57,423 nucleotides of DNA from an uncultured Selenomonadaceae bacterium (GTDB lineage Bacteria; Bacillota; Negativicutes; Selenomonadales; Selenomonadaceae): assembly GCA_905234235.1 (NCBI GenBank), contig CAJOHN010000008.1, positions 161,406 to 218,828 on the forward strand, read 5' to 3'. Below, one piece after another: positions 1-57,423 of the stretch. The translations under genes and the position numbers were made by a program. Within the stretch, counting starts at the first letter, position 1. Every line of letters starts with the position of its first letter. The notes under the pieces are model-generated. The model was not told the origin of the DNA and did no database searches. It was given only the letters and a program-made list of their open reading frames with translations.

Positions 1-1943
1 AAAAGTTCCCGCGCCTCCGTCAGCCCGCGATAGATTAAAAATTTTTCTGCCAATGCATTCTCTTTGCCGCCCAACGATATTTCCAAGCCCGATTCGTTTA
101 ATCTTAATCTGTCCGCGTCGTTCAATAAATTTTTTTCTCCGACTTTGCGCGGGAAATTTTTATCATCGAAACCTAAAACGAAAATCGCCCGCGAATTTTG
201 CAACGAATTTTGTTCAAACTGCGCGACCGTTACCTCGTCGAGTCCGGGCGGTATCAGCGACATTTCTAACGCCTCTAAGCCCTCCAAGATTATCGTTTCA
301 AATTCTCGCGCCGTTATTTTTTCTTCGCCGAGTGTGTCCGCCACTTGCTCCAATAAATTTATCACGTCGTCCCAAATTTTTAGATGTTCCCGCGAAAGTG
401 CCAAGTTCCCGCGAATTTCTTCCGCCTGCGACCAATCCGATAATTTTTCCGGCACGTCCAGTTCCTCCAAAAGTTTGAACAATGCCGTTGCCATTGCGAT
501 TATTTCTTTGGCCGAAGTTTTCACGCGCTCGGCGAATTTTATCAACGGTTCCGCGCAGATTTTTTTTATGCCGTTGATTTTCTCAAGGTATTCAAGCTCG
601 GCGGGAGTGGCAGGTTGAATCGGCGCGTCCAATGATTTCACTCGGCGATACTCCCAATTTTTTTGCCAATTCGCCGCGCTTTTTATCCCGAACTCAATCA
701 CGTAATTCTCCAGTAAGTCAACGTCCTCTTGCGCCACGTCGAAAAAACCCGTCCTTAAGCAACGGAAAATTGATTCACGTCGCCAACCGCGCAGAACTTC
801 CAACGCCGAACGAATCAGCTCCGCTAACGGGTGATGCGCCGCCGCTCGTTTCATGTCGATAAAGCGCGGTATCGCGTGGAGCTCGAATATCGATTTTATC
901 AGCGAAAAATATTGCTCGTCGCGTGCCAAAACTCCGATGTCGCGAAGACGATAATTTTTTTTCACGAGCCGTAAAATTTCTTGCGCGACTGCTTCCACTT
1001 CCGCCCGCCGATTCACCGCCTCAATTACTTTCAAACCCGTAACATCCGCAAATTTTTTTGGCTTATAATCGAAAAGTTTTTGCTCCAAAATTTTCAACGG
1101 CACGGATTTAAATCTGCGCGGAGTTTCAAGGCGCGTGATTCTGAACTCGACGCCGAGCTCCGCCGCCAAATTTTTTATCGTGTGGAAAGTTTTCGAGGCG
1201 CGATTAAAAATCCCAACCTCAGAAATATTTTCGCGGCTGTTTAAATCTGTATCCATCGGCAACGTGATGTGAACATTCCGCGCGCACGTGAATAATTTTT
1301 TTAAAAAGTTACGTTGTTGCGGGTCGAAGAAGATAAAGCCGTCGATAAAAATTTCCGCGTCCGCCAATGTCGCCGATTGTTCCATGAACTCCGTTGCCCG
1401 CTCCAATAAATTTTCGTCGTCAGTTAATTTGTCAGCCAACGCCGCCTTAAAATCCTCCGCGAAAAGTTTCAAATCTTGCAGTTTATCCTTCAGCTCGTCG
1501 ACTTCGATTTTATCTGCCGCCGCGTCCAATTTCTCCGCGTCTATCGAATAAATCCTAAGCTCTTTTAATTCCTCCGCTAAAATTTCTACGAAGCCCTGTT
1601 GCTTTGCCGCCCGTACAAAATATTTCAACTCGCCCGCCTTATCGCGCCGCAATAAAATTTTCCTCAGCAAAAGTCGCCGCCCGATTTCCGATATGCGCGG
1701 GACTAATCCTCCGCCGATTTCCTCTAAAATTTGTCGTGCAAAGCGATTGAAACTGTTCATGCGCGTATTGAACGCTCCGCCCGTTAAACTTGCCAATTCC
1801 AATTCTGCGCGGTAAGTTTGATACGCCGGCAGTAAAAAAATTATTTCTGTCTTAAGCGGCTCGCTGTCTAAAATTTTTTTGGCGCGTCGTAAGCACTCGA
1901 AAGTTTTGCCGACGCCCGCCCGTCCGATTATCATTTCTATCAT
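1..1943 (-). CDS. addB: AddB, helicase-nuclease subunit (C-terminal part outside window)
   Basis: Read on the minus strand, one open frame runs from ATG 1943 (GGGAGGG six bases upstream) to the left edge, giving 647 codons of an expected roughly 1100. The product begins MIEMIIGRAGVGKTFE, with the Walker A motif GRAGVGKT at residues 7-14, followed by a helicase-like segment containing IFIDGFIFFDPQQ (Walker B-like region), and LPMDTDL and VLGFDDKNFP further on. These match the AddB/RexB family, whose partner AddA forms the double-strand-break resection nuclease of Firmicutes. The C-terminal nuclease and most of the Fe-S cysteines would lie beyond position 1. AddA is not visible here and would be expected downstream, to the left. 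Four copies of the dispersed CTGCGCGG word lie inside this gene, in three different reading frames. Assignment is confident from motifs and length. Confidence 0.88.
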   Translation of the reverse strand, partial: MIEMIIGRAGVGKTFECLRRAKKILDSEPLKTEIIFLLPAYQTYRAELELASLTGGAFNTRMNSFNRFARQILEEIGGGLVPRISEIGRRLLLRKILLRRDKAGELKYFVRAAKQQGFVEILAEELKELRIYSIDAEKLDAAADKIEVDELKDKLQDLKLFAEDFKAALADKLTDDENLLERATEFMEQSATLADAEIFIDGFIFFDPQQRNFLKKLFTCARNVHITLPMDTDLNSRENISEVGIFNRASKTFHTIKNLAAELGVEFRITRLETPRRFKSVPLKILEQKLFDYKPKKFADVTGLKVIEAVNRRAEVEAVAQEILRLVKKNYRLRDIGVLARDEQYFSLIKSIFELHAIPRFIDMKRAAAHHPLAELIRSALEVLRGWRRESIFRCLRTGFFDVAQEDVDLLENYVIEFGIKSAANWQKNWEYRRVKSLDAPIQPATPAELEYLEKINGIKKICAEPLIKFAERVKTSAKEIIAMATALFKLLEELDVPEKLSDWSQAEEIRGNLALSREHLKIWDDVINLLEQVADTLGEEKITAREFETIILEGLEALEMSLIPPGLDEVTVAQFEQNSLQNSRAIFVLGFDDKNFPRKVGEKNLLNDADRLRLNESGLEISLGGKENALAEKFLIYRGLTEAREL

Positions 1944-2006
1944 GAAAAACCCTCCCGCTAATCATTATACAAAGAATTTCGGCTAAGTGGTAAAGATTTT
2001 TTTATG

Positions 2007-2015
2007 TGATATAAT
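2007..2015 (+). promoter_or_regulatory. Extended -10 promoter of the Hsp70-like gene
   Basis: TGATATAAT is a perfect TGn extended -10 hexamer with no good -35 upstream, which is usual for this class. Transcription would begin near 2021, which rules out the upstream GTG at 1987 as start and supports ATG 2035. Confidence 0.6.
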
Positions 2016-2034
2016 CTGCGCGGGTGATGAAATT

Positions 2035-4407
2035 ATGACGAAGATACTAACAAGCGTGAAGATTTCGGACGCGGATTTAAAGAATTTTGGCGACGCCGAA
2101 CAGCTGAAAACTTTCCTACTGAATTGCGACAAAGACCGCGCAGGGCTCGACCCTTACGACGAAAATATTTTGTTCGACCCGAATCGCGGGCATTGGGATT
2201 TATGGGACATCGACCAAGAAGACGGCACTGAAATTTCTCTCGGCGAAAATTTTGTAGCGCGCGACCCCGCAACCGACGTTTCAAGCGGCATCGTCGCTAT
2301 CGATTTCGGAACCAGCCGCACCGTCGTCGTCTACGAAAATGAACACTCACAAATTTTGCCGTTGCAAGTCGGGAGCGGCTCTTACAGTAACGGGGTTAAT
2401 TTTTCTGCCGATTACGAAAATCCGACGGTGATTCAGTTCATTGACATAGAAAGTTTTTTGAAGGCTTATTATTGGCGCGAGGGACGCCCGTTGACCAGTT
2501 GGGACGACGTAAAAATTTCACACGCGGCTTTTGAAAATTTAATCAACGGCGGCTCGGAGAAATTCTACTCGTTCTTGACTGACTTAAAATATTGGTGCGG
2601 CTCCAAAACTCAATTCATGCTCCGCGACGAAAAAAATTTCATAACGCAACTGGCTCCGTTCGCGGAGTTGGCGGAGGACGAAATAAATCCGCTGGAAATT
2701 TACGCGTATTATCTTGGGTTGTACATTAACAACATGCAACAGGAGAATCATATTTTTTTGAATTATATTTTGTCGTTCCCCGTGACGTATGAGAAAAGTG
2801 TTCGGGAGAAAATGCGGCTGTGCTTTGAACGCGGGCTGAAAAAATCTTTGCCGACGGCATTACTATCCAACGAAACGCTGATGAAAAAATTTTCCGTGAG
2901 AGAGGGCGCAAGTGAGGCGGCGGCTTACGCGATAACGGCTTTGCAAGAATACGGCTTCGACCCGGCGGGCGAGGAAGAAAATTATTATGCGGTGTTCGAT
3001 TTCGGCGGCGGCACGACTGATTTTGATTTCGGATTTATGCGCGAGGCGTCCAGCGACCGTTATGATTATTTGCTTGTGCATTTCGGGGAGAATGGCGACA
3101 GGACTTTAGGCGGTGAAAATCTTTTAAAGCTGTTGGCGTTCGAGATTTTTAGGGCGAATCAAGACCGTTTGTTGAGACCGGATGGCGGCGGGAAAATTCC
3201 ATTTACATGGGCGGCGGAGAAAAAAGATTTCGCGGGCTCGGAGGCTTTGATTAAAGATTCGCAAGAGGCTCATGCAAACATGCACGCGTTGATTGAAAAA
3301 ATTCGTCCCGTGTGGGAGGCTCCCGACTCCGACGCGGCAAAGGAAATTTTGGCGGGCGGATTTATAAAACTCAATCTTTTCCGCGACGATGGACAGCTTA
3401 TTGAAAATTTCAGTTTGGACGCGGGCATTGACTTGTTAAAAATTTTACGCGGCAGAATCAAGGCGGGCATAAATAATTTTTTCATTTCGATGAAGGAAGC
3501 CTTTGAAAAGAACAGTAAAAATTCTCTCCGCAAGATAAAGCCACTCCGCGAGATTAATGAAATTTCTATTTTTCTGGCGGGTAATTCGTCTAAGTCTAAG
3601 ATTGTCAACGAACTTTTTGCGGAATATCTTTTGCCGGTTGAGGACACACGGCTTGCGGCTGATGAAAATCCTTTTGCGAACGGACGACTTAAAAGCGGCT
3701 ACGAACTTAAAGACGATTATTTTATGCAACGCGGCAGTATTTATCGGCGCGACGAAAACGGCTTAGAAATTTGGCTCGGCGATATGGATAATTCTGACGA
3801 CCAGATTGTTTTAAGCGAGACCGTTAAGAAAATTCCCGTCGACCGCGCAGGCGAGAAATCTCCCGTACAAAATTTATTCGGTTTCGTGGGGAAGGCACCC
3901 GAATTTAAAATTTATCCCGCGCTCGGAACGGAGGCGGCTCACGAATTGCAAAAAGCTCGCGGCGTCGAGATTCGCACAGACTTGACGGCTCCGACGGGTA
4001 AAACGGGCGTTGCTTACGGCTTATTGTTAAGCAGGGCGGGCGGCAACGTTCAAACTAAACACATCACGCCCGACGCCTCCAAAACTCCGTTCAGTTGCTA
4101 CGTCGGCAGAAATAAAAAGCGCAAGTTCAAAACCGTCATCGACAGAAATACAAAATTTGACGTGTGGTATCCGTTCATCGACGCGGGCGACAGTTTCGAC
4201 ATTTTTTATACGAATTTGCCCGAAGCCGTTTCTAATCAAATGAACATTCAGAAGGCGAAGCGAATCACAATTAACCTTGACGAACCCGACGAAGATTTAA
4301 CGGTTTATATTCGCGCCGTGAAGTCGAACGTTATCGAGTATCAAATTGCGCACAGTGAAGATGAACTTTCCGACGAAAATATTTCCGAGCAGATTGAATT
4401 GAACTGA
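2035..4407 (+). CDS. Hsp70/actin-fold ATPase of unknown role
   Basis: The 790-residue product has the three signatures of the Hsp70/actin ATPase fold: phosphate-1 AIDFGTSRTVVVY (about residues 88-100), phosphate-2 VFDFGGGTTDFDFG (about 319-333) and adenosine motif IFLAGNSSKSKI (about 512-523). About 85 residues of unrecognised sequence, rich in Asp and Trp (WDLWDIDQEDG), precede the ATPase fold, and the region after about residue 540 is not a recognisable DnaK substrate-binding domain. No GrpE or DnaJ is nearby and the gene stands alone between its own promoter and a terminator, so it is not the housekeeping DnaK. Related solo Hsp70-like proteins are common but functionally undefined. ATG 2035 was chosen because a promoter -10 box overlaps the longer GTG frame. 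Confidence 0.75.
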   Translation: MTKILTSVKISDADLKNFGDAEQLKTFLLNCDKDRAGLDPYDENILFDPNRGHWDLWDIDQEDGTEISLGENFVARDPATDVSSGIVAIDFGTSRTVVVYENEHSQILPLQVGSGSYSNGVNFSADYENPTVIQFIDIESFLKAYYWREGRPLTSWDDVKISHAAFENLINGGSEKFYSFLTDLKYWCGSKTQFMLRDEKNFITQLAPFAELAEDEINPLEIYAYYLGLYINNMQQENHIFLNYILSFPVTYEKSVREKMRLCFERGLKKSLPTALLSNETLMKKFSVREGASEAAAYAITALQEYGFDPAGEEENYYAVFDFGGGTTDFDFGFMREASSDRYDYLLVHFGENGDRTLGGENLLKLLAFEIFRANQDRLLRPDGGGKIPFTWAAEKKDFAGSEALIKDSQEAHANMHALIEKIRPVWEAPDSDAAKEILAGGFIKLNLFRDDGQLIENFSLDAGIDLLKILRGRIKAGINNFFISMKEAFEKNSKNSLRKIKPLREINEISIFLAGNSSKSKIVNELFAEYLLPVEDTRLAADENPFANGRLKSGYELKDDYFMQRGSIYRRDENGLEIWLGDMDNSDDQIVLSETVKKIPVDRAGEKSPVQNLFGFVGKAPEFKIYPALGTEAAHELQKARGVEIRTDLTAPTGKTGVAYGLLLSRAGGNVQTKHITPDASKTPFSCYVGRNKKRKFKTVIDRNTKFDVWYPFIDAGDSFDIFYTNLPEAVSNQMNIQKAKRITINLDEPDEDLTVYIRAVKSNVIEYQIAHSEDELSDENISEQIELN

Positions 4408-4410
4408 GCA

Positions 4411-4448
4411 AAAAAAAATCCTCTCCAAACATCGGAAAGGATTTTTTT
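4411..4448. terminator. Bidirectional intrinsic terminator
   Basis: An A-run, the stem TCCTCTCC/GGAAAGGA (one C-A mismatch) and a T-run lie between two convergent genes. The symmetry lets it serve both the Hsp70-like gene and the RTX gene. Confidence 0.8.
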
Positions 4449-4468
4449 ATTCGACAAGAAACGTATGC

Positions 4469-7400
4469 TTACTTTAATGCAAGTGTGGAGCCGCTGATTT
4501 TGTAGGTGGAATTGTTGACGTGGAAAGTTGTTGCCGTGAAGTTTTTCAACGTTATGGAGTTACTGCTGTCAAACTTCAGCGTTACAGCCTTATTCTTTTT
4601 GCTGTAGGACGCCGTGAAGTCGATATTATCGAGCGTGAGCGTGTCATTATCGTCGAAGCCGATTATAACGTCTTTACCGTCGCCGTATTCATAAGAGAAA
4701 ATATCCGCGCCGGCGTTGCCCCAGAGTGAATCGTTACCTTTGCCTCCGATTAAAATATCATTGCCCGCACCGCCGTAAAGTTTATCATTACCTTTGCCAC
4801 CGAGAATCGAATCATTCCCCGCCATTCCGTAAAGCGTATCCTTGCCCGAACCGCCAATAATTGTGTTGTCAAATGCATTGCCCGTGATTTTTACCTTTTT
4901 AGTCCGCGCAGAAGCATCGGCGATCTCGTAAGCTGAGCCAAGCGTCACAGAAGATTTAGTTTTATTCGTCATGGTAAAGGTCGAAGCAGATTTTCCGGTC
5001 GAATCGTCGCTACCGCCGCCATAAACGGAAGACGTAGAATTATCGTTGAAATCAACTACAGTAATCTGTTTGCCCTTGCCGTTTTGGACAGTGATTGAAC
5101 CGTTGCCGACCGTCAAAACGACATCATTGCCGCTGATTGAGAAGGCAGTTATCGAGGCATTTTCTTCGGCGAGTTTAATTTTATCTTCACCCGCAACGTA
5201 ATCGCTGATAAAATCGTTGTCCGCCGTGTGAATGAAAACATCTTTGCCTTCGCCGCCCGTCAACGTATCATTACCCGTGCCGCCACAAATCGAATCGTCG
5301 CCCGCGTCGCCATTAATGAAGTCGTCGCCTGCGTCGCCATAAAGAACGTCAGCACCCTCGCCGCCATAAATTGTATCGTTGCCGGTGTTGCTGAAGATTG
5401 TATCATTACCTACGCCCGTCGAAATGGAATTCGCTTTTTTATTGCCGACAATCGTAACGTCACGAATCAAGGCGGTTGCATCGACATTCTTAACGGAAGA
5501 GTAATTTGTTAAGTCGAGCATGTCGTCGTTGAAATCTTTAGAAACGGTCATCAATGCGCCCTTAACCGAAACCGAAGAAGAACCGCTGCCGTAATTGTCT
5601 TGAGATACAGCCTTGCCTGAAGTGGCATAACCTGCGGAGCTTGACGTTGGATAATGTTCGGAGCTTTGCTTTGCAAGGTAGCGCAGGAACATGTAACCGC
5701 CCGCATAAGCAACGTTCGTGCCGGTGCCGGGAACTAAAGCTAAGGAATTCCTTAAATTATTCGCGTTGCCCGCCAAAGAATTTATGGTAGACGTTCTTTC
5801 ATCATCTATGCCGTGAGTTAATTCCGCCATGCCTTCCGAGATAAATTCCGGTAAATCAGCGAAATAATTAATGTTAGTCGCCATTACCGCATGCGTAAAT
5901 TCGTGCGCCAAAGTTCTATCCAAGTAGGCATTCGTAACTGAGCTCTCACCGTCTACATTGCCGGTCGGAATGCTGTTGTAGTAGCGCATGTTGACTTTCA
6001 TTCCAAGCTTGGTAGCCTTCCCTGCATTCGAGTAGTAATAGGGAGTAGAAGCCAATGTGTTGTTGTTCTCGTTGATAAAGCCAAAGTACATTTCCTTGAC
6101 TGTAGCGGAAGAGCTCGACGAGAATCCGAAATTGTTTCCATAAGACTGCGCGATAAGATTCAGTGCACCGCTTGCCCACCACGTTTGAAGGGCTTGCCAA
6201 ATATATCTCTGTGTGCTGTTCGTCAAACTGTTGTAGCTTATTTCGTACGCGTCATATGGTGTATAGAACTGCGCCAGTTTAATTGTCAAGCCGTTGGTTG
6301 TGAAGGAGTTGCCGGTGAAGGAATTAACCGCGCCGCTTTCCGGAACTATGCCGGAGGAAGTTTTTTGATAAGTGGAGCCGCCCGCATCGAAACCGGTTAT
6401 CGCGCCGGTGTCTGAGTTGCTTAAGTCAATGCCACAAGAATTTTTCAAGAAATTAGTTGCATTGCCCGTTGTCCTGCAATCGTCAACCATCTGATTAATC
6501 GCGGCACTGATATTGGAGAAATAACCGCCCGAAGCTACGGAGACTGCTTGATTGAGCGCGCTGATACCGGAATAAGTTGTCGTGTCTAAAGACTTCATAA
6601 ACTTTTTGATAACGTCTTGCTGACTGATAACGGCTGCCGGTGTGGTATCGGACGTTGACGACGGATAGATATTGACAGTTTTATTTTTCGCGCCAGCTAA
6701 TGTTATCTTGCCGCTGTTCCCGACTGTTACGACGACATCATTATTTACGGTTGATTTTGTCCAACTTGCGCCACCCGCGATTGTCAGCGAATCGTTAGAA
6801 CTCCAGTTATAAATGACATCGTTGCCGTCGCCCGAACTGTATTGATAGAGATGACTTGTAGCGGTGGAGCCGTAGATAGTATCGTTGCCCGTGCCGCCGC
6901 TGACAGTTAATTTGTCGCCGCTGAGACTGATTCTATCCGCGCCTGCACCGCCACTAACCGAATGCTCGTTGCCACCGGCGATAATTGTATCATCATCGTT
7001 ACCGCCACTGATCGTATTGCGCCAATAGGAACCTGTGAGACTGATTAAATCGTTACCGTCGTCGCCGTTGAGTTTTGAATTGGAATATCCGCCGCTGAGA
7101 GTATCTTTTCCGCTACCGGCATTAACAGTAACTTTATCAGCCCAGTTATAAATGGTGTCATTACCCGCGCCCACGTTGATTGTAACGTTGGTGCCGCTGT
7201 TATTGACTGTGTCCGCGTAAGCCGTGCCTGTCAAGAGGGTATTGGGGTTGGAATTGGAAATAAGCGTGCCTTTCGGCGTTGTGACCAAATTGATGCCGCC
7301 AACTATATTGATAAGCTTATCTGCGCCGCCACTCAAGGTAATTGCTCCGCCGCCAGATATGCTGACTACAACGTTAGAACTAACAGTCTCCTTTGAATAG

Positions 7401-9436
7401 GAAGCATTGCTACTGAGGCTGAGCGTATCGTTACCGCTCCAATTCGAGAGATAATCATAACCGTCGCCGTAGTTGTACTGGTACAAGACGCCGTTGCTTC
7501 TTAAACTTGAAGTATTAACAGTATCGTTACCCGTGCCGCCTTTGACCGTGATTCCCGACCAATCGCTTAAGTTAATAACATCATTATCTGCGCCGCCATT
7601 GATTGAAACTCGCGGGTCATTGCTCGTAATGGTATCGTTGCCTGCGCCACCGTCTATCGTGACATAACCGTAGCCATTGTTAATCGTGTGATAGGAGCTT
7701 GTGCTGTTGTAGATAGAATCGTTGCCGCCGTTGCCAAGAATAGTCGCGCCGCCTGCGTAGTTGCGAATCGTGTTAGCGTCGCTTGTCCCGCTTACCAAAC
7801 TGTTTGTGTTGTAGTTGTAGATAACGGGGTTAGGATTTGTATTCGGATAAATGTTGACAATCTTATCACTCGCGCCGCCTAAGGTTATCGCGCCGCCGCC
7901 AGATATGCTGACTACGACATTACCGTTTATCGTTTCTTGGGAATAAGAAACGCCGCTTGCGAGGCTGAGTGTATCGTTAACATTCCAATTCGTAATGTAA
8001 TCGTAGCCGTCGCCAGAATTGTACTTAAACAGAATGCCGTTGCTTCTTAAACTTGGAGTATTAACGGTATCATTACCCGTGCCGCCAACAACCGTGACTT
8101 TCGACCAATCGCTTAAGTTAATAACATCATTATCTGCACCGCCATTGATTGAAACTCGCGGATCGTAACTCGTGATAGTATCGTTGCCGGAGCCGCCGTC
8201 TATCGTGACGTAACCGTAGCCGCCATTAATTGTGTAAGTGTACGTGCTGTTGTAAATTGAATCGTTACCGCCGTTGCCGAGAATAGTCGCGCCGCCTGCA
8301 CGGTTAATAATCGTGTCAGCATTGCTTGTCCCGCTCACCAAACTGTTTGTGTTGATATTGTTAATGACATCGGAGACGAGAGTTCCGCCGACGATATTAA
8401 CAGTATTACCGCTCGCGCCGTTCAAAGTTATTGCGCCGCCGCCTTGCAAACTGATTCTTACGTCGTTAGTGTTGATTGTCTCTTTGGAGTAGGAGCCGCC
8501 GCTGAGGCTTAACGTATCATAGCCGCTCCAATTCGTAATGTAATCGTTGCCGTCGCCGTAAGCATATTGATACAAAACGCCGTTGCTTCTTGAAGTGTAG
8601 GTATAAACAGTATCGTTACCTGTGCCGCCCTTAACCGTGATGCCCGACCAACTTCCAAGACTAATAACATCGTTATCTGCGCCACCGTTGATTGAAACTC
8701 GCGGGTCATTGCTCGTAATGGTATCGTTGCCTGCGCCACCGTCTATCGTGACATAACCATAGCCGCCATTAATTGTGTAAGTGTACGTGCTGTTGTAAAT
8801 TGAATCGTTGCCACCGTTGCCGAGAATAGTCGCGCCGCCTGCATAGTTGCGAATCGTGTTAGCGTCGCTCGTCCCGCTTACTAAACTATTTGTGTTGTAA
8901 TTGGTAATGGTATCGGTAGCGGAGCCTTGCAAAGTACCTCCAACGATATTAACAGTTTTGCCGCTCGCGCCGTTCAAAGTTATTGCGCCACCGCTCGTCA
9001 GGCTGATTCTTACATCGTTAGAGTTGATTGTCTCTCTTGTGTAGGAATAGCCGCCGAGCGAAACTGTATCGCTAGCTTTGTAGTTGTAAATCAAATCGTT
9101 ACCGTCGCCCGATGTGTACTGGTAAATTATGCCGTTATCGTAACTGCTGGTGTCACCGTAAATGGTATCGTTGCCGGTGCCGCCGCGAACTGTTACACCG
9201 CGTTGGCTTTTACCGGAATTCAAATAAATCCTATCAGCACCGTCGCCGCCGTTAATCGAAGTGTACCAGCCCCAATAATTGGTAACGGTATCGTCGCCCG
9301 CGCCCGCCGCAATCGTTACATAATCAACATTACCGTTATAGATACTGTCGTTGTAACTTGTACCGCTGACCAAACTGTTTGAATTGGTGTTGCTGATAGT
9401 TGCAAACCTCTGAAGGTGAAAAACAAACCCGCGCAT
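4469..9436 (-). CDS. Giant RTX-repeat surface or secreted protein with HEFTH metallopeptidase-like domain
   Basis: The product is about 1655 residues. From residue 15 to about 830 and again from about 1310 to the end it carries calcium-binding RTX nonapeptides (GGxGNDxI types such as GGTGNDTIYG and GGAGNDILIGG). The N-terminal part is a module repeated about every 540 bp (compare the NTNSLVSG starts near 9390, 8897, 8357 and 7816). A non-RTX domain at about 930-1300 holds HEFTH (about residues 1176-1180) followed 20-plus residues later by EGMAEL, the layout of a gluzincin zinc protease. There is no Sec signal peptide; RTX proteins normally leave by type I secretion, and no type I exporter is visible here. 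ATG 9436 is preferred over ATG 9442 because AGGAG then lies eight bases upstream instead of two. It could be an adhesin rather than an active protease. Confidence 0.82.
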   Translation of the reverse strand: MRGFVFHLQRFATISNTNSNSLVSGTSYNDSIYNGNVDYVTIAAGAGDDTVTNYWGWYTSINGGDGADRIYLNSGKSQRGVTVRGGTGNDTIYGDTSSYDNGIIYQYTSGDGNDLIYNYKASDTVSLGGYSYTRETINSNDVRISLTSGGAITLNGASGKTVNIVGGTLQGSATDTITNYNTNSLVSGTSDANTIRNYAGGATILGNGGNDSIYNSTYTYTINGGYGYVTIDGGAGNDTITSNDPRVSINGGADNDVISLGSWSGITVKGGTGNDTVYTYTSRSNGVLYQYAYGDGNDYITNWSGYDTLSLSGGSYSKETINTNDVRISLQGGGAITLNGASGNTVNIVGGTLVSDVINNINTNSLVSGTSNADTIINRAGGATILGNGGNDSIYNSTYTYTINGGYGYVTIDGGSGNDTITSYDPRVSINGGADNDVINLSDWSKVTVVGGTGNDTVNTPSLRSNGILFKYNSGDGYDYITNWNVNDTLSLASGVSYSQETINGNVVVSISGGGAITLGGASDKIVNIYPNTNPNPVIYNYNTNSLVSGTSDANTIRNYAGGATILGNGGNDSIYNSTSSYHTINNGYGYVTIDGGAGNDTITSNDPRVSINGGADNDVINLSDWSGITVKGGTGNDTVNTSSLRSNGVLYQYNYGDGYDYLSNWSGNDTLSLSSNASYSKETVSSNVVVSISGGGAITLSGGADKLINIVGGINLVTTPKGTLISNSNPNTLLTGTAYADTVNNSGTNVTINVGAGNDTIYNWADKVTVNAGSGKDTLSGGYSNSKLNGDDGNDLISLTGSYWRNTISGGNDDDTIIAGGNEHSVSGGAGADRISLSGDKLTVSGGTGNDTIYGSTATSHLYQYSSGDGNDVIYNWSSNDSLTIAGGASWTKSTVNNDVVVTVGNSGKITLAGAKNKTVNIYPSSTSDTTPAAVISQQDVIKKFMKSLDTTTYSGISALNQAVSVASGGYFSNISAAINQMVDDCRTTGNATNFLKNSCGIDLSNSDTGAITGFDAGGSTYQKTSSGIVPESGAVNSFTGNSFTTNGLTIKLAQFYTPYDAYEISYNSLTNSTQRYIWQALQTWWASGALNLIAQSYGNNFGFSSSSSATVKEMYFGFINENNNTLASTPYYYSNAGKATKLGMKVNMRYYNSIPTGNVDGESSVTNAYLDRTLAHEFTHAVMATNINYFADLPEFISEGMAELTHGIDDERTSTINSLAGNANNLRNSLALVPGTGTNVAYAGGYMFLRYLAKQSSEHYPTSSSAGYATSGKAVSQDNYGSGSSSVSVKGALMTVSKDFNDDMLDLTNYSSVKNVDATALIRDVTIVGNKKANSISTGVGNDTIFSNTGNDTIYGGEGADVLYGDAGDDFINGDAGDDSICGGTGNDTLTGGEGKDVFIHTADNDFISDYVAGEDKIKLAEENASITAFSISGNDVVLTVGNGSITVQNGKGKQITVVDFNDNSTSSVYGGGSDDSTGKSASTFTMTNKTKSSVTLGSAYEIADASARTKKVKITGNAFDNTIIGGSGKDTLYGMAGNDSILGGKGNDKLYGGAGNDILIGGKGNDSLWGNAGADIFSYEYGDGKDVIIGFDDNDTLTLDNIDFTASYSKKNKAVTLKFDSSNSITLKNFTATTFHVNNSTYKISGSTLALK

Positions 9437-9520
9437 AATCATCGCTCCTTTCTGCTAAAGAAAAACATTCCACATTCAGCTGTAAAGCCTCCTTCCAAGC
9501 ATGTATTTTTTTACGATTGA

Positions 9521-9549
9521 ATTATAAAAAAATGTACTAGGAAAATCAA
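9521..9549 (-). promoter_or_regulatory. Sigma-70 type promoter of the RTX gene
   Basis: On the minus strand TTGATT (9549-9544), a 17-bp spacer and TATAAT (9526-9521) form a near-consensus promoter. This leaves a leader of about 75 bases before ATG 9436. Confidence 0.75.
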
Positions 9550-9594
9550 GAATAAAGTTCCGCCGTAGAAAAAATTTTCACGTATCCAACGCAA

Positions 9595-9623
9595 AAGCCG
9601 CGCTCCGAATTGAAACGCGGCTT
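9595..9623 (-). terminator. Hairpin after tRNA-Ser
   Basis: AAGCCGCG and CGCGGCTT form a perfect 8-bp stem just downstream of the tRNA on the minus strand. The following T-run is short (four T). Confidence 0.6.
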
Positions 9624-9638
9624 ATTAATTTCTGTTTA

Positions 9639-9727
9639 TGGCGGAGGGGGTGGGATTCGAACCCACGGTGGCTTGTGACCACACTTGATTTCGAGTCAAG
9701 CACCTTCAACCGCTCGGACACTCCTCC
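9639..9727 (-). tRNA. tRNA-Ser(CGA)
   Basis: The minus strand folds as a class II tRNA. The anticodon arm is CTTGA-CTCGAAA-TCAAG, giving anticodon CGA for codon UCG. It has a long variable arm (GTGG/CCAC), T arm GTGGG-TTCGAAT-CCCAC, discriminator G and an encoded CCA. The acceptor GGAGGAG pairs with CCCCTCC except for an A-C opposition at the sixth pair. Confidence 0.93.
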
Positions 9728-9739
9728 GCAATGCACGCA

Positions 9740-9768
9740 ATACTATCACGCAAGATTTTTTCTGTCAA
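9740..9768 (-). promoter_or_regulatory. Promoter of tRNA-Ser
   Basis: TTGACA (9768-9763), a 17-bp spacer and TAGTAT (9745-9740) lie 12 bases upstream of the tRNA 5' end on the minus strand. The -35 box sits immediately after the rubrerythrin stop codon. Confidence 0.75.
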
Positions 9769-9771
9769 GAA

Positions 9772-10317
9772 TTATTTGCCGAAGTAACGTTTCAGCAAAC
9801 CGGCGAAAGCTTTGCCGTGACGTGCCTCATCACGCGCCATCTCGTGAACGGTATCGTGAATTGCGTCGAGATTGAGAGCCTTAGCGCGTTTAGCAAGATC
9901 CGTTTTGCCGGCAGTTGCGCCATTCTCGGCTTCCACGCGCATTTTCAAGTTTTTCTCTGTGCTGTCAGTAAGAACTTCGCCCAACAGTTCCGCGAATTTG
10001 GCGGCGTGTTCAGCTTCTTCCAAAGCGGCGCGACGCCAATACTCGCCGATTTCAGGATAGCCTTCACGATAGGCAACGCGGCTCATCGCAAGATACATGC
10101 CGACTTCCGTGCACTCGCCGGTGAAATTCGCGCGAAGGTCTTTCAAAATGTCTTCGGGTGCGCCTTTTGCTACGCCGACGACGTGTTCAGCCGCCCAAGT
10201 CATTTCGCTTTCCTGCTTGATGAATTTTTCTTCCGGAGCTTTGCAAACCGGGCACTCCATCGGCGGGGCGTCGCCTTCATAAACGTAACCGCACACACTG
10301 CACACATACTTAGCCAT
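9772..10317 (-). CDS. Reverse-type rubrerythrin (NADH peroxidase-like)
   Basis: The 181-residue product starts with a rubredoxin-like domain ([18 protein letters not shown]; two CxxC pairs within the first 30 residues). A ferritin-like four-helix domain follows, with diiron ligands in EVGMY, EEAEHAA and DEARHGKAF. Rubredoxin first and diiron domain second is the reverse rubrerythrin arrangement known from clostridia, which reduces hydrogen peroxide in the cytoplasm of anaerobes. ATG 10317 is used because AGGAGG (10331-10326) is eight bases upstream. A strong separate promoter drives it, and it ends just before the tRNA-Ser promoter. This is a marker of strict or near-strict anaerobic life. 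The family call is secure; the electron donor is not shown by the sequence. Confidence 0.92.
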
Positions 10318-10356
10318 AATCAAAACCTCCTAAAAAATGTTCATACGCTTGTGGCG

Positions 10357-10385
10357 ATTATATCAAGGAAGTTTTACTTTGGCAA
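10357..10385 (-). promoter_or_regulatory. Rubrerythrin promoter overlapping the end of the metal ATPase gene
   Basis: TTGCCA (10385-10380), a 17-bp spacer and TATAAT (10362-10357) precede the rubrerythrin ribosome site. The -35 box lies inside the last codons of the upstream gene. Confidence 0.75.
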
Positions 10386-12236
10386 GATTAGTGCGCGAAT
10401 TGCATTGAGTACTGCGAGAATCATAACTCCGACGTCCGCGAAAATTGCCATCCACATATTCGCCAGCCCAATCGCGCCGAGTATCAAGCATAAAAATTTT
10501 ACGCCGAGTGCGAAGAAAATATTCTGCTTGACGATACCTAAACATTTACGCGAGATTTTAATTGCCTTAGAAATTTTTAGCGGGTCGTCATCCATTAACA
10601 CAACATCAGCCGCCTCAATTGCCGCGTCCGAACCTAAAGCTCCCATTGCAATTCCGACATCTGCGCGGCTCAAAACAGGCGCGTCGTTAATGCCGTCGCC
10701 GACGAACGCAACTTTGCCGTCAATCTGCGCGGACAAAATCTTTTCAAACTCGGAAACTTTATCGGCGGGCAAAAGTTCACTGCGATAATTTTTAATGCCG
10801 AGTTCCGCCGCAACTTTCGACGCAATCTTCTCACTGTCGCCCGTCAACATAAAAATATTTTCGACGCCTGCGCCTTCCATATCAGCAACGGCTTCTTTAG
10901 CGTGCGGCTTAATCGCATCGGAAATAACGACGTGCCCCGCGTATTCCCCATTAACCGCAACATGAATAATCGTGCCCGTCTTGCGGCAGGGAATCCATTT
11001 CGCGCCGACTTCCTCCATAAATTTTTCGTTGCCGACGCTGACAATCTGCCCGTTGACTTTCGCTCGAATGCCGCGCCCAGCAATTTCTTCAACAGCCTCA
11101 ACCGTGCAATCGTCGCGTTCATTCGGGTAAGCTTTTCTTAAAGAATTGGCTATTGGGTGCGTGGAATATCTCTCGACATGAGCGGCGAGGTGTAAAAGTT
11201 TTTCGGCGTCGAAGTTCAAATTCTTACTGTGAACGGCTTCGACTTCAAAGCTCCCTTGCGTCAACGTGCCGGTCTTATCCATGACGACGGTTTTAACTTT
11301 GGAAAGCGTCTCCAAAAAATTGGAGCCCTTAATCAAAATTCCCGCACGACTCGCGCCGCCGATACCCGCGAAGAAACTCAACGGAATACTTATCACCAAC
11401 GCGCACGGACAACTTATGACAAGGAAAATCAGCGCACGATAAAGCCAAGTGCTCCAATCGCCAAAAATTATCGGCGGAATTATCGCCAATGCAACCGCGC
11501 AGATTACAACGACGGGCGTATAAATTCTTGCGAACTTCGCGATAAAATCTTCGGACTTGGACTTGCGCGAACTTGCGTCTTCGACGAGCTCCAAAATTTT
11601 TGACGCGGTGGACTCCCCGAATTCTTTAGTCGTTCTGATTTTCAAGACGCCGTTTAAGTTTATGCAACCGCTCACGACCTCCGCACCGATCGAGACATCA
11701 CGCGGGAGGCTCTCACCCGTCAAAGCGATTGTGTTCAAAGTTGAATTGCCCTCGACAATCACGCCGTCAATCGGAATTTTTTCGCCGGGCTGAACAATTA
11801 TAATCGTGCCAATCTCAACCTCGTCGGGGTCAACTTGTTCAAGTCCGTTATCAGTTTCGACGTTGGCATAATCGGGGCGAATGTCCATGAGCTCAGAAAT
11901 ATTTTTGCGGCTTTTGCCAACCGCGTAGCTTTGAAACCACTCGCCGATTTGATAGAATAACATAACAGCGATAGCCTCGTTATAATCGCCGTCGTCGTGA
12001 ACAGCTAATGCAAATGCTCCGACCGTTGCAATCGTCATAAGCAAACTTTCATCGAGGGCGCGCAGATTTTTCAGCCCGTGAAATGCTTTGAGTAAAATAT
12101 CATAGCTGACAATCAGATACGGCACGAGGTACAGCAATAATCTTTGGACGCCGGAAATTTCTACTAAATTCAACGCAATCAGCAATGCCGCCGCGATTAA
12201 AATTCGGATTAGATTTTTTTTCTGCTTGGCGTTCAT
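10374..12236 (-). CDS. P1B-type heavy-metal ATPase (Zn/Cd/Pb type), lacking its own HMA domain
   Basis: The 620-residue protein has the full P1B-ATPase set in order: ALTGES actuator motif, membrane CPC motif (SCPCALVISIP), DKTGTLTQ phosphorylation site, the HP locus YSTHPIA, TGDSEKIASKVA, and GDGINDAPVL. The last helices hold an Asp in FADVGV, typical of zinc and cadmium exporters. It has no N-terminal metal-binding domain; that domain is encoded separately just upstream. ATG 12236 overlaps the HMA gene's TGA as ATGA, the usual sign of translational coupling; the longer TTG frame to 12251 would put the ribosome site directly against the start. The role is probably export of Zn, Cd or Pb across the inner membrane. 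The exact metal cannot be read from sequence alone. Confidence 0.92.
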   Translation of the reverse strand: MNAKQKKNLIRILIAAALLIALNLVEISGVQRLLLYLVPYLIVSYDILLKAFHGLKNLRALDESLLMTIATVGAFALAVHDDGDYNEAIAVMLFYQIGEWFQSYAVGKSRKNISELMDIRPDYANVETDNGLEQVDPDEVEIGTIIIVQPGEKIPIDGVIVEGNSTLNTIALTGESLPRDVSIGAEVVSGCINLNGVLKIRTTKEFGESTASKILELVEDASSRKSKSEDFIAKFARIYTPVVVICAVALAIIPPIIFGDWSTWLYRALIFLVISCPCALVISIPLSFFAGIGGASRAGILIKGSNFLETLSKVKTVVMDKTGTLTQGSFEVEAVHSKNLNFDAEKLLHLAAHVERYSTHPIANSLRKAYPNERDDCTVEAVEEIAGRGIRAKVNGQIVSVGNEKFMEEVGAKWIPCRKTGTIIHVAVNGEYAGHVVISDAIKPHAKEAVADMEGAGVENIFMLTGDSEKIASKVAAELGIKNYRSELLPADKVSEFEKILSAQIDGKVAFVGDGINDAPVLSRADVGIAMGALGSDAAIEAADVVLMDDDPLKISKAIKISRKCLGIVKQNIFFALGVKFLCLILGAIGLANMWMAIFADVGVMILAVLNAIRALILPK

Positions 12237-12451
12237 AAGAAAATTTCGCAATCCTTTTCGACGCGCTTACAATTCTCACGGACGCGCCCCATAACTTCCT
12301 TAGGCTCGACGCCGTCCTCGAACTCGACTTTCATTTTGAGCGTCATGAAATTCACGACGGCATCCTTAACGCCCGAAGTTTTTTTAGCCTCGACTTCCAT
12401 GAGGTTGGCGCAGTTGGCGCAGTCCACGTCGATTTTATAAGTCTTCTTCAA
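12233..12451 (-). CDS. Stand-alone HMA metal-binding protein
   Basis: A 72-residue protein beginning MKKTYKIDVDCANCAN, a heavy-metal-associated domain with the CxxC pair in DCANCA at residues 10-15. It is the domain usually fused to the N-terminus of CadA/ZntA ATPases, and here it is a separate gene whose stop overlaps the ATPase start. TTG 12451 is preferred over ATG 12460 because AGGAG then lies nine bases upstream rather than directly abutting. It probably hands metal to, or regulates, the ATPase. A weak GxxG-type alternative function is not needed to explain it. Confidence 0.85.
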   Translation of the reverse strand: MKKTYKIDVDCANCANLMEVEAKKTSGVKDAVVNFMTLKMKVEFEDGVEPKEVMGRVRENCKRVEKDCEIFL

Positions 12452-12515
12452 CCTAATCATCTCCTGAAAATTTTTATCAATGACACCGAAAACTTTATAG
12501 CACGGAGGATTTTAA

Positions 12516-13259
12516 ATGTCAAACGCTAAGATAAAAATGATTAACAAATTGGCGCAAAAAAAATTCCGCAACGAGTTGAAATTATTCGTGGCGGAAGGGT
12601 TGCGGCTTTGCGAGGAAGTACCGCCCGCGCAGATTGAATTCGGATTTTACACGCGAGAATTTTTATCGGACGTAAGAGCGGCGAATTTGGTTGCGCGATT
12701 AAAAAATTTGGAAGAAGTCTCGCCGTCGATGTTGGAAAAAATTTCAGATACGCAGACGCCGCAAGGAATTTTATTAGTCGTTCGGCAAAAATTTTCGACG
12801 CTTGAGGAAGTCTTGGCAAAAAAAATAATCGTCGTATTGGACGGCGTACAAGACCCCGGCAATGTCGGGACGATTTTACGGACGGCGGCGGCTTTCGATT
12901 GCGGAATGATTTTATTGGAAGGCTCGGCGGAAATTTTCAATCCCAAAGTCGTGCGCTCGTCGATGGGCGCGATTTTTTATTTGCCGATTGTAAAGCTGAG
13001 CGCGGAAGAATTTTTGAATCTGCGCGGCGTGGAGATTTTGGCGGCGGCTGTTGATAACTCGGTGGAGATTTATTACCGTCACGACTTCAATAAAAAAGTT
13101 GCGATAGTTTTTGGCTCGGAGGCTAATGGCGTTTCAAAAAAAATCCTCGACGTCGCCTGCAAAATTTTTATACCGATGAACGGGCACGCCGAGAGTTTAA
13201 ACGTCGCAACCTCCGCCGCGATAATTTTATCCGAGGCAGTCAGGCAGTCAAAAATTTAA
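12516..13259 (+). CDS. SpoU/TrmH-family RNA 2'-O-methyltransferase
   Basis: The 247-residue protein has an N-terminal substrate-binding domain (residues 1-95, with FVAEGLRLCEEV and the conserved TPQGILLVV). The SPOUT knot domain follows, with its three motifs: DPGNVGTILRTA, VFGSEANGVS and IPMNGHAESLNVATSAAI. It should methylate a ribose 2'-OH in rRNA or tRNA using S-adenosylmethionine, most likely 23S rRNA as in the TsnR/RlmB group. Length and motifs are normal. GGAGGA stands six bases before ATG. It diverges from the metal-export pair and its 3' end overlaps the small peptide gene on the other strand by 20 bases. The exact target nucleotide is not shown by sequence. Confidence 0.9.
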   Translation: MSNAKIKMINKLAQKKFRNELKLFVAEGLRLCEEVPPAQIEFGFYTREFLSDVRAANLVARLKNLEEVSPSMLEKISDTQTPQGILLVVRQKFSTLEEVLAKKIIVVLDGVQDPGNVGTILRTAAAFDCGMILLEGSAEIFNPKVVRSSMGAIFYLPIVKLSAEEFLNLRGVEILAAAVDNSVEIYYRHDFNKKVAIVFGSEANGVSKKILDVACKIFIPMNGHAESLNVATSAAIILSEAVRQSKI

Positions 13260-13338
13260 TCAACATGAACGCGAAAAATATTATGTGGACGACTGCCACC
13301 GCGATTATCGCCCGAATTCCCCAACGCAATAACTTCAT
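13240..13338 (-). CDS. 32-residue hydrophobic micropeptide downstream of flagellin
   Basis: ATG 13338 follows GAGGAGGTGAGCAA, the best ribosome site in the neighbourhood, and the frame closes with TGA at 13242-13240. The peptide starts MKLLRWGIRAIIAV and continues with an unbroken hydrophobic stretch (residues 8-27) ending in Lys, so it should be a single-pass membrane peptide with positive N-terminus. The ribosome site overlaps the flagellin stop codon, so it is in the flagellin transcript, and its end overlaps the methyltransferase gene tail to tail. No family is recognised. A leader-like accident is possible, but the combination of perfect ribosome site, spacing and amphipathic design argues for a real gene. 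Confidence 0.6.
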   Translation of the reverse strand: MKLLRWGIRAIIAVAVVHIIFFAFMLIKFLTA

Positions 13339-13350
13339 TTGCTCACCTCC

Positions 13351-15943
13351 TCATTGGAGAAGCGATAACACCATCGATTGATTTTGATTCGCCTGCGCGA
13401 GCATTGACTGTGACGCTTGCGCCAAGATGTTTGCCTTTGTGTATTCTGTCATTTCTTTAGCCATGTCTGCATCGCTGATTGTTGATTCGGAGGCGGTTAA
13501 ATTTTCAATCTCCGTCGTGACGTTTTCTGCCGTGAACTCAAGCCGTCTGTTCTGCGCACCAACCATAGTTGCCGTTATCGAGGATGCCGGGCGGTTTTGG
13601 CTTACCGAGTAAAAAGTCGCGGCTGCCCTTGCTTGTAACAGGATAATCAAAAATCGTCGAAGGGTCAATCGGCAACGGGTCGAAAATATGGTCGAGCGTC
13701 ATCTGCGGAATTTTTATGTGGATATTCATATTTGCTTTGTCGGTGTGCTGGATAACTAAATCCTTGACAGAAAAATTTCGCCTTTCGGGAGCATAATCTT
13801 CTTTAAACGCTACGCCATCAGCAATTTTCGCGCCTTTCTCTTGATAGTCATAAGGCGGTTGGCTCACGTTAAAGCGGCGATGGTCGTAAACCGTGAGGAT
13901 TTTTTTATCATAGTCAGCGGCGAGACGAAGGTGATGATTATATTTCGTATCGCTACCTTCCAAGAGCGGTGTCGCTTGATCATAAATCGTTCGCATAAGT
14001 GAATCAACATCAGTAACGGCGGAAACGTCAATGTTAATGGATTTTATATTTTCTAATCCGGCGTCGTAAGCGTCTGTGCCGTCAGTGAAAGCGAAGTTAA
14101 ACCATTCTTTGTTGTCAGTCGCACAGTAAGCTCGAAAACCTTTGCCGTAGAGACCGTCGGGGATTTTGACGTTGAGATTGGAAAAATCTATGTCGTAGTG
14201 ACGCAAAGTCTCTTCGATAAAGATTACGTTGTCGCTATTGCCGAGAGTGCCCGCACGCGTCGATTTAATTTTGACTTTATCGCCGTCGACTTCGGTATTA
14301 CTGATTTGTTGACTGACAGCCTCCGCCAAAGTTCTACCGCCCGCGACGCTTTGACGGATATTATTGATGTCGATTTGAATGCGCGTATCTGTGCGCGAAT
14401 GGGCATCTTCAGCGAAGCCTTCAAGTTTTGGCGCGAGTTTTGAATCATAAAATTTATAAGTCGTGGAGGCGGTGGTGTTAATCTGCATAGACTTTCCGGC
14501 GTATTCTTGGCTGAAATCGTCGACGCTCATTCCGGAAAGGTCGAGTCCCCAATAAGCAACGTCGGTACTATCGGCTCCCGTCTGCAAAGTTTTTATCTCG
14601 CCCGTGAACGCGTTGTAAGGTGTATACGATGCCGCTTGAGTTTCGTTATACTAGTAGTAATTGCTTATGGACTTGTTATTGTACTCTGCGCCGTTATTTT
14701 TTGCCGTAAACGTTATGTTAGTTCCGTCGAATTGGTAGCGGAAAGAGCCGGTTGAACTGCTTTTAGATTGCCCCTTTACCAAGTTGACAGGACCGCTTCG
14801 TTGAATTGTCTCGTTAGGGTCGACTATGCGGAAACTGTAACCGTCGAAGATGAAACCTGAATCGCTTGCCGCGTTGGATAAGTCGACAGTTAAAGTTGCT
14901 TGCGAGGACGGCGGGAGGTCGGGGTCGCCGGAAGGATTATTGAAACCGCCGCTGGTTGTTCCGCTGACATCAGCTCCTGTGCCGCGTTTTGAAGTTGTAG
15001 TCGTGCCCGTTGCTGAGCCGCTTGTTCCCTGAGCGCGTGCGTTATTTGCCTTTGAGCTTTGATTTTCGGTCGTCAAAGTTATCTTCAGCCCGTCGCGATT
15101 AGCCTTCATCCCGATGCTCTGATTATTTATTGTGGTGACGAGATTATCAATGGCATTGCTGACGGAATTGCCGATTGGAACGTTAGTACCGCCCGAACTG
15201 TATATACGGCTCGTATCGCTTGTGAGAATGTAACTGCCATAGTAATTGGTGCCGTTTTTGGTTACGCCCATAATAGAGAGTCCGACGTTATCTAGTTGGC
15301 TAACTTCAGTGTAGGAAGAAAAATCCATCGTCATGATTTTGGGAATGCCATCAGTGCCGCCTGACATTGTATTGATAGCAGTTGTTGAAGATGAGTATTC
15401 AGTAAACGCGGCGAAAGGTCCATAGACATTATCGAGAACGTTAAATTCTGCGTCGCGGATTAGGTTTAACTTGGTTTGATTAATTTCCTCCAAATCGCCG
15501 TCGCTCAATCTAACAATTTTATCGGCGAGCAAAGGTTTCTTGGAATTGAAATCGGTACCGTAAGCGAGGCTCTCCATTTCGTCGTAGAGGTGGACGAGTT
15601 CTTTTTGGATAGTTTGGCGGTCTTCTTCGGTATTGTGATCGTTGGCGGCGTCGATAACTTTTTCGCGAATCGTCTTGAGAATTTCAATCTGCCCTTGAAT
15701 GCCGCCTTCCGCAGTCTTAAGGATCGAACTGCCATTTTGAACGTTTTGCGCGTCTTGGTCGAGGGCGCGAAGTTTAACCCGCATACGTGCGCCTATAGAA
15801 AAGCTCGCGGCATCGTCAACGGCTGAATTAATTTTCAAACCGCTCGTGATTTTGCCGAGAGCTTTTGAACGCACTTTGTCATTTTTGTCGGTATGAGCCA
15901 GCGCACGATTCGCCGAGCCGTTATATCTTACCGTCATGGTCAT
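13351..15943 (-). pseudogene. Large flagellin, interrupted by an amber codon and a frameshift
   Basis: Start ATG 15943 (AAGGTGAT upstream) opens a typical flagellin N-terminal D0/D1 region: LGKITSGLKINSAVDDAA, then helices to about residue 130, followed by a long variable domain. At 14653-14651 the frame meets TAG; the same frame reopens at once and stays flagellin-like down to 13538. The conserved C-terminal region (GAQNRRLEFTAEN, LTASESTISDADMAKEM, ending SMVLSLLQ) lies in another frame, entered around 13560-13600. The usual helix before GAQNRRLE seems to be missing, so a small deletion that also shifts frame is likely. Intact, the protein would be about 860 residues. Other genes in the window use TAG as a true stop. 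Either this is a decaying flagellin copy or two assembly errors coincide. Confidence 0.85.
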
Positions 15944-16018
15944 GATAATCACCTTATTCCTTTCCTTAGGGACAAGTGGACAATTAATGACAATTCTAAC
16001 TCTGTGTCTCATTTAGAG

Positions 16019-16804
16019 TCAATAAAAAACTTCTTGCAAACATAAGCCCTGCGCGGGAGCAGTCGCGGGAACTAAACTTCTGTCGCGAGCGTCGAAGATT
16101 TTTTGGAAGTCGTCAAGATTAATTCTGCCGCGCCCAACTTCAACAACCAACGCAACGATATTCCGCGCCATGTGATATAAAAAGCCGTTCGCGTGAATTT
16201 TTATCGTCAAACACTCGCCGCCAAAAATATTTTCATTAAAAATTTCCGCCGCATAAATCGTTCGGACAGGATTTCTTTGAACGTTGCTCGCCGCCTTGAA
16301 ACTCGAATAATCATGCGTGCCGATTAAAATCTCCAAAGCCTCGCGCATAATCTCAACGTCAAGCGGTCTGAAAATGTGCCAAGCAAATCGATTGACAAAA
16401 GGATTAGACGCCGCGCCGCGCAGAATCCGATAAAAATAAATTTTACTCTTCGCGCTGTGGAGGGCACTGAAATTTTTATCAACCTCCCGCGCCTCTCTGA
16501 CGACAATATCACTCGGCAAAACACAACTCGCGGCAATCGGAATTTTCTCAACGTCAATTCGCCCGTCCGTAAAAAAATTCACAACTTGCCCGAATGCATG
16601 AACGCCCGCATCCGTCCGCCCCGCCGCCGCCAATTCTATTTTATCGCCGAAAATTTTTTCGAGCCGTTCCTCCAAAATATTTTGCACGGCAACTCGCGGA
16701 GGACTCTGCCATTGAAAGCCGTTGTAATTCGTCCCGTCATAAGAAACCGTCAATGCGATATTCCGCCGCCGAAGTTTTAATTCCTCTCTGTGTTCAGCAC
16801 GCAT
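16019..16804 (-). CDS. truA: tRNA pseudouridine synthase A
   Basis: The 261-residue product has the TruA catalytic motif GRTDAGVHAFGQ with the nucleophilic Asp, an N-terminal VSYDGTNYNGFQWQ and a C-terminal GNFLYHM-like FLYHMARNIVALV. It converts uridines 38-40 of tRNA anticodon arms to pseudouridine. ATG 16804 has AGGAGG eight bases upstream, inside the last codons of ecfT, and the genes overlap by 11 bases. ecfT-truA is a common Firmicute gene order. Length is normal and the call is firm. Confidence 0.95.
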   Translation of the reverse strand: MRAEHREELKLRRRNIALTVSYDGTNYNGFQWQSPPRVAVQNILEERLEKIFGDKIELAAAGRTDAGVHAFGQVVNFFTDGRIDVEKIPIAASCVLPSDIVVREAREVDKNFSALHSAKSKIYFYRILRGAASNPFVNRFAWHIFRPLDVEIMREALEILIGTHDYSSFKAASNVQRNPVRTIYAAEIFNENIFGGECLTIKIHANGFLYHMARNIVALVVEVGRGRINLDDFQKIFDARDRSLVPATAPAQGLCLQEVFY

Positions 16805-17594
16805 AACTTAATCCTCCTACCGCCGCGCAGATTAAAATCATCACTACCGCCGCGCAAAAATCTAAACTCGTAAGGCGCAGTTGTTTCATGTGAGTTCGAC
16901 CTTCGCCGCCACGATAGCACCGCGCCTCCATTGCCATTGCCAAATCATCTGCTCGCCGAAAACTCGACAGGAATAGCGGTACCAATATCGGCACCATTGA
17001 ACGCAACCGCTTAATAATTCCACCCGATTCAAAGTCCAGCCCGCGTGATTTTTGCGCCTTGATTATCTTGTCCGTCTCTTCAATCAGCGTCGGCACAAAT
17101 CTAATCGCTATCGTCATCATCATTGCCAATTCGTGCGCCGGTACGCCAATTTTTTTCAGCGGCGATAAAAGTTTCTCGGTTGCGTCGGTTAATTTCAGCG
17201 GCGAAGTCGTCAACGTCAGCAAACTCGACAACATTATCAGCAACACCAATCGCAAACTTATTTGCACGCCGTAAATTATTCCCTCCGTCGTCACTTTGAA
17301 CACGTAAACTTTCGCCAAAATTTCTCCGTCGTGGCTCACGAAATGAATCAGCAACGTAAACAAAATTATCCACGCGAGCGGCTTGACGGATTTTAAAACT
17401 GTCAGCGGCGGCACTTGCGATAAAAAAATTAATCCCGCCGTCAAAATCGTCAACGCGAGATAAGCCGCCCAACCTTGCGCCGTAAAAACTAAAATCATCA
17501 GCGCGAACAGCAAAATTATTTTCGTGCGCGGGTCGAGCCTGTGCAATATCGACTTGCCCGGAAAAAATTGCCCGAGCGTTATATCCTGTAACAT
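16794..17594 (-). CDS. ecfT: EcfT, transmembrane subunit of an energy-coupling-factor transporter
   Basis: The 266-residue membrane protein starts near FFPGKSILHRLDPRTKI, has five or so hydrophobic helices, and contains the coupling-helix motif AMEARCYRGGEGRT near residue 232 that docks with EcfA ATPases. It belongs to the CbiQ/EcfT family, which serves vitamin uptake. The usual upstream neighbours ecfA1 and ecfA2 are absent; the gene before it is the DUF4422 gene, nine bases away, with GGAGGG in that gene's end as ribosome site. EcfA partners must be encoded elsewhere. Position downstream of a frame-switched gene could make its expression depend on the G-tract. Confidence 0.92.
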   Translation of the reverse strand: MLQDITLGQFFPGKSILHRLDPRTKIILLFALMILVFTAQGWAAYLALTILTAGLIFLSQVPPLTVLKSVKPLAWIILFTLLIHFVSHDGEILAKVYVFKVTTEGIIYGVQISLRLVLLIMLSSLLTLTTSPLKLTDATEKLLSPLKKIGVPAHELAMMMTIAIRFVPTLIEETDKIIKAQKSRGLDFESGGIIKRLRSMVPILVPLFLSSFRRADDLAMAMEARCYRGGEGRTHMKQLRLTSLDFCAAVVMILICAAVGGLSYAC

Positions 17595-17603
17595 TTACCC
17601 TCC

Positions 17604-19083
17604 CTAAACGTCCTCTCTGAACATTATCGGCAACGTTTTGATTCGCAAATGATTTTTCATCAGCCAAACCGTCAACATTCTTTCCGCGAAATGCCCGACT
17701 ACTCTGCGCCAATTCCCCGTGAACAAAGCTAAGTCAACCGTCGTCAAAACTTCCCGCAACGCTCCAAATATAAACGAGAAAAACCAGTCGCAATAAGCAT
17801 TCAAAATATTTCTGCGCGTGATAAACATTTCATAGGGGAAAAAGATATTGCTGTTAATAACTTCGTCGAAGGCGTCAAGATAATCCGGCTGTTTAGTTGC
17901 AACGTGTTCGCGGACAATTTTCTCGGCGAAATCAACGAGCTTTGGCGGAACCAACAACATAATCAATTCGCGTTGAGTAGAGTCGGATATAAATTCTTTA
18001 CAGGTAATAATATCGTATTCGTCAAGGATTTTAATGATTTCCGCCTCGCTCAAAAGATTTTTAGCGTTGAAAAAGTATTCGTTTGCTTTACGTTGCTTCT
18101 GATTGGTTTTGCTTGTGAAAAATCTTCGATAGTGGCAAAAGCCAACGTGTGTGTGATTTGTATTCCGCCAAACCCAATAAAGCGCGGTAACTTCGTTTAA
18201 GTAAATATTGACGCGGCTGATATTTTCTCCGGTGTCGTCGCCGAGATAGCCGAAATCATTTTCAGCCTCTGCGCGCCCCGCGTGAATAATCTTGTAACAT
18301 TTCGGGAGCTTGGTAAGTTTGGCGTCCTTGTGCGTGACGACGTACATTCCAACATCGACGGGCTGAGTAATTTTATCTATGATGTACCACGCGCCGTTTT
18401 CAATCGTAAAAGCTTCAACCTGCGCAAAAATATCTAGGTTAGATTTCAGCGACGTTTCGAGAGCGGAATTTTTTCTTGTGAACAGCAAAATTTTATCGCT
18501 TAAAGCTTCGGTCTTGATATAATCCTCAACAAATTCTTCGGGCGTGCGTTCTTTGGTCAAAATAATTATGTCGAAGCGGCGGAATTTGCATTCGTCGAAC
18601 GTCCGATAAATTTCCCCGTAAACATTCTCCATAATCGGCGCGAGAGGCTTGCCGCAAAAATTTTCTTCAATGCAAGCCGCCGTAACTTTGAAATAGTCAT
18701 TTGTTTGGAAATCACTTTTGGCGAGGCAACAATCAAAATCAAGCACGTGTTCAAATTTTTCTTGACGGAGTAATTGGCAGAGGACGGCGAACATTTTCAT
18801 TGAAGTGAAGCCGTCGAGAATTTTTTTTGCAAAAGTTGCCGCCGACATAACCTGCCCATTCGTAAGAACATCAGGAAATTTATTGCCGTAACGCAAAAGC
18901 TCCGCTGAATCGACGAAGACAAAATAATCAGCCTCACCGTCGAGAATGTTCAGAATATCTTTATCCGCTAAGCTTACCCCCCCCCCGAATTATATCGATA
19001 ATTTCGACAATTTTATCGCCGATTATTTTCTTGAACTTTTCCACATCGCCGCAGACCAAAACGCGAGGCACATAGACAGCCAT
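17604..19083 (-). CDS. DUF4422 glycosyltransferase-like protein, out of frame at a G10 tract (probable phase-variable gene)
   Basis: ATG 19083 follows AAAGGAGGG and starts MAVYVPRVLVCGDVEKF. After 33 codons the frame enters a run of ten G (18986-18977 on the minus strand) and stops six codons later at TAA. With nine or twelve G the frame continues as LADKDILNILDGEADYF into a long open frame ending at 17604, about 492 residues in total. The C-terminal half (from about residue 260) shows DUF4422 signatures: GYLGDDTGENIS, TALYWVWRN and VGFCHYRRFF, a family of capsule or lipopolysaccharide sugar transferases. The N-terminal half is not recognised. Its promoter is entwined with that of a divergent sugar O-acetyltransferase, which supports a surface-polysaccharide role. 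The assembled state is OFF. Confidence 0.8.
18977..18986. repeat. Homopolymer C10 (G10 on the coding strand)
   Basis: Ten consecutive C lie inside codons 33-36 of the DUF4422 gene. No other mononucleotide G/C run of this length was seen in the window. One base less or two more restores the full reading frame. Confidence 0.95.
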
Positions 19084-19105
19084 AACGATCCCTCCTTTGG
19101 CAAAA

Positions 19106-19134
19106 ATTTTAAGCAACGCCCTTTGATTCGTCAA
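19106..19134 (-). promoter_or_regulatory. Promoter of the DUF4422 gene
   Basis: TTGACG (19134-19129), a 17-bp spacer and TAAAAT (19111-19106) read leftward. The -35 box lies in the spacer of the divergent promoter at 19123-19151. Confidence 0.7.
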
Positions 19135-19151
19135 GCTGAATTCGATATAAT
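19123..19151 (+). promoter_or_regulatory. Promoter of the sugar O-acetyltransferase gene
   Basis: TTGATT (19123-19128), a 17-bp spacer and TATAAT (19146-19151) read rightward. It interleaves with the leftward promoter, so the two probably compete for RNA polymerase. Confidence 0.75.
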
Positions 19152-19180
19152 GAAAAAAACTTTTAAGGAGCGTGGCGGCT

Positions 19181-19759
19181 TTGACAGAAAAAGAAAAAAT
19201 GCTTGCGGGACAATGGTACGACGCGAATTTTGACGCGAGTTTGATGAAGGAACGCGTGATTGTCAAGGATTTATGTTTGGAATTTAACTTAACGCGAATG
19301 TACGACTTGACGCGCCGCAGGAAAATTTTGCGGGAGATTTTGACGAACGTCGACGCGGAGGCGGTAGAAATTTTATCGCCGTTCATGGTTGATTACGGTT
19401 ACAACGTTTATCTCGGCGCGGGCACTTTCCTCAATCACAACTGCTATCTTATGGACTGCGCGGAGATTCGACTCGGCAAGAAAGTTTTCGTCGGTCCGAA
19501 TTGCGGCTTCTACACGGCGATTCATCCGCTCGACACTGTTAAGCGTGCGGAAGGTTTGGAGCGTGCGGAACCTATAACGATTGGCGATGACGTTTGGATT
19601 GGCGGTGACGTTACGATTTTGCCCGGCGTCAAGATTGGGCGCGGCTCGGTTATCGGCGCGAAATCCCTCGTGACTAAAGACATCCCCGATAATGTTATGG
19701 CGTTCGGAAATCCTGCGCGGGTCGTTAAGAAAATCGGCTTGGAGACTTTGCTCGTATGA
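19181..19759 (+). CDS. Maltose/galactoside-type sugar O-acetyltransferase
   Basis: The 192-residue product starts MTEKEKMLAGQWYDA, the standard start of maltose acetyltransferase (Maa) and NodL/LacA relatives. It continues into a left-handed parallel beta-helix of hexapeptides (VYLGAGTFLNHNCYLMD, IGDDVWIGGDVTILPGVKIG) with the catalytic His in YTAIHPLD. It moves acetyl from acetyl-CoA to a sugar hydroxyl. TTG 19181 is used because AAGGAG lies ten bases upstream; the GTG at 19172 is too close. Its stop overlaps the start of the chromate transporter half. Being divergent from a glycosyltransferase-like gene, it may decorate a surface glycan; that is inference. Confidence 0.88.
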   Translation: MTEKEKMLAGQWYDANFDASLMKERVIVKDLCLEFNLTRMYDLTRRRKILREILTNVDAEAVEILSPFMVDYGYNVYLGAGTFLNHNCYLMDCAEIRLGKKVFVGPNCGFYTAIHPLDTVKRAEGLERAEPITIGDDVWIGGDVTILPGVKIGRGSVIGAKSLVTKDIPDNVMAFGNPARVVKKIGLETLLV

Positions 19760-20316
19760 TTAAGACTGATAAAAAATTTTATTGGCAACTGTTCAAGTCG
19801 ACGTTTATTGTAAGCATGTTTACTGTCGGCGGCGGCTACGTGATAATTCCGTTGCTCAAAGCTAAATACGTTGACGAATACCATTGGATAACCGACGAGG
19901 AAACTTTAAACATGGTAGCAATCGCGCAATCGACGCCGGGCATTATGGCGGTTAATACGGCTATCATGCTCGGCTATCGCATGGCGGGAGTAGCGGGCGC
20001 GTTGACGGGAATGTTAGCGACTGTCCTGCCGCCGCTAATTGTGATTACAATCGTCGCAACGTTCTATGACCTCGTCGCCTCCAACGAATATGTTCAGCTC
20101 GTTTTAAAGGGAATGCAATGCGGCGCGACGGCTCTTTTGCTCAACGTGGCGATTGACTTGCTCAAAAAACAATTCTCCAAAAAATTAATCCTGCCGATTG
20201 TGATAATTCTTGGAACGTTCGTAGCGAATTTATTTTTCGGCGTAAATATCATGTTGCTCGTTGCGATTGATGGTATTATCGGATTCTTCCTCTTGCGCGA
20301 TAAAAAATATGAGTGA
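19756..20316 (+). CDS. Chromate transporter, first half-size subunit
   Basis: The 186-residue membrane protein belongs to the short-chain CHR family: FTVGGGYVIIPLL near residue 22, QSTPGIMAVNTAIMLGYR around 55, and about five hydrophobic segments. Short CHR proteins work as adjacent pairs with opposite membrane orientation, and a second copy follows 12 bases later. Family members in some bacteria export chromate; many in anaerobes have no known substrate. The ATG overlaps the acetyltransferase stop as ATGA. Confidence 0.88.
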   Translation: MIKTDKKFYWQLFKSTFIVSMFTVGGGYVIIPLLKAKYVDEYHWITDEETLNMVAIAQSTPGIMAVNTAIMLGYRMAGVAGALTGMLATVLPPLIVITIVATFYDLVASNEYVQLVLKGMQCGATALLLNVAIDLLKKQFSKKLILPIVIILGTFVANLFFGVNIMLLVAIDGIIGFFLLRDKKYE

Positions 20317-20328
20317 GGAGGAATTAGA

Positions 20329-20892
20329 TTGATTTACTGGCTACTGTTTTTCGAGTTCGCTAAGATAAGTTTAGTTTGTGTCGGCGGCGGTTATGCGTCA
20401 ATGCCACTGATTCAAGCGGCGGTTGTCGATACATATCATTGGCTGAGCCTCAGCGAGTTCATAGATATTTTTACGATTTCGCAGATGACGCCCGGACCGA
20501 TTGGCATAAACGCGGCGACGTTCGCGGGCATGAAGATAGCGGGGCTTTTAGGAGCTGTTTGCGCGACCGCCGGATTTGTGACGCCGAGTATTTTCCTATG
20601 CATTGCGCTGGCGAAGATAATTTTTAAGTACGGCGACTTAGGCGCGATTCACGGAATTTTAAACGGCTTACGTCCGGCAGTCATGGCGTTAATCGCGGCG
20701 GCGTGCGTGAGTTTCGTATTGCTTGCAGTCTGGAACGCTGAAAAAATGCCAAAAGATTTGCTAGGCACTTTCGACGCTAAGGGTGCAGTAATTTTAATCG
20801 CCGCGTTAATTGCCGTCAGAATGAAAATCGGCGTGATAAAAGTTTTGCTTGCGAGCGGCGTCGCGGGATTAATTTTGGGGCTGGTGATTTGA
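20329..20892 (+). CDS. Chromate transporter, second half-size subunit
   Basis: The 187-residue partner repeats the family pattern: VCVGGGYASMPLI near residue 16 and SQMTPGPIGINAATFAG near 48, followed by hydrophobic helices. TTG 20329 has GAGGAGG seven bases upstream. With the preceding gene it forms the expected two-gene CHR pair. The substrate is not evident from sequence, as chromate resistance has been shown for only part of the family. Confidence 0.88.
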   Translation: MIYWLLFFEFAKISLVCVGGGYASMPLIQAAVVDTYHWLSLSEFIDIFTISQMTPGPIGINAATFAGMKIAGLLGAVCATAGFVTPSIFLCIALAKIIFKYGDLGAIHGILNGLRPAVMALIAAACVSFVLLAVWNAEKMPKDLLGTFDAKGAVILIAALIAVRMKIGVIKVLLASGVAGLILGLVI

Positions 20893-20970
20893 TTGGGCGA
20901 CGTAGTAATCTTAGTGATGATACTGTTAATGATTTTCTACGCATTCGGCGATGATATATTTACGGATTAA
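20893..20970 (+). CDS. Possible 25-residue membrane peptide
   Basis: TTG 20893 directly follows the chromate transporter stop, with GGTGA five bases upstream, and opens 25 codons starting MGDVVILVMILLMIF and ending in acidic residues. It would form one membrane helix. No family is recognised and the start is weak, so it may be chance. Confidence 0.3.
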   Translation: MGDVVILVMILLMIFYAFGDDIFTD

Positions 20971-21003
20971 AAATTTTTTGTACAAAAGGAGTTGACAAAA
21001 TCA

Positions 21004-23481
21004 ATGCCATTGATAGATGGTGGCTCAACGGGCATACGACCGATAGAGCGACAGCGACCGACAGAAGGATCTGACCGAGTAAGACGACGCGACGATGGCG
21101 GAGGCGGCTTTCGACCTCAAACTAACGTGAATTTAAAGACGGCAATTCAAGATATAGCGGCGACACTCGGCAAAATCAGCACGGAGGAAAAAACTGGGCT
21201 TCAAAAGTTGCCTAAGGAAATAGGCGACGTTGTCCAAAACATTTTGCGGCAATCACTTTCCGTAAATTCGACACTCGGCAAGGGAATCGGCAGTACAGTC
21301 GAGAGCCAACGTTTTTCGATGGATCAGCTGATGCTTTTTTCGCGAATGCTTCTGCAAATCGGGACGCTCGCCGAAAAAGGTTACTCGATGAAATTAAGCG
21401 AAGAGACTCAAGTACTGTTGTCGAATTTTAAAGACGCAATAATCGCGGAGGAGGGCGGCGACGCATTTGAACCAATCCTAATGACAAAGTCGGCATTTGA
21501 ATTAGTCGACGCCAAAACCGCCGAGCAACTTCCGCAAGCTCTCTACGAAATGTTATCGCAACTCGCTAATGCGCCCGTCGCCAATCAGCAACAACAGCCG
21601 CCGTCCGAGAGTATGCAATTTCTAAAGCAATTAGTAAGATATTTCATGCCGCGCCCCGAAGTTGACAACTTCCAACAGGAACAAATGCCTCAACAGCCCC
21701 AGCCACAACCTCAACAGGGACAACAACCTCAAGGCGCGACGCAGAAATTTTTGGAATCAATGTTCAGAAGTTTTGGCGGAAAATTCAATCAGCCGAATAA
21801 TCAAGGGCAACCAACTCAATTCAATCAGCCGAATAATCAAGGGCAACCAACTCAATTCAATCAGCCGAATTCACAAGAACAACCTGCACAATTTAATCAG
21901 CCTAATTCACAAGGACAGCCTGCACAATTTAATCAGCCCAATTCTCAGGGACAACCTACTCCATTCAATCAGCCCAATTCACAGGGACAACCTACGCAAT
22001 TTAATCAGCCCAATTCACAAGGACAACCTACGCAGTTTAATCAGCCGAATAATCAAGGACAACCTACGCAGTTTAATCAGCCCAATTCACAAGGACAGCC
22101 TACGCAATTCAATCAGCCCAATTCACAAGGACAGCCTACACAATTTAACCAGCCGAACTCACAGGGACAGCCTACACAATTTAATCAGCCGAACGCACAA
22201 GGACAACCTACGCAATTTAATCAGTCCAATGCACAAGGACAACCTACACAATTCAATCAGCCCAATGCACAAGGACAGCCTACGCAATTTAATCAGCCCA
22301 ATGCACAAGGACAGCCTACTCAATTCAATCAGCCCAATGCACAAGGACAGCCTACTCAATTCAATCAGCCCAATGCACAAGGACAGCCTACTCAATTCAA
22401 TCAGCCCAACGCACAAGGACAACCTACACAATTCAATCAGTCCAATGCACAGGGGCAAGCAACGCAATTCAATCAGCCTAATGCTCAGGGACAACCTGCG
22501 CAATTTAATCAGCCCAATTCACAAGGACAACCTACTCAATTCAATCAGCCTAATGCTCAGGGACAACCTGCGCAATTTAATCAGCTAAACGTTCAAAGTC
22601 AGGCAACTCATTCCGAGCCAATCATAACGCGGCGAAGAAGTAGGCTCAAACCTAAAAATGTCAGCACCGATTTCATAGATAAGCAATACGAAATGCGCGC
22701 GCAAATGGACGCCGCTAAAAACGCCATGATTAAACAAAACTTGCAGAACACTCCGCAGACAAACGACGCAATGAAAAATCTCGCGCAATTCCTCATGCGA
22801 AATCCAAGCACTTCACAGCGCGACGCCGCTCTGCTACAAAATTTCGTAAACAACTCGCAACAAATGATGCCCGAAACCGAAGCTCGCCACTTGCAAAATC
22901 TCCTGCGCCTCTGTCAAAATAATATTCCTCTTACCGTTCAGCAAGCCGCCGTTCAACAAAAACTACCGGACTTACCGCGCCTGTGGGCTTTTATGCAGAT
23001 GTGCGATATGGCTAATGTAACTTCCAAAATGAACGCCCGCGCCTTCAAACGTGCCGGCAGAGACGTTGCCGACTTTACAAATTCAATGCGCCACGCCATG
23101 AGCGCAGAAAATTCCGTAATCCAAAATCAACGCTCCTTCCAAATGATGCTCCCGCTTTACATGGGCGATAACGAAAAAAGTTACCCGACTTATCTAAACG
23201 TCTACGACGAAAATACTAAGGACGAGGAGACTGGCGAGATAAAAAAAGAAACGTGGTTCCGCGTCTGCGTTCTTACCGATTATATCGGCGCGGCAGAGTT
23301 GGTTTTCCGCGTTTACGATGAAACTCATTTGGATATGCGTTTTTATTTTTCAAGAATCGATATTGCTGAGGAATTCCGCAGTACTTACCTCGACGCGCTT
23401 AGAAATTCTCTCAAGACTACTGAACTTAACGTCGGCGAAGTGCGCGTCGGTGGCGTCGGCGAAAGAATGTTCAGCTTCTAA
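21004..23481 (+). CDS. Gln/Asn/Pro-rich repeat protein with FliK-like C-terminus
   Basis: An 825-residue protein in three parts. Residues 1-255 are mostly helical, with a Gln/Pro-rich end. Residues 260-535 are 23 tandem copies of a 12-residue unit (QFNQPNSQGQPT and close variants). The last 290 residues are helical and end in a small folded domain (RVCVLTDYIGAAELVFRVYD and LRNSLKTTELNVGEVRVGG) that resembles, loosely, the C-terminal domain of flagellar hook-length control proteins. FliK acts as a molecular ruler, and a repeat-expanded linker would fit that idea, but no flagellar export genes adjoin it. ATG 21004 stands 12 bases after AAGGAG; TTG 20992 would be too close. It has no signal peptide. 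Function unproven. Confidence 0.7.
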   Translation: MPLIDGGSTGIRPIERQRPTEGSDRVRRRDDGGGGFRPQTNVNLKTAIQDIAATLGKISTEEKTGLQKLPKEIGDVVQNILRQSLSVNSTLGKGIGSTVESQRFSMDQLMLFSRMLLQIGTLAEKGYSMKLSEETQVLLSNFKDAIIAEEGGDAFEPILMTKSAFELVDAKTAEQLPQALYEMLSQLANAPVANQQQQPPSESMQFLKQLVRYFMPRPEVDNFQQEQMPQQPQPQPQQGQQPQGATQKFLESMFRSFGGKFNQPNNQGQPTQFNQPNNQGQPTQFNQPNSQEQPAQFNQPNSQGQPAQFNQPNSQGQPTPFNQPNSQGQPTQFNQPNSQGQPTQFNQPNNQGQPTQFNQPNSQGQPTQFNQPNSQGQPTQFNQPNSQGQPTQFNQPNAQGQPTQFNQSNAQGQPTQFNQPNAQGQPTQFNQPNAQGQPTQFNQPNAQGQPTQFNQPNAQGQPTQFNQPNAQGQPTQFNQSNAQGQATQFNQPNAQGQPAQFNQPNSQGQPTQFNQPNAQGQPAQFNQLNVQSQATHSEPIITRRRSRLKPKNVSTDFIDKQYEMRAQMDAAKNAMIKQNLQNTPQTNDAMKNLAQFLMRNPSTSQRDAALLQNFVNNSQQMMPETEARHLQNLLRLCQNNIPLTVQQAAVQQKLPDLPRLWAFMQMCDMANVTSKMNARAFKRAGRDVADFTNSMRHAMSAENSVIQNQRSFQMMLPLYMGDNEKSYPTYLNVYDENTKDEETGEIKKETWFRVCVLTDYIGAAELVFRVYDETHLDMRFYFSRIDIAEEFRSTYLDALRNSLKTTELNVGEVRVGGVGERMFSF
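21781..22608 (+). repeat. 36-bp coding minisatellite, 23 copies
   Basis: Twenty-three units of exactly 36 bp encode the 12-residue repeat. Units 14-18 encode an identical peptide. Variation is confined mainly to Ser/Ala/Asn at unit position 10 and Thr/Ala at the last position. Confidence 0.95.
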
Positions 23482-25775
23482 ATTACGCCTCTGAAATAAT
23501 GCCCGCGTGTATAATTTTCAATCTCCGCGCTGCCGAATTTGTAAGCGTGAACAATCTGCGCGGTCTCTTCTAACGTCAAAGCTCTGCAATCAACGCGAAT
23601 CCGCGCAACGCCTCCGAAATCTGCGCGGTGTTCAATCGTCGACAAAGTTTTGGCGTTAAGAATATGCATTCGACAAAATTGATCAGTCACGACGGGGAAA
23701 AGTTCGCCCATCCTGTCGCGCAAGAAAAAATTTTTCGTCCGGCAAATGTGCGGGCAATTTTTTTTGTCAACTTCGCCGAGAAAACTCCCTATCACGCAGT
23801 ATGCCGAAATCATCAGCTCCTGCCGCCCGTGAACAATACATTCAACCGGCAAGCAAGATTTTTTAACGAGGCTTTTAATCTGAGTCAAATTTAATTCGGG
23901 CGATAACGTCACGCCGTCGACGCCGAGATTTTTTAAAAAGTTAATCGTCGCGCTGTTGAAAACGTGCAGAGAAAAATCTGTACGAATCTGCGCGGCTGAA
24001 TTTTTTTTAGCAAGATTGAGCGTCGCGAGGTTGTGAACGTAAATTGCATCGGCTTCGACAAATGTAAAAGTTTCATGTTCGCGGAGGATTCGTGGCGTCT
24101 CCAAAGAAAATTTTTTCCCGCGCTTATGGACGAGTTCAGCAAAATTTTTATCGCTCAAAATTTCATCGGCTCCCGCGTCGAGGGCGGCTTTTAATTTATC
24201 CAACGTGTCGACTTGCGCAACGATTTTAGTTTCAATGACTTTGCACGGCGGATAAATTTTTTCTTCGGGTACGGGAATTTTTTCTCGATTAAATTTTTTG
24301 AGCCGCGCAGATTCAAGTTGCTCGACGACACGACGCCGCACATCATTAAGCGCACTAATCGGCATCATTAAATTATCGTCAAGCTCGCCGGAAATTTTTC
24401 CCAAAGCAAAGATTGAATCGCCCAGACGCCCGATTTGATTTTTCAACGTGTCGAAAGTCAGCGGACGATTTTTGGCAGGCTCGGCGATAAAATTTGTTTT
24501 AGCAGTCGCAGAGTTGCCAGTCGAATCAGTAAGCGTCAACGTCAACGGTTCGCCAATCTTAGCTTCAACTTCCGCCGTAACAAAAAATTTTTTAACCGGT
24601 GCGCCCGTAAAATATTTCCGTGCCTCCGCCGTCAATTCCGCGTCGAAAATCTTAAACGCTCTGTCGTGCACGCGAACGCCTTTTGTATTGATATTTTTAA
24701 TCGTGCAAAATTCGCCGCGCAGTTCAAAATCCTCAACCGTGAACGTCACACGCCCGCCGACTTTTATCCAAATCTCAACTTGGTCGCCAACAGAAATTTT
24801 CTCGGCAAGTTTCAGCGTAATTTTATCGCGCCCGACTTCAACAACCCGCCCAATCAACACGCCGCGATTATTCGGTTTCATGTCGCTGATTAAATTCTTG
24901 CCGGGATTTTTTTCAAGGTAAGCCGTCGTGAAGTCTCGATTAAAAATTTGCGCGAGTTTACGTTTATCTTCGGGCGTCGAAAATTTTTTATCCAAAGCGT
25001 CGCGGTAAACTTTAACAACCGTCGCGACGTATTCGGGGCGTTTCATGCGTCCTTCAATCTTTAAACTCGTGACGCCCGTATCAATCAATCGCGGCAAAAG
25101 TTCAAGCGTATTTAAATCCTTCGGGCTGAGTAAATATTTCCCCGCGTTCAAAAGATTTTTGCCGTCCGTGTCGACAAGTTCGTAAGGTAAGCGGCAAGGT
25201 TGCGCACAACGCCCGCGATTGCCACTGCGCCCGCCAATCATCGAACTCATTAAGCATTGTCCCGACCAACATACGCATAACGCGCCGTGTATAAAAATTT
25301 CCGTTTCAATCGGCGACTCGCGGCAAATTTTTTCTATCTCGTTCAATGTCAATTCGCGGCTCAAAACTGCGCGGGCAAATCCCAATTCCGCCAAAGCTTT
25401 AACGCCTTCCGAATTGTGAATCGTCATCTGCGTCGAGGCGTGCAACGGAATTTCGGGCGCAACTTTCTTAGCGATTGACGCCGCGCCCAAATCTTGAACC
25501 AATAACGCGTCGACATTCGCCCGCCGTAAAAATTTTATGTAAGCCGCGAACTCGTCAAGCTCGGAGTCGGCAATTATCGTATTAACCGTGACATGAACCG
25601 CCACGCCGCGCAGATGTGCAAACTTAACGGCTTTAAGGAGTTGCTCGCCCGCGAAATTCTCGGCATAAGCTCGCGCCCCAAATTTTTCTCCCGCTAAATA
25701 AACTGCATCCGCGCCCGCTTCCACTGCCGCCCTCAACGCCTCAAAACTTCCAGCCGGTGCCAATAACTCAACCAA
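23478..25775 (-). CDS. U32-family peptidase / RNA-modification protein (double-domain form)
   Basis: The 765-residue protein begins VELLAPAGSFEALRAAVEAG, the U32 start, and carries the family signature FIHGALCVCWSGQCLMSS with SGNRGRCAQPCRLPYEL (about residues 160-195), which supplies Fe-S ligand cysteines. A middle DUF3656-like segment and a second U32-like half with VHGRQELM and a Cys cluster (CPHICRTKNFFL) follow. U32 proteins were named collagenases, but several act in RNA hydroxylation (RlhA, TrhP). TTG 25775 has GGAGG eight bases upstream and a clear promoter. The gene overlaps its convergent neighbour by four bases. Confidence 0.88.
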   Translation of the reverse strand: MVELLAPAGSFEALRAAVEAGADAVYLAGEKFGARAYAENFAGEQLLKAVKFAHLRGVAVHVTVNTIIADSELDEFAAYIKFLRRANVDALLVQDLGAASIAKKVAPEIPLHASTQMTIHNSEGVKALAELGFARAVLSRELTLNEIEKICRESPIETEIFIHGALCVCWSGQCLMSSMIGGRSGNRGRCAQPCRLPYELVDTDGKNLLNAGKYLLSPKDLNTLELLPRLIDTGVTSLKIEGRMKRPEYVATVVKVYRDALDKKFSTPEDKRKLAQIFNRDFTTAYLEKNPGKNLISDMKPNNRGVLIGRVVEVGRDKITLKLAEKISVGDQVEIWIKVGGRVTFTVEDFELRGEFCTIKNINTKGVRVHDRAFKIFDAELTAEARKYFTGAPVKKFFVTAEVEAKIGEPLTLTLTDSTGNSATAKTNFIAEPAKNRPLTFDTLKNQIGRLGDSIFALGKISGELDDNLMMPISALNDVRRRVVEQLESARLKKFNREKIPVPEEKIYPPCKVIETKIVAQVDTLDKLKAALDAGADEILSDKNFAELVHKRGKKFSLETPRILREHETFTFVEADAIYVHNLATLNLAKKNSAAQIRTDFSLHVFNSATINFLKNLGVDGVTLSPELNLTQIKSLVKKSCLPVECIVHGRQELMISAYCVIGSFLGEVDKKNCPHICRTKNFFLRDRMGELFPVVTDQFCRMHILNAKTLSTIEHRADFGGVARIRVDCRALTLEETAQIVHAYKFGSAEIENYTRGHYFRGVI

Positions 25776-25803
25776 ATTAAAAACCTCCGCAATTTTTTAC
25801 GAG

Positions 25804-25832
25804 AATATATCACGCGGTAAAAATTTTCTCAA
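25804..25832 (-). promoter_or_regulatory. Promoter of the U32 gene
   Basis: TTGAGA (25832-25827), a 17-bp spacer and TATATT (25809-25804) lie just upstream of the TTG start on the minus strand. Confidence 0.65.
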
Positions 25833-25911
25833 CGGCGGCAGGATTAATCGCTACCTTGCAGAATTTCATGCTTAAAATTGAAGAGTTCATTTGTTTACGG
25901 GAGGGCTTTCA

Positions 25912-26427
25912 ATGGCGAAAAAGTATTACAGCACAAAAATCGTGGGCGTCGGCGGCGAGGTCGCTAAGTTCACCAGTCTTGTCAAAATGCTTGTTATCTT
26001 CGATGACTCGATGGTTCTGCCTGAGTTGCGCGATTTCTCCGTGCTCCACAGCGGCAATAAATTAACCGACATCATCAAACCCGGCGACATTCTCCAAATC
26101 GCGGATAACAAATTCAAAATCCTGCGCGTCGGCAACGAGGTCAATAACAACATTCGCAGTCTCGGTCATATCGTTATCAAATTCAACGACGACAAAGAAG
26201 AATTGCTCGAAGGCAGCCTGCACGTCGAAGACAAACCTATTCCGAAGATTCGTATCGGCGACGAGATTTCGATTTTAGAGGCGAGTGCGGCGGCTCTCAG
26301 CGGCACGACTGCGACGGTTGTCGGCACCGATACCGCTCTTTGCGCCACGCTCAGACTTATTCTCAATGACAACGGCGCAAAAGTCGTAGAGGACGAAGAC
26401 GCGGACATTATCGTTAAGGTCAAATAA
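25912..26427 (+). CDS. GutA-like (sorbitol PTS EIIA) protein with extra C-terminal domain
   Basis: The first 120 of 171 residues align with glucitol/sorbitol EIIA. KMLVIFDDSMVLPELRDF leads to a conserved His (His46 in VLHSG, the phosphorylation site position in the family). Further on are VGNEVNNNIRSLGHIVIKF and LEGSLHVEDKPIPKIRIGD. The last 45 residues (from ASAAALSG) are an added segment not found in GutA, ending in DADIIVKVK. No EIIB, EIIC or sorbitol-phosphate dehydrogenase is nearby, so this is a lone EIIA, possibly regulatory. ATG 25912 follows GGGAGGG. A hairpin terminator follows directly, so it is monocistronic. Confidence 0.75.
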   Translation: MAKKYYSTKIVGVGGEVAKFTSLVKMLVIFDDSMVLPELRDFSVLHSGNKLTDIIKPGDILQIADNKFKILRVGNEVNNNIRSLGHIVIKFNDDKEELLEGSLHVEDKPIPKIRIGDEISILEASAAALSGTTATVVGTDTALCATLRLILNDNGAKVVEDEDADIIVKVK

Positions 26428-26450
26428 TTTTTACGCGGATAAATTTTGGG

Positions 26451-26477
26451 CTGCCGGTCGAGAATCGGCAGTCTTTT
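26451..26477 (+). terminator. Intrinsic terminator after the GutA-like gene
   Basis: CTGCCG and CGGCAG form a 6-bp stem with an 8-base loop, followed after two bases by TTTTT. Confidence 0.8.
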
Positions 26478-26509
26478 TAATGCTTTAAAGTTACGAAGAG
26501 GAGGACGCT

Positions 26510-27421
26510 TTGGATAGAAAATTTTATGACACGGTAATCGGTCTGTTGGATGATTTAAACATTCACTTCCGCGAAACCGAAGTTCTCAAAGTATCTTTAG
26601 AAACCGGCAAGCCCGTTGTGAAAATGTTCTTGACGGATTCGTTTTGCTTCAAGGAACGGGATTTGTCTGAAGCACCCGTTGTGCCGTGTTTGATTATATT
26701 TGCTATGTTTGACTGTTACGCGGAGGATAAATTTTCATTGCCTGTCGGAGAAAATTTTAAAAGTCGTTACGAAAGAATCCTCAACAATGCCTCCAATTCA
26801 AACGAACGGCTATCCTTAATTACCGGAGAATGTTATCGGTTAATTCGGCTTATCAGAAATTGTTTCGTGCACAACATGAGCGGCATTGGCAATGATGGGA
26901 GTACGTTTCATTTTCAACACAGAAATAACAACTTGAAAATATCTGTGGAAATGTTGCACTTGCTATACTATACAATTGTTCTGCTCGTGAAAGGCAGTTA
27001 CGCCGTTTCGACTCGCGGGCATTTTGAGAGCGCGGTTATCAAATACTATGGCAAGTTACAAAGATATATAGCCGCTTATGGGAATTTCAGCGACGATTTA
27101 TGTTCATTACATGGCGGGCTGTCGGCTGTGACGGAGGAGTTTAATTTTAAGGTAGGATCTCGTTACTGTGTGGAGAATGCGGCTTATCTGATAATCTTCA
27201 ATCCTTGTGAAGGCTCGGAGATGGACAGAATGCAAATCACGGAAAATTACAGAGCAATCGACAGCATTGTTGGCGGTATAGATTATTCCGAAAACGGCAC
27301 GGATTATTTAGTCAACTACAGCGGCAATTCGTATGTGATTCCGTTGGAAGTTTTGGACGAGAATAATTCGATTCGATTATCTGAGCTGGAAAAGTGGAAA
27401 AAAATTTTGAAAGGGCTGTGA
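26510..27421 (+). CDS. Unknown protein with a HEPN-type RNxxxH motif
   Basis: The 303-residue protein has no family I recognise as a whole. Its middle helical region contains LIRLIRNCFVHNMSG (about residues 112-126), whose RNCFVH fits the Rx4-6H active-site motif of HEPN ribonucleases, with the usual polar Asn after Arg. The last 90 residues look beta-rich. TTG 26510 has GAGGAGG six bases upstream. It heads an operon of tightly spaced genes (gmhA-like, hyp genes, hisA, hisF) and its stop overlaps the next start. Base composition is more AT-rich than its neighbours, and it lies in a 2-kb gap of the dispersed CTGCGCGG word, so it may be an insertion. No antitoxin-like partner is adjacent. Confidence 0.55.
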   Translation: MDRKFYDTVIGLLDDLNIHFRETEVLKVSLETGKPVVKMFLTDSFCFKERDLSEAPVVPCLIIFAMFDCYAEDKFSLPVGENFKSRYERILNNASNSNERLSLITGECYRLIRLIRNCFVHNMSGIGNDGSTFHFQHRNNNLKISVEMLHLLYYTIVLLVKGSYAVSTRGHFESAVIKYYGKLQRYIAAYGNFSDDLCSLHGGLSAVTEEFNFKVGSRYCVENAAYLIIFNPCEGSEMDRMQITENYRAIDSIVGGIDYSENGTDYLVNYSGNSYVIPLEVLDENNSIRLSELEKWKKILKGL

Positions 27422-28083
27422 TTAAAATCAAGAAGACTACGGCAAAAAAAATCGACGTGCTGATTGAACGTTATCCGGAGCTGGAAATTTGTCGGGGCAC
27501 TCTTTTAGCGGCGGTCGAAATTATTTGCGAGAGTTATCGCGACGGCGGGAAGTTGATAATTTGCGGGAACGGCGGCTCGGCGGCGGACGCTATGCATATT
27601 GTCGGCGAACTTATGAAGGGTTTTCTTTTGCCGCGCAGGATTGCCGATTTTAATCCTGAATTTGTTAAGCGGGCGCAAGAACTTTTCCCTGCCGACGTTG
27701 ATTATTTCAAAACGAATCTTCAAAGCGCATTGCCCGCCGTCAGCTTAGTTGGCGAGACTTCATTACTAACCGCCTTTGCCAACGACGTGTCGCCGAATTT
27801 AATTTTCGCGCAACAAATTTTCGGGCTCGGTAAGCGCGGCGACGTTTTGCTTGCCATTTCTACTTCGGGTAATTCTGATAATGTGTTGTTTGCTGTGGAA
27901 GTCGCAAAGATTATGGGCATTAAGACTGTGGCTATGACGGGGCGGCGCGGCGGTAGGCTTCGGCATTTATCCGACGTTTCAATTTGCGTGCCCGCGACTT
28001 CCTCGCATACAATTCAAGAATTCCACTTGCCGATTTACCATATGATTTGTCTGGCGGCGGAGAATGAATTTTTTGGAGATTGA
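27418..28083 (+). CDS. gmhA: GmhA-like phosphosugar isomerase (SIS domain)
   Basis: About 221 residues with the SIS fold of sedoheptulose-7-phosphate isomerase: ICGNGGSAADAMHIVGELMKG, the phosphate-binding STSGNSDNV, and HTIQEFHLPIYHMIC with the catalytic Glu/His region. GmhA makes D-glycero-D-manno-heptose 7-phosphate for lipopolysaccharide core or S-layer glycans, which fits a diderm cell. A segment of about 30 residues between the MKG and the VGETSL strand is longer than in the E. coli enzyme. GTG 27418 overlaps the previous stop as GTGA; GTG 27394 is an alternative. No other heptose genes are in the window, and it is wedged among hydrogenase genes. Confidence 0.8.
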   Translation: MIKIKKTTAKKIDVLIERYPELEICRGTLLAAVEIICESYRDGGKLIICGNGGSAADAMHIVGELMKGFLLPRRIADFNPEFVKRAQELFPADVDYFKTNLQSALPAVSLVGETSLLTAFANDVSPNLIFAQQIFGLGKRGDVLLAISTSGNSDNVLFAVEVAKIMGIKTVAMTGRRGGRLRHLSDVSICVPATSSHTIQEFHLPIYHMICLAAENEFFGD

Positions 28084-28085
28084 TT

Positions 28086-28424
28086 ATGCATGAGGCGACG
28101 CTTGCGGAAAATATTTTGGACATTGCGCTCGATGCGGCTGAGAAAAATCACGCGACTAAAATTCTTAAAATTGGGTTGACGCTCGGAGAGATGACCGGCG
28201 TTGAAGTCGAGGCGTTGACGTTGTCCTTTGATGTGCTTAAGAAAGATACTCCTGCTGATTGTGCGGAGCTTGTGGTTAAACGCGTGCCAATTAGTGCGGC
28301 GTGTAACAAGTGCGGCAAAACTTTTCGGCTTGAACGATATAATTTTTTCTGTCCCGAATGCGACGGCATTTTGATTTTGCGGAGCGGGCGCGAACTTTTG
28401 GTTGAATTCGTAGATTGCGAGTAG
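28086..28424 (+). CDS. hypA: Hydrogenase nickel incorporation protein HypA
   Basis: The 112-residue product starts MHEATLAENI, with the N-terminal Met-His-Glu nickel site. It has a zinc site of two CxxC pairs (CNKCGK and CPECDG) at about residues 73-95. HypA delivers Ni to the large subunit of NiFe hydrogenase together with HypB, whose gene follows directly. ATG 28086 has GGAG seven bases upstream. Length and motifs are normal. Confidence 0.95.
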   Translation: MHEATLAENILDIALDAAEKNHATKILKIGLTLGEMTGVEVEALTLSFDVLKKDTPADCAELVVKRVPISAACNKCGKTFRLERYNFFCPECDGILILRSGRELLVEFVDCE

Positions 28425-29084
28425 GTGATTAAGCTGGAAATAAAATTGATGAGAAATATTTTGGGCGCGAACGATGACATTGCCGCACAGAATCGGAAAG
28501 TGTTCGCGGAGCACGGCGTTATCGTTATGAATTTAATGGGTTCGCCGGGCTCTGGCAAAACAACTTTGCTTGAACAAACTTTGGCGCGTTTCGCCGATAA
28601 AATTAAAATCGTTGTGATTGAGGGCGACTTGTTCACTGCTAAGGATGCTGAACGCATAGAAAAGTCGGGCGTTGATGTGATTCAGATTAATACGGCGGGC
28701 GGCTGTCATCTCGATGCGCCGATGATTCAAAAAGTATGTGCGTCCCTCGACCTTGACGCGTTGGATTTGATAATCGTTGAGAATGTCGGAAATCTGGTTT
28801 GCCCTGCGGAATTTGATCTCGGAGAAAATTTCAAGGCGGTTGTACTATCAATAACTGAGGGCGACGATAAGCCGCTGAAGTATCCTCTGATTTTCAAGGA
28901 GTCGGAAGCTGTATTGCTGAATAAAGTTGACTTGTTGCCATTCACGAATTTTAATTTAGAATCTGCGCGGAATGACTTGACGACGTTACATCCGACGATA
29001 AAAATTTTTGAAACATCATGCACGACGGGCGCGGGGCTTGAGACTTGGTGCGCGTGGCTGTTAAAAAAATTGGAGGCGCGTTAA
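28425..29084 (+). CDS. hypB: Hydrogenase/urease nickel GTPase HypB
   Basis: The 219-residue GTPase has Walker A GSPGSGKTTL, the G2/metal region with GGCHLDA that carries nickel ligands, EGDLFTAKDA, and NKVDLLP (guanine specificity). It inserts Ni into NiFe hydrogenase with HypA. The His-rich N-terminal tail of some HypB proteins is absent. The start is uncertain: GTG 28425 abuts the hypA stop, while the conserved family start (EIKLMRNILGAND) lies three to eight codons later, and the ribosome-site-like GGTGAT would then serve a CTG at 28434 or ATG 28449. The stop overlaps the next ATG. Confidence 0.93.
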   Translation: MIKLEIKLMRNILGANDDIAAQNRKVFAEHGVIVMNLMGSPGSGKTTLLEQTLARFADKIKIVVIEGDLFTAKDAERIEKSGVDVIQINTAGGCHLDAPMIQKVCASLDLDALDLIIVENVGNLVCPAEFDLGENFKAVVLSITEGDDKPLKYPLIFKESEAVLLNKVDLLPFTNFNLESARNDLTTLHPTIKIFETSCTTGAGLETWCAWLLKKLEAR

Positions 29085-29575
29085 TGGAAAGTTTATTCAC
29101 GGCGGAAAATACGGTGCTCGGTATCGGCAACATAATTCTTTCGGACGAGGGCTTTGGTGTGCGTGTCGTCGAATATCTTGAGAAAAATTTTACATTCCCC
29201 GAAAATGTCAACTTGATTGACGGCGGGACGCTCGGCGTAGAGTTGACGCATTTTATTACGGGAACGCAACGGCTTTTGATAATCGATTCGATAGACGGCG
29301 GCGCGGAGGCGGCTAAAACTTTTCACTTGCGCGGCGCGGAGATTAAAAATCATTTTGCGCAAAAAATATCGGCGCACGAGGTCGGGATTCAAGACGTGCT
29401 GACGATGTTAGAACTGTCGAATAAAAAAATTCCGCACGTCGAATTAATCGGGGCGCAACCGTTCAGCTTAGAGGCGGGCGTCGAATTAACCGAGCCGATG
29501 GCAAAGTTAGTGCCGCAGTTCGCCGATAAAGCCGTAGAAATTTTGAAGTCATGGGGATTGGAGGTTCGGCAATGA
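29084..29575 (+). CDS. NiFe-hydrogenase maturation endopeptidase (HyaD/HybD family)
   Basis: The 163-residue protein shows the family motifs GIGNIILSDEGFGVRVVEYL (nickel-binding Asp/Glu), LIDGGTLGVEL, LLIIDSIDGG and the His in SAHEVGIQDVL. This endopeptidase clips the C-terminal tail of the hydrogenase large subunit after Ni insertion. GGAGG is nine bases before ATG 29084, and the ATG shares bases with the hypB TAA. hypC-F and the structural hydrogenase genes are not in this window and must be elsewhere. Confidence 0.92.
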   Translation: MESLFTAENTVLGIGNIILSDEGFGVRVVEYLEKNFTFPENVNLIDGGTLGVELTHFITGTQRLLIIDSIDGGAEAAKTFHLRGAEIKNHFAQKISAHEVGIQDVLTMLELSNKKIPHVELIGAQPFSLEAGVELTEPMAKLVPQFADKAVEILKSWGLEVRQ

Positions 29576-30297
29576 TAATTTTTCCTGCAATAGACCTGCG
29601 CGGCGGCAAATGCGTGCGTTTGATTCAAGGCGACTTCGATAAAGAAACTGTTTACTCTGACGACCCGCAAGCTACCGCGTTGAAGTGGCAATCTATGGGC
29701 GCGAAATTTTTGCATGTTGTAGATTTGGACGGCGCAAGGGTAGGTTCGCCGCAAAATCTTGACGCCATTAAAAAAATTTTGGATACCGTTGAAATTCCGA
29801 TTGAAGTTGGCGGCGGCATTCGTACAATCGCTGACGTGGAAAAAATTTTATCTTTGGGAGTTCGCCGCGTGATTCTCGGAAGTGTTGCCGTAGAAAATAT
29901 TTCGCTCGTCGCAGAGGCTGTTAAAAAATTCGGCGATAAAATTGTCGTCGGGATTGATGCGCGTAATGGATTTGTGGCGGTTCACGGCTGGGAAAAATCT
30001 TCTCAAGTCAAAGTCGAGGAACTTGCAAAAAAAATCGTCGCGGCGGGCGTCGAAACGATTATTTATACCGATATTTCAAAGGACGGCATGTTGAGCGGCG
30101 TCAACGCAAAAATTTTTTCCGAGCTGCAAAAAATTTCGGGCGCAAAAATTGTTGCATCGGGCGGCGTGAAAAATCTTGAGGACATTCGCGCACTCAAGGC
30201 GGCAAAAATTTCCGGCGTGATTGTTGGGAAGGCGATTTATACCGGCGCACTCGATTTGAAAGCGGCGATTGAAATTTCGGAGGAAAAATCATGCTGA
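29572..30297 (+). CDS. hisA: Phosphoribosylformimino-AICAR-ribotide isomerase
   Basis: The 241-residue TIM barrel starts [17 protein letters not shown] with the catalytic Asp8. It has VGGGIRT and VASGGV phosphate-binding loops and the second catalytic Asp in YTDISKDGM. It performs the Amadori isomerisation of the fourth histidine step. ATG 29572 overlaps the protease stop (ATGA) and is preceded by GGAGG. hisF follows with a 7-base overlap; other his genes are not in the window. Confidence 0.96.
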
Positions 30298-31049
30298 CCA
30301 AAAGAATTATTCCTTGTTTGGACGTTAAAGCCGGTCGCGTCGTCAAAGGAACAAATTTTATCGGCTTGCGCGACGCAGGAGACCCCGTCGAACTTGCGAA
30401 ACGCTACGATTTGGAACGCGCAGACGAATTGGTTTTCTTGGACATCACCGCCTCGCACGAAGGACGCGGAACGATGGTTGAAGTCGCAAAAAATTGTGCC
30501 GCGCAAGTTTTTATTCCGTTTACGGTCGGCGGAGGCATTCGTACCGTCGAAGATATGCGCATAATGCTCGCGGCGGGCGCAGATAAAATCTCAATCAACA
30601 GCGCGGCAGTCAAAAATCCTCAACTTATCGAAGAAGGCGCAAAAAAATTCGGCAGTCAATGCATTGTGCTTGCAGTCGACGCCAAAAAACGCTCCGATAA
30701 CGGCTGGGAAATTTTTATCAACGGCGGAAGAACTCCGACGGGTCTCGATTGCCTCGATTGGATAAAAAAAGGCGTTGAACTCGGTGCGGGCGAAATTTTA
30801 TTGACAAGTATGGACGCCGACGGCACGAAAGACGGCTACGACATCGAATTGACCCGCGCAGTCAGCGAGGCGGTTAATGTTCCCGTGATTGCTTCGGGCG
30901 GCGCAGGCGAATTGAAACATTTTTACGACGTGCTTGTTGACGGCAAAGCTGATGCGGTGTTGGCGGCGTCGGTTTTTCATTACGGCAAGTATACGATTCG
31001 CCAAGTCAAAGAGTATCTGCAAAGTCGCGGCGTCGAAGTCAGATTTTAA
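30291..31049 (+). CDS. hisF: Imidazole glycerol phosphate synthase cyclase subunit
   Basis: The 252-residue TIM barrel begins [20 protein letters not shown] with the catalytic Asp11. It contains [25 protein letters not shown] with the second catalytic Asp, and [13 protein letters not shown]. With HisH it converts PRFAR to imidazole glycerol phosphate and AICAR. The ATG overlaps hisA. hisH and hisI are not found next to it, so the his pathway is scattered in this genome. Confidence 0.97.
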
Positions 31050-31056
31050 ATTGCGG

Positions 31057-31086
31057 TTGAAGTTTTCGGGCGTAGTGGCTTATAAT
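31057..31086 (+). promoter_or_regulatory. Promoter of the membrane protein / SGNH hydrolase pair
   Basis: TTGAAG (31057-31062), an 18-bp spacer and TATAAT (31081-31086) lie just after hisF, starting a new transcript. Confidence 0.6.
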
Positions 31087-31118
31087 TAGGCGGCAGTAAA
31101 ATTTAAGGAGCGGATTGT

Positions 31119-31601
31119 TTGAAGTGGATTAATCATCAAATTGTTACGGGCTTCATCGTATGCACGGCGACAAATGACGCACTTTTTACGGCATCGGCGA
31201 TAGTCGGCGCGGTTTTGCCTGACAGAGTTGAAGGTTCGCCGCCCAAAGATAATTCGGCTTATTGGAAGTGGCGTAAGAAACATCGTACTTGGTCGCATTA
31301 CCCGCTGATTTATCTCGCGTTAATTGGAGCCGCACAACTCGCTAAAGAATATTATCCCGAACCGACGCTTGACTTCGCGCTGAACTTGATAACCTACGCG
31401 CTTATCGGAGCATTGTTGCACATCGCGGAGGACGGAATTTGCGGGAAGGTGCCGATTTTCACGCCGCATAAAAAGTACGGAATAAAGTTGTTCAAAGTTG
31501 GTTCGTGGCAAGAATATTTTTTTGCCGTGCTGATAATTGCAATCTGCTTATTTGCCGGATTCGGAGATATTAACTTGTTGAGGAGCTACCTTAACTTATG
31601 A
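31119..31601 (+). CDS. YdjM/DUF457-like integral membrane protein
   Basis: The 160-residue protein has an N-terminal MKWINHQIVTGFIV, an Asp in GAVLPDRVEG, a HRTWSHYPL segment with the His pair, and LLHIAEDGICGKVPIF. These are the conserved His/Asp positions of the YdjM family (membrane-bound putative metal-dependent hydrolases). Three to four hydrophobic segments are visible. TTG 31119 has AAGGAG about nine bases upstream. Its end overlaps the next gene's ATG. No substrate is known for the family. Confidence 0.75.
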   Translation: MKWINHQIVTGFIVCTATNDALFTASAIVGAVLPDRVEGSPPKDNSAYWKWRKKHRTWSHYPLIYLALIGAAQLAKEYYPEPTLDFALNLITYALIGALLHIAEDGICGKVPIFTPHKKYGIKLFKVGSWQEYFFAVLIIAICLFAGFGDINLLRSYLNL

Positions 31602-33217
31602 AAAATTTTTTTGCGTTCGCGATAATCGCCGCGCTGATGAGTTTTTTCTCGATATTCAGCATGTACATCGCCGAGAAAACTGACGTTCTCCAACTCAATG
31701 GGCGCCCGCTTGAAGTGACTTTTGAACAAGATGGCGACGATACTTTGATGACTTGGAAAGCGTTGCCCTATCCTTGCGTCTACAAAATCACGACAATCAG
31801 CCGCACGACGGGGCTTGTTGAAGGTTCGCCGCCCTTCCACGTGTTCAAGGAGGAGGAAACGCCTTTTACGAGTTACAAAGTGCCGCGTGCGCCGATTCCG
31901 ACTTATTATTTTGTGACGGCGCGCGGTTTGTTCAATGAAATTTATCGTTCGGACAAAATTTATGCCAATCCCAATTTTCCGACGCCGCCGCATCCGGTCA
32001 GCATTTATCATTACGCCGCCGGTAATCCTGCGAGTTTAATGCCGTTCCTTGTTTGGCACACCGTCCCCAATGCCGTTTGTTATGAGTTTGAACTTTTGGA
32101 CGCGCCGCCCGAAGTCGAAGGCGGGATTAATTTATCGAAGTTGCACCATCTGGACAGCACGCGGAAAATTTACACCAACGGTTATCAAGCGGATTTACGT
32201 TCGTTCGCAAATAAAAAAGAACTCTATTGGCGGGCGCGAGCGTTAGGACTTCATCACGAACCGATTGGCGAGTTCTGTAAGGCGGAGAAAATTTTCGTCG
32301 ACGCGAATAAACCTGTGCCGAATTGTCCGCTGATAAATAATTTTGACTTCATGGATTATCTGCCGCAACCGATTTATCACGTGTTCGATTGGATACCATT
32401 GAACGCGGCGGCGAAGTATGAAGTTGAAATGTTGACGCATCCGCCCGAAGTTGAAAATGACACGGAGCCGAGCGCGGACGGCGTGTGGCGTATGATTTCG
32501 GAGGACGTTTCGAGCTTGTACGACGAATACGGGCGTCCTTATGCGGGTGTTTATTATTGGCGCGTGCGTGCGCTTGACGATAACAACCAACCGATTGGCA
32601 CTTGGTCGAACAGCGAGAAATTTATTGTCGAAGATTACACGGGCGGCGTTGACGTTGCGATTTTGGGCGACAGCATTTCGCACGGAGGCGGCGCAGTCAG
32701 TTATTCTCCGCGTGCTTTGCAATACAGTTACGAAACTTACATTGATTTTCCCGTTGTGAATTTGTCGAGGAGCGGCGATACTTCCCGCACGACTCTCGAC
32801 CGTTTTAATCAGGACGTTGTGCCGCTTAAGCCGAAGAATTTAATTATCTCGACGGGCGCGAACTGTTTACGTGCCGAAAATATTTCCGCTGAAGATGTTA
32901 TAGCCGACCTCGCCGGTATCAATAAGCTTTGTCTGCAAAATAATATTCGCCCGATTTTCTTGACGCTCATGCCGATTAATCCCGCTAACATTCAAAACGC
33001 CTTCCACACGCCCACCGACCCCGATTGGCACGCGAAACTTCAACAGATTAACGACTACATTAAGCGGCAAGAATTTTTTATCGACATTGAGCCTTACTTT
33101 TACGACGCGCAAGGCACTATGGATGTGAGCTTTTCTGTCGACGGCATTCATCCCGACATTCGCGGCAAAATGTTAATCGGCGAGCTTATCAGCAAGAATA
33201 AAAATCTTTTCAAATAA
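31598..33217 (+). CDS. Exported SGNH/GDSL hydrolase with fibronectin-like modules
   Basis: The 539-residue protein has an N-terminal membrane or signal segment (residues 3-24). Two to three beta-sandwich modules follow, each marked by a WRARAL- or WRVRALDDN-type strand with a PIGEF/PIGTW ending (about residues 110-350). The C-terminal SGNH hydrolase domain has block I GDSISHGGG, block II SRSGDTSRTT, block III STGANC and block V SVDGIHPDIRG. The catalytic triad should be Ser in GDS, and Asp and His in DGIHP. It probably removes acyl or acetyl groups from a cell-surface glycan or lipid. It is co-transcribed with the YdjM-like gene and followed by a terminator. Confidence 0.85.
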   Translation: MKNFFAFAIIAALMSFFSIFSMYIAEKTDVLQLNGRPLEVTFEQDGDDTLMTWKALPYPCVYKITTISRTTGLVEGSPPFHVFKEEETPFTSYKVPRAPIPTYYFVTARGLFNEIYRSDKIYANPNFPTPPHPVSIYHYAAGNPASLMPFLVWHTVPNAVCYEFELLDAPPEVEGGINLSKLHHLDSTRKIYTNGYQADLRSFANKKELYWRARALGLHHEPIGEFCKAEKIFVDANKPVPNCPLINNFDFMDYLPQPIYHVFDWIPLNAAAKYEVEMLTHPPEVENDTEPSADGVWRMISEDVSSLYDEYGRPYAGVYYWRVRALDDNNQPIGTWSNSEKFIVEDYTGGVDVAILGDSISHGGGAVSYSPRALQYSYETYIDFPVVNLSRSGDTSRTTLDRFNQDVVPLKPKNLIISTGANCLRAENISAEDVIADLAGINKLCLQNNIRPIFLTLMPINPANIQNAFHTPTDPDWHAKLQQINDYIKRQEFFIDIEPYFYDAQGTMDVSFSVDGIHPDIRGKMLIGELISKNKNLFK

Positions 33218-33220
33218 AGA

Positions 33221-33254
33221 ATCCCCTGCAACCTGCGCGGGGGATAATTTTTTT
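33221..33254 (+). terminator. Intrinsic terminator containing a CTGCGCGG copy
   Basis: ATCCCC pairs with GGGGAT around a loop of 13 bases, then a run of seven T. One copy of the dispersed word (33233-33240) forms part of the loop and right arm. Confidence 0.75.
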
Positions 33255-33281
33255 GCGTAATGAAAATGCAATCAAAACGCT

Positions 33282-33614
33282 TCATGTGTACAAAACAGCT
33301 TTCCCGTCGCGAACCATTTGGTCAAGTTCGGCTTTGGAAATGATTTTAAGGTCGCCCGGGTGCAAAGTGAATCTGTCCATACGCGCTTTGGAAATGTAAT
33401 GACCTGTAGTCTTTGCAAGACTCGGATCGAGACCGTAAAGATATTCTTCAATTAACACCGCCATTGCAAGTTCGTCGTTGGTCGCCGTTTCGTCGCTCAT
33501 GCCCCAGAAGACGCCCAGAGATTTGAGATAATCCCAACAGGCTTGTTTGCTCTCGAAGGTCGCAACGAAGTCACGGGCTTTTTGTTCGGCTTCGGCTTTG
33601 GTAATTTTCGCCAT
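33282..33614 (-). CDS. Small acidic protein of unknown function
   Basis: A 110-residue soluble protein beginning MAKITKAEAEQKARDF. Two parts can be seen: a helical N-terminal half with WDYLKSLGVFWGMSDE and a C-terminal part with LHPGDLKIISKAELDQMV. GGAGGAA lies six bases before ATG 33614. No family is recognised. It lies downstream of the ADP-ribosylglycohydrolase fusion in the same direction with a 43-base gap, so it may be co-transcribed and functionally linked. Confidence 0.65.
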   Translation of the reverse strand: MAKITKAEAEQKARDFVATFESKQACWDYLKSLGVFWGMSDETATNDELAMAVLIEEYLYGLDPSLAKTTGHYISKARMDRFTLHPGDLKIISKAELDQMVRDGKAVLYT

Positions 33615-33656
33615 AAAATATTCCTCCGTTCATTGAAAATTTTTTGCGGGATCGGA

Positions 33657-36044
33657 TTAACCGTGCAACTCGGCTATCGTCTCCAGTGCGGCGTCTTCTT
33701 CAAAAGGTTGGTCTGCTCCGAAACCCTTAATTCCGCTTTTTGCCAAGTAAGCGTCGACAACTTTATTGTTGACAAAGTAACCATTGCCCATTCCTTGATA
33801 GAAAAATGTCCAATCCGAGCCTTTGGGTTGTGAAAAATCCGGCAGGCGATCATAAAATTTCGCAACTTTTTTATCGTCAGGCACTTCGTGAGCTTTTCCG
33901 TTTGAATCTAAAAAATAATCCGTCGTCCAACCCGACTGATTTGTATGAACAACGTATAAAGCGTCGCGGAAAATGTCATCTTTTAATACTTTTTCCCAAT
34001 CCTGTTTTTGTTTGTCGAGTGAACGATTTGCTGTACCCATGCCGCCGCAGTGTGCCAGCGGATAAATTTGCGAAGTTTTTTCGTTGCAGGTGACGAGGAT
34101 ACATTTTTTCGCGTCGAGCAATTCGCTGTAAGTCTTCGCATTTCCATAAATATTTTTGGAAGGCTCGCCCGTCAACGCTTCGTAAACAGCTTCGCTTGTA
34201 ACTTTTCCGAGACAAAGAATATTTTCCGGCTCCAAAATTTCGCACAGCTCACGGAAAAATTTGGCGTCGTGCATCATCAATTTTTTTGTCATGCCGCTAC
34301 CTTCATTGCCGAAACGATAGCCTAAACAAAAATTCGTAAAGAAAACGTCCGCGCAGGGTTTAGTAATGTCGCGTCCGAGAATTTTAAACAGCTCAATTAA
34401 ATTTCTGTCCGTCGTCGACTTCAGACTGAAGGGGTACGGCACGTCTTCGCCCGCATTAATTTTTTCAACAGCCACTTTAAAAGATTCGGCGTCGTCGTTA
34501 AAGAAATTGCCCCAATCCTGCGCAACAAGCAGATATTTTATTTTGGGCGTGTGTTCAGCATAACCAAAGCCCTGCCAATAAGTGTACAGATTAATTTCGT
34601 CGCAGATATTGACACCGTTGACGACGGGCGCGAAAAGTTCAACTTTATTTCCTGTGGCGAGACCGTCGCGGTATTCTGGATATTGATTCTTAGCGCGTTC
34701 GACGAGGTTTTTATACGCTTGAGATTTTTCTTTGTTAAAATCTCGAATAGAAACTTTTACGAGCAAGTCAATTAAATCCGCCGTCAACTCGAACAGCTCA
34801 TCACTGCAAGGATTAATAACAAGCCCCATTTTTTCATCGTCGCCAGAATTTTTGATTGTCGCGTTGATTTGTGCGCAATTTTCAAGCAGATTATCGATTC
34901 GGTTCGTCACGCATTTAAGTTGTCTGCCCTTGATGCTGACTACCTTATTAAATTCGTAAAAATTCGTGAAGACCGCCATAACCGAATGATTTCTATGCGG
35001 ACTCGGCATGATAATCGGCGCAAAATTAGTATTGTCTTCGTCGTCGGAAATTTTTTCCATTGCAACGATAAAACAGCCGTCAGCATGAATTCTGTCGTGA
35101 ATCGCGTTGAGCAGGTCGTCGATATTAATCGGTTTGTGGGCATTGTTCGATTGTTCGGCATAAATTTTTCTCATCGCTGCGTCGATTCGCTCGTTGCCGT
35201 GCAGTTCAGTGGATTCGTTTTGCATGTGAATAATCAGAGCAATTTTATCAATCACTTCGAGCATTTCATACGGAACTTTTTCGCGAGCCTTATCAATGAA
35301 CTCTTTGGGGACTCCAAAAAAAGCTTCGGCGATACTGCCCGCGATTGCCGCAAGCGTATCAGAGTCTCCGCCTAAAGAAACAGCATTTCTAATCGCGTCC
35401 TCGAAACTATCAGCCTCAAGGAAAGAAATAATCGCTTCGGGAACAGATTTCTGCGCGGAAGTTTCATGGCGATAATTCGGACGAATTTCGTCAAGCGTGC
35501 GCGACAAATCATAACCGAAATTTTCTTCAACGTATAATTTTATCTCCGACTTGGAAACTTTATTCCGCGCCAAGAAAATTGCACTCGCGACCGCCTCCGC
35601 ACTCTTGACGCCTTCGGGGTGATTGTGAGTAACTTCAGCCGTCCAACGCGCCACGTTGCGCACCAAATCTAAATCGCCGTAAATTATCCCTAACAAAGCG
35701 ACAGCAGAAACCCTCATCGCCGCGCCGTTACCAAAACTTTTATACGGTTGCGGGGAGTCGGACATCAGCCAATTTTTAAATCTGTGCCCGTAACCCGCGT
35801 TCGGATATTTGCGTCCCCAACTCTGCATTGAATTGATGACAGCATTTTTAATCGAAATCTCGTCCAAGCCGTCGCACGTAAATAAAGCTTCGGCAACCGC
35901 AACCGTCATGACGGTATCGTCGGTGATGTGCCCGCTCCGGCGAATAAATTTGAAATCCTTCGTCTTGATTGGGTGTCCTTCGTAGCACGAGCCGGAAATG
36001 TCGCCGATAATCGCTCCGTAAAGCAACGTATTCATAATGTCCAT
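33657..36044 (-). CDS. Three-domain fusion: ADP-ribosylglycohydrolase, SseB-like, UDG-superfamily-like
   Basis: The 795-residue protein has an N-terminal ADP-ribosylglycohydrolase (DraG) domain, residues 1-275. It keeps the binuclear metal ligands in GAIIGDISGS, ITDDTVMTVAVAEAL (about 40-54) and SLGGDSDTLAAIAGSIAEAFFG (about 222-243). Residues 300-440 look like an SseB N-terminal domain (ADGCFIVAMEK, MAVFTNFYEF, GLVINPCSDELF). Residues 495-700 resemble a uracil-DNA glycosylase fold: LLVAQDWGNFF as motif 1, FFTNFCLGYR, ILCLG, and HCGGMGTANR in the place of the C-terminal His motif (near 662). The last 90 residues are unrecognised. The protein should remove ADP-ribose from a target, and the UDG-like part suggests a nucleic-acid connection. 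ATG 36044 follows GGGAGG. I do not know a named family with this order. Confidence 0.72.
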   Translation of the reverse strand: MDIMNTLLYGAIIGDISGSCYEGHPIKTKDFKFIRRSGHITDDTVMTVAVAEALFTCDGLDEISIKNAVINSMQSWGRKYPNAGYGHRFKNWLMSDSPQPYKSFGNGAAMRVSAVALLGIIYGDLDLVRNVARWTAEVTHNHPEGVKSAEAVASAIFLARNKVSKSEIKLYVEENFGYDLSRTLDEIRPNYRHETSAQKSVPEAIISFLEADSFEDAIRNAVSLGGDSDTLAAIAGSIAEAFFGVPKEFIDKAREKVPYEMLEVIDKIALIIHMQNESTELHGNERIDAAMRKIYAEQSNNAHKPINIDDLLNAIHDRIHADGCFIVAMEKISDDEDNTNFAPIIMPSPHRNHSVMAVFTNFYEFNKVVSIKGRQLKCVTNRIDNLLENCAQINATIKNSGDDEKMGLVINPCSDELFELTADLIDLLVKVSIRDFNKEKSQAYKNLVERAKNQYPEYRDGLATGNKVELFAPVVNGVNICDEINLYTYWQGFGYAEHTPKIKYLLVAQDWGNFFNDDAESFKVAVEKINAGEDVPYPFSLKSTTDRNLIELFKILGRDITKPCADVFFTNFCLGYRFGNEGSGMTKKLMMHDAKFFRELCEILEPENILCLGKVTSEAVYEALTGEPSKNIYGNAKTYSELLDAKKCILVTCNEKTSQIYPLAHCGGMGTANRSLDKQKQDWEKVLKDDIFRDALYVVHTNQSGWTTDYFLDSNGKAHEVPDDKKVAKFYDRLPDFSQPKGSDWTFFYQGMGNGYFVNNKVVDAYLAKSGIKGFGADQPFEEDAALETIAELHG

Positions 36045-36090
36045 GATAATTCCTCCCGCAATTCTCTGAACAATTTCATCTTACAAGGCA

Positions 36091-36096
36091 ATTATA
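36091..36096 (-). promoter_or_regulatory. Likely -10 box for the ADP-ribosylglycohydrolase fusion
   Basis: TATAAT on the minus strand lies about 45 bases before ATG 36044. No convincing -35 was found at the right distance. Confidence 0.45.
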
Positions 36097-36129
36097 CAGG
36101 CGAGAAAAATTTTTTGGTCACTTTGAAAG

Positions 36130-37017
36130 TTACTTCGAGCCGAGCTTTTCCAAGCCTTTATCCTCCAACACGCCGTTGATTTCGTCCACGTCGTAAATTT
36201 TTCTGCGCAGGAAGTCGATGACAATTAAATCCGTCGGGTCGGTGCTCTTTAACATGTATTCGGCGCGGGCAAGCAAGTCAATCGCGTCGTAGAAAACTTT
36301 TTTAATTACGTCGGCGCACATGTAAACTTCTTTATTGCTCAGCCCGCTTGCCGTGACGAGTTCATTGATTCGCGCTTTGAAGTCCTTGCCCCAATGATTC
36401 AACACGTCGCGCAAGATTTTTTCGTCGCGGTATTCGTCGAAGAGATTTTGCGGCGCGGTTCGTTGCGAATATTCCTGCTGCAAAATTTTTTTCTCGGCGC
36501 GTTCATCAATGAAACTCTGCACCGTTCCAAAAAAATTCGTCGCCAACTCAAAAGTTTTTTGCCCGAAGATGACGAGGATAACTTCCATATCATTCGTTGC
36601 CAAAAATTTTTGAATCGTCGCGACAGCCGCAAGTAAAGATTTTTCTTTAGGAATTCGATTATTACCCGTGCCCAAGAGCGGGAAGGCAATACTTTGACAA
36701 TTTTTTTCTCAAGCAAGTTCCAAAGATTTTTTGTAACAGGCACGTAAAATTTTTAAATCGGTATCGTTGTCCTTCCAAACCGAGCCGACGGCATGGATTA
36801 AAATCTTTGCTTGCAAATCGAAAGCCTCCGTCGCCGCAACTTCGCCCGGTTGAAGTTCGCCGATTTTTTGTCGCGCTGCCAAAAGTTTTTCCTTGCCCGC
36901 CGCCTTGTAAATTGAAGTCTCAGTACCGCCGCCGATTTTTGCCGACGGATTGGCGGGAATGACTATGGCATCGGCGACCACTCGCGCCAACTCGTTACGG
37001 ACAATTTGCAAAGCCAT
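36130..37017 (-). pseudogene. Macrodomain protein gene interrupted by an in-frame TGA
   Basis: ATG 37017 follows GGAGGG, directly behind the hemC stop. The product starts MALQIVRNELARVVADAIV and runs through a macrodomain (ANPSAKIGGGTE, ILIHAVGSVW) to codon 102. There TGA (36711-36709) interrupts it between SLELA and EKNCQSIAFPLLGTGNN, the conserved end of the macrodomain, which continues in the same frame. A CGA to TGA change would explain it. The C-terminal domain has LLARAEYMLKS and YDVDEINGVLEDKG, seen in a common Firmicute macrodomain architecture, but it lacks about 25 residues in its middle. So two signs of decay are present. Macrodomains bind or remove ADP-ribose. The neighbouring fusion protein also acts on ADP-ribose, divergent transcription units aside. 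Confidence 0.8.
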
Positions 37018-37926
37018 TTAAATTCCCTCCAAAATTTCTCTGCCGCCGTTGTTAAGGAGACGCGCGGCTAATTTTTTGCCTAAGCCGTGAATATTTTCGA
37101 GCGTCGAGATTTCTGAAGCTTTGACGATTTTTTTTCCGTCCGTTGAAGCGATAACTGCGCGGACAAAAATTTTATCGTCGACAATCTGCGCGAAGACACC
37201 GACAGGAATTTGACAACTGCCGCCGACTTCTCTTAAAAATTCGCGTTCGATTTCAACAGCCGTGCAAGTTTCCTCGTCATTAAGCACTTGCACGAGTGAA
37301 AAAATTTCGGCGTCATCTGCGCGGGTTTCGATTGCCAACGCCCCCTGCCCCGCCGCCGGAATTATCTCCGTCAAAATTTCTTTTATCCGATTTGAAAGTC
37401 CCAATCGTTCCAAGCCCGCCGCCGCTAAAATTATTGCATCAAAGTTTTCCGCGTCCAATTTCTTCAATCGAGTTTCGACGTTGCCGCGCAGATTTTTTAT
37501 TTGGAGGTCGGGGCGCAACGATAAAATTTGAGCCGCCCGCCGTAAGCTTGACGTTCCAACGACAGAATTTTTAGGAAGCGCGTCGAACGTCGGAAATTTA
37601 TCGCTGACGAAGGCGTCGAATGGTTGAGCTCGTTCTGTTATCGCCGCGATTTTAAATCCTGTCGGCAATTCGGTCGGCACGTCCTTTAAGCTGTGAACCG
37701 CCAAATCAACTGCGCCCGCCGCCATTTGCAATTCCAATTCCTTAGTGAACAATCCCTTGCCGCCGATTTTTGCGAGTGGCGCGTCCAAAATTTTATCGCC
37801 CGTCGTTTTTACTTTGACGAGTTCAATTTCAAGCGTCGGGAAAAATTTTTTAAGTTCCGCCGCTACGAATTCAGCTTGCCACAACGCCAATCGACTTGCC
37901 CGCGTCCCGATTCTAATTTTCCGCAA
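37018..37926 (-). CDS. hemC: Hydroxymethylbilane synthase (porphobilinogen deaminase)
   Basis: The 302-residue enzyme begins MRKIRIGTRASRLALWQ and shows GGKGLFTKELE, HSLKDVPTELP, GTSSLRRAAQ, LRGNVETRL and the dipyrromethane cofactor Cys in GGSCQIPVG. It polymerises four porphobilinogen units in tetrapyrrole synthesis. TTG 37926 follows GAGGTGA and overlaps the end of hemA by 14 bases. All family residues appear intact. Confidence 0.97.
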   Translation of the reverse strand: MRKIRIGTRASRLALWQAEFVAAELKKFFPTLEIELVKVKTTGDKILDAPLAKIGGKGLFTKELELQMAAGAVDLAVHSLKDVPTELPTGFKIAAITERAQPFDAFVSDKFPTFDALPKNSVVGTSSLRRAAQILSLRPDLQIKNLRGNVETRLKKLDAENFDAIILAAAGLERLGLSNRIKEILTEIIPAAGQGALAIETRADDAEIFSLVQVLNDEETCTAVEIEREFLREVGGSCQIPVGVFAQIVDDKIFVRAVIASTDGKKIVKASEISTLENIHGLGKKLAARLLNNGGREILEGI

Positions 37927-39178
37927 TGAAATTCACCTCGTCAGTAAAAAGTGCTTTAAGGGCTTGCGCGTAAAAATTTTCGGCGTCGGTGCCGGCGGAG
38001 GCGTTAAGTTTCATCATCGGCATTCGCAAAAGTTTGCGGACGATTCGGCGCGTCATTTGCTCCAAAATTTTTTGCTCGTCGTTCGTGAGATTCGGCAACT
38101 TGCTTAAAATTTTTTTGAGTTCACGCTGACGCATTTGCTCCGCTCGTTCAGAAAGATTCGCCATAAGCGGTTGAAATTTCAAGTACTTAAATCGCTCCAT
38201 GACTGCCGCCGCGTCTTCCGCGACTATTTTTTTTGCCAATAATGCCTCACGTTGCCGCGCCTGTAAATTTTTTTCCACAACCGATTCTAAATCGTCGATG
38301 TTGTAAAGCGTGACGCCCTTAATCTTGCCAACTTCGGGGTCAACGTCGCGCGGTACTGCAATATCAATAAAAAAAATCCCGCGTCCGCCTCTGCGCGTCA
38401 TAAGCTGTTGAGTTTGCCAAGGCTTAACGACGTAGTGAGGCGCGCCCGTTGATGTTATGATTATGTCGACGTGAGCCGCACCGGTGAAGGCATCCTCCCA
38501 CGCCACAGCTTGCCCGCCGATTTTCGACGCCATATCTTCCGCCCGTTCCAAGTGATGATTCGCCACGAAAATTTTTTTCAAGCCGTGTGCCAATAAATGT
38601 TGCGCCGTGAGTTGAGCCATTTTGCCCGCGCCGAAGATTAACGCGCTCTTGTCTGCGAGACCGCCCAATTTTTTATTAGCCAATTCAACCGCCGCCGAAC
38701 TGACAGATACCGAGTTGTAAGCGATTTTGGTTTCCGTGCGAACTTTTTTGCCCGCCGCTATCGCCCGATTAAATAACGTGTTCAAAATCGTACTCGTTGC
38801 CTGCGCGGACTTGGCGATTGTGTAAGCCTCCTTGACTTGAGATAAAATTTGCCCCTCGCCCAAAACCAATGAATCTAATCCCGCCGCAACTGCAAACAAA
38901 TGCTCCGCGCAAGTGTCATCATCAAATTCGTAGAGAAAATTTTTATCGATAACGCCGCCGATTAAATCGTTAAGAAATTGATGAACAGCGCAACCGTCAG
39001 CCGCCACAGCGTAAATTTCACTGCGATTGCACGTGCTGAGGATAACTGCCTCGCTTAAGCCGTCGTAGCCGTCCAAATTCTCCAGCCCGCGCCGTAATGC
39101 TTCTTTGCTTATGGAAAATTTTTCGCGAACTTCAATCGGTGCCGTCGTGTGATTGAGCCCCAAAACTTTCAAGTGCAT
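37913..39178 (-). CDS. hemA: Glutamyl-tRNA reductase
   Basis: The 421-residue enzyme shows GLNHTTAPIEVREKF, the catalytic Cys in LSTCNRSEIY, GLDSLVLGEGQIL and GAGKMAQLTAQHL for NADPH, then a C-terminal dimerisation helix domain. It makes glutamate-1-semialdehyde, the first step of C5-pathway tetrapyrrole synthesis. ATG 39178 is 47 bases inside the preceding sirC gene. With sirC and hemC it forms the sirohaem/corrin branch set; hemB, hemL and uroporphyrinogen synthase are not in view. Confidence 0.97.
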   Translation of the reverse strand: MHLKVLGLNHTTAPIEVREKFSISKEALRRGLENLDGYDGLSEAVILSTCNRSEIYAVAADGCAVHQFLNDLIGGVIDKNFLYEFDDDTCAEHLFAVAAGLDSLVLGEGQILSQVKEAYTIAKSAQATSTILNTLFNRAIAAGKKVRTETKIAYNSVSVSSAAVELANKKLGGLADKSALIFGAGKMAQLTAQHLLAHGLKKIFVANHHLERAEDMASKIGGQAVAWEDAFTGAAHVDIIITSTGAPHYVVKPWQTQQLMTRRGGRGIFFIDIAVPRDVDPEVGKIKGVTLYNIDDLESVVEKNLQARQREALLAKKIVAEDAAAVMERFKYLKFQPLMANLSERAEQMRQRELKKILSKLPNLTNDEQKILEQMTRRIVRKLLRMPMMKLNASAGTDAENFYAQALKALFTDEVNFIAEN

Positions 39179-39779
39179 GATTGATTTTTGCCTCCAACTC
39201 GTTAAGCTCGCCGCGTTTTAATAATTGCCACGTTTCTTGCGTCAAGATTTTCTGCCAAAAAAGTTTTCGCGCCGTCGGATTCGGCAATAATTTTTTAACC
39301 TCCCGACGCCGCGCAGAAATTATTTCCAAGCCCGCTCCGAAATTTTCTCCGAGTTCAAGCTCCAACATCTGCCGAATAAATTTTGCGAACGCCGGAGAAT
39401 TTGCGCCCGTTGAAATTGTCAACAAGAGTTCGCCGCGCCTTATGTTTGACGGGACGTTGAAATTACCGCCCGCACCTTCCACGACGTTTACTAAAAATTT
39501 CCCTGCCGTCGCCGCACGTTGATTGACTTCGGGATTATTCGTCGCCGCGATTAAAATTATTTCGTCGCTAATCAATTCTTCCGAAAAATTTTTTCTAAGC
39601 AACGAAATTTCTCCGCGTTTGAAAAGTTCTTCGACGCCCGCGCAGATTTCCGGAGCAATAACTTTGACGTTCGCGCCCGCCGCCAATAATCCGCGAATTT
39701 TTCTGAGCGCAACCTCGCCGCCGCCGATTACGACGCAATTTTTATTTTTTATGTCAAGGTTTATCGGATAAAGTTTCAT
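39132..39779 (-). CDS. sirC: Precorrin-2 dehydrogenase (CysG N-terminal type)
   Basis: The 215-residue protein begins MKLYPINLDIKNKNCVVIGGGEVALRK, the Rossmann NAD site of the Met8p/CysG/SirC family, and contains AATNNPEVNQRAA, NFNVPSNIRRGELLLTISTGANSPA. It oxidises precorrin-2 to sirohydrochlorin. The Asp that is catalytic in Salmonella CysG (in NVVDAP) aligns with Glu here (NVVEGA). The gene overlaps the secretin by 26 bases and hemA by 47, so it is within one transcript. Confidence 0.88.
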   Translation of the reverse strand: MKLYPINLDIKNKNCVVIGGGEVALRKIRGLLAAGANVKVIAPEICAGVEELFKRGEISLLRKNFSEELISDEIILIAATNNPEVNQRAATAGKFLVNVVEGAGGNFNVPSNIRRGELLLTISTGANSPAFAKFIRQMLELELGENFGAGLEIISARRREVKKLLPNPTARKLFWQKILTQETWQLLKRGELNELEAKINHALESFGAQSHDGTD

Positions 39780-41223
39780 CTGAATTGCCCAGTACGTGAG
39801 CCGTCAGAAAAATTATCAATTCGGATTCGGATTTACTCTTGCGATGATTTCTGAACAACGCGCCCAAAATCGGCAAGTCGCCTAAGAACGGAATTTTGCT
39901 GACGGATTTTTCTTCCTCCGCGCCGATTAGCCCGCCGATAACCATTGGCTCGCCGTCGCGAACGGTAACCGTCGTATCAGCCGAACGCGTATTAAATCGA
40001 TAAGCTCCCATAGCTTCAACATATTGCGGCGTGCTAACTTCGGTGTGAATCTGCGCGGTTATCGTGCCGTCGGCGTTGATTCGCGGCGTGTATCTCAAAA
40101 TTATTCCGGCGTCGCGATATTCAATTTCAGTTGTGGTTGCGGTGTTGGTTGAAGAAATTTTTGGCACGGGCACCGAGCTCCCGACGTTAATCACAGCCTC
40201 GCGCCCTTGAATCGTCGTGACGTTCGGACGAGATAAAATTTTTGCCTTGCCGTCGGTAACCAACGCATTAATCTTCGCGCCGTAATAAAATTCAAAAGGA
40301 GTTCCCAAAGGTCCGCGTCCGAATTGGATGATGCCGTAACCCGTCGTCGCATTCGATTCGCGAGTGTAAGTTTCTTTGTAATAGCCGGGCGTGCGCAAAG
40401 TTCCGTTGGAATTGTAAGACGGCGAATTATATTCAACGTCGCGGTTGGGATATTGCGGAACTGTCGACCACATCCACTCTACGCCGAGATTTTTGGTTGC
40501 ATTTTTATCAATCGCCAGAATCTTTGCCTCAACGGAGACTTGCTTAAGTTCAACGTCGAGAGTAGCCAATAATTTTTTTACGCGTTCATATTCAGTCGGC
40601 GTACCGAACAAAATCAGCGCGTTTACTTCGGGATTAACATAAACTCTTCGCGAATTACTAAGTTCTCTTCTATCATCATTGCTATAATTTGTTCTTAATC
40701 GGCTTAAATCATTTGAATTTGCACTATAGTTTGAATAAACTTCAATACTTCCATCAGGATGGGGTTTGTATCTTGTTCGACTAATACTTTCATAGTCATT
40801 GGAATTTTTATTATCATCATAACTATTGTCTTCAGGTTTTCTATTGTTATCGAGAGACAGGATAACTGCTTCGCGTAAAAGTTCCGCATCTCCATATCGA
40901 ATTTGAAAAACATAAGTGCGCATGATTGACGTATAACCTTCTGAAGTAAGAAGCCAAATTCCGTCTTCGTTCACTAGTTTTAAATTTCTAGTCTTAGCTA
41001 CAATCTCCAAAGCTTTAATAGGGTCGACATTATTAAATGTTACGGAAATATGTCCTTTAATTGAACCGTCGACGGAGACATTAAGCCCACCAGTTTTTGC
41101 AATAAGAAATATTATGGAGCGAATATCTGCGTCATATACATTAAGTGTAATCGGCGCGGCTTGAATCTGCGTGGGCAGAAAAAAAATTGCCGCCGTAAGA
41201 AGCGATAAAAATCTTTTAAGCAA
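39754..41223 (-). CDS. Secretin (PilQ/GspD family outer-membrane channel)
   Basis: The 489-residue protein has a signal peptide (LTAAIFFLPTQIQA, cut before APITLNV). An STN-like domain (residues 25-100) is followed by an N-type domain with RRVYVNPEVNALILFGT and VEAKILAIDKNATKNLGVEW. The secretin core shows VINVGSSVPVPKI, IILRYTPRINADGTI and PMVIGGLIGAEEEKSVSKIPFLGDLPILGALF. It forms the gated outer-membrane ring for type IV pili, type II secretion or DNA uptake. A GspC/PilP-like gene precedes it. No ATPase or pseudopilin genes follow; instead haem genes do. Positions about 40640-41140 are much more AT-rich than the rest. Confidence 0.9.
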   Translation of the reverse strand: MLKRFLSLLTAAIFFLPTQIQAAPITLNVYDADIRSIIFLIAKTGGLNVSVDGSIKGHISVTFNNVDPIKALEIVAKTRNLKLVNEDGIWLLTSEGYTSIMRTYVFQIRYGDAELLREAVILSLDNNRKPEDNSYDDNKNSNDYESISRTRYKPHPDGSIEVYSNYSANSNDLSRLRTNYSNDDRRELSNSRRVYVNPEVNALILFGTPTEYERVKKLLATLDVELKQVSVEAKILAIDKNATKNLGVEWMWSTVPQYPNRDVEYNSPSYNSNGTLRTPGYYKETYTRESNATTGYGIIQFGRGPLGTPFEFYYGAKINALVTDGKAKILSRPNVTTIQGREAVINVGSSVPVPKISSTNTATTTEIEYRDAGIILRYTPRINADGTITAQIHTEVSTPQYVEAMGAYRFNTRSADTTVTVRDGEPMVIGGLIGAEEEKSVSKIPFLGDLPILGALFRNHRKSKSESELIIFLTAHVLGNSDETLSDKP

Positions 41224-41802
41224 TCAGTTCAGCTCCTTTTGAATGAAAACGTTATCGCCGCCCTCGAACGTCACGAAGTCAGGAGTTATGTCTAAAATTT
41301 TTTTCCCGTCCAATTCCTCGCCGACCGTCAAGAATAAAGTTTCCTTGCCGCGCAGAAACATTGCAGTTTTATTGTCGCCGCTGATTGCCGTTCCCGTTAA
41401 AATTATTTTCTCCTTAGGCTCGGCAGGTTTTTCTTCAACGGGCGGAGTCTGAATTACGACGGGAGGAATTTCCGGTAACGGTTGTGGCGACGGAGATTTT
41501 GGCGGCGGTTTAGGTTTTTCTTCGCCCGCGAACGGGTCGCCGATAAATAAAGCCTCAGCATTTGCTCCGATTACAAGCGTCACGCCGGCGGGAGATTTTT
41601 CGACGGGCAAAACTTTAACGGGCAAATCCTTCGTGGCGGGCGATTCTTCGATTAAAATTTCTTCGCCGCCGGAACTGTCATCAGTCGCCCAAAAAATCAG
41701 CAACACTAAAAAGCATACGCTCAGCGCAGTCGCACGAATTTTATTTTGCTTAAGTTCGTCGAGTTCATGTTGCAAAATTTTTTTTAGCTCGTACAGAATC
41801 AT
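41224..41802 (-). CDS. GspC/PilP-like inner-membrane partner of the secretin
   Basis: The 192-residue protein has a short cytoplasmic N-terminus and one membrane helix (about residues 26-40, ALSVCFLVLLIFWA). A Pro-rich periplasmic linker (residues 85-125) leads to a C-terminal domain with IILTGTAISGDNKTAMFLR and VGEELDGKKILDITPDFVTF, the pattern of the GspC homology region and PilP. These proteins link the inner-membrane platform to the secretin, which is encoded immediately downstream. ATG 41802 has GGAGG only four bases away, so a later start is possible. A good promoter precedes it. Confidence 0.72.
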   Translation of the reverse strand: MILYELKKILQHELDELKQNKIRATALSVCFLVLLIFWATDDSSGGEEILIEESPATKDLPVKVLPVEKSPAGVTLVIGANAEALFIGDPFAGEEKPKPPPKSPSPQPLPEIPPVVIQTPPVEEKPAEPKEKIILTGTAISGDNKTAMFLRGKETLFLTVGEELDGKKILDITPDFVTFEGGDNVFIQKELN

Positions 41803-41826
41803 GAACCTCCGATAAAAATTTTCAGC

Positions 41827-41855
41827 AGTTTATCATACGCCCGCTTACTTTTCAA
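41827..41855 (-). promoter_or_regulatory. Promoter of the gspC-like/secretin/haem operon
   Basis: TTGAAA (41855-41850), a 17-bp spacer and TAAACT (41832-41827) read leftward. It diverges from the chemoreceptor promoter 24 bases to the right. Confidence 0.65.
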
Positions 41856-41878
41856 CCGCAAAAACTTTCAAAAACTTT

Positions 41879-41907
41879 TTTACACCGCGCAGATAAAATG
41901 ATACAAT
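41879..41907 (+). promoter_or_regulatory. Promoter of the chemoreceptor genes
   Basis: TTTACA (41879-41884), a 17-bp spacer and TACAAT (41902-41907) read rightward. The first eight spacer bases are a copy of CCGCGCAG. Confidence 0.7.
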
Positions 41908-41938
41908 ACAACAAAACATTTCGGGAGGCAAAGCATTA

Positions 41939-43627
41939 ATGGGACTCAAAGCCAAATCAGTTATTGCAGTTAATATCATCGTAGTAATCGCGTGCGTGTT
42001 AATGGGAATTATTGGTTATCTTCGCGCCGGTGAGGTCTTCGCAAAAGCTCTGGAGATGAAAGCGTCGGCTGATGTTCGAGCGTTGGCGGAAATTTTGAAC
42101 TACCGCTACGATGGCGATTGGCATTTGCAAGATGGTTTATTGTACAAGGGCGATCAGCAAATGGATGCGGCAAATGATTTAGTTGATTCGCTCAGTCAAG
42201 TTTGCGACGGCAAGGTTACGATTTTCAATGGCGACACTCGCGTTGCTACGACGGTTAAAGATTCTTCGGGCAAGCGGGCGGTCGGCACCAAAGCTTCCGC
42301 GACGATTATCGATAACGTCATAAGGCAAGGGAATTTCTTCGTCGGCGAGGCTGTCGTCATGGGCAAGGATCATTACGCCGCTTATCAGCCGTTAAAAGAC
42401 GCTACAGGCAAAACTATCGGGATGTTGTTTGTGGGCGTCAGTATCGAAGAAATGAACGACATGCTTATCGGCTTGATTTTTTCGTCGACGGTGGCGGCTA
42501 TCGCTGTGATTGTTTTAATCTGCGCGCTGGCGTCGAATTTTATTATCGGGAAGATGACGGGGCAACTTAATTCTGTCGTCGACGCTATGAAAAATATTTC
42601 GGGCGGCAACCTCCGCTTTGAAGATTTAAAAATTAAAACGCAGGACGAGATTGGAACTTTATCTAAAAATGTCAACGATATGAAGGCGCGTCTCAAAAAA
42701 ATCTTAACAAACATCGCGCAATGTTCGGAACGTGTGGCGGCGTCGAGCGAAGAACTTACAGCCGGCACTATGCAGACAAATGATTCAATCTTGGTTGTTG
42801 CGCAGAATATGGAAATTTTAAGGCAGGGCACAGTCGACCAAGCAAAGACGATTCAAGCTCTCGAAGACAGGATACAGGAAATGCGCGACAGGGTAGACGA
42901 TTTGCGCGAGACTTCAAAGGAAATGGAGAAAATAGCGCGAGACAGCGCGAGTAATGCGGCTAACGGCAAGGCTAAAGTTGATGCGGCGATTCTTGCCATG
43001 AAAAAAATTTCCGAACAAGTAAGCTCCTCTGCTAAGGTTGTCGGCGAACTCGGCAAGCGTTCAGATGAAATCGGCGAAATCGTCGAGACCATATCGGGCA
43101 TCGCCGCGCAGACAAATTTGCTTGCATTGAATGCGGCGATTGAGGCGGCTCGTGCGGGCGAACACGGCAGAGGCTTTGCTGTCGTTTCGGAAGAAGTTCG
43201 CAAGTTGGCGGAGCAATCCGGCGAGGCGGCAACTACTATCGCCAAACTTATCGCGACGATTCAAGCAGATACGACTTCAGCAGTAGAATCAATCGAGCAA
43301 GGTAATGAGAGTGTTAAAGAAGGCACGCAATCAATCGCAGAAACCGGCGAGGCTCTTCAAGGAATTGAGCAACAGTCAACGAAACTAACCGCGAACGTTA
43401 CAAAAAGTTTGGAAGACCTCTTGGCAGTCGACGCCAGTAACGAGGAAATTTTATCGGCGGTGGAGAAAGTTAGGAATTTATCGGGCAAAGCAACTGATAA
43501 TGCCGATTCAATCAGCGCGGCGACACAGGAACAAACGGCTACCATGCACGAAATTTCAAATGCCAGTAAAACACTTGCCGAACTTGCGAGCGAAATGAAC
43601 AGCGACGTTTCACAATTTAAGCTTTAA
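41939..43627 (+). CDS. Methyl-accepting chemotaxis protein, single-Cache type (first of pair)
   Basis: The 562-residue receptor has TM1 at residues 8-28, a periplasmic sensor of about 145 residues of the Cache_3-Cache_2 type ([29 protein letters not shown]), TM2 at about 175-197 and a HAMP domain to about 255. A long coiled-coil signalling domain follows, with the invariant hairpin [20 protein letters not shown] (about 391-410). The sensor type binds small organic acids or other metabolites in known members. ATG 41939 follows GGGAGG. A paralogue follows 21 bases later. No CheW-binding pentapeptide for CheR is obvious at the C-terminus. Confidence 0.95.
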
Positions 43628-43648
43628 ATTTTTTGGGAGGGTTTGTCG

Positions 43649-45337
43649 ATGGGGCTTAAAACCAAGTTGGTTATTACTGTCAATGCGATTGTTATAGTCG
43701 CGTGTACAATCATGGGAGTTATTGGTTATCTCCGCGCCGAAGAAAGTTTTTTTAGAGCTATGCAGGTAAAAGTCAGTGCTGATGTTCACTCGTTCGAGGA
43801 GATTTTAAATTCTCGTTACGAGGGGAATTGGAATTTGCGCAAGGGAATTCTTTACAAGGGCGATAAACAAATCGAGGGCAACGACGATATTATTGACGGA
43901 CTCAGCGAAATTTTTAACGGGCAAGTCACGATTTTTAATGGCGATACCCGCGTCGTCACGACTATGCGCGACCCTTCCGGTGCTCGGAAAATCGGAAGTA
44001 AGGCGTCGCCTTTTATCGTTCAGAAAGTCATCAAGGAGAGGAAAGGTTTCTTTGGGCAAATGAATGATAATCTTCTCGAAGACCACTACGCCGGTTATTT
44101 GCCGATTAAAGACGCGTCGGGCAGTGTACTTGGAATGCTTTTCGTCGGTTTCAAAGTCAGCGATATGAACAAGACGATTGAGGACATGATTTTTTCAATG
44201 TTCGTTTTAGTCGTCGTGATTGTATTCTTCTGCATATTTTTCTCCAGCAATCTTATCGGCGACCAAATGAAACAAATCAATGACATAGCCGATAACATGA
44301 AGAAAATCGCGAGCGGTAACTTGCGCGCCCAAGATTTGCGGATCGTTACAAAAGACGAATTCGGAGCTTTGGCGGAAAGCGTCAACGATATGAAAATGCG
44401 CCTTAAAAATTTGCTGACGAAAATTGCGGAATGTTCGGAGCGAATTACGGCGGCGGGCGTAAAATTAACTGAAAGCACCGAACGCGCTAACGACTCAATC
44501 ACTACGGTTGTGGATAGTATGGTTGTTTTGACGAACGGCACCCTCGAACAGGAACAGACGATTAAAGCCCTCGAAGAAAAATTTAAAGAAATGACTGATA
44601 AAATGGACGGGCTCAGTGAAACGGCTCTGCAAATGCAACAAGTCGCTGACGACAGCTCAACCAGTGCCAACGAAGGCAAATCTAAAGTTGATATTTCTAT
44701 CGAGATGATGAAGAATATCGAGAAACAAGTTGGCTCTTCGGCGGCGGTTATCGGTGAGCTCGGTAAGCGTTCGGATGAAATCGGACAAATTGTTGAAACT
44801 ATATCGGGCATTGCGGAACAAACAAATCTTTTGGCATTGAACGCGGCAATCGAGGCGGCTCGTGCGGGCGAACACGGCAAGGGCTTTGCAGTCGTCGCTG
44901 ATGAAGTTCGCAAATTGGCGGAACAATCGGGTTCGGCGGCAACAACCATCGGCAAACGAATTGCAATCATTCAAGCGGATACAGAATCGGCAATAGCGGC
45001 AATCGAGCAAGGTACTCACAGCGTCGCGGAAGGCACTCAAAGTGTTGCGGAGACGGGCGAGGCTTTCGTCGGGATAATGTCGCAAGCTGCAAAACTCACT
45101 ACGAACGTTGAAAAAACTTTGGGCGACATCGGCGAGGTTTTCATGAGCAACGAAGAAATTTTTGCCGCCATTACCAAAGTCCGCGAAATCGCCGAGAAAT
45201 CAAACGAAAATGCCAACGACGTAAGTGCCGCGACACAAGAGCAATCCGCTACGATGAGAGCAGTTGACGGCGCACGTAAAGTTTTGTTAGACCTCGCGGA
45301 AGAAATGCAGGGCGAAGTTGCTCGCTTCAAACTTTAA
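43649..45337 (+). CDS. Methyl-accepting chemotaxis protein, single-Cache type (second of pair)
   Basis: A 562-residue paralogue of the preceding receptor with the same plan: TM1, a Cache sensor ([28 protein letters not shown]), TM2 near residue 180, HAMP and the signalling hairpin [20 protein letters not shown]. The signalling halves are very alike, whereas the sensor halves have diverged, as expected for a tandem duplication with ligand specialisation. ATG 43649 follows GGGAGGG. An ABC ATPase begins three bases after its stop. Confidence 0.95.
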
Positions 45338-45340
45338 GAT

Positions 45341-46696
45341 ATGAATGACGTTGCGATTAAAGCCGAACACCTTACCAAAATTTATAAGATCTACGAACAC
45401 GAAATCGACAGGATTAAGGAAACTTTTCATCCCTTCCATAAACGCTACAGCAAAGATTTTTACGCGCTTAACGACATTTCCTTTGAAATTAGACGCGGCG
45501 AAAATATCGGGCTTGTCGGCAAAAACGGCGCAGGTAAATCTACTTTGTTAAAAATTATTACGGGCGTCCTCACTCCCAGCGGCGGTACTCTCGAAGTCAA
45601 CGGGCGTATCGCCTCGCTGTTGGAGTTGGGCGCGGGCTTCAATCCCGATATGACCGGCGTTGAAAATATTTACATGAACGGCTTGCTTATCGGGCACAAT
45701 CGCGACGTTATGGACGCCAAAATCGACGATATTATTGCCTTCGCCGACATTGGAGAATTTATCAATCAGCCCGTCAAAACTTATTCGTCTGGGATGTTCG
45801 CGAGGCTGGCTTTTGCGGTTAATGCGTTTGTCGAGCCGGATATTTTAATTGTTGATGAGGCATTAAGTGTCGGCGACGCGTTTTTTCAAAGCAAATGTAT
45901 TGATAAGATGCGTTCGATGATTCAAGGCGGCGTGACGGTTATTTTTGTCAGCCACGATACTTTTGCCGTCAAGAATCTTTGCCAACGCGCTTTCCTCATG
46001 AAGTCGGGGAAAATTTTAATGGACGCACCCGCTAAAGATGTCGTCGAAGTTTATCGCAATATGCTCCTCGAATCTCGCGGCGAATTGACTGCGGAACAAT
46101 CTCAGCGTCAAAATGCCCTCGTTAATAATCTGCGCGGCGAATACGATAAAACTTTTGCCGAAGAAAAAATTTCCGTTGAAAGTTTGGAACGCGGCAAAGA
46201 TACTTTCGATAAAAATGCAACCTATCAACGTATCGGCGATAAACGCGCAGTCTTCGATAACGTTCAGCTCCTAAACTTAAACGGCGAACTCATCAGCGAA
46301 GTTATTTTTGGGCAGGAAGTTGTTTTGCGTATGATTGTACGTTTCCAAACCGACGTTGAACTTCTTGGAATGGGCTATCACATCAGGAACGCAACCGGTA
46401 TCGATTTAATCTACACGGATTCGCGCTTCAACGACACCAAAGCTATTTTCGACGCAAAGGCGGGCGAGGTTTACGTTATTGATTGGCGGTTTAAAGTTGA
46501 GTTGCGCCAAGAACTTTACGATATTGCCTGCGTTATCTCTACGCCGCTCGACGAAACTTTAAGCTCCGTTGAAATGTGCGACTTTATCCCGTGCGCCGTT
46601 CAGTTTAACGTCGTCAGTCCTAATCCTTATCTCAGCTTGCCCGGCGGCTACGTTCATTGGCATAACGATCTTAAAATTTGCCGCGTTGATAAATAA
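45341..46696 (+). CDS. Wzt/TagH-like ABC ATPase with carbohydrate-recognition C-terminus
   Basis: The 451-residue protein has an ABC domain with Walker A GLVGKNGAGKST, signature YSSGMFARLAFA, Walker B PDILIVDEAL and H-loop FVSHDT, typical of O-antigen and teichoic-acid exporters. Its N-terminus (EHLTKIYKIYEHEIDRIKE) is standard for the family. A linker leads to a C-terminal beta-sandwich (about residues 300-445, VRFQTDVELLGMGYHIRNAT) like the Wzt domain that selects the glycan. The partner permease gene is not adjacent. There is no clear ribosome site before ATG 45341, which is three bases after the receptor stop, so translation may be coupled. It probably exports a surface glycan. Confidence 0.88.
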   Translation: MNDVAIKAEHLTKIYKIYEHEIDRIKETFHPFHKRYSKDFYALNDISFEIRRGENIGLVGKNGAGKSTLLKIITGVLTPSGGTLEVNGRIASLLELGAGFNPDMTGVENIYMNGLLIGHNRDVMDAKIDDIIAFADIGEFINQPVKTYSSGMFARLAFAVNAFVEPDILIVDEALSVGDAFFQSKCIDKMRSMIQGGVTVIFVSHDTFAVKNLCQRAFLMKSGKILMDAPAKDVVEVYRNMLLESRGELTAEQSQRQNALVNNLRGEYDKTFAEEKISVESLERGKDTFDKNATYQRIGDKRAVFDNVQLLNLNGELISEVIFGQEVVLRMIVRFQTDVELLGMGYHIRNATGIDLIYTDSRFNDTKAIFDAKAGEVYVIDWRFKVELRQELYDIACVISTPLDETLSSVEMCDFIPCAVQFNVVSPNPYLSLPGGYVHWHNDLKICRVDK

Positions 46697-46714
46697 AAAT
46701 TTTTTTGTTATAAT
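46686..46714 (+). promoter_or_regulatory. Promoter of the vanW-mnmA operon
   Basis: TTGATA (46686-46691), a 17-bp spacer and TATAAT (46709-46714) form a near-consensus promoter. Its -35 box overlaps the end of the ABC ATPase gene. Confidence 0.8.
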
Positions 46715-46745
46715 GGTTTGAGTAAATTATGGAGGCGAAATTTTT

Positions 46746-48023
46746 GTGGAGACTTCTGAAGTTGAAAAGTTTAACCTAAAAAATTTTCTCTCGGCAAAGG
46801 GTGCGGCTATCGCGGCGGCTTCCGTAGCAGTCGTGGGGCTCGGCACTCTCGCTATGTCGAGTTCGGTCGCCGATGGCAATACTATCGTCACGGGCGTCCG
46901 CGCTGATGAGCACCAACTCAGCGGATTAGATAAATTCGCCGCAGAAAAAGTGTTCACCGACATTGCCGCGCAGAAAATTCATCCGCTAACCTTCCGCTAT
47001 GAGGGCGAAACTTTTGAAATCACGCCCGAAGAAATCAATTTAACTCCGCTCGTCGATAAAGCCGCTCAAGAAGCTTTAAATTACGGACGCGGCGGAACTG
47101 CCATTGGCAATTTTAACGAGCAAATGAAGTGTATGCTTAACGGACGCAACGTTCATCTCACCGCAAGTTTTGATTCAACTCTCCTCGACGAGAAACTTAA
47201 CGACATTGCCGCGCAGATTAACCGTGACCCTGTTAATGCCGTCGTTGAATTTGCTTCGGGCGGCGCGATTGAAAAAATCCCCGGCGTTATCGGCAAGAAA
47301 CTTAACACCGAACAAATCGCCGAGAATTTGCGCGACCCTCTGACTACTTTAAATTTGCCGAATAATACGATTGAACTCGTGCCCGATGACATTCAGCCGT
47401 TCGTGACGACGGAAGACATTGCGGGCATTGATTCGGTTCTCGGCACTTACAGCACTTATTATTATCCCGGCGACAGAGGCGATAACATTTGGCTCGCCGC
47501 CAATTCCATTTCGCACAAACTTGTTAAGAGCAGTTGGACTTTTTCTTTCAATGATACGGTCGGCGAACGCACTTGGGGCAATGGTTACAAAGTCGCGGGC
47601 GTTATAATTAACGGGCGTCCTGCTGAGGATTACGGCGGCGGCGTCTGCCAAGTCAGCTCCACGCTCTATAACGCTGTTTTACTCGCGGGGCTTACTCCCA
47701 CTGAACGCACGCCACATTTTTTCCAATCAACTTACATTGCGCCCGGTCGCGACGCTACTGTTGCTGACGGGCAGATTGATTTCAAATTCCGCAACGACTT
47801 CCCGCACAATGTTTATCTTATCGCCGAAGCTTACGGCTCGACGCTGAGCGTTTACGTTCTCGGAACTAAAGCAGATTTGGGCGGCGCGGATATTGCCATT
47901 GAACGCGAAGGCTCGGATATGTCGCCGTCGATTTATCGCGTATGGTACAGTGGCAATGATGTTATTCGCAGTGAATTTTTACACACTGATGTTTACGAGG
48001 TGCCTAAGCCCAGACAAGATTAA
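46746..48023 (+). CDS. VanW-family exported protein
   Basis: The 425-residue protein has an N-terminal membrane anchor (residues 18-40). A PG-binding-type domain follows (FTDIAAQKIHPLTFRYEGETFEI, repeated weakly), then the VanW domain with FSFNDTVGERTWGNGYK, EDYGGGVCQVSSTLYNAVL and FRNDFPHNVYLIAEA. VanW proteins occur in Firmicutes and their molecular role, probably at the cell wall, is unproven. GTG 46746 has GGAGG nine bases upstream and its own promoter. It is the first gene of a run including mnmA. Confidence 0.9.
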   Translation: METSEVEKFNLKNFLSAKGAAIAAASVAVVGLGTLAMSSSVADGNTIVTGVRADEHQLSGLDKFAAEKVFTDIAAQKIHPLTFRYEGETFEITPEEINLTPLVDKAAQEALNYGRGGTAIGNFNEQMKCMLNGRNVHLTASFDSTLLDEKLNDIAAQINRDPVNAVVEFASGGAIEKIPGVIGKKLNTEQIAENLRDPLTTLNLPNNTIELVPDDIQPFVTTEDIAGIDSVLGTYSTYYYPGDRGDNIWLAANSISHKLVKSSWTFSFNDTVGERTWGNGYKVAGVIINGRPAEDYGGGVCQVSSTLYNAVLLAGLTPTERTPHFFQSTYIAPGRDATVADGQIDFKFRNDFPHNVYLIAEAYGSTLSVYVLGTKADLGGADIAIEREGSDMSPSIYRVWYSGNDVIRSEFLHTDVYEVPKPRQD

Positions 48024-48038
48024 ATTGGAGTGATTGAT

Positions 48039-49076
48039 TTGATTAAGAAGGTCGCCGTAGCGATGAGCGGAGGTGTCGACAGCTCATTGACTGCGGCATT
48101 TTTGTTAGAAAAAAATTTTGAAGTCTTTGGCGTGACGATGCTCCTTAGTGACGACGAGAAAAATATTTATGATGCTCGCCGCGTTTGTGAACACTTGAGT
48201 ATAAAGCATTACGTCGCCGATTTCAGAAATATTTTCCGTGCCAACGTTGAGGATTATTTTGTTGCTGAATATCTGCGCGGCAAAACTCCTAATCCTTGTG
48301 TTCGTTGCAATAAAAAAATAAAGTTCGGCGCGCTGTTCGATTTGGCTGAAGATTTGGGCGCGGATTTTTTGGCGACGGGGCATTATGCGCGGATTACTTT
48401 CGAGGACGGGCGATTCAAATTAAAAAAAGCCGTCGACATTAAGAAAGACCAATCCTACGTTCTGTATAACTTGACGCTGGAAAAACTTTCAAAAATTTTA
48501 TTGCCGCTGGGCGAATTTTCTAAGGTTGAAACGCGCAGACTTGCCGCAGAAAAAAATTTGCCCGTCGCTCACAAGCCCGACAGTCAAGAAATTTGCTTCA
48601 TTCCCAACGACGATTATAAAAGTTTTATCGCTAATCGCGAGCCGTCCGCGCAGGCTTTAAAGTCGGGCGTGATTGTCGATTCAAGCGGAAAGATTCTCGG
48701 CAGTCATAACGGCGTTGCGAATTACACAATCGGTCAGCGTAAAGGCTTGGGGATTGCCGCGCCGCAACCGCTCTATGTCACTAAGCTTGACGTTGATAAT
48801 AAAAAAGTCGTCGTCGATACGAACGAAAAACTTTTCAGTTACAGTTTGATTGCCGGCGACGTTCACTGGATTTATAAGCCGCAACTTCCAAAAGTTTTAA
48901 CGGCTAAGATTCGCTACGGAGCAAAAGTTTCGGCGTGCAACGTTGCGGAGGCGGAAAATTATTTATCGGTGACTTTTACTGAGCCGCAACGCGCAATTAC
49001 TCCCGGTCAATCGATAGTTTTCTACGACGGCGACGAAGTTTTAGGCGGCGCGATTATTAATGAGGTGATGACATGA
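48039..49076 (+). CDS. mnmA: tRNA-specific 2-thiouridylase
   Basis: The 345-residue enzyme begins MIKKVAVAMSGGVDSSLTAA (PP-loop), has NPCVRCNKKIKFG with the first catalytic Cys, GHYARI, and SQEICFIPNDDY with the second catalytic Cys. It thiolates U34 of Lys, Glu and Gln tRNAs. TTG 48039 is preferred over GTG 48030 because GGAG is then eight bases upstream and the product begins at the family's usual start. The stop overlaps the next ATG by four bases. Confidence 0.95.
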   Translation: MIKKVAVAMSGGVDSSLTAAFLLEKNFEVFGVTMLLSDDEKNIYDARRVCEHLSIKHYVADFRNIFRANVEDYFVAEYLRGKTPNPCVRCNKKIKFGALFDLAEDLGADFLATGHYARITFEDGRFKLKKAVDIKKDQSYVLYNLTLEKLSKILLPLGEFSKVETRRLAAEKNLPVAHKPDSQEICFIPNDDYKSFIANREPSAQALKSGVIVDSSGKILGSHNGVANYTIGQRKGLGIAAPQPLYVTKLDVDNKKVVVDTNEKLFSYSLIAGDVHWIYKPQLPKVLTAKIRYGAKVSACNVAEAENYLSVTFTEPQRAITPGQSIVFYDGDEVLGGAIINEVMT

Positions 49077-49885
49077 AAAAATTTTTAACGGCGTTGGTTG
49101 TATTGCTGATGATGTCCGCGCAAGTTTCGGCTGAAAATCCTAAGGCTGAAGAGTACCGCAAAATTTTATCGTCGGAGAATTTTTACGTTGAGTACGATGA
49201 CAAAAATGTTAAGCGAATCGTGGCGCAGGATAGCGGGCGGCGTATGACGCGGACGAACTTGGGCGGGAATTATCGGGCGATTGTTTCGGTGTTGAATCCG
49301 CTTGGAAATTTTTTCGCTACCGAGTACGAAAAATATCCCGAATTCATGAGTACAGGCGGCAAGTTTTATAAATTCTTGGAGAAAGATTTTGCGCTGATGG
49401 CGAGTGAGGAGCAACTCGACGACAAAAATTTGAATCCCGTTGAAGGCTGGGGAATGATTTATCAATCGTTGTCGCTCCCGAATGAACTTGCGATTTTCAA
49501 CTGGCACGATAAATTTCACAAAGTCCCCGCCGCATTGAGCGAGCCCGTTTTTATCGAGAGCGCGAAGAAAATTATTGGCGGCAAGGAATACGATTGCGAC
49601 CGCTACGAGTCTAAAATCACGACGGCGGCGGGCGGCGATTCGGCGACGATTATTTTTGACATGTGCTATTTGAACGGCGAGCTTGCATTGGCGCAATCGG
49701 CACTTTTAACGAACGGCAATGAGTATGAAATTAATCGCTTAGTCGTGAAGAAAATTTTGCCGAGCGTTCCGAGTGGCGACTTCAAACTTAACGGCAAGGA
49801 AAAAATTTACGCGGCGGGCGTCGGCGACATGGACGACCTTTTAGAAAATCCTAAATTTATCGGGAGGCTCAATGAAATTCAATGA
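49073..49885 (+). CDS. Exported protein of unknown function (paralogue A)
   Basis: The 270-residue product has a signal peptide (MKKFLTALVVLLMMSAQVSA, cleavage before ENPKAEEY). The mature part contains YRKILSSENFYVEYDD near its start and IIGGKEYDCDRYESKI in the middle, and one central Cys pair (YDCDRY, DMCYLN) that might form a disulfide. No family is recognised. The ATG overlaps the mnmA stop (ATGA). The next gene shares the signal peptide end and the YxKIL...YxxxYD start, so the two are diverged duplicates. Confidence 0.7.
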   Translation: MKKFLTALVVLLMMSAQVSAENPKAEEYRKILSSENFYVEYDDKNVKRIVAQDSGRRMTRTNLGGNYRAIVSVLNPLGNFFATEYEKYPEFMSTGGKFYKFLEKDFALMASEEQLDDKNLNPVEGWGMIYQSLSLPNELAIFNWHDKFHKVPAALSEPVFIESAKKIIGGKEYDCDRYESKITTAAGGDSATIIFDMCYLNGELALAQSALLTNGNEYEINRLVVKKILPSVPSGDFKLNGKEKIYAAGVGDMDDLLENPKFIGRLNEIQ

Positions 49886-50640
49886 GAAATTTTTTATTAA
49901 TGTTGCTGGCGTTGCTGATGATGTCCGCGCAGGTTTCAGCGGCTAAGATTGACGCCTATCAAAAAATTTTGGAGAGCGGGCGGTACACGATTCGCTACGA
50001 CAATTTGACGCCCGCGCACCGCATAACTAATCGCGATGTTGTCAAGCTGTACGGCAAGAATGGTTTGGCGGTTGAAGGCAATGATTTTTTCTTGAACAGA
50101 CCTTTGCGCGGCGTGATTATCGGCGATGGCGAAAATCGTTACGAGGAAATCGGCTACGAAAATTTTTTCCAATGTCGGCTTGTCAAGGGCGGCGAGAATT
50201 TTATTTTCACGCGTTATCCCGCGAAGAATGGCGGCGTTGAATATTTCGGCGAGAAGAAGGGCAAAGTTGCGGCTAACCCGCGCAATTATCTTGTCGAACT
50301 TTTAAGCGGCGAGAGTTTTGGCGACTCGAATTTTACCGAGATGATGACGGCGATTATCAGCGACAGCAAAAAAAATTCCGCGCAGAAAAAATATAAATTC
50401 GTGACGAGCGGCGAACTTGATAGTGGTTTGACTTACGAGGATTTCAGTTGTCGTGACGGCGAGAATGTCAGCGCGATTCGTTATTATTTTGACGGCGACA
50501 CGCTTAAGAAAATTGCTTTTGCGGCTTCGATTGACGGCGAGTTTCGTAAATGTATCGTAAAAATTTTGGCGTTCACCGGCGAGCCCGAACAAAATCTTTT
50601 GAGGTTGCCGAGCGGCTTGGCAGACGTTACGCGGAGGTAA
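49882..50640 (+). CDS. Exported protein of unknown function (paralogue B)
   Basis: The 252-residue product has a signal peptide (LLALLMMSAQVSA) that is nearly the same as in the preceding gene. The mature protein begins AKIDAYQKILESGRYTIRYD, matching the paralogue's start. The rest is beta-rich with few shared residues (YFGEKKGKV, TYEDFSCRDGENVSAIRYYFDGD). The ATG overlaps the previous stop (ATGA), implying co-translation and similar dosage. No family is recognised. Being between an anchor protein operon and outer-membrane genes, it is probably periplasmic or outer-membrane associated. Confidence 0.7.
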   Translation: MRNFLLMLLALLMMSAQVSAAKIDAYQKILESGRYTIRYDNLTPAHRITNRDVVKLYGKNGLAVEGNDFFLNRPLRGVIIGDGENRYEEIGYENFFQCRLVKGGENFIFTRYPAKNGGVEYFGEKKGKVAANPRNYLVELLSGESFGDSNFTEMMTAIISDSKKNSAQKKYKFVTSGELDSGLTYEDFSCRDGENVSAIRYYFDGDTLKKIAFAASIDGEFRKCIVKILAFTGEPEQNLLRLPSGLADVTRR

Positions 50641-50645
50641 TTGAC

Positions 50646-51455
50646 ATGAAGAAAATTTTTGCTATCATATTGGCGACGGCGATAATAAATTTTTCGTCAA
50701 TTTGTTCAGCGGCTCCGACGTGCATTCTGATGAAGTTCACGGACGACACGCGCTTTGACAAGATTGAATCGGCGGAATCGTTATCGGATTTGGTAATGGA
50801 GAAACTTATCGACAGCGGGAAGTTTAATTTTTCGGAGACACGCCCGCTTGATGAGGACATTGAGATAAAACTTTACAACGAGAATCTGCGCGACTTGAAT
50901 TATTTAAACGCGGCGATTGAGACGGGCGACTTCAATCCGCTTTTCGAGGGTGAAGGCTTCGACGAACGCAAAGCTCAATCAATCGCCTCCGCGCAGGTCG
51001 GACAGATAATCACGCCCGAAATTACTCAAGCAATCGGCGCGGCGCATAATGCCGAATACTTGATTCAGGGCACGATTATAAATTTGGGCACGGGAGCTTG
51101 GTGGAGTGACGACTACGCGGTTTTATCGAGTGCACTCAATCTTGCGAGCTCGTTGATGAGTTCGGCGATACCACTCGGCGGACTGGGCGATTTAATCGGC
51201 GGCATCGACGTCAGCAAGATAGGCATCGGCGTCCGGATCGACATTCGGATTATCAAGGCAGAGACAGGGGAGGTGATTTGGAGCAAGCGCGTCGTCGGTA
51301 TCAATGAACAAGTCAATTTAAGTCTCGGATTAATAACGATTGGCAGCAGGAAACTCAACAATAATCTTTACGCAAAGGCGATGGACAAGGCGGCTCAAAA
51401 AATCGCAGACGCAATTATCGCGGATATGACGGCAGGTAAATTGTTTATCAAATGA
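50646..51455 (+). CDS. CsgG-like exported protein
   Basis: The 269-residue product has a signal peptide (FAIILATAIINFSSICSA). The mature part starts with a TolB-N-like strand (TCILMKFTDD), has AHNAEYLIQGTIINLGTG and ends with VRIDIRIIKAETGEVIWSKRVVG and KAAQKIADAIIADM, the strand and helix order of CsgG/FlgT-type outer-membrane assembly proteins. A hydrophobic Ser/Leu-rich loop (ALNLASSLMSSAIPLGGLGDLIGG) could be a membrane-inserting hairpin as in the CsgG pore. There is no lipobox Cys at the cleavage point apart from CSA, which precedes it. ATG 50646 follows GGAGG. It lies 13 bases before an autotransporter. Confidence 0.6.
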   Translation: MKKIFAIILATAIINFSSICSAAPTCILMKFTDDTRFDKIESAESLSDLVMEKLIDSGKFNFSETRPLDEDIEIKLYNENLRDLNYLNAAIETGDFNPLFEGEGFDERKAQSIASAQVGQIITPEITQAIGAAHNAEYLIQGTIINLGTGAWWSDDYAVLSSALNLASSLMSSAIPLGGLGDLIGGIDVSKIGIGVRIDIRIIKAETGEVIWSKRVVGINEQVNLSLGLITIGSRKLNNNLYAKAMDKAAQKIADAIIADMTAGKLFIK

Positions 51456-51468
51456 ATGGAGGATTGTT

Positions 51469-53561
51469 ATGTTGTTCAAACCTAAGCGGCTCCTCGCGGC
51501 GAGTCTTGCGGCAACTATGTTGCAAATATCACATGGGGAGGGGTAGTTTTCGCTGAAGATGTTAAGCCGACTAATCCCTCGTCTAATAATAATGTCACAT
51601 TGAACGAAAGCACTTACAGTGTCAATGGCTCAAGCAACAGTCATAATGGAACTTTCAGCGAGTTTGATGGAGGTTTCAGTGAAAGTGGCGAGGCAAGTCA
51701 CAACAAAGTGACGGTAAATGGCGGTACAGTAACTCGTTTCTTAAATGGAGGCTATATCGCTGGTATCGGCAATACAAATTACAATTTCGTACTTATAAAC
51801 GGCGGAATTTTCGGTGAGTGGGTCGAAGGCGGCTGGGCAACGTATGGCAACGCCAATTATAACACCGTGACAATTAACGGCGGAACTTTTAATGGCACAA
51901 TAATTGACGGCGGTTATACCTGGTACGGCAATACGAACTACAACACGGTCAATATTAACGGCGGTATTTTCAATCTAAGCAATGGCGGTATTTATGGTGG
52001 TTACGTGGCTGGAAGCGGCGACGCTATAGGAAATGAGATTAATATCACTGGCGGCACGATTCAAGGAAATATTTATGGCGGCTATATATCTGAAAGCGGC
52101 AACGTCAAAGACAATACCGTTAACATTTACGGCAACCCAGATTTAAGCGGAGCCTCAATTTATGCGGCAAGAGGCGGCACCTCGTCGACTACCTCAGGCA
52201 ATACGCTCAATTTTTACACTTCGGGCATCACAGCTAGAAATATCGGCGGCTTCCAATACATAAACTTCATCTTCCCCGAAAATTATCAAAAAGATACTAT
52301 CTTAACGCTCACTGGCGGCGAGCAAACTAATCTTGGCGACCTCTCGACTGTAGGCTTTGGCTCTCAAGGTAATTCAAATATCGGCGCGGGCGATGTGATT
52401 AATCTCATTCACAACACGGGTAACACCATAAGCATTAACAACAATGTAAACGTCACGAACAATTACCATACGAAGATGAGTCGCGGCGTTTCTTTCGACT
52501 ATGATCTCGATTTGGTTATGTCGTCTGACGGCAGAACATTAACCGGTGTTGTCGGCTCTCACGGCGGCATAAAAGAAGAAACATACACAATCCCAGTAAG
52601 CAATCCCGTTCCGGTTATCATGGTCAGTAACAATGCTGTTATCGATTCTTTGAACGATATAGGCGGCATAGATTTTGATGACGAGAGCGAAGGCGATAGG
52701 GCTCAAAAGGCGGAAGACGTTCGCGAACAACACGGCTTTGAAATTTTTGCTCATTCGGGCTACGGTCGTTTGAAAACTAAAACCGGTAACGGCAGCCACG
52801 TCTACACCAACAGCGGCAATTACGATCTCGGCTTTGCGCGTTCCCTCGACCTTAAGGAAGGCAAATTTATTTTTGCTCCGATTGTCGAACACAGCGCGGG
52901 ACATTATGACGCAGTCCTTTCCGACGGCAGAAAAGGTTACGGCTCTGCTAAGTACGCGGCGGGCGGCGTGATTTTCCGTAAAATCAATAACACGGGGCTT
53001 TACTTCGAGGGCAGTGCCCGCTTCGGACGCTCGTACAATAATTTTATCTCCGACAACTTCACTGACGGCAACGGCAATTCTGTCCGCGCAACTTATCACA
53101 CCAACGCGCCGATTTTTGCCAGCCACGTTCGCGTCGGGCAAGCTAAACGTCTCAATAAAAATAACATTCTCGACGTTTACGGGCTTTATTTTTACAACCG
53201 TCAAGGAAGCATGGATACCACATTGTCGACGGGCGACCCTTACGAATTCAGTTCCGTTTCTTCCCAACGTGCTCGCTTAGGCTATCGTCTCACGACGCGC
53301 ACCAGTAAAATCAGCAGAATTTACACGGGGCTCGCTTATCAATACGAAAGCAATTCCGATTCTAAAGCGAAAACCCACGACGCGGAAGGCGTTTCATGGA
53401 GTTTGAATGCCGGCTCCAAAGGCTCAAGCGGAATGATTGAACTCGGCTGGCAGATTAAACCCGATAAAGTTAATCCTTGGCTCGTCGATATAAATGCAAC
53501 GGGTTGGATTGGTCATCAAAAGGGCGCAACCGCTATGGCTAAGATTAAAAAATCCTTCTGA
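51469..53561 (+). pseudogene. Autotransporter with frameshift in the signal peptide (possible OFF state)
   Basis: ATG 51469, behind GGAGG, encodes MLFKPKRLLAASLAATML and then runs out of frame at GGGGAGGGG (51535-51543), stopping at TAG. Adding one G to this run joins it to VVFAEDVKP and the long open frame ending at 53561. The repaired N-terminus aligns residue for residue with that of the next autotransporter. The passenger (to about residue 330) is a beta-helix of NGGT/NGGI turns such as NTVTINGGTFNG. After a Glu/Asp-rich linker the barrel domain (about 410-697) begins FEIFAHSGYGRLKTKTG and ends in the outer-membrane signature MAKIKKSF with terminal Phe. It is in the same transcript as the CsgG-like gene. 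Reversible slippage or a fixed lesion are both possible. Confidence 0.82.
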
Positions 53562-53589
53562 CATTTGACTTATAAATTTTAGAAAACGT

Positions 53590-53619
53590 TTGAAAGACAA
53601 TCTGCCGCTGTGATAAAAT
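53590..53619 (+). promoter_or_regulatory. Possible promoter of the second autotransporter, overlapping a terminator
   Basis: TTGAAA (53590-53595), an 18-bp spacer and TAAAAT (53614-53619) precede the gene. The terminator stem of the upstream gene lies within the spacer and -10 region. Confidence 0.45.
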
Positions 53620-53635
53620 AGCGGCAGTTTTATTT
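53602..53635 (+). terminator. Intrinsic terminator between the autotransporters
   Basis: CTGCCGCT and AGCGGCAG form a perfect 8-bp stem around a 10-base loop, followed by TTTTATTTT. Confidence 0.85.
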
Positions 53636-53664
53636 TGGGCAGTATGGCAAGGAGGTTTGTAAAG

Positions 53665-55809
53665 TTGTTTAAACAGAAATGGAGGCGGCTCCTTGCGACG
53701 AGCTTGGCAACTACCTCGTTTATATTTGGTAGCGGAGGAACGATTCACGCTGCGACCGACATTAAGCCCGATAACTCATCCGGCAACAATATTGAAGCCA
53801 ACGCGGGCAGTTACACTCTCAACGGCACGACAACGACCATCTCCGACGGCTACGGTTTTGTTTACGGCGGCGGTAATGAAACAAGCTCGGCAAATTCATT
53901 CAACAACAGATTAAATATTTTCGGCGGAACTTTCAGCGGGATTTTCGGCGGGATGTCGGCTCTCGGCGGCAGTGCTTACAACAACTACATAACCATAAAC
54001 GACGGTATTATTACGGGCGTAGTCGGCGGCTTAACAATTTGGCACAGCGGTTGGGATGTCGGCAATGTTTATGGCAATATGGTTGTGATAAACGGCGGCA
54101 CGATTGGCAACGTTTCGGGCGGCGAAATCGGTTACTCTTCTTTGACGGACAGCTCGCAAGTAAATACTTCGGGAGCTTCGGGCGACGCTTACAATAACCA
54201 AGTCATTATCACGGGCGGCAAGGTTACGAACGGAATAATCGGCGGCTCGGCTCTCAGCGGCAATGCTTACGGTAACTCGATTGAAATTTCGGGCGGCGCA
54301 GTTTCCGGAGAAATTATCGGCGGCAAATCGGAAAGCGGCTCTGCTTACGGCAATACAATAACAATTAGGAGCCCTGCAGATTTAAGCGGCACGACGTTTT
54401 GGGGCGGAATGATTGGATCCTCGCCGTCCTACACCAATAATACGCTCAATGTTTACGGCGCGGGTTTATCGGCTCAGAATATCAGCGGCTTCGATAAAAT
54501 TAATTTCCACGTCGACGACAGCAACCTTAGCGATTTTGCGTTGAAGTTAAGCGGCAGCCCCACGATTGGCGGCAACCTCGAACAAAGCATCGACGTTTAC
54601 GCTAATCCCGATTCAAATTTCAGCAGCGGACAAAAAATTAACCTCTTAAGTTCAAACGGGATAAATTTCACTAACGGCAGTTCCGTTGACACCGCGACAA
54701 AAGTTATGAACAAAGGTGCTTACGGAGCTTACGATTTAAATCTCAACTCCGACGGTTCAAATATTATCGGTACAATCGCAGAAAAAGTTGCCGAACCGAA
54801 TCCTGTTTTCCCGACGCCTCAACCGCCGATAAGAATGGAAGCTCCCACGATTTTTAGTGAGGCTGCTATTGATTTTGAGGATGACGATCTCGGCGAATTG
54901 GCTGACGACATCAAGGAAGTTTATGAACAGCATGGCTTTGAAGTTTTCTTCAGCGCGGGCGGCTACAGGCTCAAAACTAAAACTGGCGACGGAACTTGGA
55001 TTAGAACTTCCTCCAGTAATTACGATTTAGGATTTGCGCGTACGTTTAACACCGCCTCCGGCAAATTATATGTGGCTCCCGTCATTGAATACGGCAAAGG
55101 AAGATTCGACGCTTATCTCGGCAGAGGCAAACTTTGGGGGCAAGACGTTTACGGGCGCGGCGACACTAAATACGTTGCGGGCGGTATCGTTGCTCGCAAA
55201 ATTAACAAGAAAGGTTTTTACGTTGAGGCGAGTGCTCGCGGCGGCAAGACCGAAAGTAATTTCAGCTCCAGTGATTATGCATTCGGCGGCAAAAGAGGCG
55301 TTCCGAACAGTTACGAACTTCATCACGTCTCTTATAACGCCGACTCGCCGATTTTTATAAGTCATGTTCGCGTCGGGCAAGCTAAGCGTCTCAATAAAAA
55401 TAACATTCTCGACGTTTACGGGCTTTGTTTTTATATGCGGCAATGGGGCACTGACACGACAGTTTATAACACCTACAGACCCGATAAGCCCGACCACTTA
55501 GATTTTAGCGCGGTAAACAGTGCTCGCCTCCGCTTGGGTTATCGTCTCACGACGCGCACCAGCAAAATCAGCAGAATTTACACGGGGCTTGCCTTCCAAT
55601 ACGAACATAATTCAAGTTACTTTACTACTACAGACGACGGCTCTGAACTTCATGGCGATGGCGCGAGGGGTTCCAGTGGTATGCTTGAACTTGGTTGGCA
55701 AATTAAGCCCAGCAGAAATCATCCTTGGCTTGTCGACATAAACGCGCAAGGTTGGTTAGGTTATCAACGCGGCAGTTCCATTATGGCTAAGATGAAGAAA
55801 TCCTTCTGA
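53665..55809 (+). CDS. Autotransporter with beta-helix passenger and outer-membrane barrel
   Basis: The 714-residue protein has a signal peptide (RRLLATSLATTSFIFGSGG, cleavage near IHAATD). The passenger (to about residue 390) is Gly/Asn/Ser-rich with repeated INGGTIGNVSGG-like turns of a beta-helix. A Pro-rich linker (NPVFPTPQPPIRME) and an acidic segment lead into the barrel domain (FEVFFSAGGYRLKTKTGDG onward), which ends MAKMKKSF. Long identical stretches are shared with the preceding autotransporter barrel. TTG 53665 was chosen because AGGAGG lies nine bases upstream and the residues then match the neighbour's N-terminus; ATG 53644 overlaps that ribosome site. It probably displays the passenger as an adhesin. 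Confidence 0.85.
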   Translation: MFKQKWRRLLATSLATTSFIFGSGGTIHAATDIKPDNSSGNNIEANAGSYTLNGTTTTISDGYGFVYGGGNETSSANSFNNRLNIFGGTFSGIFGGMSALGGSAYNNYITINDGIITGVVGGLTIWHSGWDVGNVYGNMVVINGGTIGNVSGGEIGYSSLTDSSQVNTSGASGDAYNNQVIITGGKVTNGIIGGSALSGNAYGNSIEISGGAVSGEIIGGKSESGSAYGNTITIRSPADLSGTTFWGGMIGSSPSYTNNTLNVYGAGLSAQNISGFDKINFHVDDSNLSDFALKLSGSPTIGGNLEQSIDVYANPDSNFSSGQKINLLSSNGINFTNGSSVDTATKVMNKGAYGAYDLNLNSDGSNIIGTIAEKVAEPNPVFPTPQPPIRMEAPTIFSEAAIDFEDDDLGELADDIKEVYEQHGFEVFFSAGGYRLKTKTGDGTWIRTSSSNYDLGFARTFNTASGKLYVAPVIEYGKGRFDAYLGRGKLWGQDVYGRGDTKYVAGGIVARKINKKGFYVEASARGGKTESNFSSSDYAFGGKRGVPNSYELHHVSYNADSPIFISHVRVGQAKRLNKNNILDVYGLCFYMRQWGTDTTVYNTYRPDKPDHLDFSAVNSARLRLGYRLTTRTSKISRIYTGLAFQYEHNSSYFTTTDDGSELHGDGARGSSGMLELGWQIKPSRNHPWLVDINAQGWLGYQRGSSIMAKMKKSF

Positions 55810-55848
55810 GGTTAGACGTTCTGCAAATTTTTAAGGGAGGGAGTTTAA

Positions 55849-57423
55849 GTGGACAATAACCAGAATAATACTCTGTTAAGTGGTTCGGATGATAATGATT
55901 CGATAACCAATCGCGGCTCGAACGTCACAATCGCGGCGGGTGCGGGCGACGATACCGTTTATAACAGTGGCGACAATGTTTCCATAAACGGCGGCGACGG
56001 CAACGATTTAATTACTAACATTAACGAAGATATTCCAATCGTGATAGGCAACGTTCCTTACGACAAAAAAATTTATGCCGACATCAATATTCCGGGCAAA
56101 GACGATAGCGTTGTCGGTAACGGCTTTAAGGCTACGCTTATGGGCGGCGCGGGCGATGATTCCATTGAAAACAACGGCGATAATGCTCTGATTGACGGCG
56201 GCACGGGCAACAATTTAATCAGCTTGATTGGCGGCGCGGGAACTACCGTTAATGCCGCGCAGGGTGCTGATACGATAAGAGTTGTTGACGCAACGGCGAG
56301 AAATTTTGCTGTAACGGGCTTCGGAACAGATGATTTAATTCGCTTGTCGACAACGCCGAACAAATTGGAATTGATAGACGGCGGGATAATAGCGGGCAAC
56401 GTCACGATAAACGGGATAAGTTCAATCGCAAGCGGCGGAAATTTTTGGCAGACGGATTCGGAAAGTATAAGCTACCAAAGTTCACAAACATCCGGCGCGA
56501 GCTTAACTGGCAACGAGATTCGATTAGCAGGGGCAACGTCAGCGGATACCCTCTTCACGATAACAGGTTTGAACTCGACGGTTGGGGTATCGCTCAATGA
56601 TAAGGAAGTCATATTGACGAACGCGGCATTGGCGAACCGTGCACTGGACTACACGTTACAATTAGCGAGCGACGTTGACACGTTAGCAGAAAATCTCACC
56701 GGTTGGCAAACGTTGACGGGCGGTAATGTAGCATATTTTGAGGGCGGCGTCGGCGAATATTACTCGTTAAGTTCCGATAAGCAGAGTGTGACTTATACCG
56801 ATTCGACGACGGGCAATAACAGAGTTGAGTTCAGCGGCGTTCAAGGGGAGCCGACGCTTGGGAACAACACAGTCAGTTTGACAGCAGAAAATTTCGCGAG
56901 CGATGTTAAAGTCGAGAGCAACGCAGGGAAATATCAATTTGCGCTGAGCGGGGAGATTGATAAGAGTTTTACGGGGACGCGTGGCAACGATTTAATTTAC
57001 AACGGCGGCAATGGCGTTACGATAAACACTGCGCAAGGTAAGGATACGATAAGAGTTGTTGACGCGACGGCGAGAAATTTTGCTGTAACGGGCTTCGGAA
57101 CAGATGATTTAATTCGCTTGTCGACAACGCCGGACAAATTGGAATTGATAGACGGCGGGATAATAGCGGGCAACGTCACGATAAACGGGGTAAGTTCAAT
57201 CGCAAGCGGCGGAAATTTTTGGCAGACGTATTCGGAAAGTATAAGCTACCAAAGTTCACAAACATCCGGCGCGAGCTTAAGCGGCAACGAGATTCGATTA
57301 GCAGGGGCAACATCAGCAGATACGCTCTTCACGATAACAGGTTTGAACTCGACGGTTGGGGTATCGCTCAATGATAAGGAAGTCATATTGACGAACGCGG
57401 CATTGGCGAACCGTGCACTGGAC
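55849..57423 (+). CDS. RTX-like repeat surface protein (3' end outside window)
   Basis: GTG 55849 follows AAGGGAGGG and opens 525 codons to the right edge. The product starts MDNNQNNTLLSGSDDNDS and carries RTX-type turns (IAAGAGDDTVYN, INGGDGNDLITN, LMGGAGDDSIEN, NGGNGVTINTAQGKDTI). Between them lies a large module of 258 residues containing VTGFGTDDLIRLSTTP and SISYQSSQTSGAS, whose second copy is nearly identical and is cut by the window edge. Like the big RTX protein on the left it lacks a Sec signal. It lies 40 bases after the autotransporter in the same direction and may share its transcript. Confidence 0.8.
   Translation, partial: MDNNQNNTLLSGSDDNDSITNRGSNVTIAAGAGDDTVYNSGDNVSINGGDGNDLITNINEDIPIVIGNVPYDKKIYADINIPGKDDSVVGNGFKATLMGGAGDDSIENNGDNALIDGGTGNNLISLIGGAGTTVNAAQGADTIRVVDATARNFAVTGFGTDDLIRLSTTPNKLELIDGGIIAGNVTINGISSIASGGNFWQTDSESISYQSSQTSGASLTGNEIRLAGATSADTLFTITGLNSTVGVSLNDKEVILTNAALANRALDYTLQLASDVDTLAENLTGWQTLTGGNVAYFEGGVGEYYSLSSDKQSVTYTDSTTGNNRVEFSGVQGEPTLGNNTVSLTAENFASDVKVESNAGKYQFALSGEIDKSFTGTRGNDLIYNGGNGVTINTAQGKDTIRVVDATARNFAVTGFGTDDLIRLSTTPDKLELIDGGIIAGNVTINGVSSIASGGNFWQTYSESISYQSSQTSGASLSGNEIRLAGATSADTLFTITGLNSTVGVSLNDKEVILTNAALANRALD
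56271..56649 (+). repeat. Near-identical direct repeat, first copy
   Basis: This segment recurs at 57045-57423, an offset of 774 bp (258 codons, in frame). I count only a handful of single-base differences over 379 compared bases. Confidence 0.9.
57045..57423 (+). repeat. Near-identical direct repeat, second copy (cut by window end)
   Basis: Second copy of the 774-bp-period module. It starts TACGATAAGAGTTGTTGACG and is still matching at the last base of the window, so the full repeat is longer. Confidence 0.9.

Follow-up and report, generated by a model that had tools for sequence, protein, structure and literature searches.

An over-represented DNA word with two dialects, a candidate uptake sequence in a Quinella-group bacterium

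We analyzed a stretch of 57,423 nucleotides (the window) from contig CAJOHN010000008.1 of an uncultured Selenomonadaceae bacterium, whose genome (G000) was placed in the genus-level group containing Quinella (Selenomonadales, ruminant-gut MAGs). An AddB-like frame, read by eye, occupies 3-1943 on the reverse strand and runs off the window start. The window also encodes a 5 kb gene with RTX repeats, a U32 peptidase and, at 39754..41223 on the reverse strand, the secretin reported by the initial annotation. This secretin matches PF00263 (E 1.8e-49), and its best NCBIfam match, TIGR02515 PilQ at 226 bits, falls below the cut-off of 284 for that model. It is a PilQ-like type IV pilus secretin that is likely the outer-membrane pore of an uptake machine. 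Adjoining it at 41224..41802 (reverse strand) is a 192-residue protein with one N-terminal hydrophobic stretch; a Pfam search gave no match, and the protein may be PilP-like, judging by position only.

Spread through the window are 51 exact copies of CTGCGCGG, 23 forward and 28 reverse, the same count given by the initial annotation, while dinucleotide shuffles averaged 3.23 (sd 1.84, maximum 7, 100 shuffles). Four lie in addB, at 551-558 and 787-794 on the reverse strand and at 1114-1121 and 1805-1812 on the forward strand, and the orthologous place of the last reads CTGCGCGA in the related genome G004. The peptides ICAE, VLRG and TPRR, taken earlier as a sign that addB carries the word in all three phases, are indeed present in the translation of its frame. 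The RTX-repeat gene has a sole copy (4904-4911, reverse), and the secretin gene holds one at 40051-40058 (forward). Seven copies fall in the U32 peptidase gene, and most of these are shared within a clade of 13 genomes that includes G000: 23556-23563 (forward, 7 of 13), 23621-23628 (forward, 6 of 13), 24715-24722 (reverse, 5 of 13), 25367-25374 (forward, 8 of 13) and 25606-25613 (reverse, 9 of 13). At the first and last of these five, G004 has CTGCGCGA in the same place and orientation; the copies at 23988-23995 (forward) and 24303-24310 (reverse) are absent from the other genomes compared. The remaining forward copies are at 2016-2023, 10661-10668, 10725-10732, 13020-13027, 16049-16056, 19456-19463, 19713-19720, 28963-28970, 29596-29603, 33233-33240, 35451-35458, 37155-37162, 37317-37324, 38801-38808, 46130-46137 and 48273-48280. 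On the reverse strand the others are at 2136-2143, 3843-3850, 11495-11502, 12625-12632, 16416-16423, 16823-16830, 27631-27638 (where the orthologous place in G004 again reads CTGCGCGA), 30854-30861, 34349-34356, 37484-37491, 39309-39316, 39638-39645, 41348-41355, 41885-41892, 43104-43111, 46966-46973, 47209-47216, 48646-48653, 49925-49932, 50378-50385, 50989-50996 and 56255-56262.

The excess extends to the whole genome, where the word occurs 2,007 times (1,022 forward and 985 reverse) in 2,148,753 bases (2.15 Mb), a density of 0.93 per kb, compared with 278 occurrences (145 + 133) of the reversed word. In 444 kb it was the top-ranked 8-mer, with 438 copies against 24.4 expected from a third-order Markov model, an 18-fold excess; the initial annotation had named this comparison as one that might refute an uptake sequence, and the idea survived it. 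A fifth-order model raises the expectation to 169 because it absorbs pieces of the word itself. Most interior one-mismatch neighbors are close to background. Upstream, the copies prefer aaAAt, giving the extended consensus AATCTGCGCGG, which is found 18 times in the window where the third-order model expects 0.11. The extension is asymmetric, the flanks hold little information beyond a few bases, and the word is non-palindromic, differing from its complement at 2 of 8 positions. A 3′ AT-rich tract was marginal when ranked against control words (14 of 219 in G000, 10 of 98 in G004). Among 147 sampled genomes outside the genus, comparable word density was absent.

Copies show no preference for a replication strand. 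With draft contigs covering 39% of the genome oriented by GC skew, 174 of 373 copies were on the leading strand (0.47, 95% CI 0.41-0.52; p = 2e-31 against 0.75), which agrees with the balanced orientation described earlier and leaves the uptake idea standing where a strong leading-strand bias would have favored a Chi-like site. None of 15 stretches had strand bias (chi-square 5.0, 15 df, p 0.99), and terminus-directed polarity of the KOPS/FtsK type was found in none of them. Synonymous-codon shuffles of 716 ORFs gave 48.9 (genome-wide) or 60.7 (within gene) copies compared with 745 observed, in line with the earlier argument that codon bias does not explain the word. Coding copies occupy all six reading phases, from 205 of 742 in the commonest to 37 in the rarest, and slightly more of them run against the gene than with it (402 vs 340, p 0.025). 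Density is 0.87 per kb outside called ORFs (58 of 800 copies) and 0.97 inside. Short gaps between copies are depleted, with 17 of at most 60 bp against 44.8 at random and 41 of at most 100 bp against 73.3, and of 33 eight-mers of similar abundance, the three that are most spaced-out each form part of the word; the regularity of spacing as a whole is weak (CV 0.954 vs 1.001, p 0.09). Closely spaced inverted pairs, often terminators, are associated with the DUS and USS of other bacteria without defining them. Here inverted pairs are not enriched: of 17 pairs at most 60 bp apart, 3 are inverted. An association with promoters or terminators, where the initial annotation placed some copies, was thus not confirmed as a pattern.

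Orthologous sites are conserved in most relatives that use the same word (GG relatives) beyond controls. Copies of G017, G012, G010 and G022 were matched in G000 at 12/16, 15/19, 19/30 and 6/11 sites (controls 0.28, 0.29, 0.21 and 0.22), and G000 copies were matched in the same four genomes at 12/25, 15/29, 19/33 and 6/18 (controls 0.23, 0.30, 0.30 and 0.21). Even in the distant GG species G023, 5 of 21 G000 copies were matched (control 0.06); 3 of 8 sites there with seven conserved bases end in A. Two genomes count against conservation: at 16 orthologous sites each, G005 retains 0 (control 0.32) and G015 retains 4 (control 0.27).

Comparison with relatives also uncovered a second dialect, CTGCGCGA, one base from CTGCGCGG with A instead of G at the last position. 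This GA word numbers 2,206 copies in G004 and 2,335 in G006, where the GG word has 123 and 170, and in 440 kb it occurs 557 times against 33 expected. The five GA genomes cluster on a PilC tree, which needs 2 changes of dialect and gives a single origin in 62% of bootstrap replicates, and dialects follow clades. Density varies widely: in 20 of the 36 same-genus relatives, many of them incomplete genomes, both words stay at or below 1,000 copies, and some relatives are nearly devoid of both (3 and 11 copies in G013, 5 and 5 in G008). In G004, 20 of 21 orthologous sites that keep the first seven bases end in A, where control last-base retention is 74%. In-place dialect replacement at orthologous sites rests on this one GA species: at 24 distinct G000 sites, none was replaced in the four other GA genomes (40 comparisons), 7 of these 24 falling in the PilC region, where G004 also shows replacement at 0 of 9. 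Across pairwise cells of the PilC region, in-place replacement was found in 0 of 592, and 224 of 299 cells, which are not independent of one another, kept the GA site from one GA species to another (control 0.20).

The genome encodes, as judged from gene content, the machinery for natural transformation. The set considered was PilQ-like secretin, PilT, PilC, PilB-like ATPase, minor pilins, ComEA, ComEC and DprA. PilT matched over its cut-off, PilC and a PilB-like ATPase are present, and the search that the initial annotation had proposed for comEA, comEC and minor pilins turned up all of these, along with DprA. ComEC, ComEA and DprA are also found in relatives without the word, and therefore do not single out word users. 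Four pilin-like genes form a cluster headed by a FimU/FimT-like minor pilin with a GRxR tail (contig C29:30032-30496). Its predicted fold is nearest FimU (Foldseek probability 1.00, TM 0.57/0.63, E 0.012), with no Foldseek match reaching E 0.001 and none to a Pfam family. GRxR is present in 20 of 25 aligned sequences, and the second Arg is missing in the other five (L167, L171, L173, L188 and L274). Another minor pilin, ComN/PpdA, is the predicted USS receptor. A GRxR-type motif has been linked to DNA binding in FimT (PMC8897410). In the same class, Veillonella parvula is naturally competent; the authors of that work (PMC5397411) considered a DUS unlikely to account for its bias for DNA source.

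We ranked an unpolarised Chi site as the main rival to an uptake sequence. On this account AddAB would stop degradation and load RecA at CTGCGCGG, and the copies would mark self DNA for repair. The AddB-like frame at the start of the window fits such a role, and since Chi words vary from lineage to lineage, a dialect by itself is compatible with Chi. We know of no reason, however, to expect short-range repulsion of Chi sites. It does fit uptake sequences, which are described as more regular than random (PMC1626085). Known Chi words of AddAB/RexAB (AGCGG, GCGCGTG, GAAGCGG) resemble CTGCGCGG in style and are likewise rich in GC, and a Pseudomonas Chi has nearly equal strand counts, so Chi polarity is not universal; yet E. 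coli Chi is 75% on the leading strand, where the share of CTGCGCGG is 0.47, and its 4-8-fold over-representation and one site per 4.5 kb are exceeded by the 18-fold excess and the 0.93 per kb seen here (all Chi values from PMC5959072). On balance, we regard a Chi site as unlikely.

Binding of the word by a protein that organizes or segregates the chromosome (of KOPS, Noc or SlmA type), with the copies marking or structuring the chromosome, would leave a similarly scattered, conserved, protein-recognized word, and cross-species conservation fits any binding site. The lack of polarity argues against FtsK-type sites, Noc, SlmA and ParB sites are far fewer than the approximately 2,000 copies spread evenly inside genes here, and it is difficult to see how the sites of an essential segregation protein could change dialect throughout a genome, making this a very improbable reading. 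We give still less credence to a mutational or modification product (a HIP1-type iterated word or a methylation hot spot) whose G-to-A dialect reflects deamination of methylated C on the other strand. A transition from GG to GA is what deamination of 5mC would produce, and other GC palindromes are strongly avoided (CCGCGG 2 vs 1,103 expected), so modification systems probably act here. Deamination relics would decay, however, while the GA word stands at full density and, in the PilC region, is kept between GA species; HIP1 is an iterated palindrome, whereas this word is non-palindromic with an asymmetric extension, and restriction targets should be avoided rather than multiplied. The least credible account attributes the excess to codon usage, to amino acid preferences or to a small mobile repeat. 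Some reading phases are favored, as it would have it, but the shuffles and the use of all six phases contradict it, and flanks with so little information indicate that the copies did not arise by transposition.

We therefore return to an uptake sequence, which is supported by the Markov excess, the lack of strand bias, conservation between most GG species, dialects, in-place replacement in one GA species and the competence and type IV pilus genes, all read from genomes. We put at roughly three in four the probability that this Quinella-group bacterium uses CTGCGCGG (consensus AATCTGCGCGG) as its DNA uptake sequence. To our knowledge, self-DNA uptake tags have been described so far in no more than two bacterial families, which both belong to another phylum. 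Our data are best explained by a candidate third uptake sequence of independent origin, which would be the first from outside Proteobacteria. We infer that the pilus takes up DNA and prefers the word, with the FimU/FimT-like minor pilin as candidate receptor. The minor-pilin tip would bind double-stranded DNA bearing the word, PilT-driven retraction would draw it through the PilQ-like secretin, ComEA and ComEC would bring in one strand, and DprA and RecA would recombine it. Because word-bearing DNA would be imported more often, alleles gaining the word would be copied more often, and copies would build up on both strands, at any position where the encoded protein can accommodate them, until they number about one per kb; a further copy near an existing one would bring no advantage. 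A shift of receptor specificity in part of the genus would then have changed the last base from G to A, with some old sites rewritten in place.

A broader proposal seems to us fairly probable: the Quinella group represents a third origin of self-specific uptake, this one outside Proteobacteria and using a FimU/FimT-like receptor, and within one genus the tag was gained, thinned or lost and switched dialect, so that receptor and thousands of tags coevolve over short distances and set mating barriers among rumen species. If this is true, a diderm Firmicute would add an independent third instance to two curiosities of Proteobacteria, and uptake tags would stand as something that evolution has produced repeatedly. 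Holding both dialects as well as intermediate genomes and apparent losses, the genus suits the study of joint change in receptor and tag. Quinella is uncultured, and the uptake reading predicts that it is capable of natural transformation and specifies which DNA tag should be used.

Among known systems, HIP1-type iterated palindromes differ from CTGCGCGG in symmetry, and restriction-modification targets differ in that restriction-type palindromes are strongly avoided in the genome that has multiplied the word. AddAB/RexAB Chi sites are likewise GC-rich, over-represented and lineage-specific, with an AddB-like gene in the window, whereas CTGCGCGG is denser, has no leading-strand bias and shows spacing repulsion. 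The FimT/FimU/GspH minor pilins share the candidate's nearest fold and its GRxR; the candidate has no Pfam match, and its sequence-specific binding is putative. Unlike Neisseria and Haemophilus, the Quinella-group genome has no excess of inverted pairs. The DUS of Neisseriaceae differs in having a ComP-type receptor, where we have only a candidate minor pilin, and some same-genus relatives of G000 are nearly without copies. It is alike in being a short word with about 1,900 copies per genome and dialects that follow phylogeny, and its core contains CTG (PMC3630211); the CTG common to it and CTGCGCGG is probably a coincidence. The USS of Pasteurellaceae (AAGTGCGGT in Hin, ACAAGCGGT in Apl) is an unrelated word from a different phylum, and the Quinella group differs in having dialects one base apart and marginal 3′ AT-rich segments. 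It nevertheless shares with CTGCGCGG a density near one copy per kb, the absence of orientation bias, spacing more even than random and subclade-specific dialects (PMC1626085).

The word, CTGCGCGG, occurs in the window in exactly the 51 copies counted in the initial annotation (23 forward, 28 reverse), against 3.2 expected from dinucleotide shuffles of the window, and AATCTGCGCGG is found 18 times where 0.11 is expected. Across the whole draft assembly of the window's own genome, G000 (46 contigs, 2,148,753 bases, 85.67% complete), there are 1,022 + 985 copies, compared with 145 + 133 for a reversed-letter control. In the 444 kb read directly it is the top 8-mer, with 438 copies against 24.4 under the third-order Markov model chosen beforehand as a check; a fifth-order model predicts 169, a higher expectation because it absorbs pieces of the word itself. 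Codon bias had been judged insufficient to explain the excess, and this held: the 716 ORFs of at least 100 aa in 834 kb (longest-ORF calls, made without a trained gene finder) carry 745 copies, against 48.9 in genome-wide and 60.7 in within-gene synonymous shuffles (30 shuffles each). The three phases first noted within addB extend to all six reading phases (205, 160, 128, 124, 88 and 37 copies), with coding copies slightly more often antisense to the gene than sense (402 vs 340, p 0.025), and the flanks hold little information past a few bases. The word is the product of neither codon use nor mobile repeats.

Alignment of 436 copies gives aaAAtCTGCGCGG, with T in 62%, C in 26%, A in 11% and G in 0% at position -1, and A-rich positions -2 and -3. 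Single-mismatch neighbours of the core are mostly near background, with weak excesses for A or T as the last base (about 2-fold), A as the second (about 1.7-fold) and G as the second (about 2.5-fold, 298 vs 121). G directly precedes the word in 1 of 800 copies. We set this absence aside as a sign of receptor specificity since GCWGC is itself avoided (GCTGC, 241 vs 1,770); the missing G may stem from that avoidance and may reflect restriction avoidance. Upstream AT richness stands out in G000, where the word ranks 2 of 219 GC-rich words, and is unexceptional in G004 (rank 35 of 98), a relative carrying the variant described below. Downstream it is marginal against control words (rank 14 of 219 in G000, 10 of 98 in G004), and Haemophilus-like 3′ AT tracts were excluded from the evidence.

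Relatives use two dialects, GG (CTGCGCGG) and GA (CTGCGCGA, with the last base changed from G to A). Among 36 same-genus relatives, 10 have more than 1,000 copies of the GG form, 6 have more than 1,000 of the GA form and 20 exceed 1,000 for neither; there are also mixed genomes, such as G021 (752 and 796). The 440 kb read from G004 contain 557 copies of the GA form against 33 expected, with balanced strands (283 and 274), and 23 of the GG form against 32 expected. In a 31-row PilC tree, the five GA genomes present require two changes, with a single origin in 62% of bootstrap trees; G006 was left out because its pilC is split. As a separate observation, G006 (99% complete, GA-rich) combines this split with an interruption of its U32 peptidase gene (loci L155, L212 and L238), reflecting either sequencing error or recent decay.

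For a swap test, we compared 128 G000 sites (2 further sites fell on gaps) within 125 orthologous G000/G004 ORFs spanning 119 kb at 67% identity. The first seven bases are kept in G004 at 21 of these sites, of which 20 end in A and one in G, whereas control words with seven bases kept also keep the last in 1,485 of 2,004 cases. Word sites show the G-to-A change with seven bases kept in 15.6% of cases; for control words that end in G the figure is 1.6%. The swap is seen at 4 of the 17 window sites compared, at 1805 (in addB), 23556, 25606 and 27631. Turnover is large: neither word is present in G004 at 107 of the 128 G000 sites, or in G000 at 152 of the 182 G004 sites. The dialect changed in place in G004, which is the only GA species showing this. 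Small stretches of G006, G034, G025 and G019 allowed 40 comparisons, covering 24 distinct G000 sites, and revealed no swap. Seven of the 24 sites lie in the PilC region, where swaps number 0 of 9 in G004 and 0 of 592 pairwise cells; at the other 17, about 3 would be expected at the G004 rate. In the GG species G023 the first seven bases survive at 8 sites, of which 5 end in G and 3 in A. No third dialect was found in the stretches read from low-density relatives.

Conservation was assessed by aligning G000 with stretches from 19 genomes or loci, using GC-rich 8-mers within the same alignments as controls. Of the copies in GG species, G000 has a match for 12/16 (G017), 15/19 (G012), 19/30 (G010) and 6/11 (G022), with controls of 0.28, 0.29, 0.21 and 0.22; in the same order, G000 copies are kept at 12/25, 15/29, 19/33 and 6/18 (controls 0.23, 0.30, 0.30 and 0.21). 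The distant G023, at 67% nucleotide identity, keeps 5/21 (control 0.06). Retention is low in G015 (4/16, control 0.27) and G005 (0/16, control 0.32), and so in some relatives the word has become sparser or been lost. None is kept in G013 (0/26), G008 (0/9), G003 (0/10) or G007 (0/15), where controls of 0.03-0.07 are too low to inform. The U32 peptidase gene (window 23478-25775) has seven sites: five are each shared, column and orientation alike, by 5 to 9 of the 13 genomes in the clade (G000 being one of the 13), and two are private to G000. G013 and G008, which are almost without both words, pair on the U32 tree.

A search of named genomes with a PilC profile yielded 54 loci, five of them distant and 49 from Selenomonadaceae/Selenomonadales MAGs that include Quinella sp. 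1Q5, 1Q7 and 2Q5; where a MAG has a stated source, it is mostly a ruminant gut site or host. We assign G000 to the genus-level group that includes Quinella. Outside the genus (147 of 150 class genomes sampled) the word reaches at most 0.25 copies/kb, against 0.93 in G000, the maximum being that of G083 (529 copies in 2.1 Mb, control 313). We recognised no comparable words of their own in 10-40 kb from each of ten class relatives, a survey that rarer words, or words lying elsewhere in those genomes, would escape; the top words of one, G052, resemble local repeats. Among the open-access PMC papers listed, none was seen to report an uptake sequence for this group, and a 2025 paper gives them as known from two families only.

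The genome encodes a PilQ-like secretin (window 39754-41223), a PilB-like ATPase (contig C15), PilT above the model cut-off and PilC (both contig C29), and DprA (C18:51005). ComEA (C5:49710) and ComEC (C8:64707), which the initial annotation had proposed to seek along with minor pilins, are present, as are pilin-like genes (C29). Two further ATPases on C13 look Tad-type from their neighbouring genes. ComEC, ComEA and DprA are found across the class and thus show capacity, not specificity. Four pilin-like genes (C29:30032-31950) lie downstream of pilC, beyond an FtsE-like gene. An N_methyl Pfam search detected no pilin in G000 and one above-cut-off match in 9 genomes, and relatives were found by tblastn instead. 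The first three pilins have relatives in the GA genomes G004, G006 and G035, the GG genome G023 and the word-free G013; the fourth has relatives in G004 and G023 and none in the short stretches of G006, G035 and G013.

By analogy with ComP and ComN/PpdA, the first pilin (C29:30032) is our candidate receptor. Its predicted fold (mean pLDDT 86) best matches the minor pilin FimU in the PDB; Gly-Arg is invariant, and 20 of 25 sequences have GRxR. Passages of PMC8897410 tie a GRxR-type motif to DNA binding in FimT, and ComP is named in part of PMC3630211. RG(S/T)YExPK is the tail sequence in the GA species G004, G006 and G035, a feature confounded with phylogeny. GRMQ replaces GRxR in G031 and G033; we draw no link between motif and low word density, as GRxR is not intact either in G024 and G023, whose counts are higher.

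That word deserts are foreign DNA gained partial support only. Some are foreign, namely type I restriction-modification genes on C15 and RTX-repeat genes, which taken together are depleted of it (16 sites vs 39.5 expected); in others, a scan of 10 desert proteins showed flagellar genes, a tRNA synthetase and a phosphoglycerate mutase. The HsdM and HsdS stretch (C15 ~34568-40000, L077) has low GC (0.40) and is word-free, consistent with recent acquisition. An N-terminal motif, F-x-F-(D/H)-LQRF, is common to six proteins, three of which carry RTX repeats (window 4469-9442, minus strand; C3, C15, C29), and may direct their export or targeting. A 36-bp coding repeat array (window 21783-22575; CACAAGGACA, CTGATTGAAT) lies in an ORF (20992-23481, plus strand) for an 829-aa protein without Pfam or NCBIfam match, and the protein of window 46746-48023 (plus strand) has a weak and partial VanW-like match (57 bits vs a cut-off of 365) that implies no resistance role. 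Restriction-type words are extremely avoided in the 834 kb, window included: CCGCGG (2 vs 1,103 expected), GGCC (96 vs 7,070), GATATC (6 vs 455), CCATGG (2 vs 132) and, likewise, RGCGCY words. Mostly weaker in G004, this avoidance suggests that many restriction systems act on this genus.

The main rival explanation is that the word is a Chi site without polarity. The balance of orientations, first described in the window as unlike that of Chi or KOPS sites, extends to 389 vs 411 in 15 stretches (834 kb; heterogeneity chi-square 5.0, 15 df). On the leading strand, presumed from positive GC skew in three long stretches, lie 174 of 373 copies, incompatible with 0.75, and, scored in 10-kb windows, the G-rich strand carries 378 copies and its complement 410 (p 0.27). 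A one-sided orientation beyond 68 kb of contig C1 proved on direct reading of the DNA to be a site-list artefact. Copies also avoid close neighbours: 17 gaps are 60 bp or shorter vs 44.8 under random placement, and 41 are 100 bp or shorter vs 73.3. The three most spaced-out of 33 similarly abundant 8-mers are all pieces of the word, and overall regularity is weak (CV 0.954 vs 1.001, p 0.09). Only 3 of the 17 close pairs (≤60 bp) are inverted, which is no enrichment and lends no support to a terminator role. Published uptake sequences, as described in passages of PMC1626085, occur at about one copy per kb with unbiased orientation, somewhat regular spacing and, unlike the word here, some inverted pairs. 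Apart from these pairs, a non-defining trait, the word has every distribution hallmark of uptake sequences that we tested.
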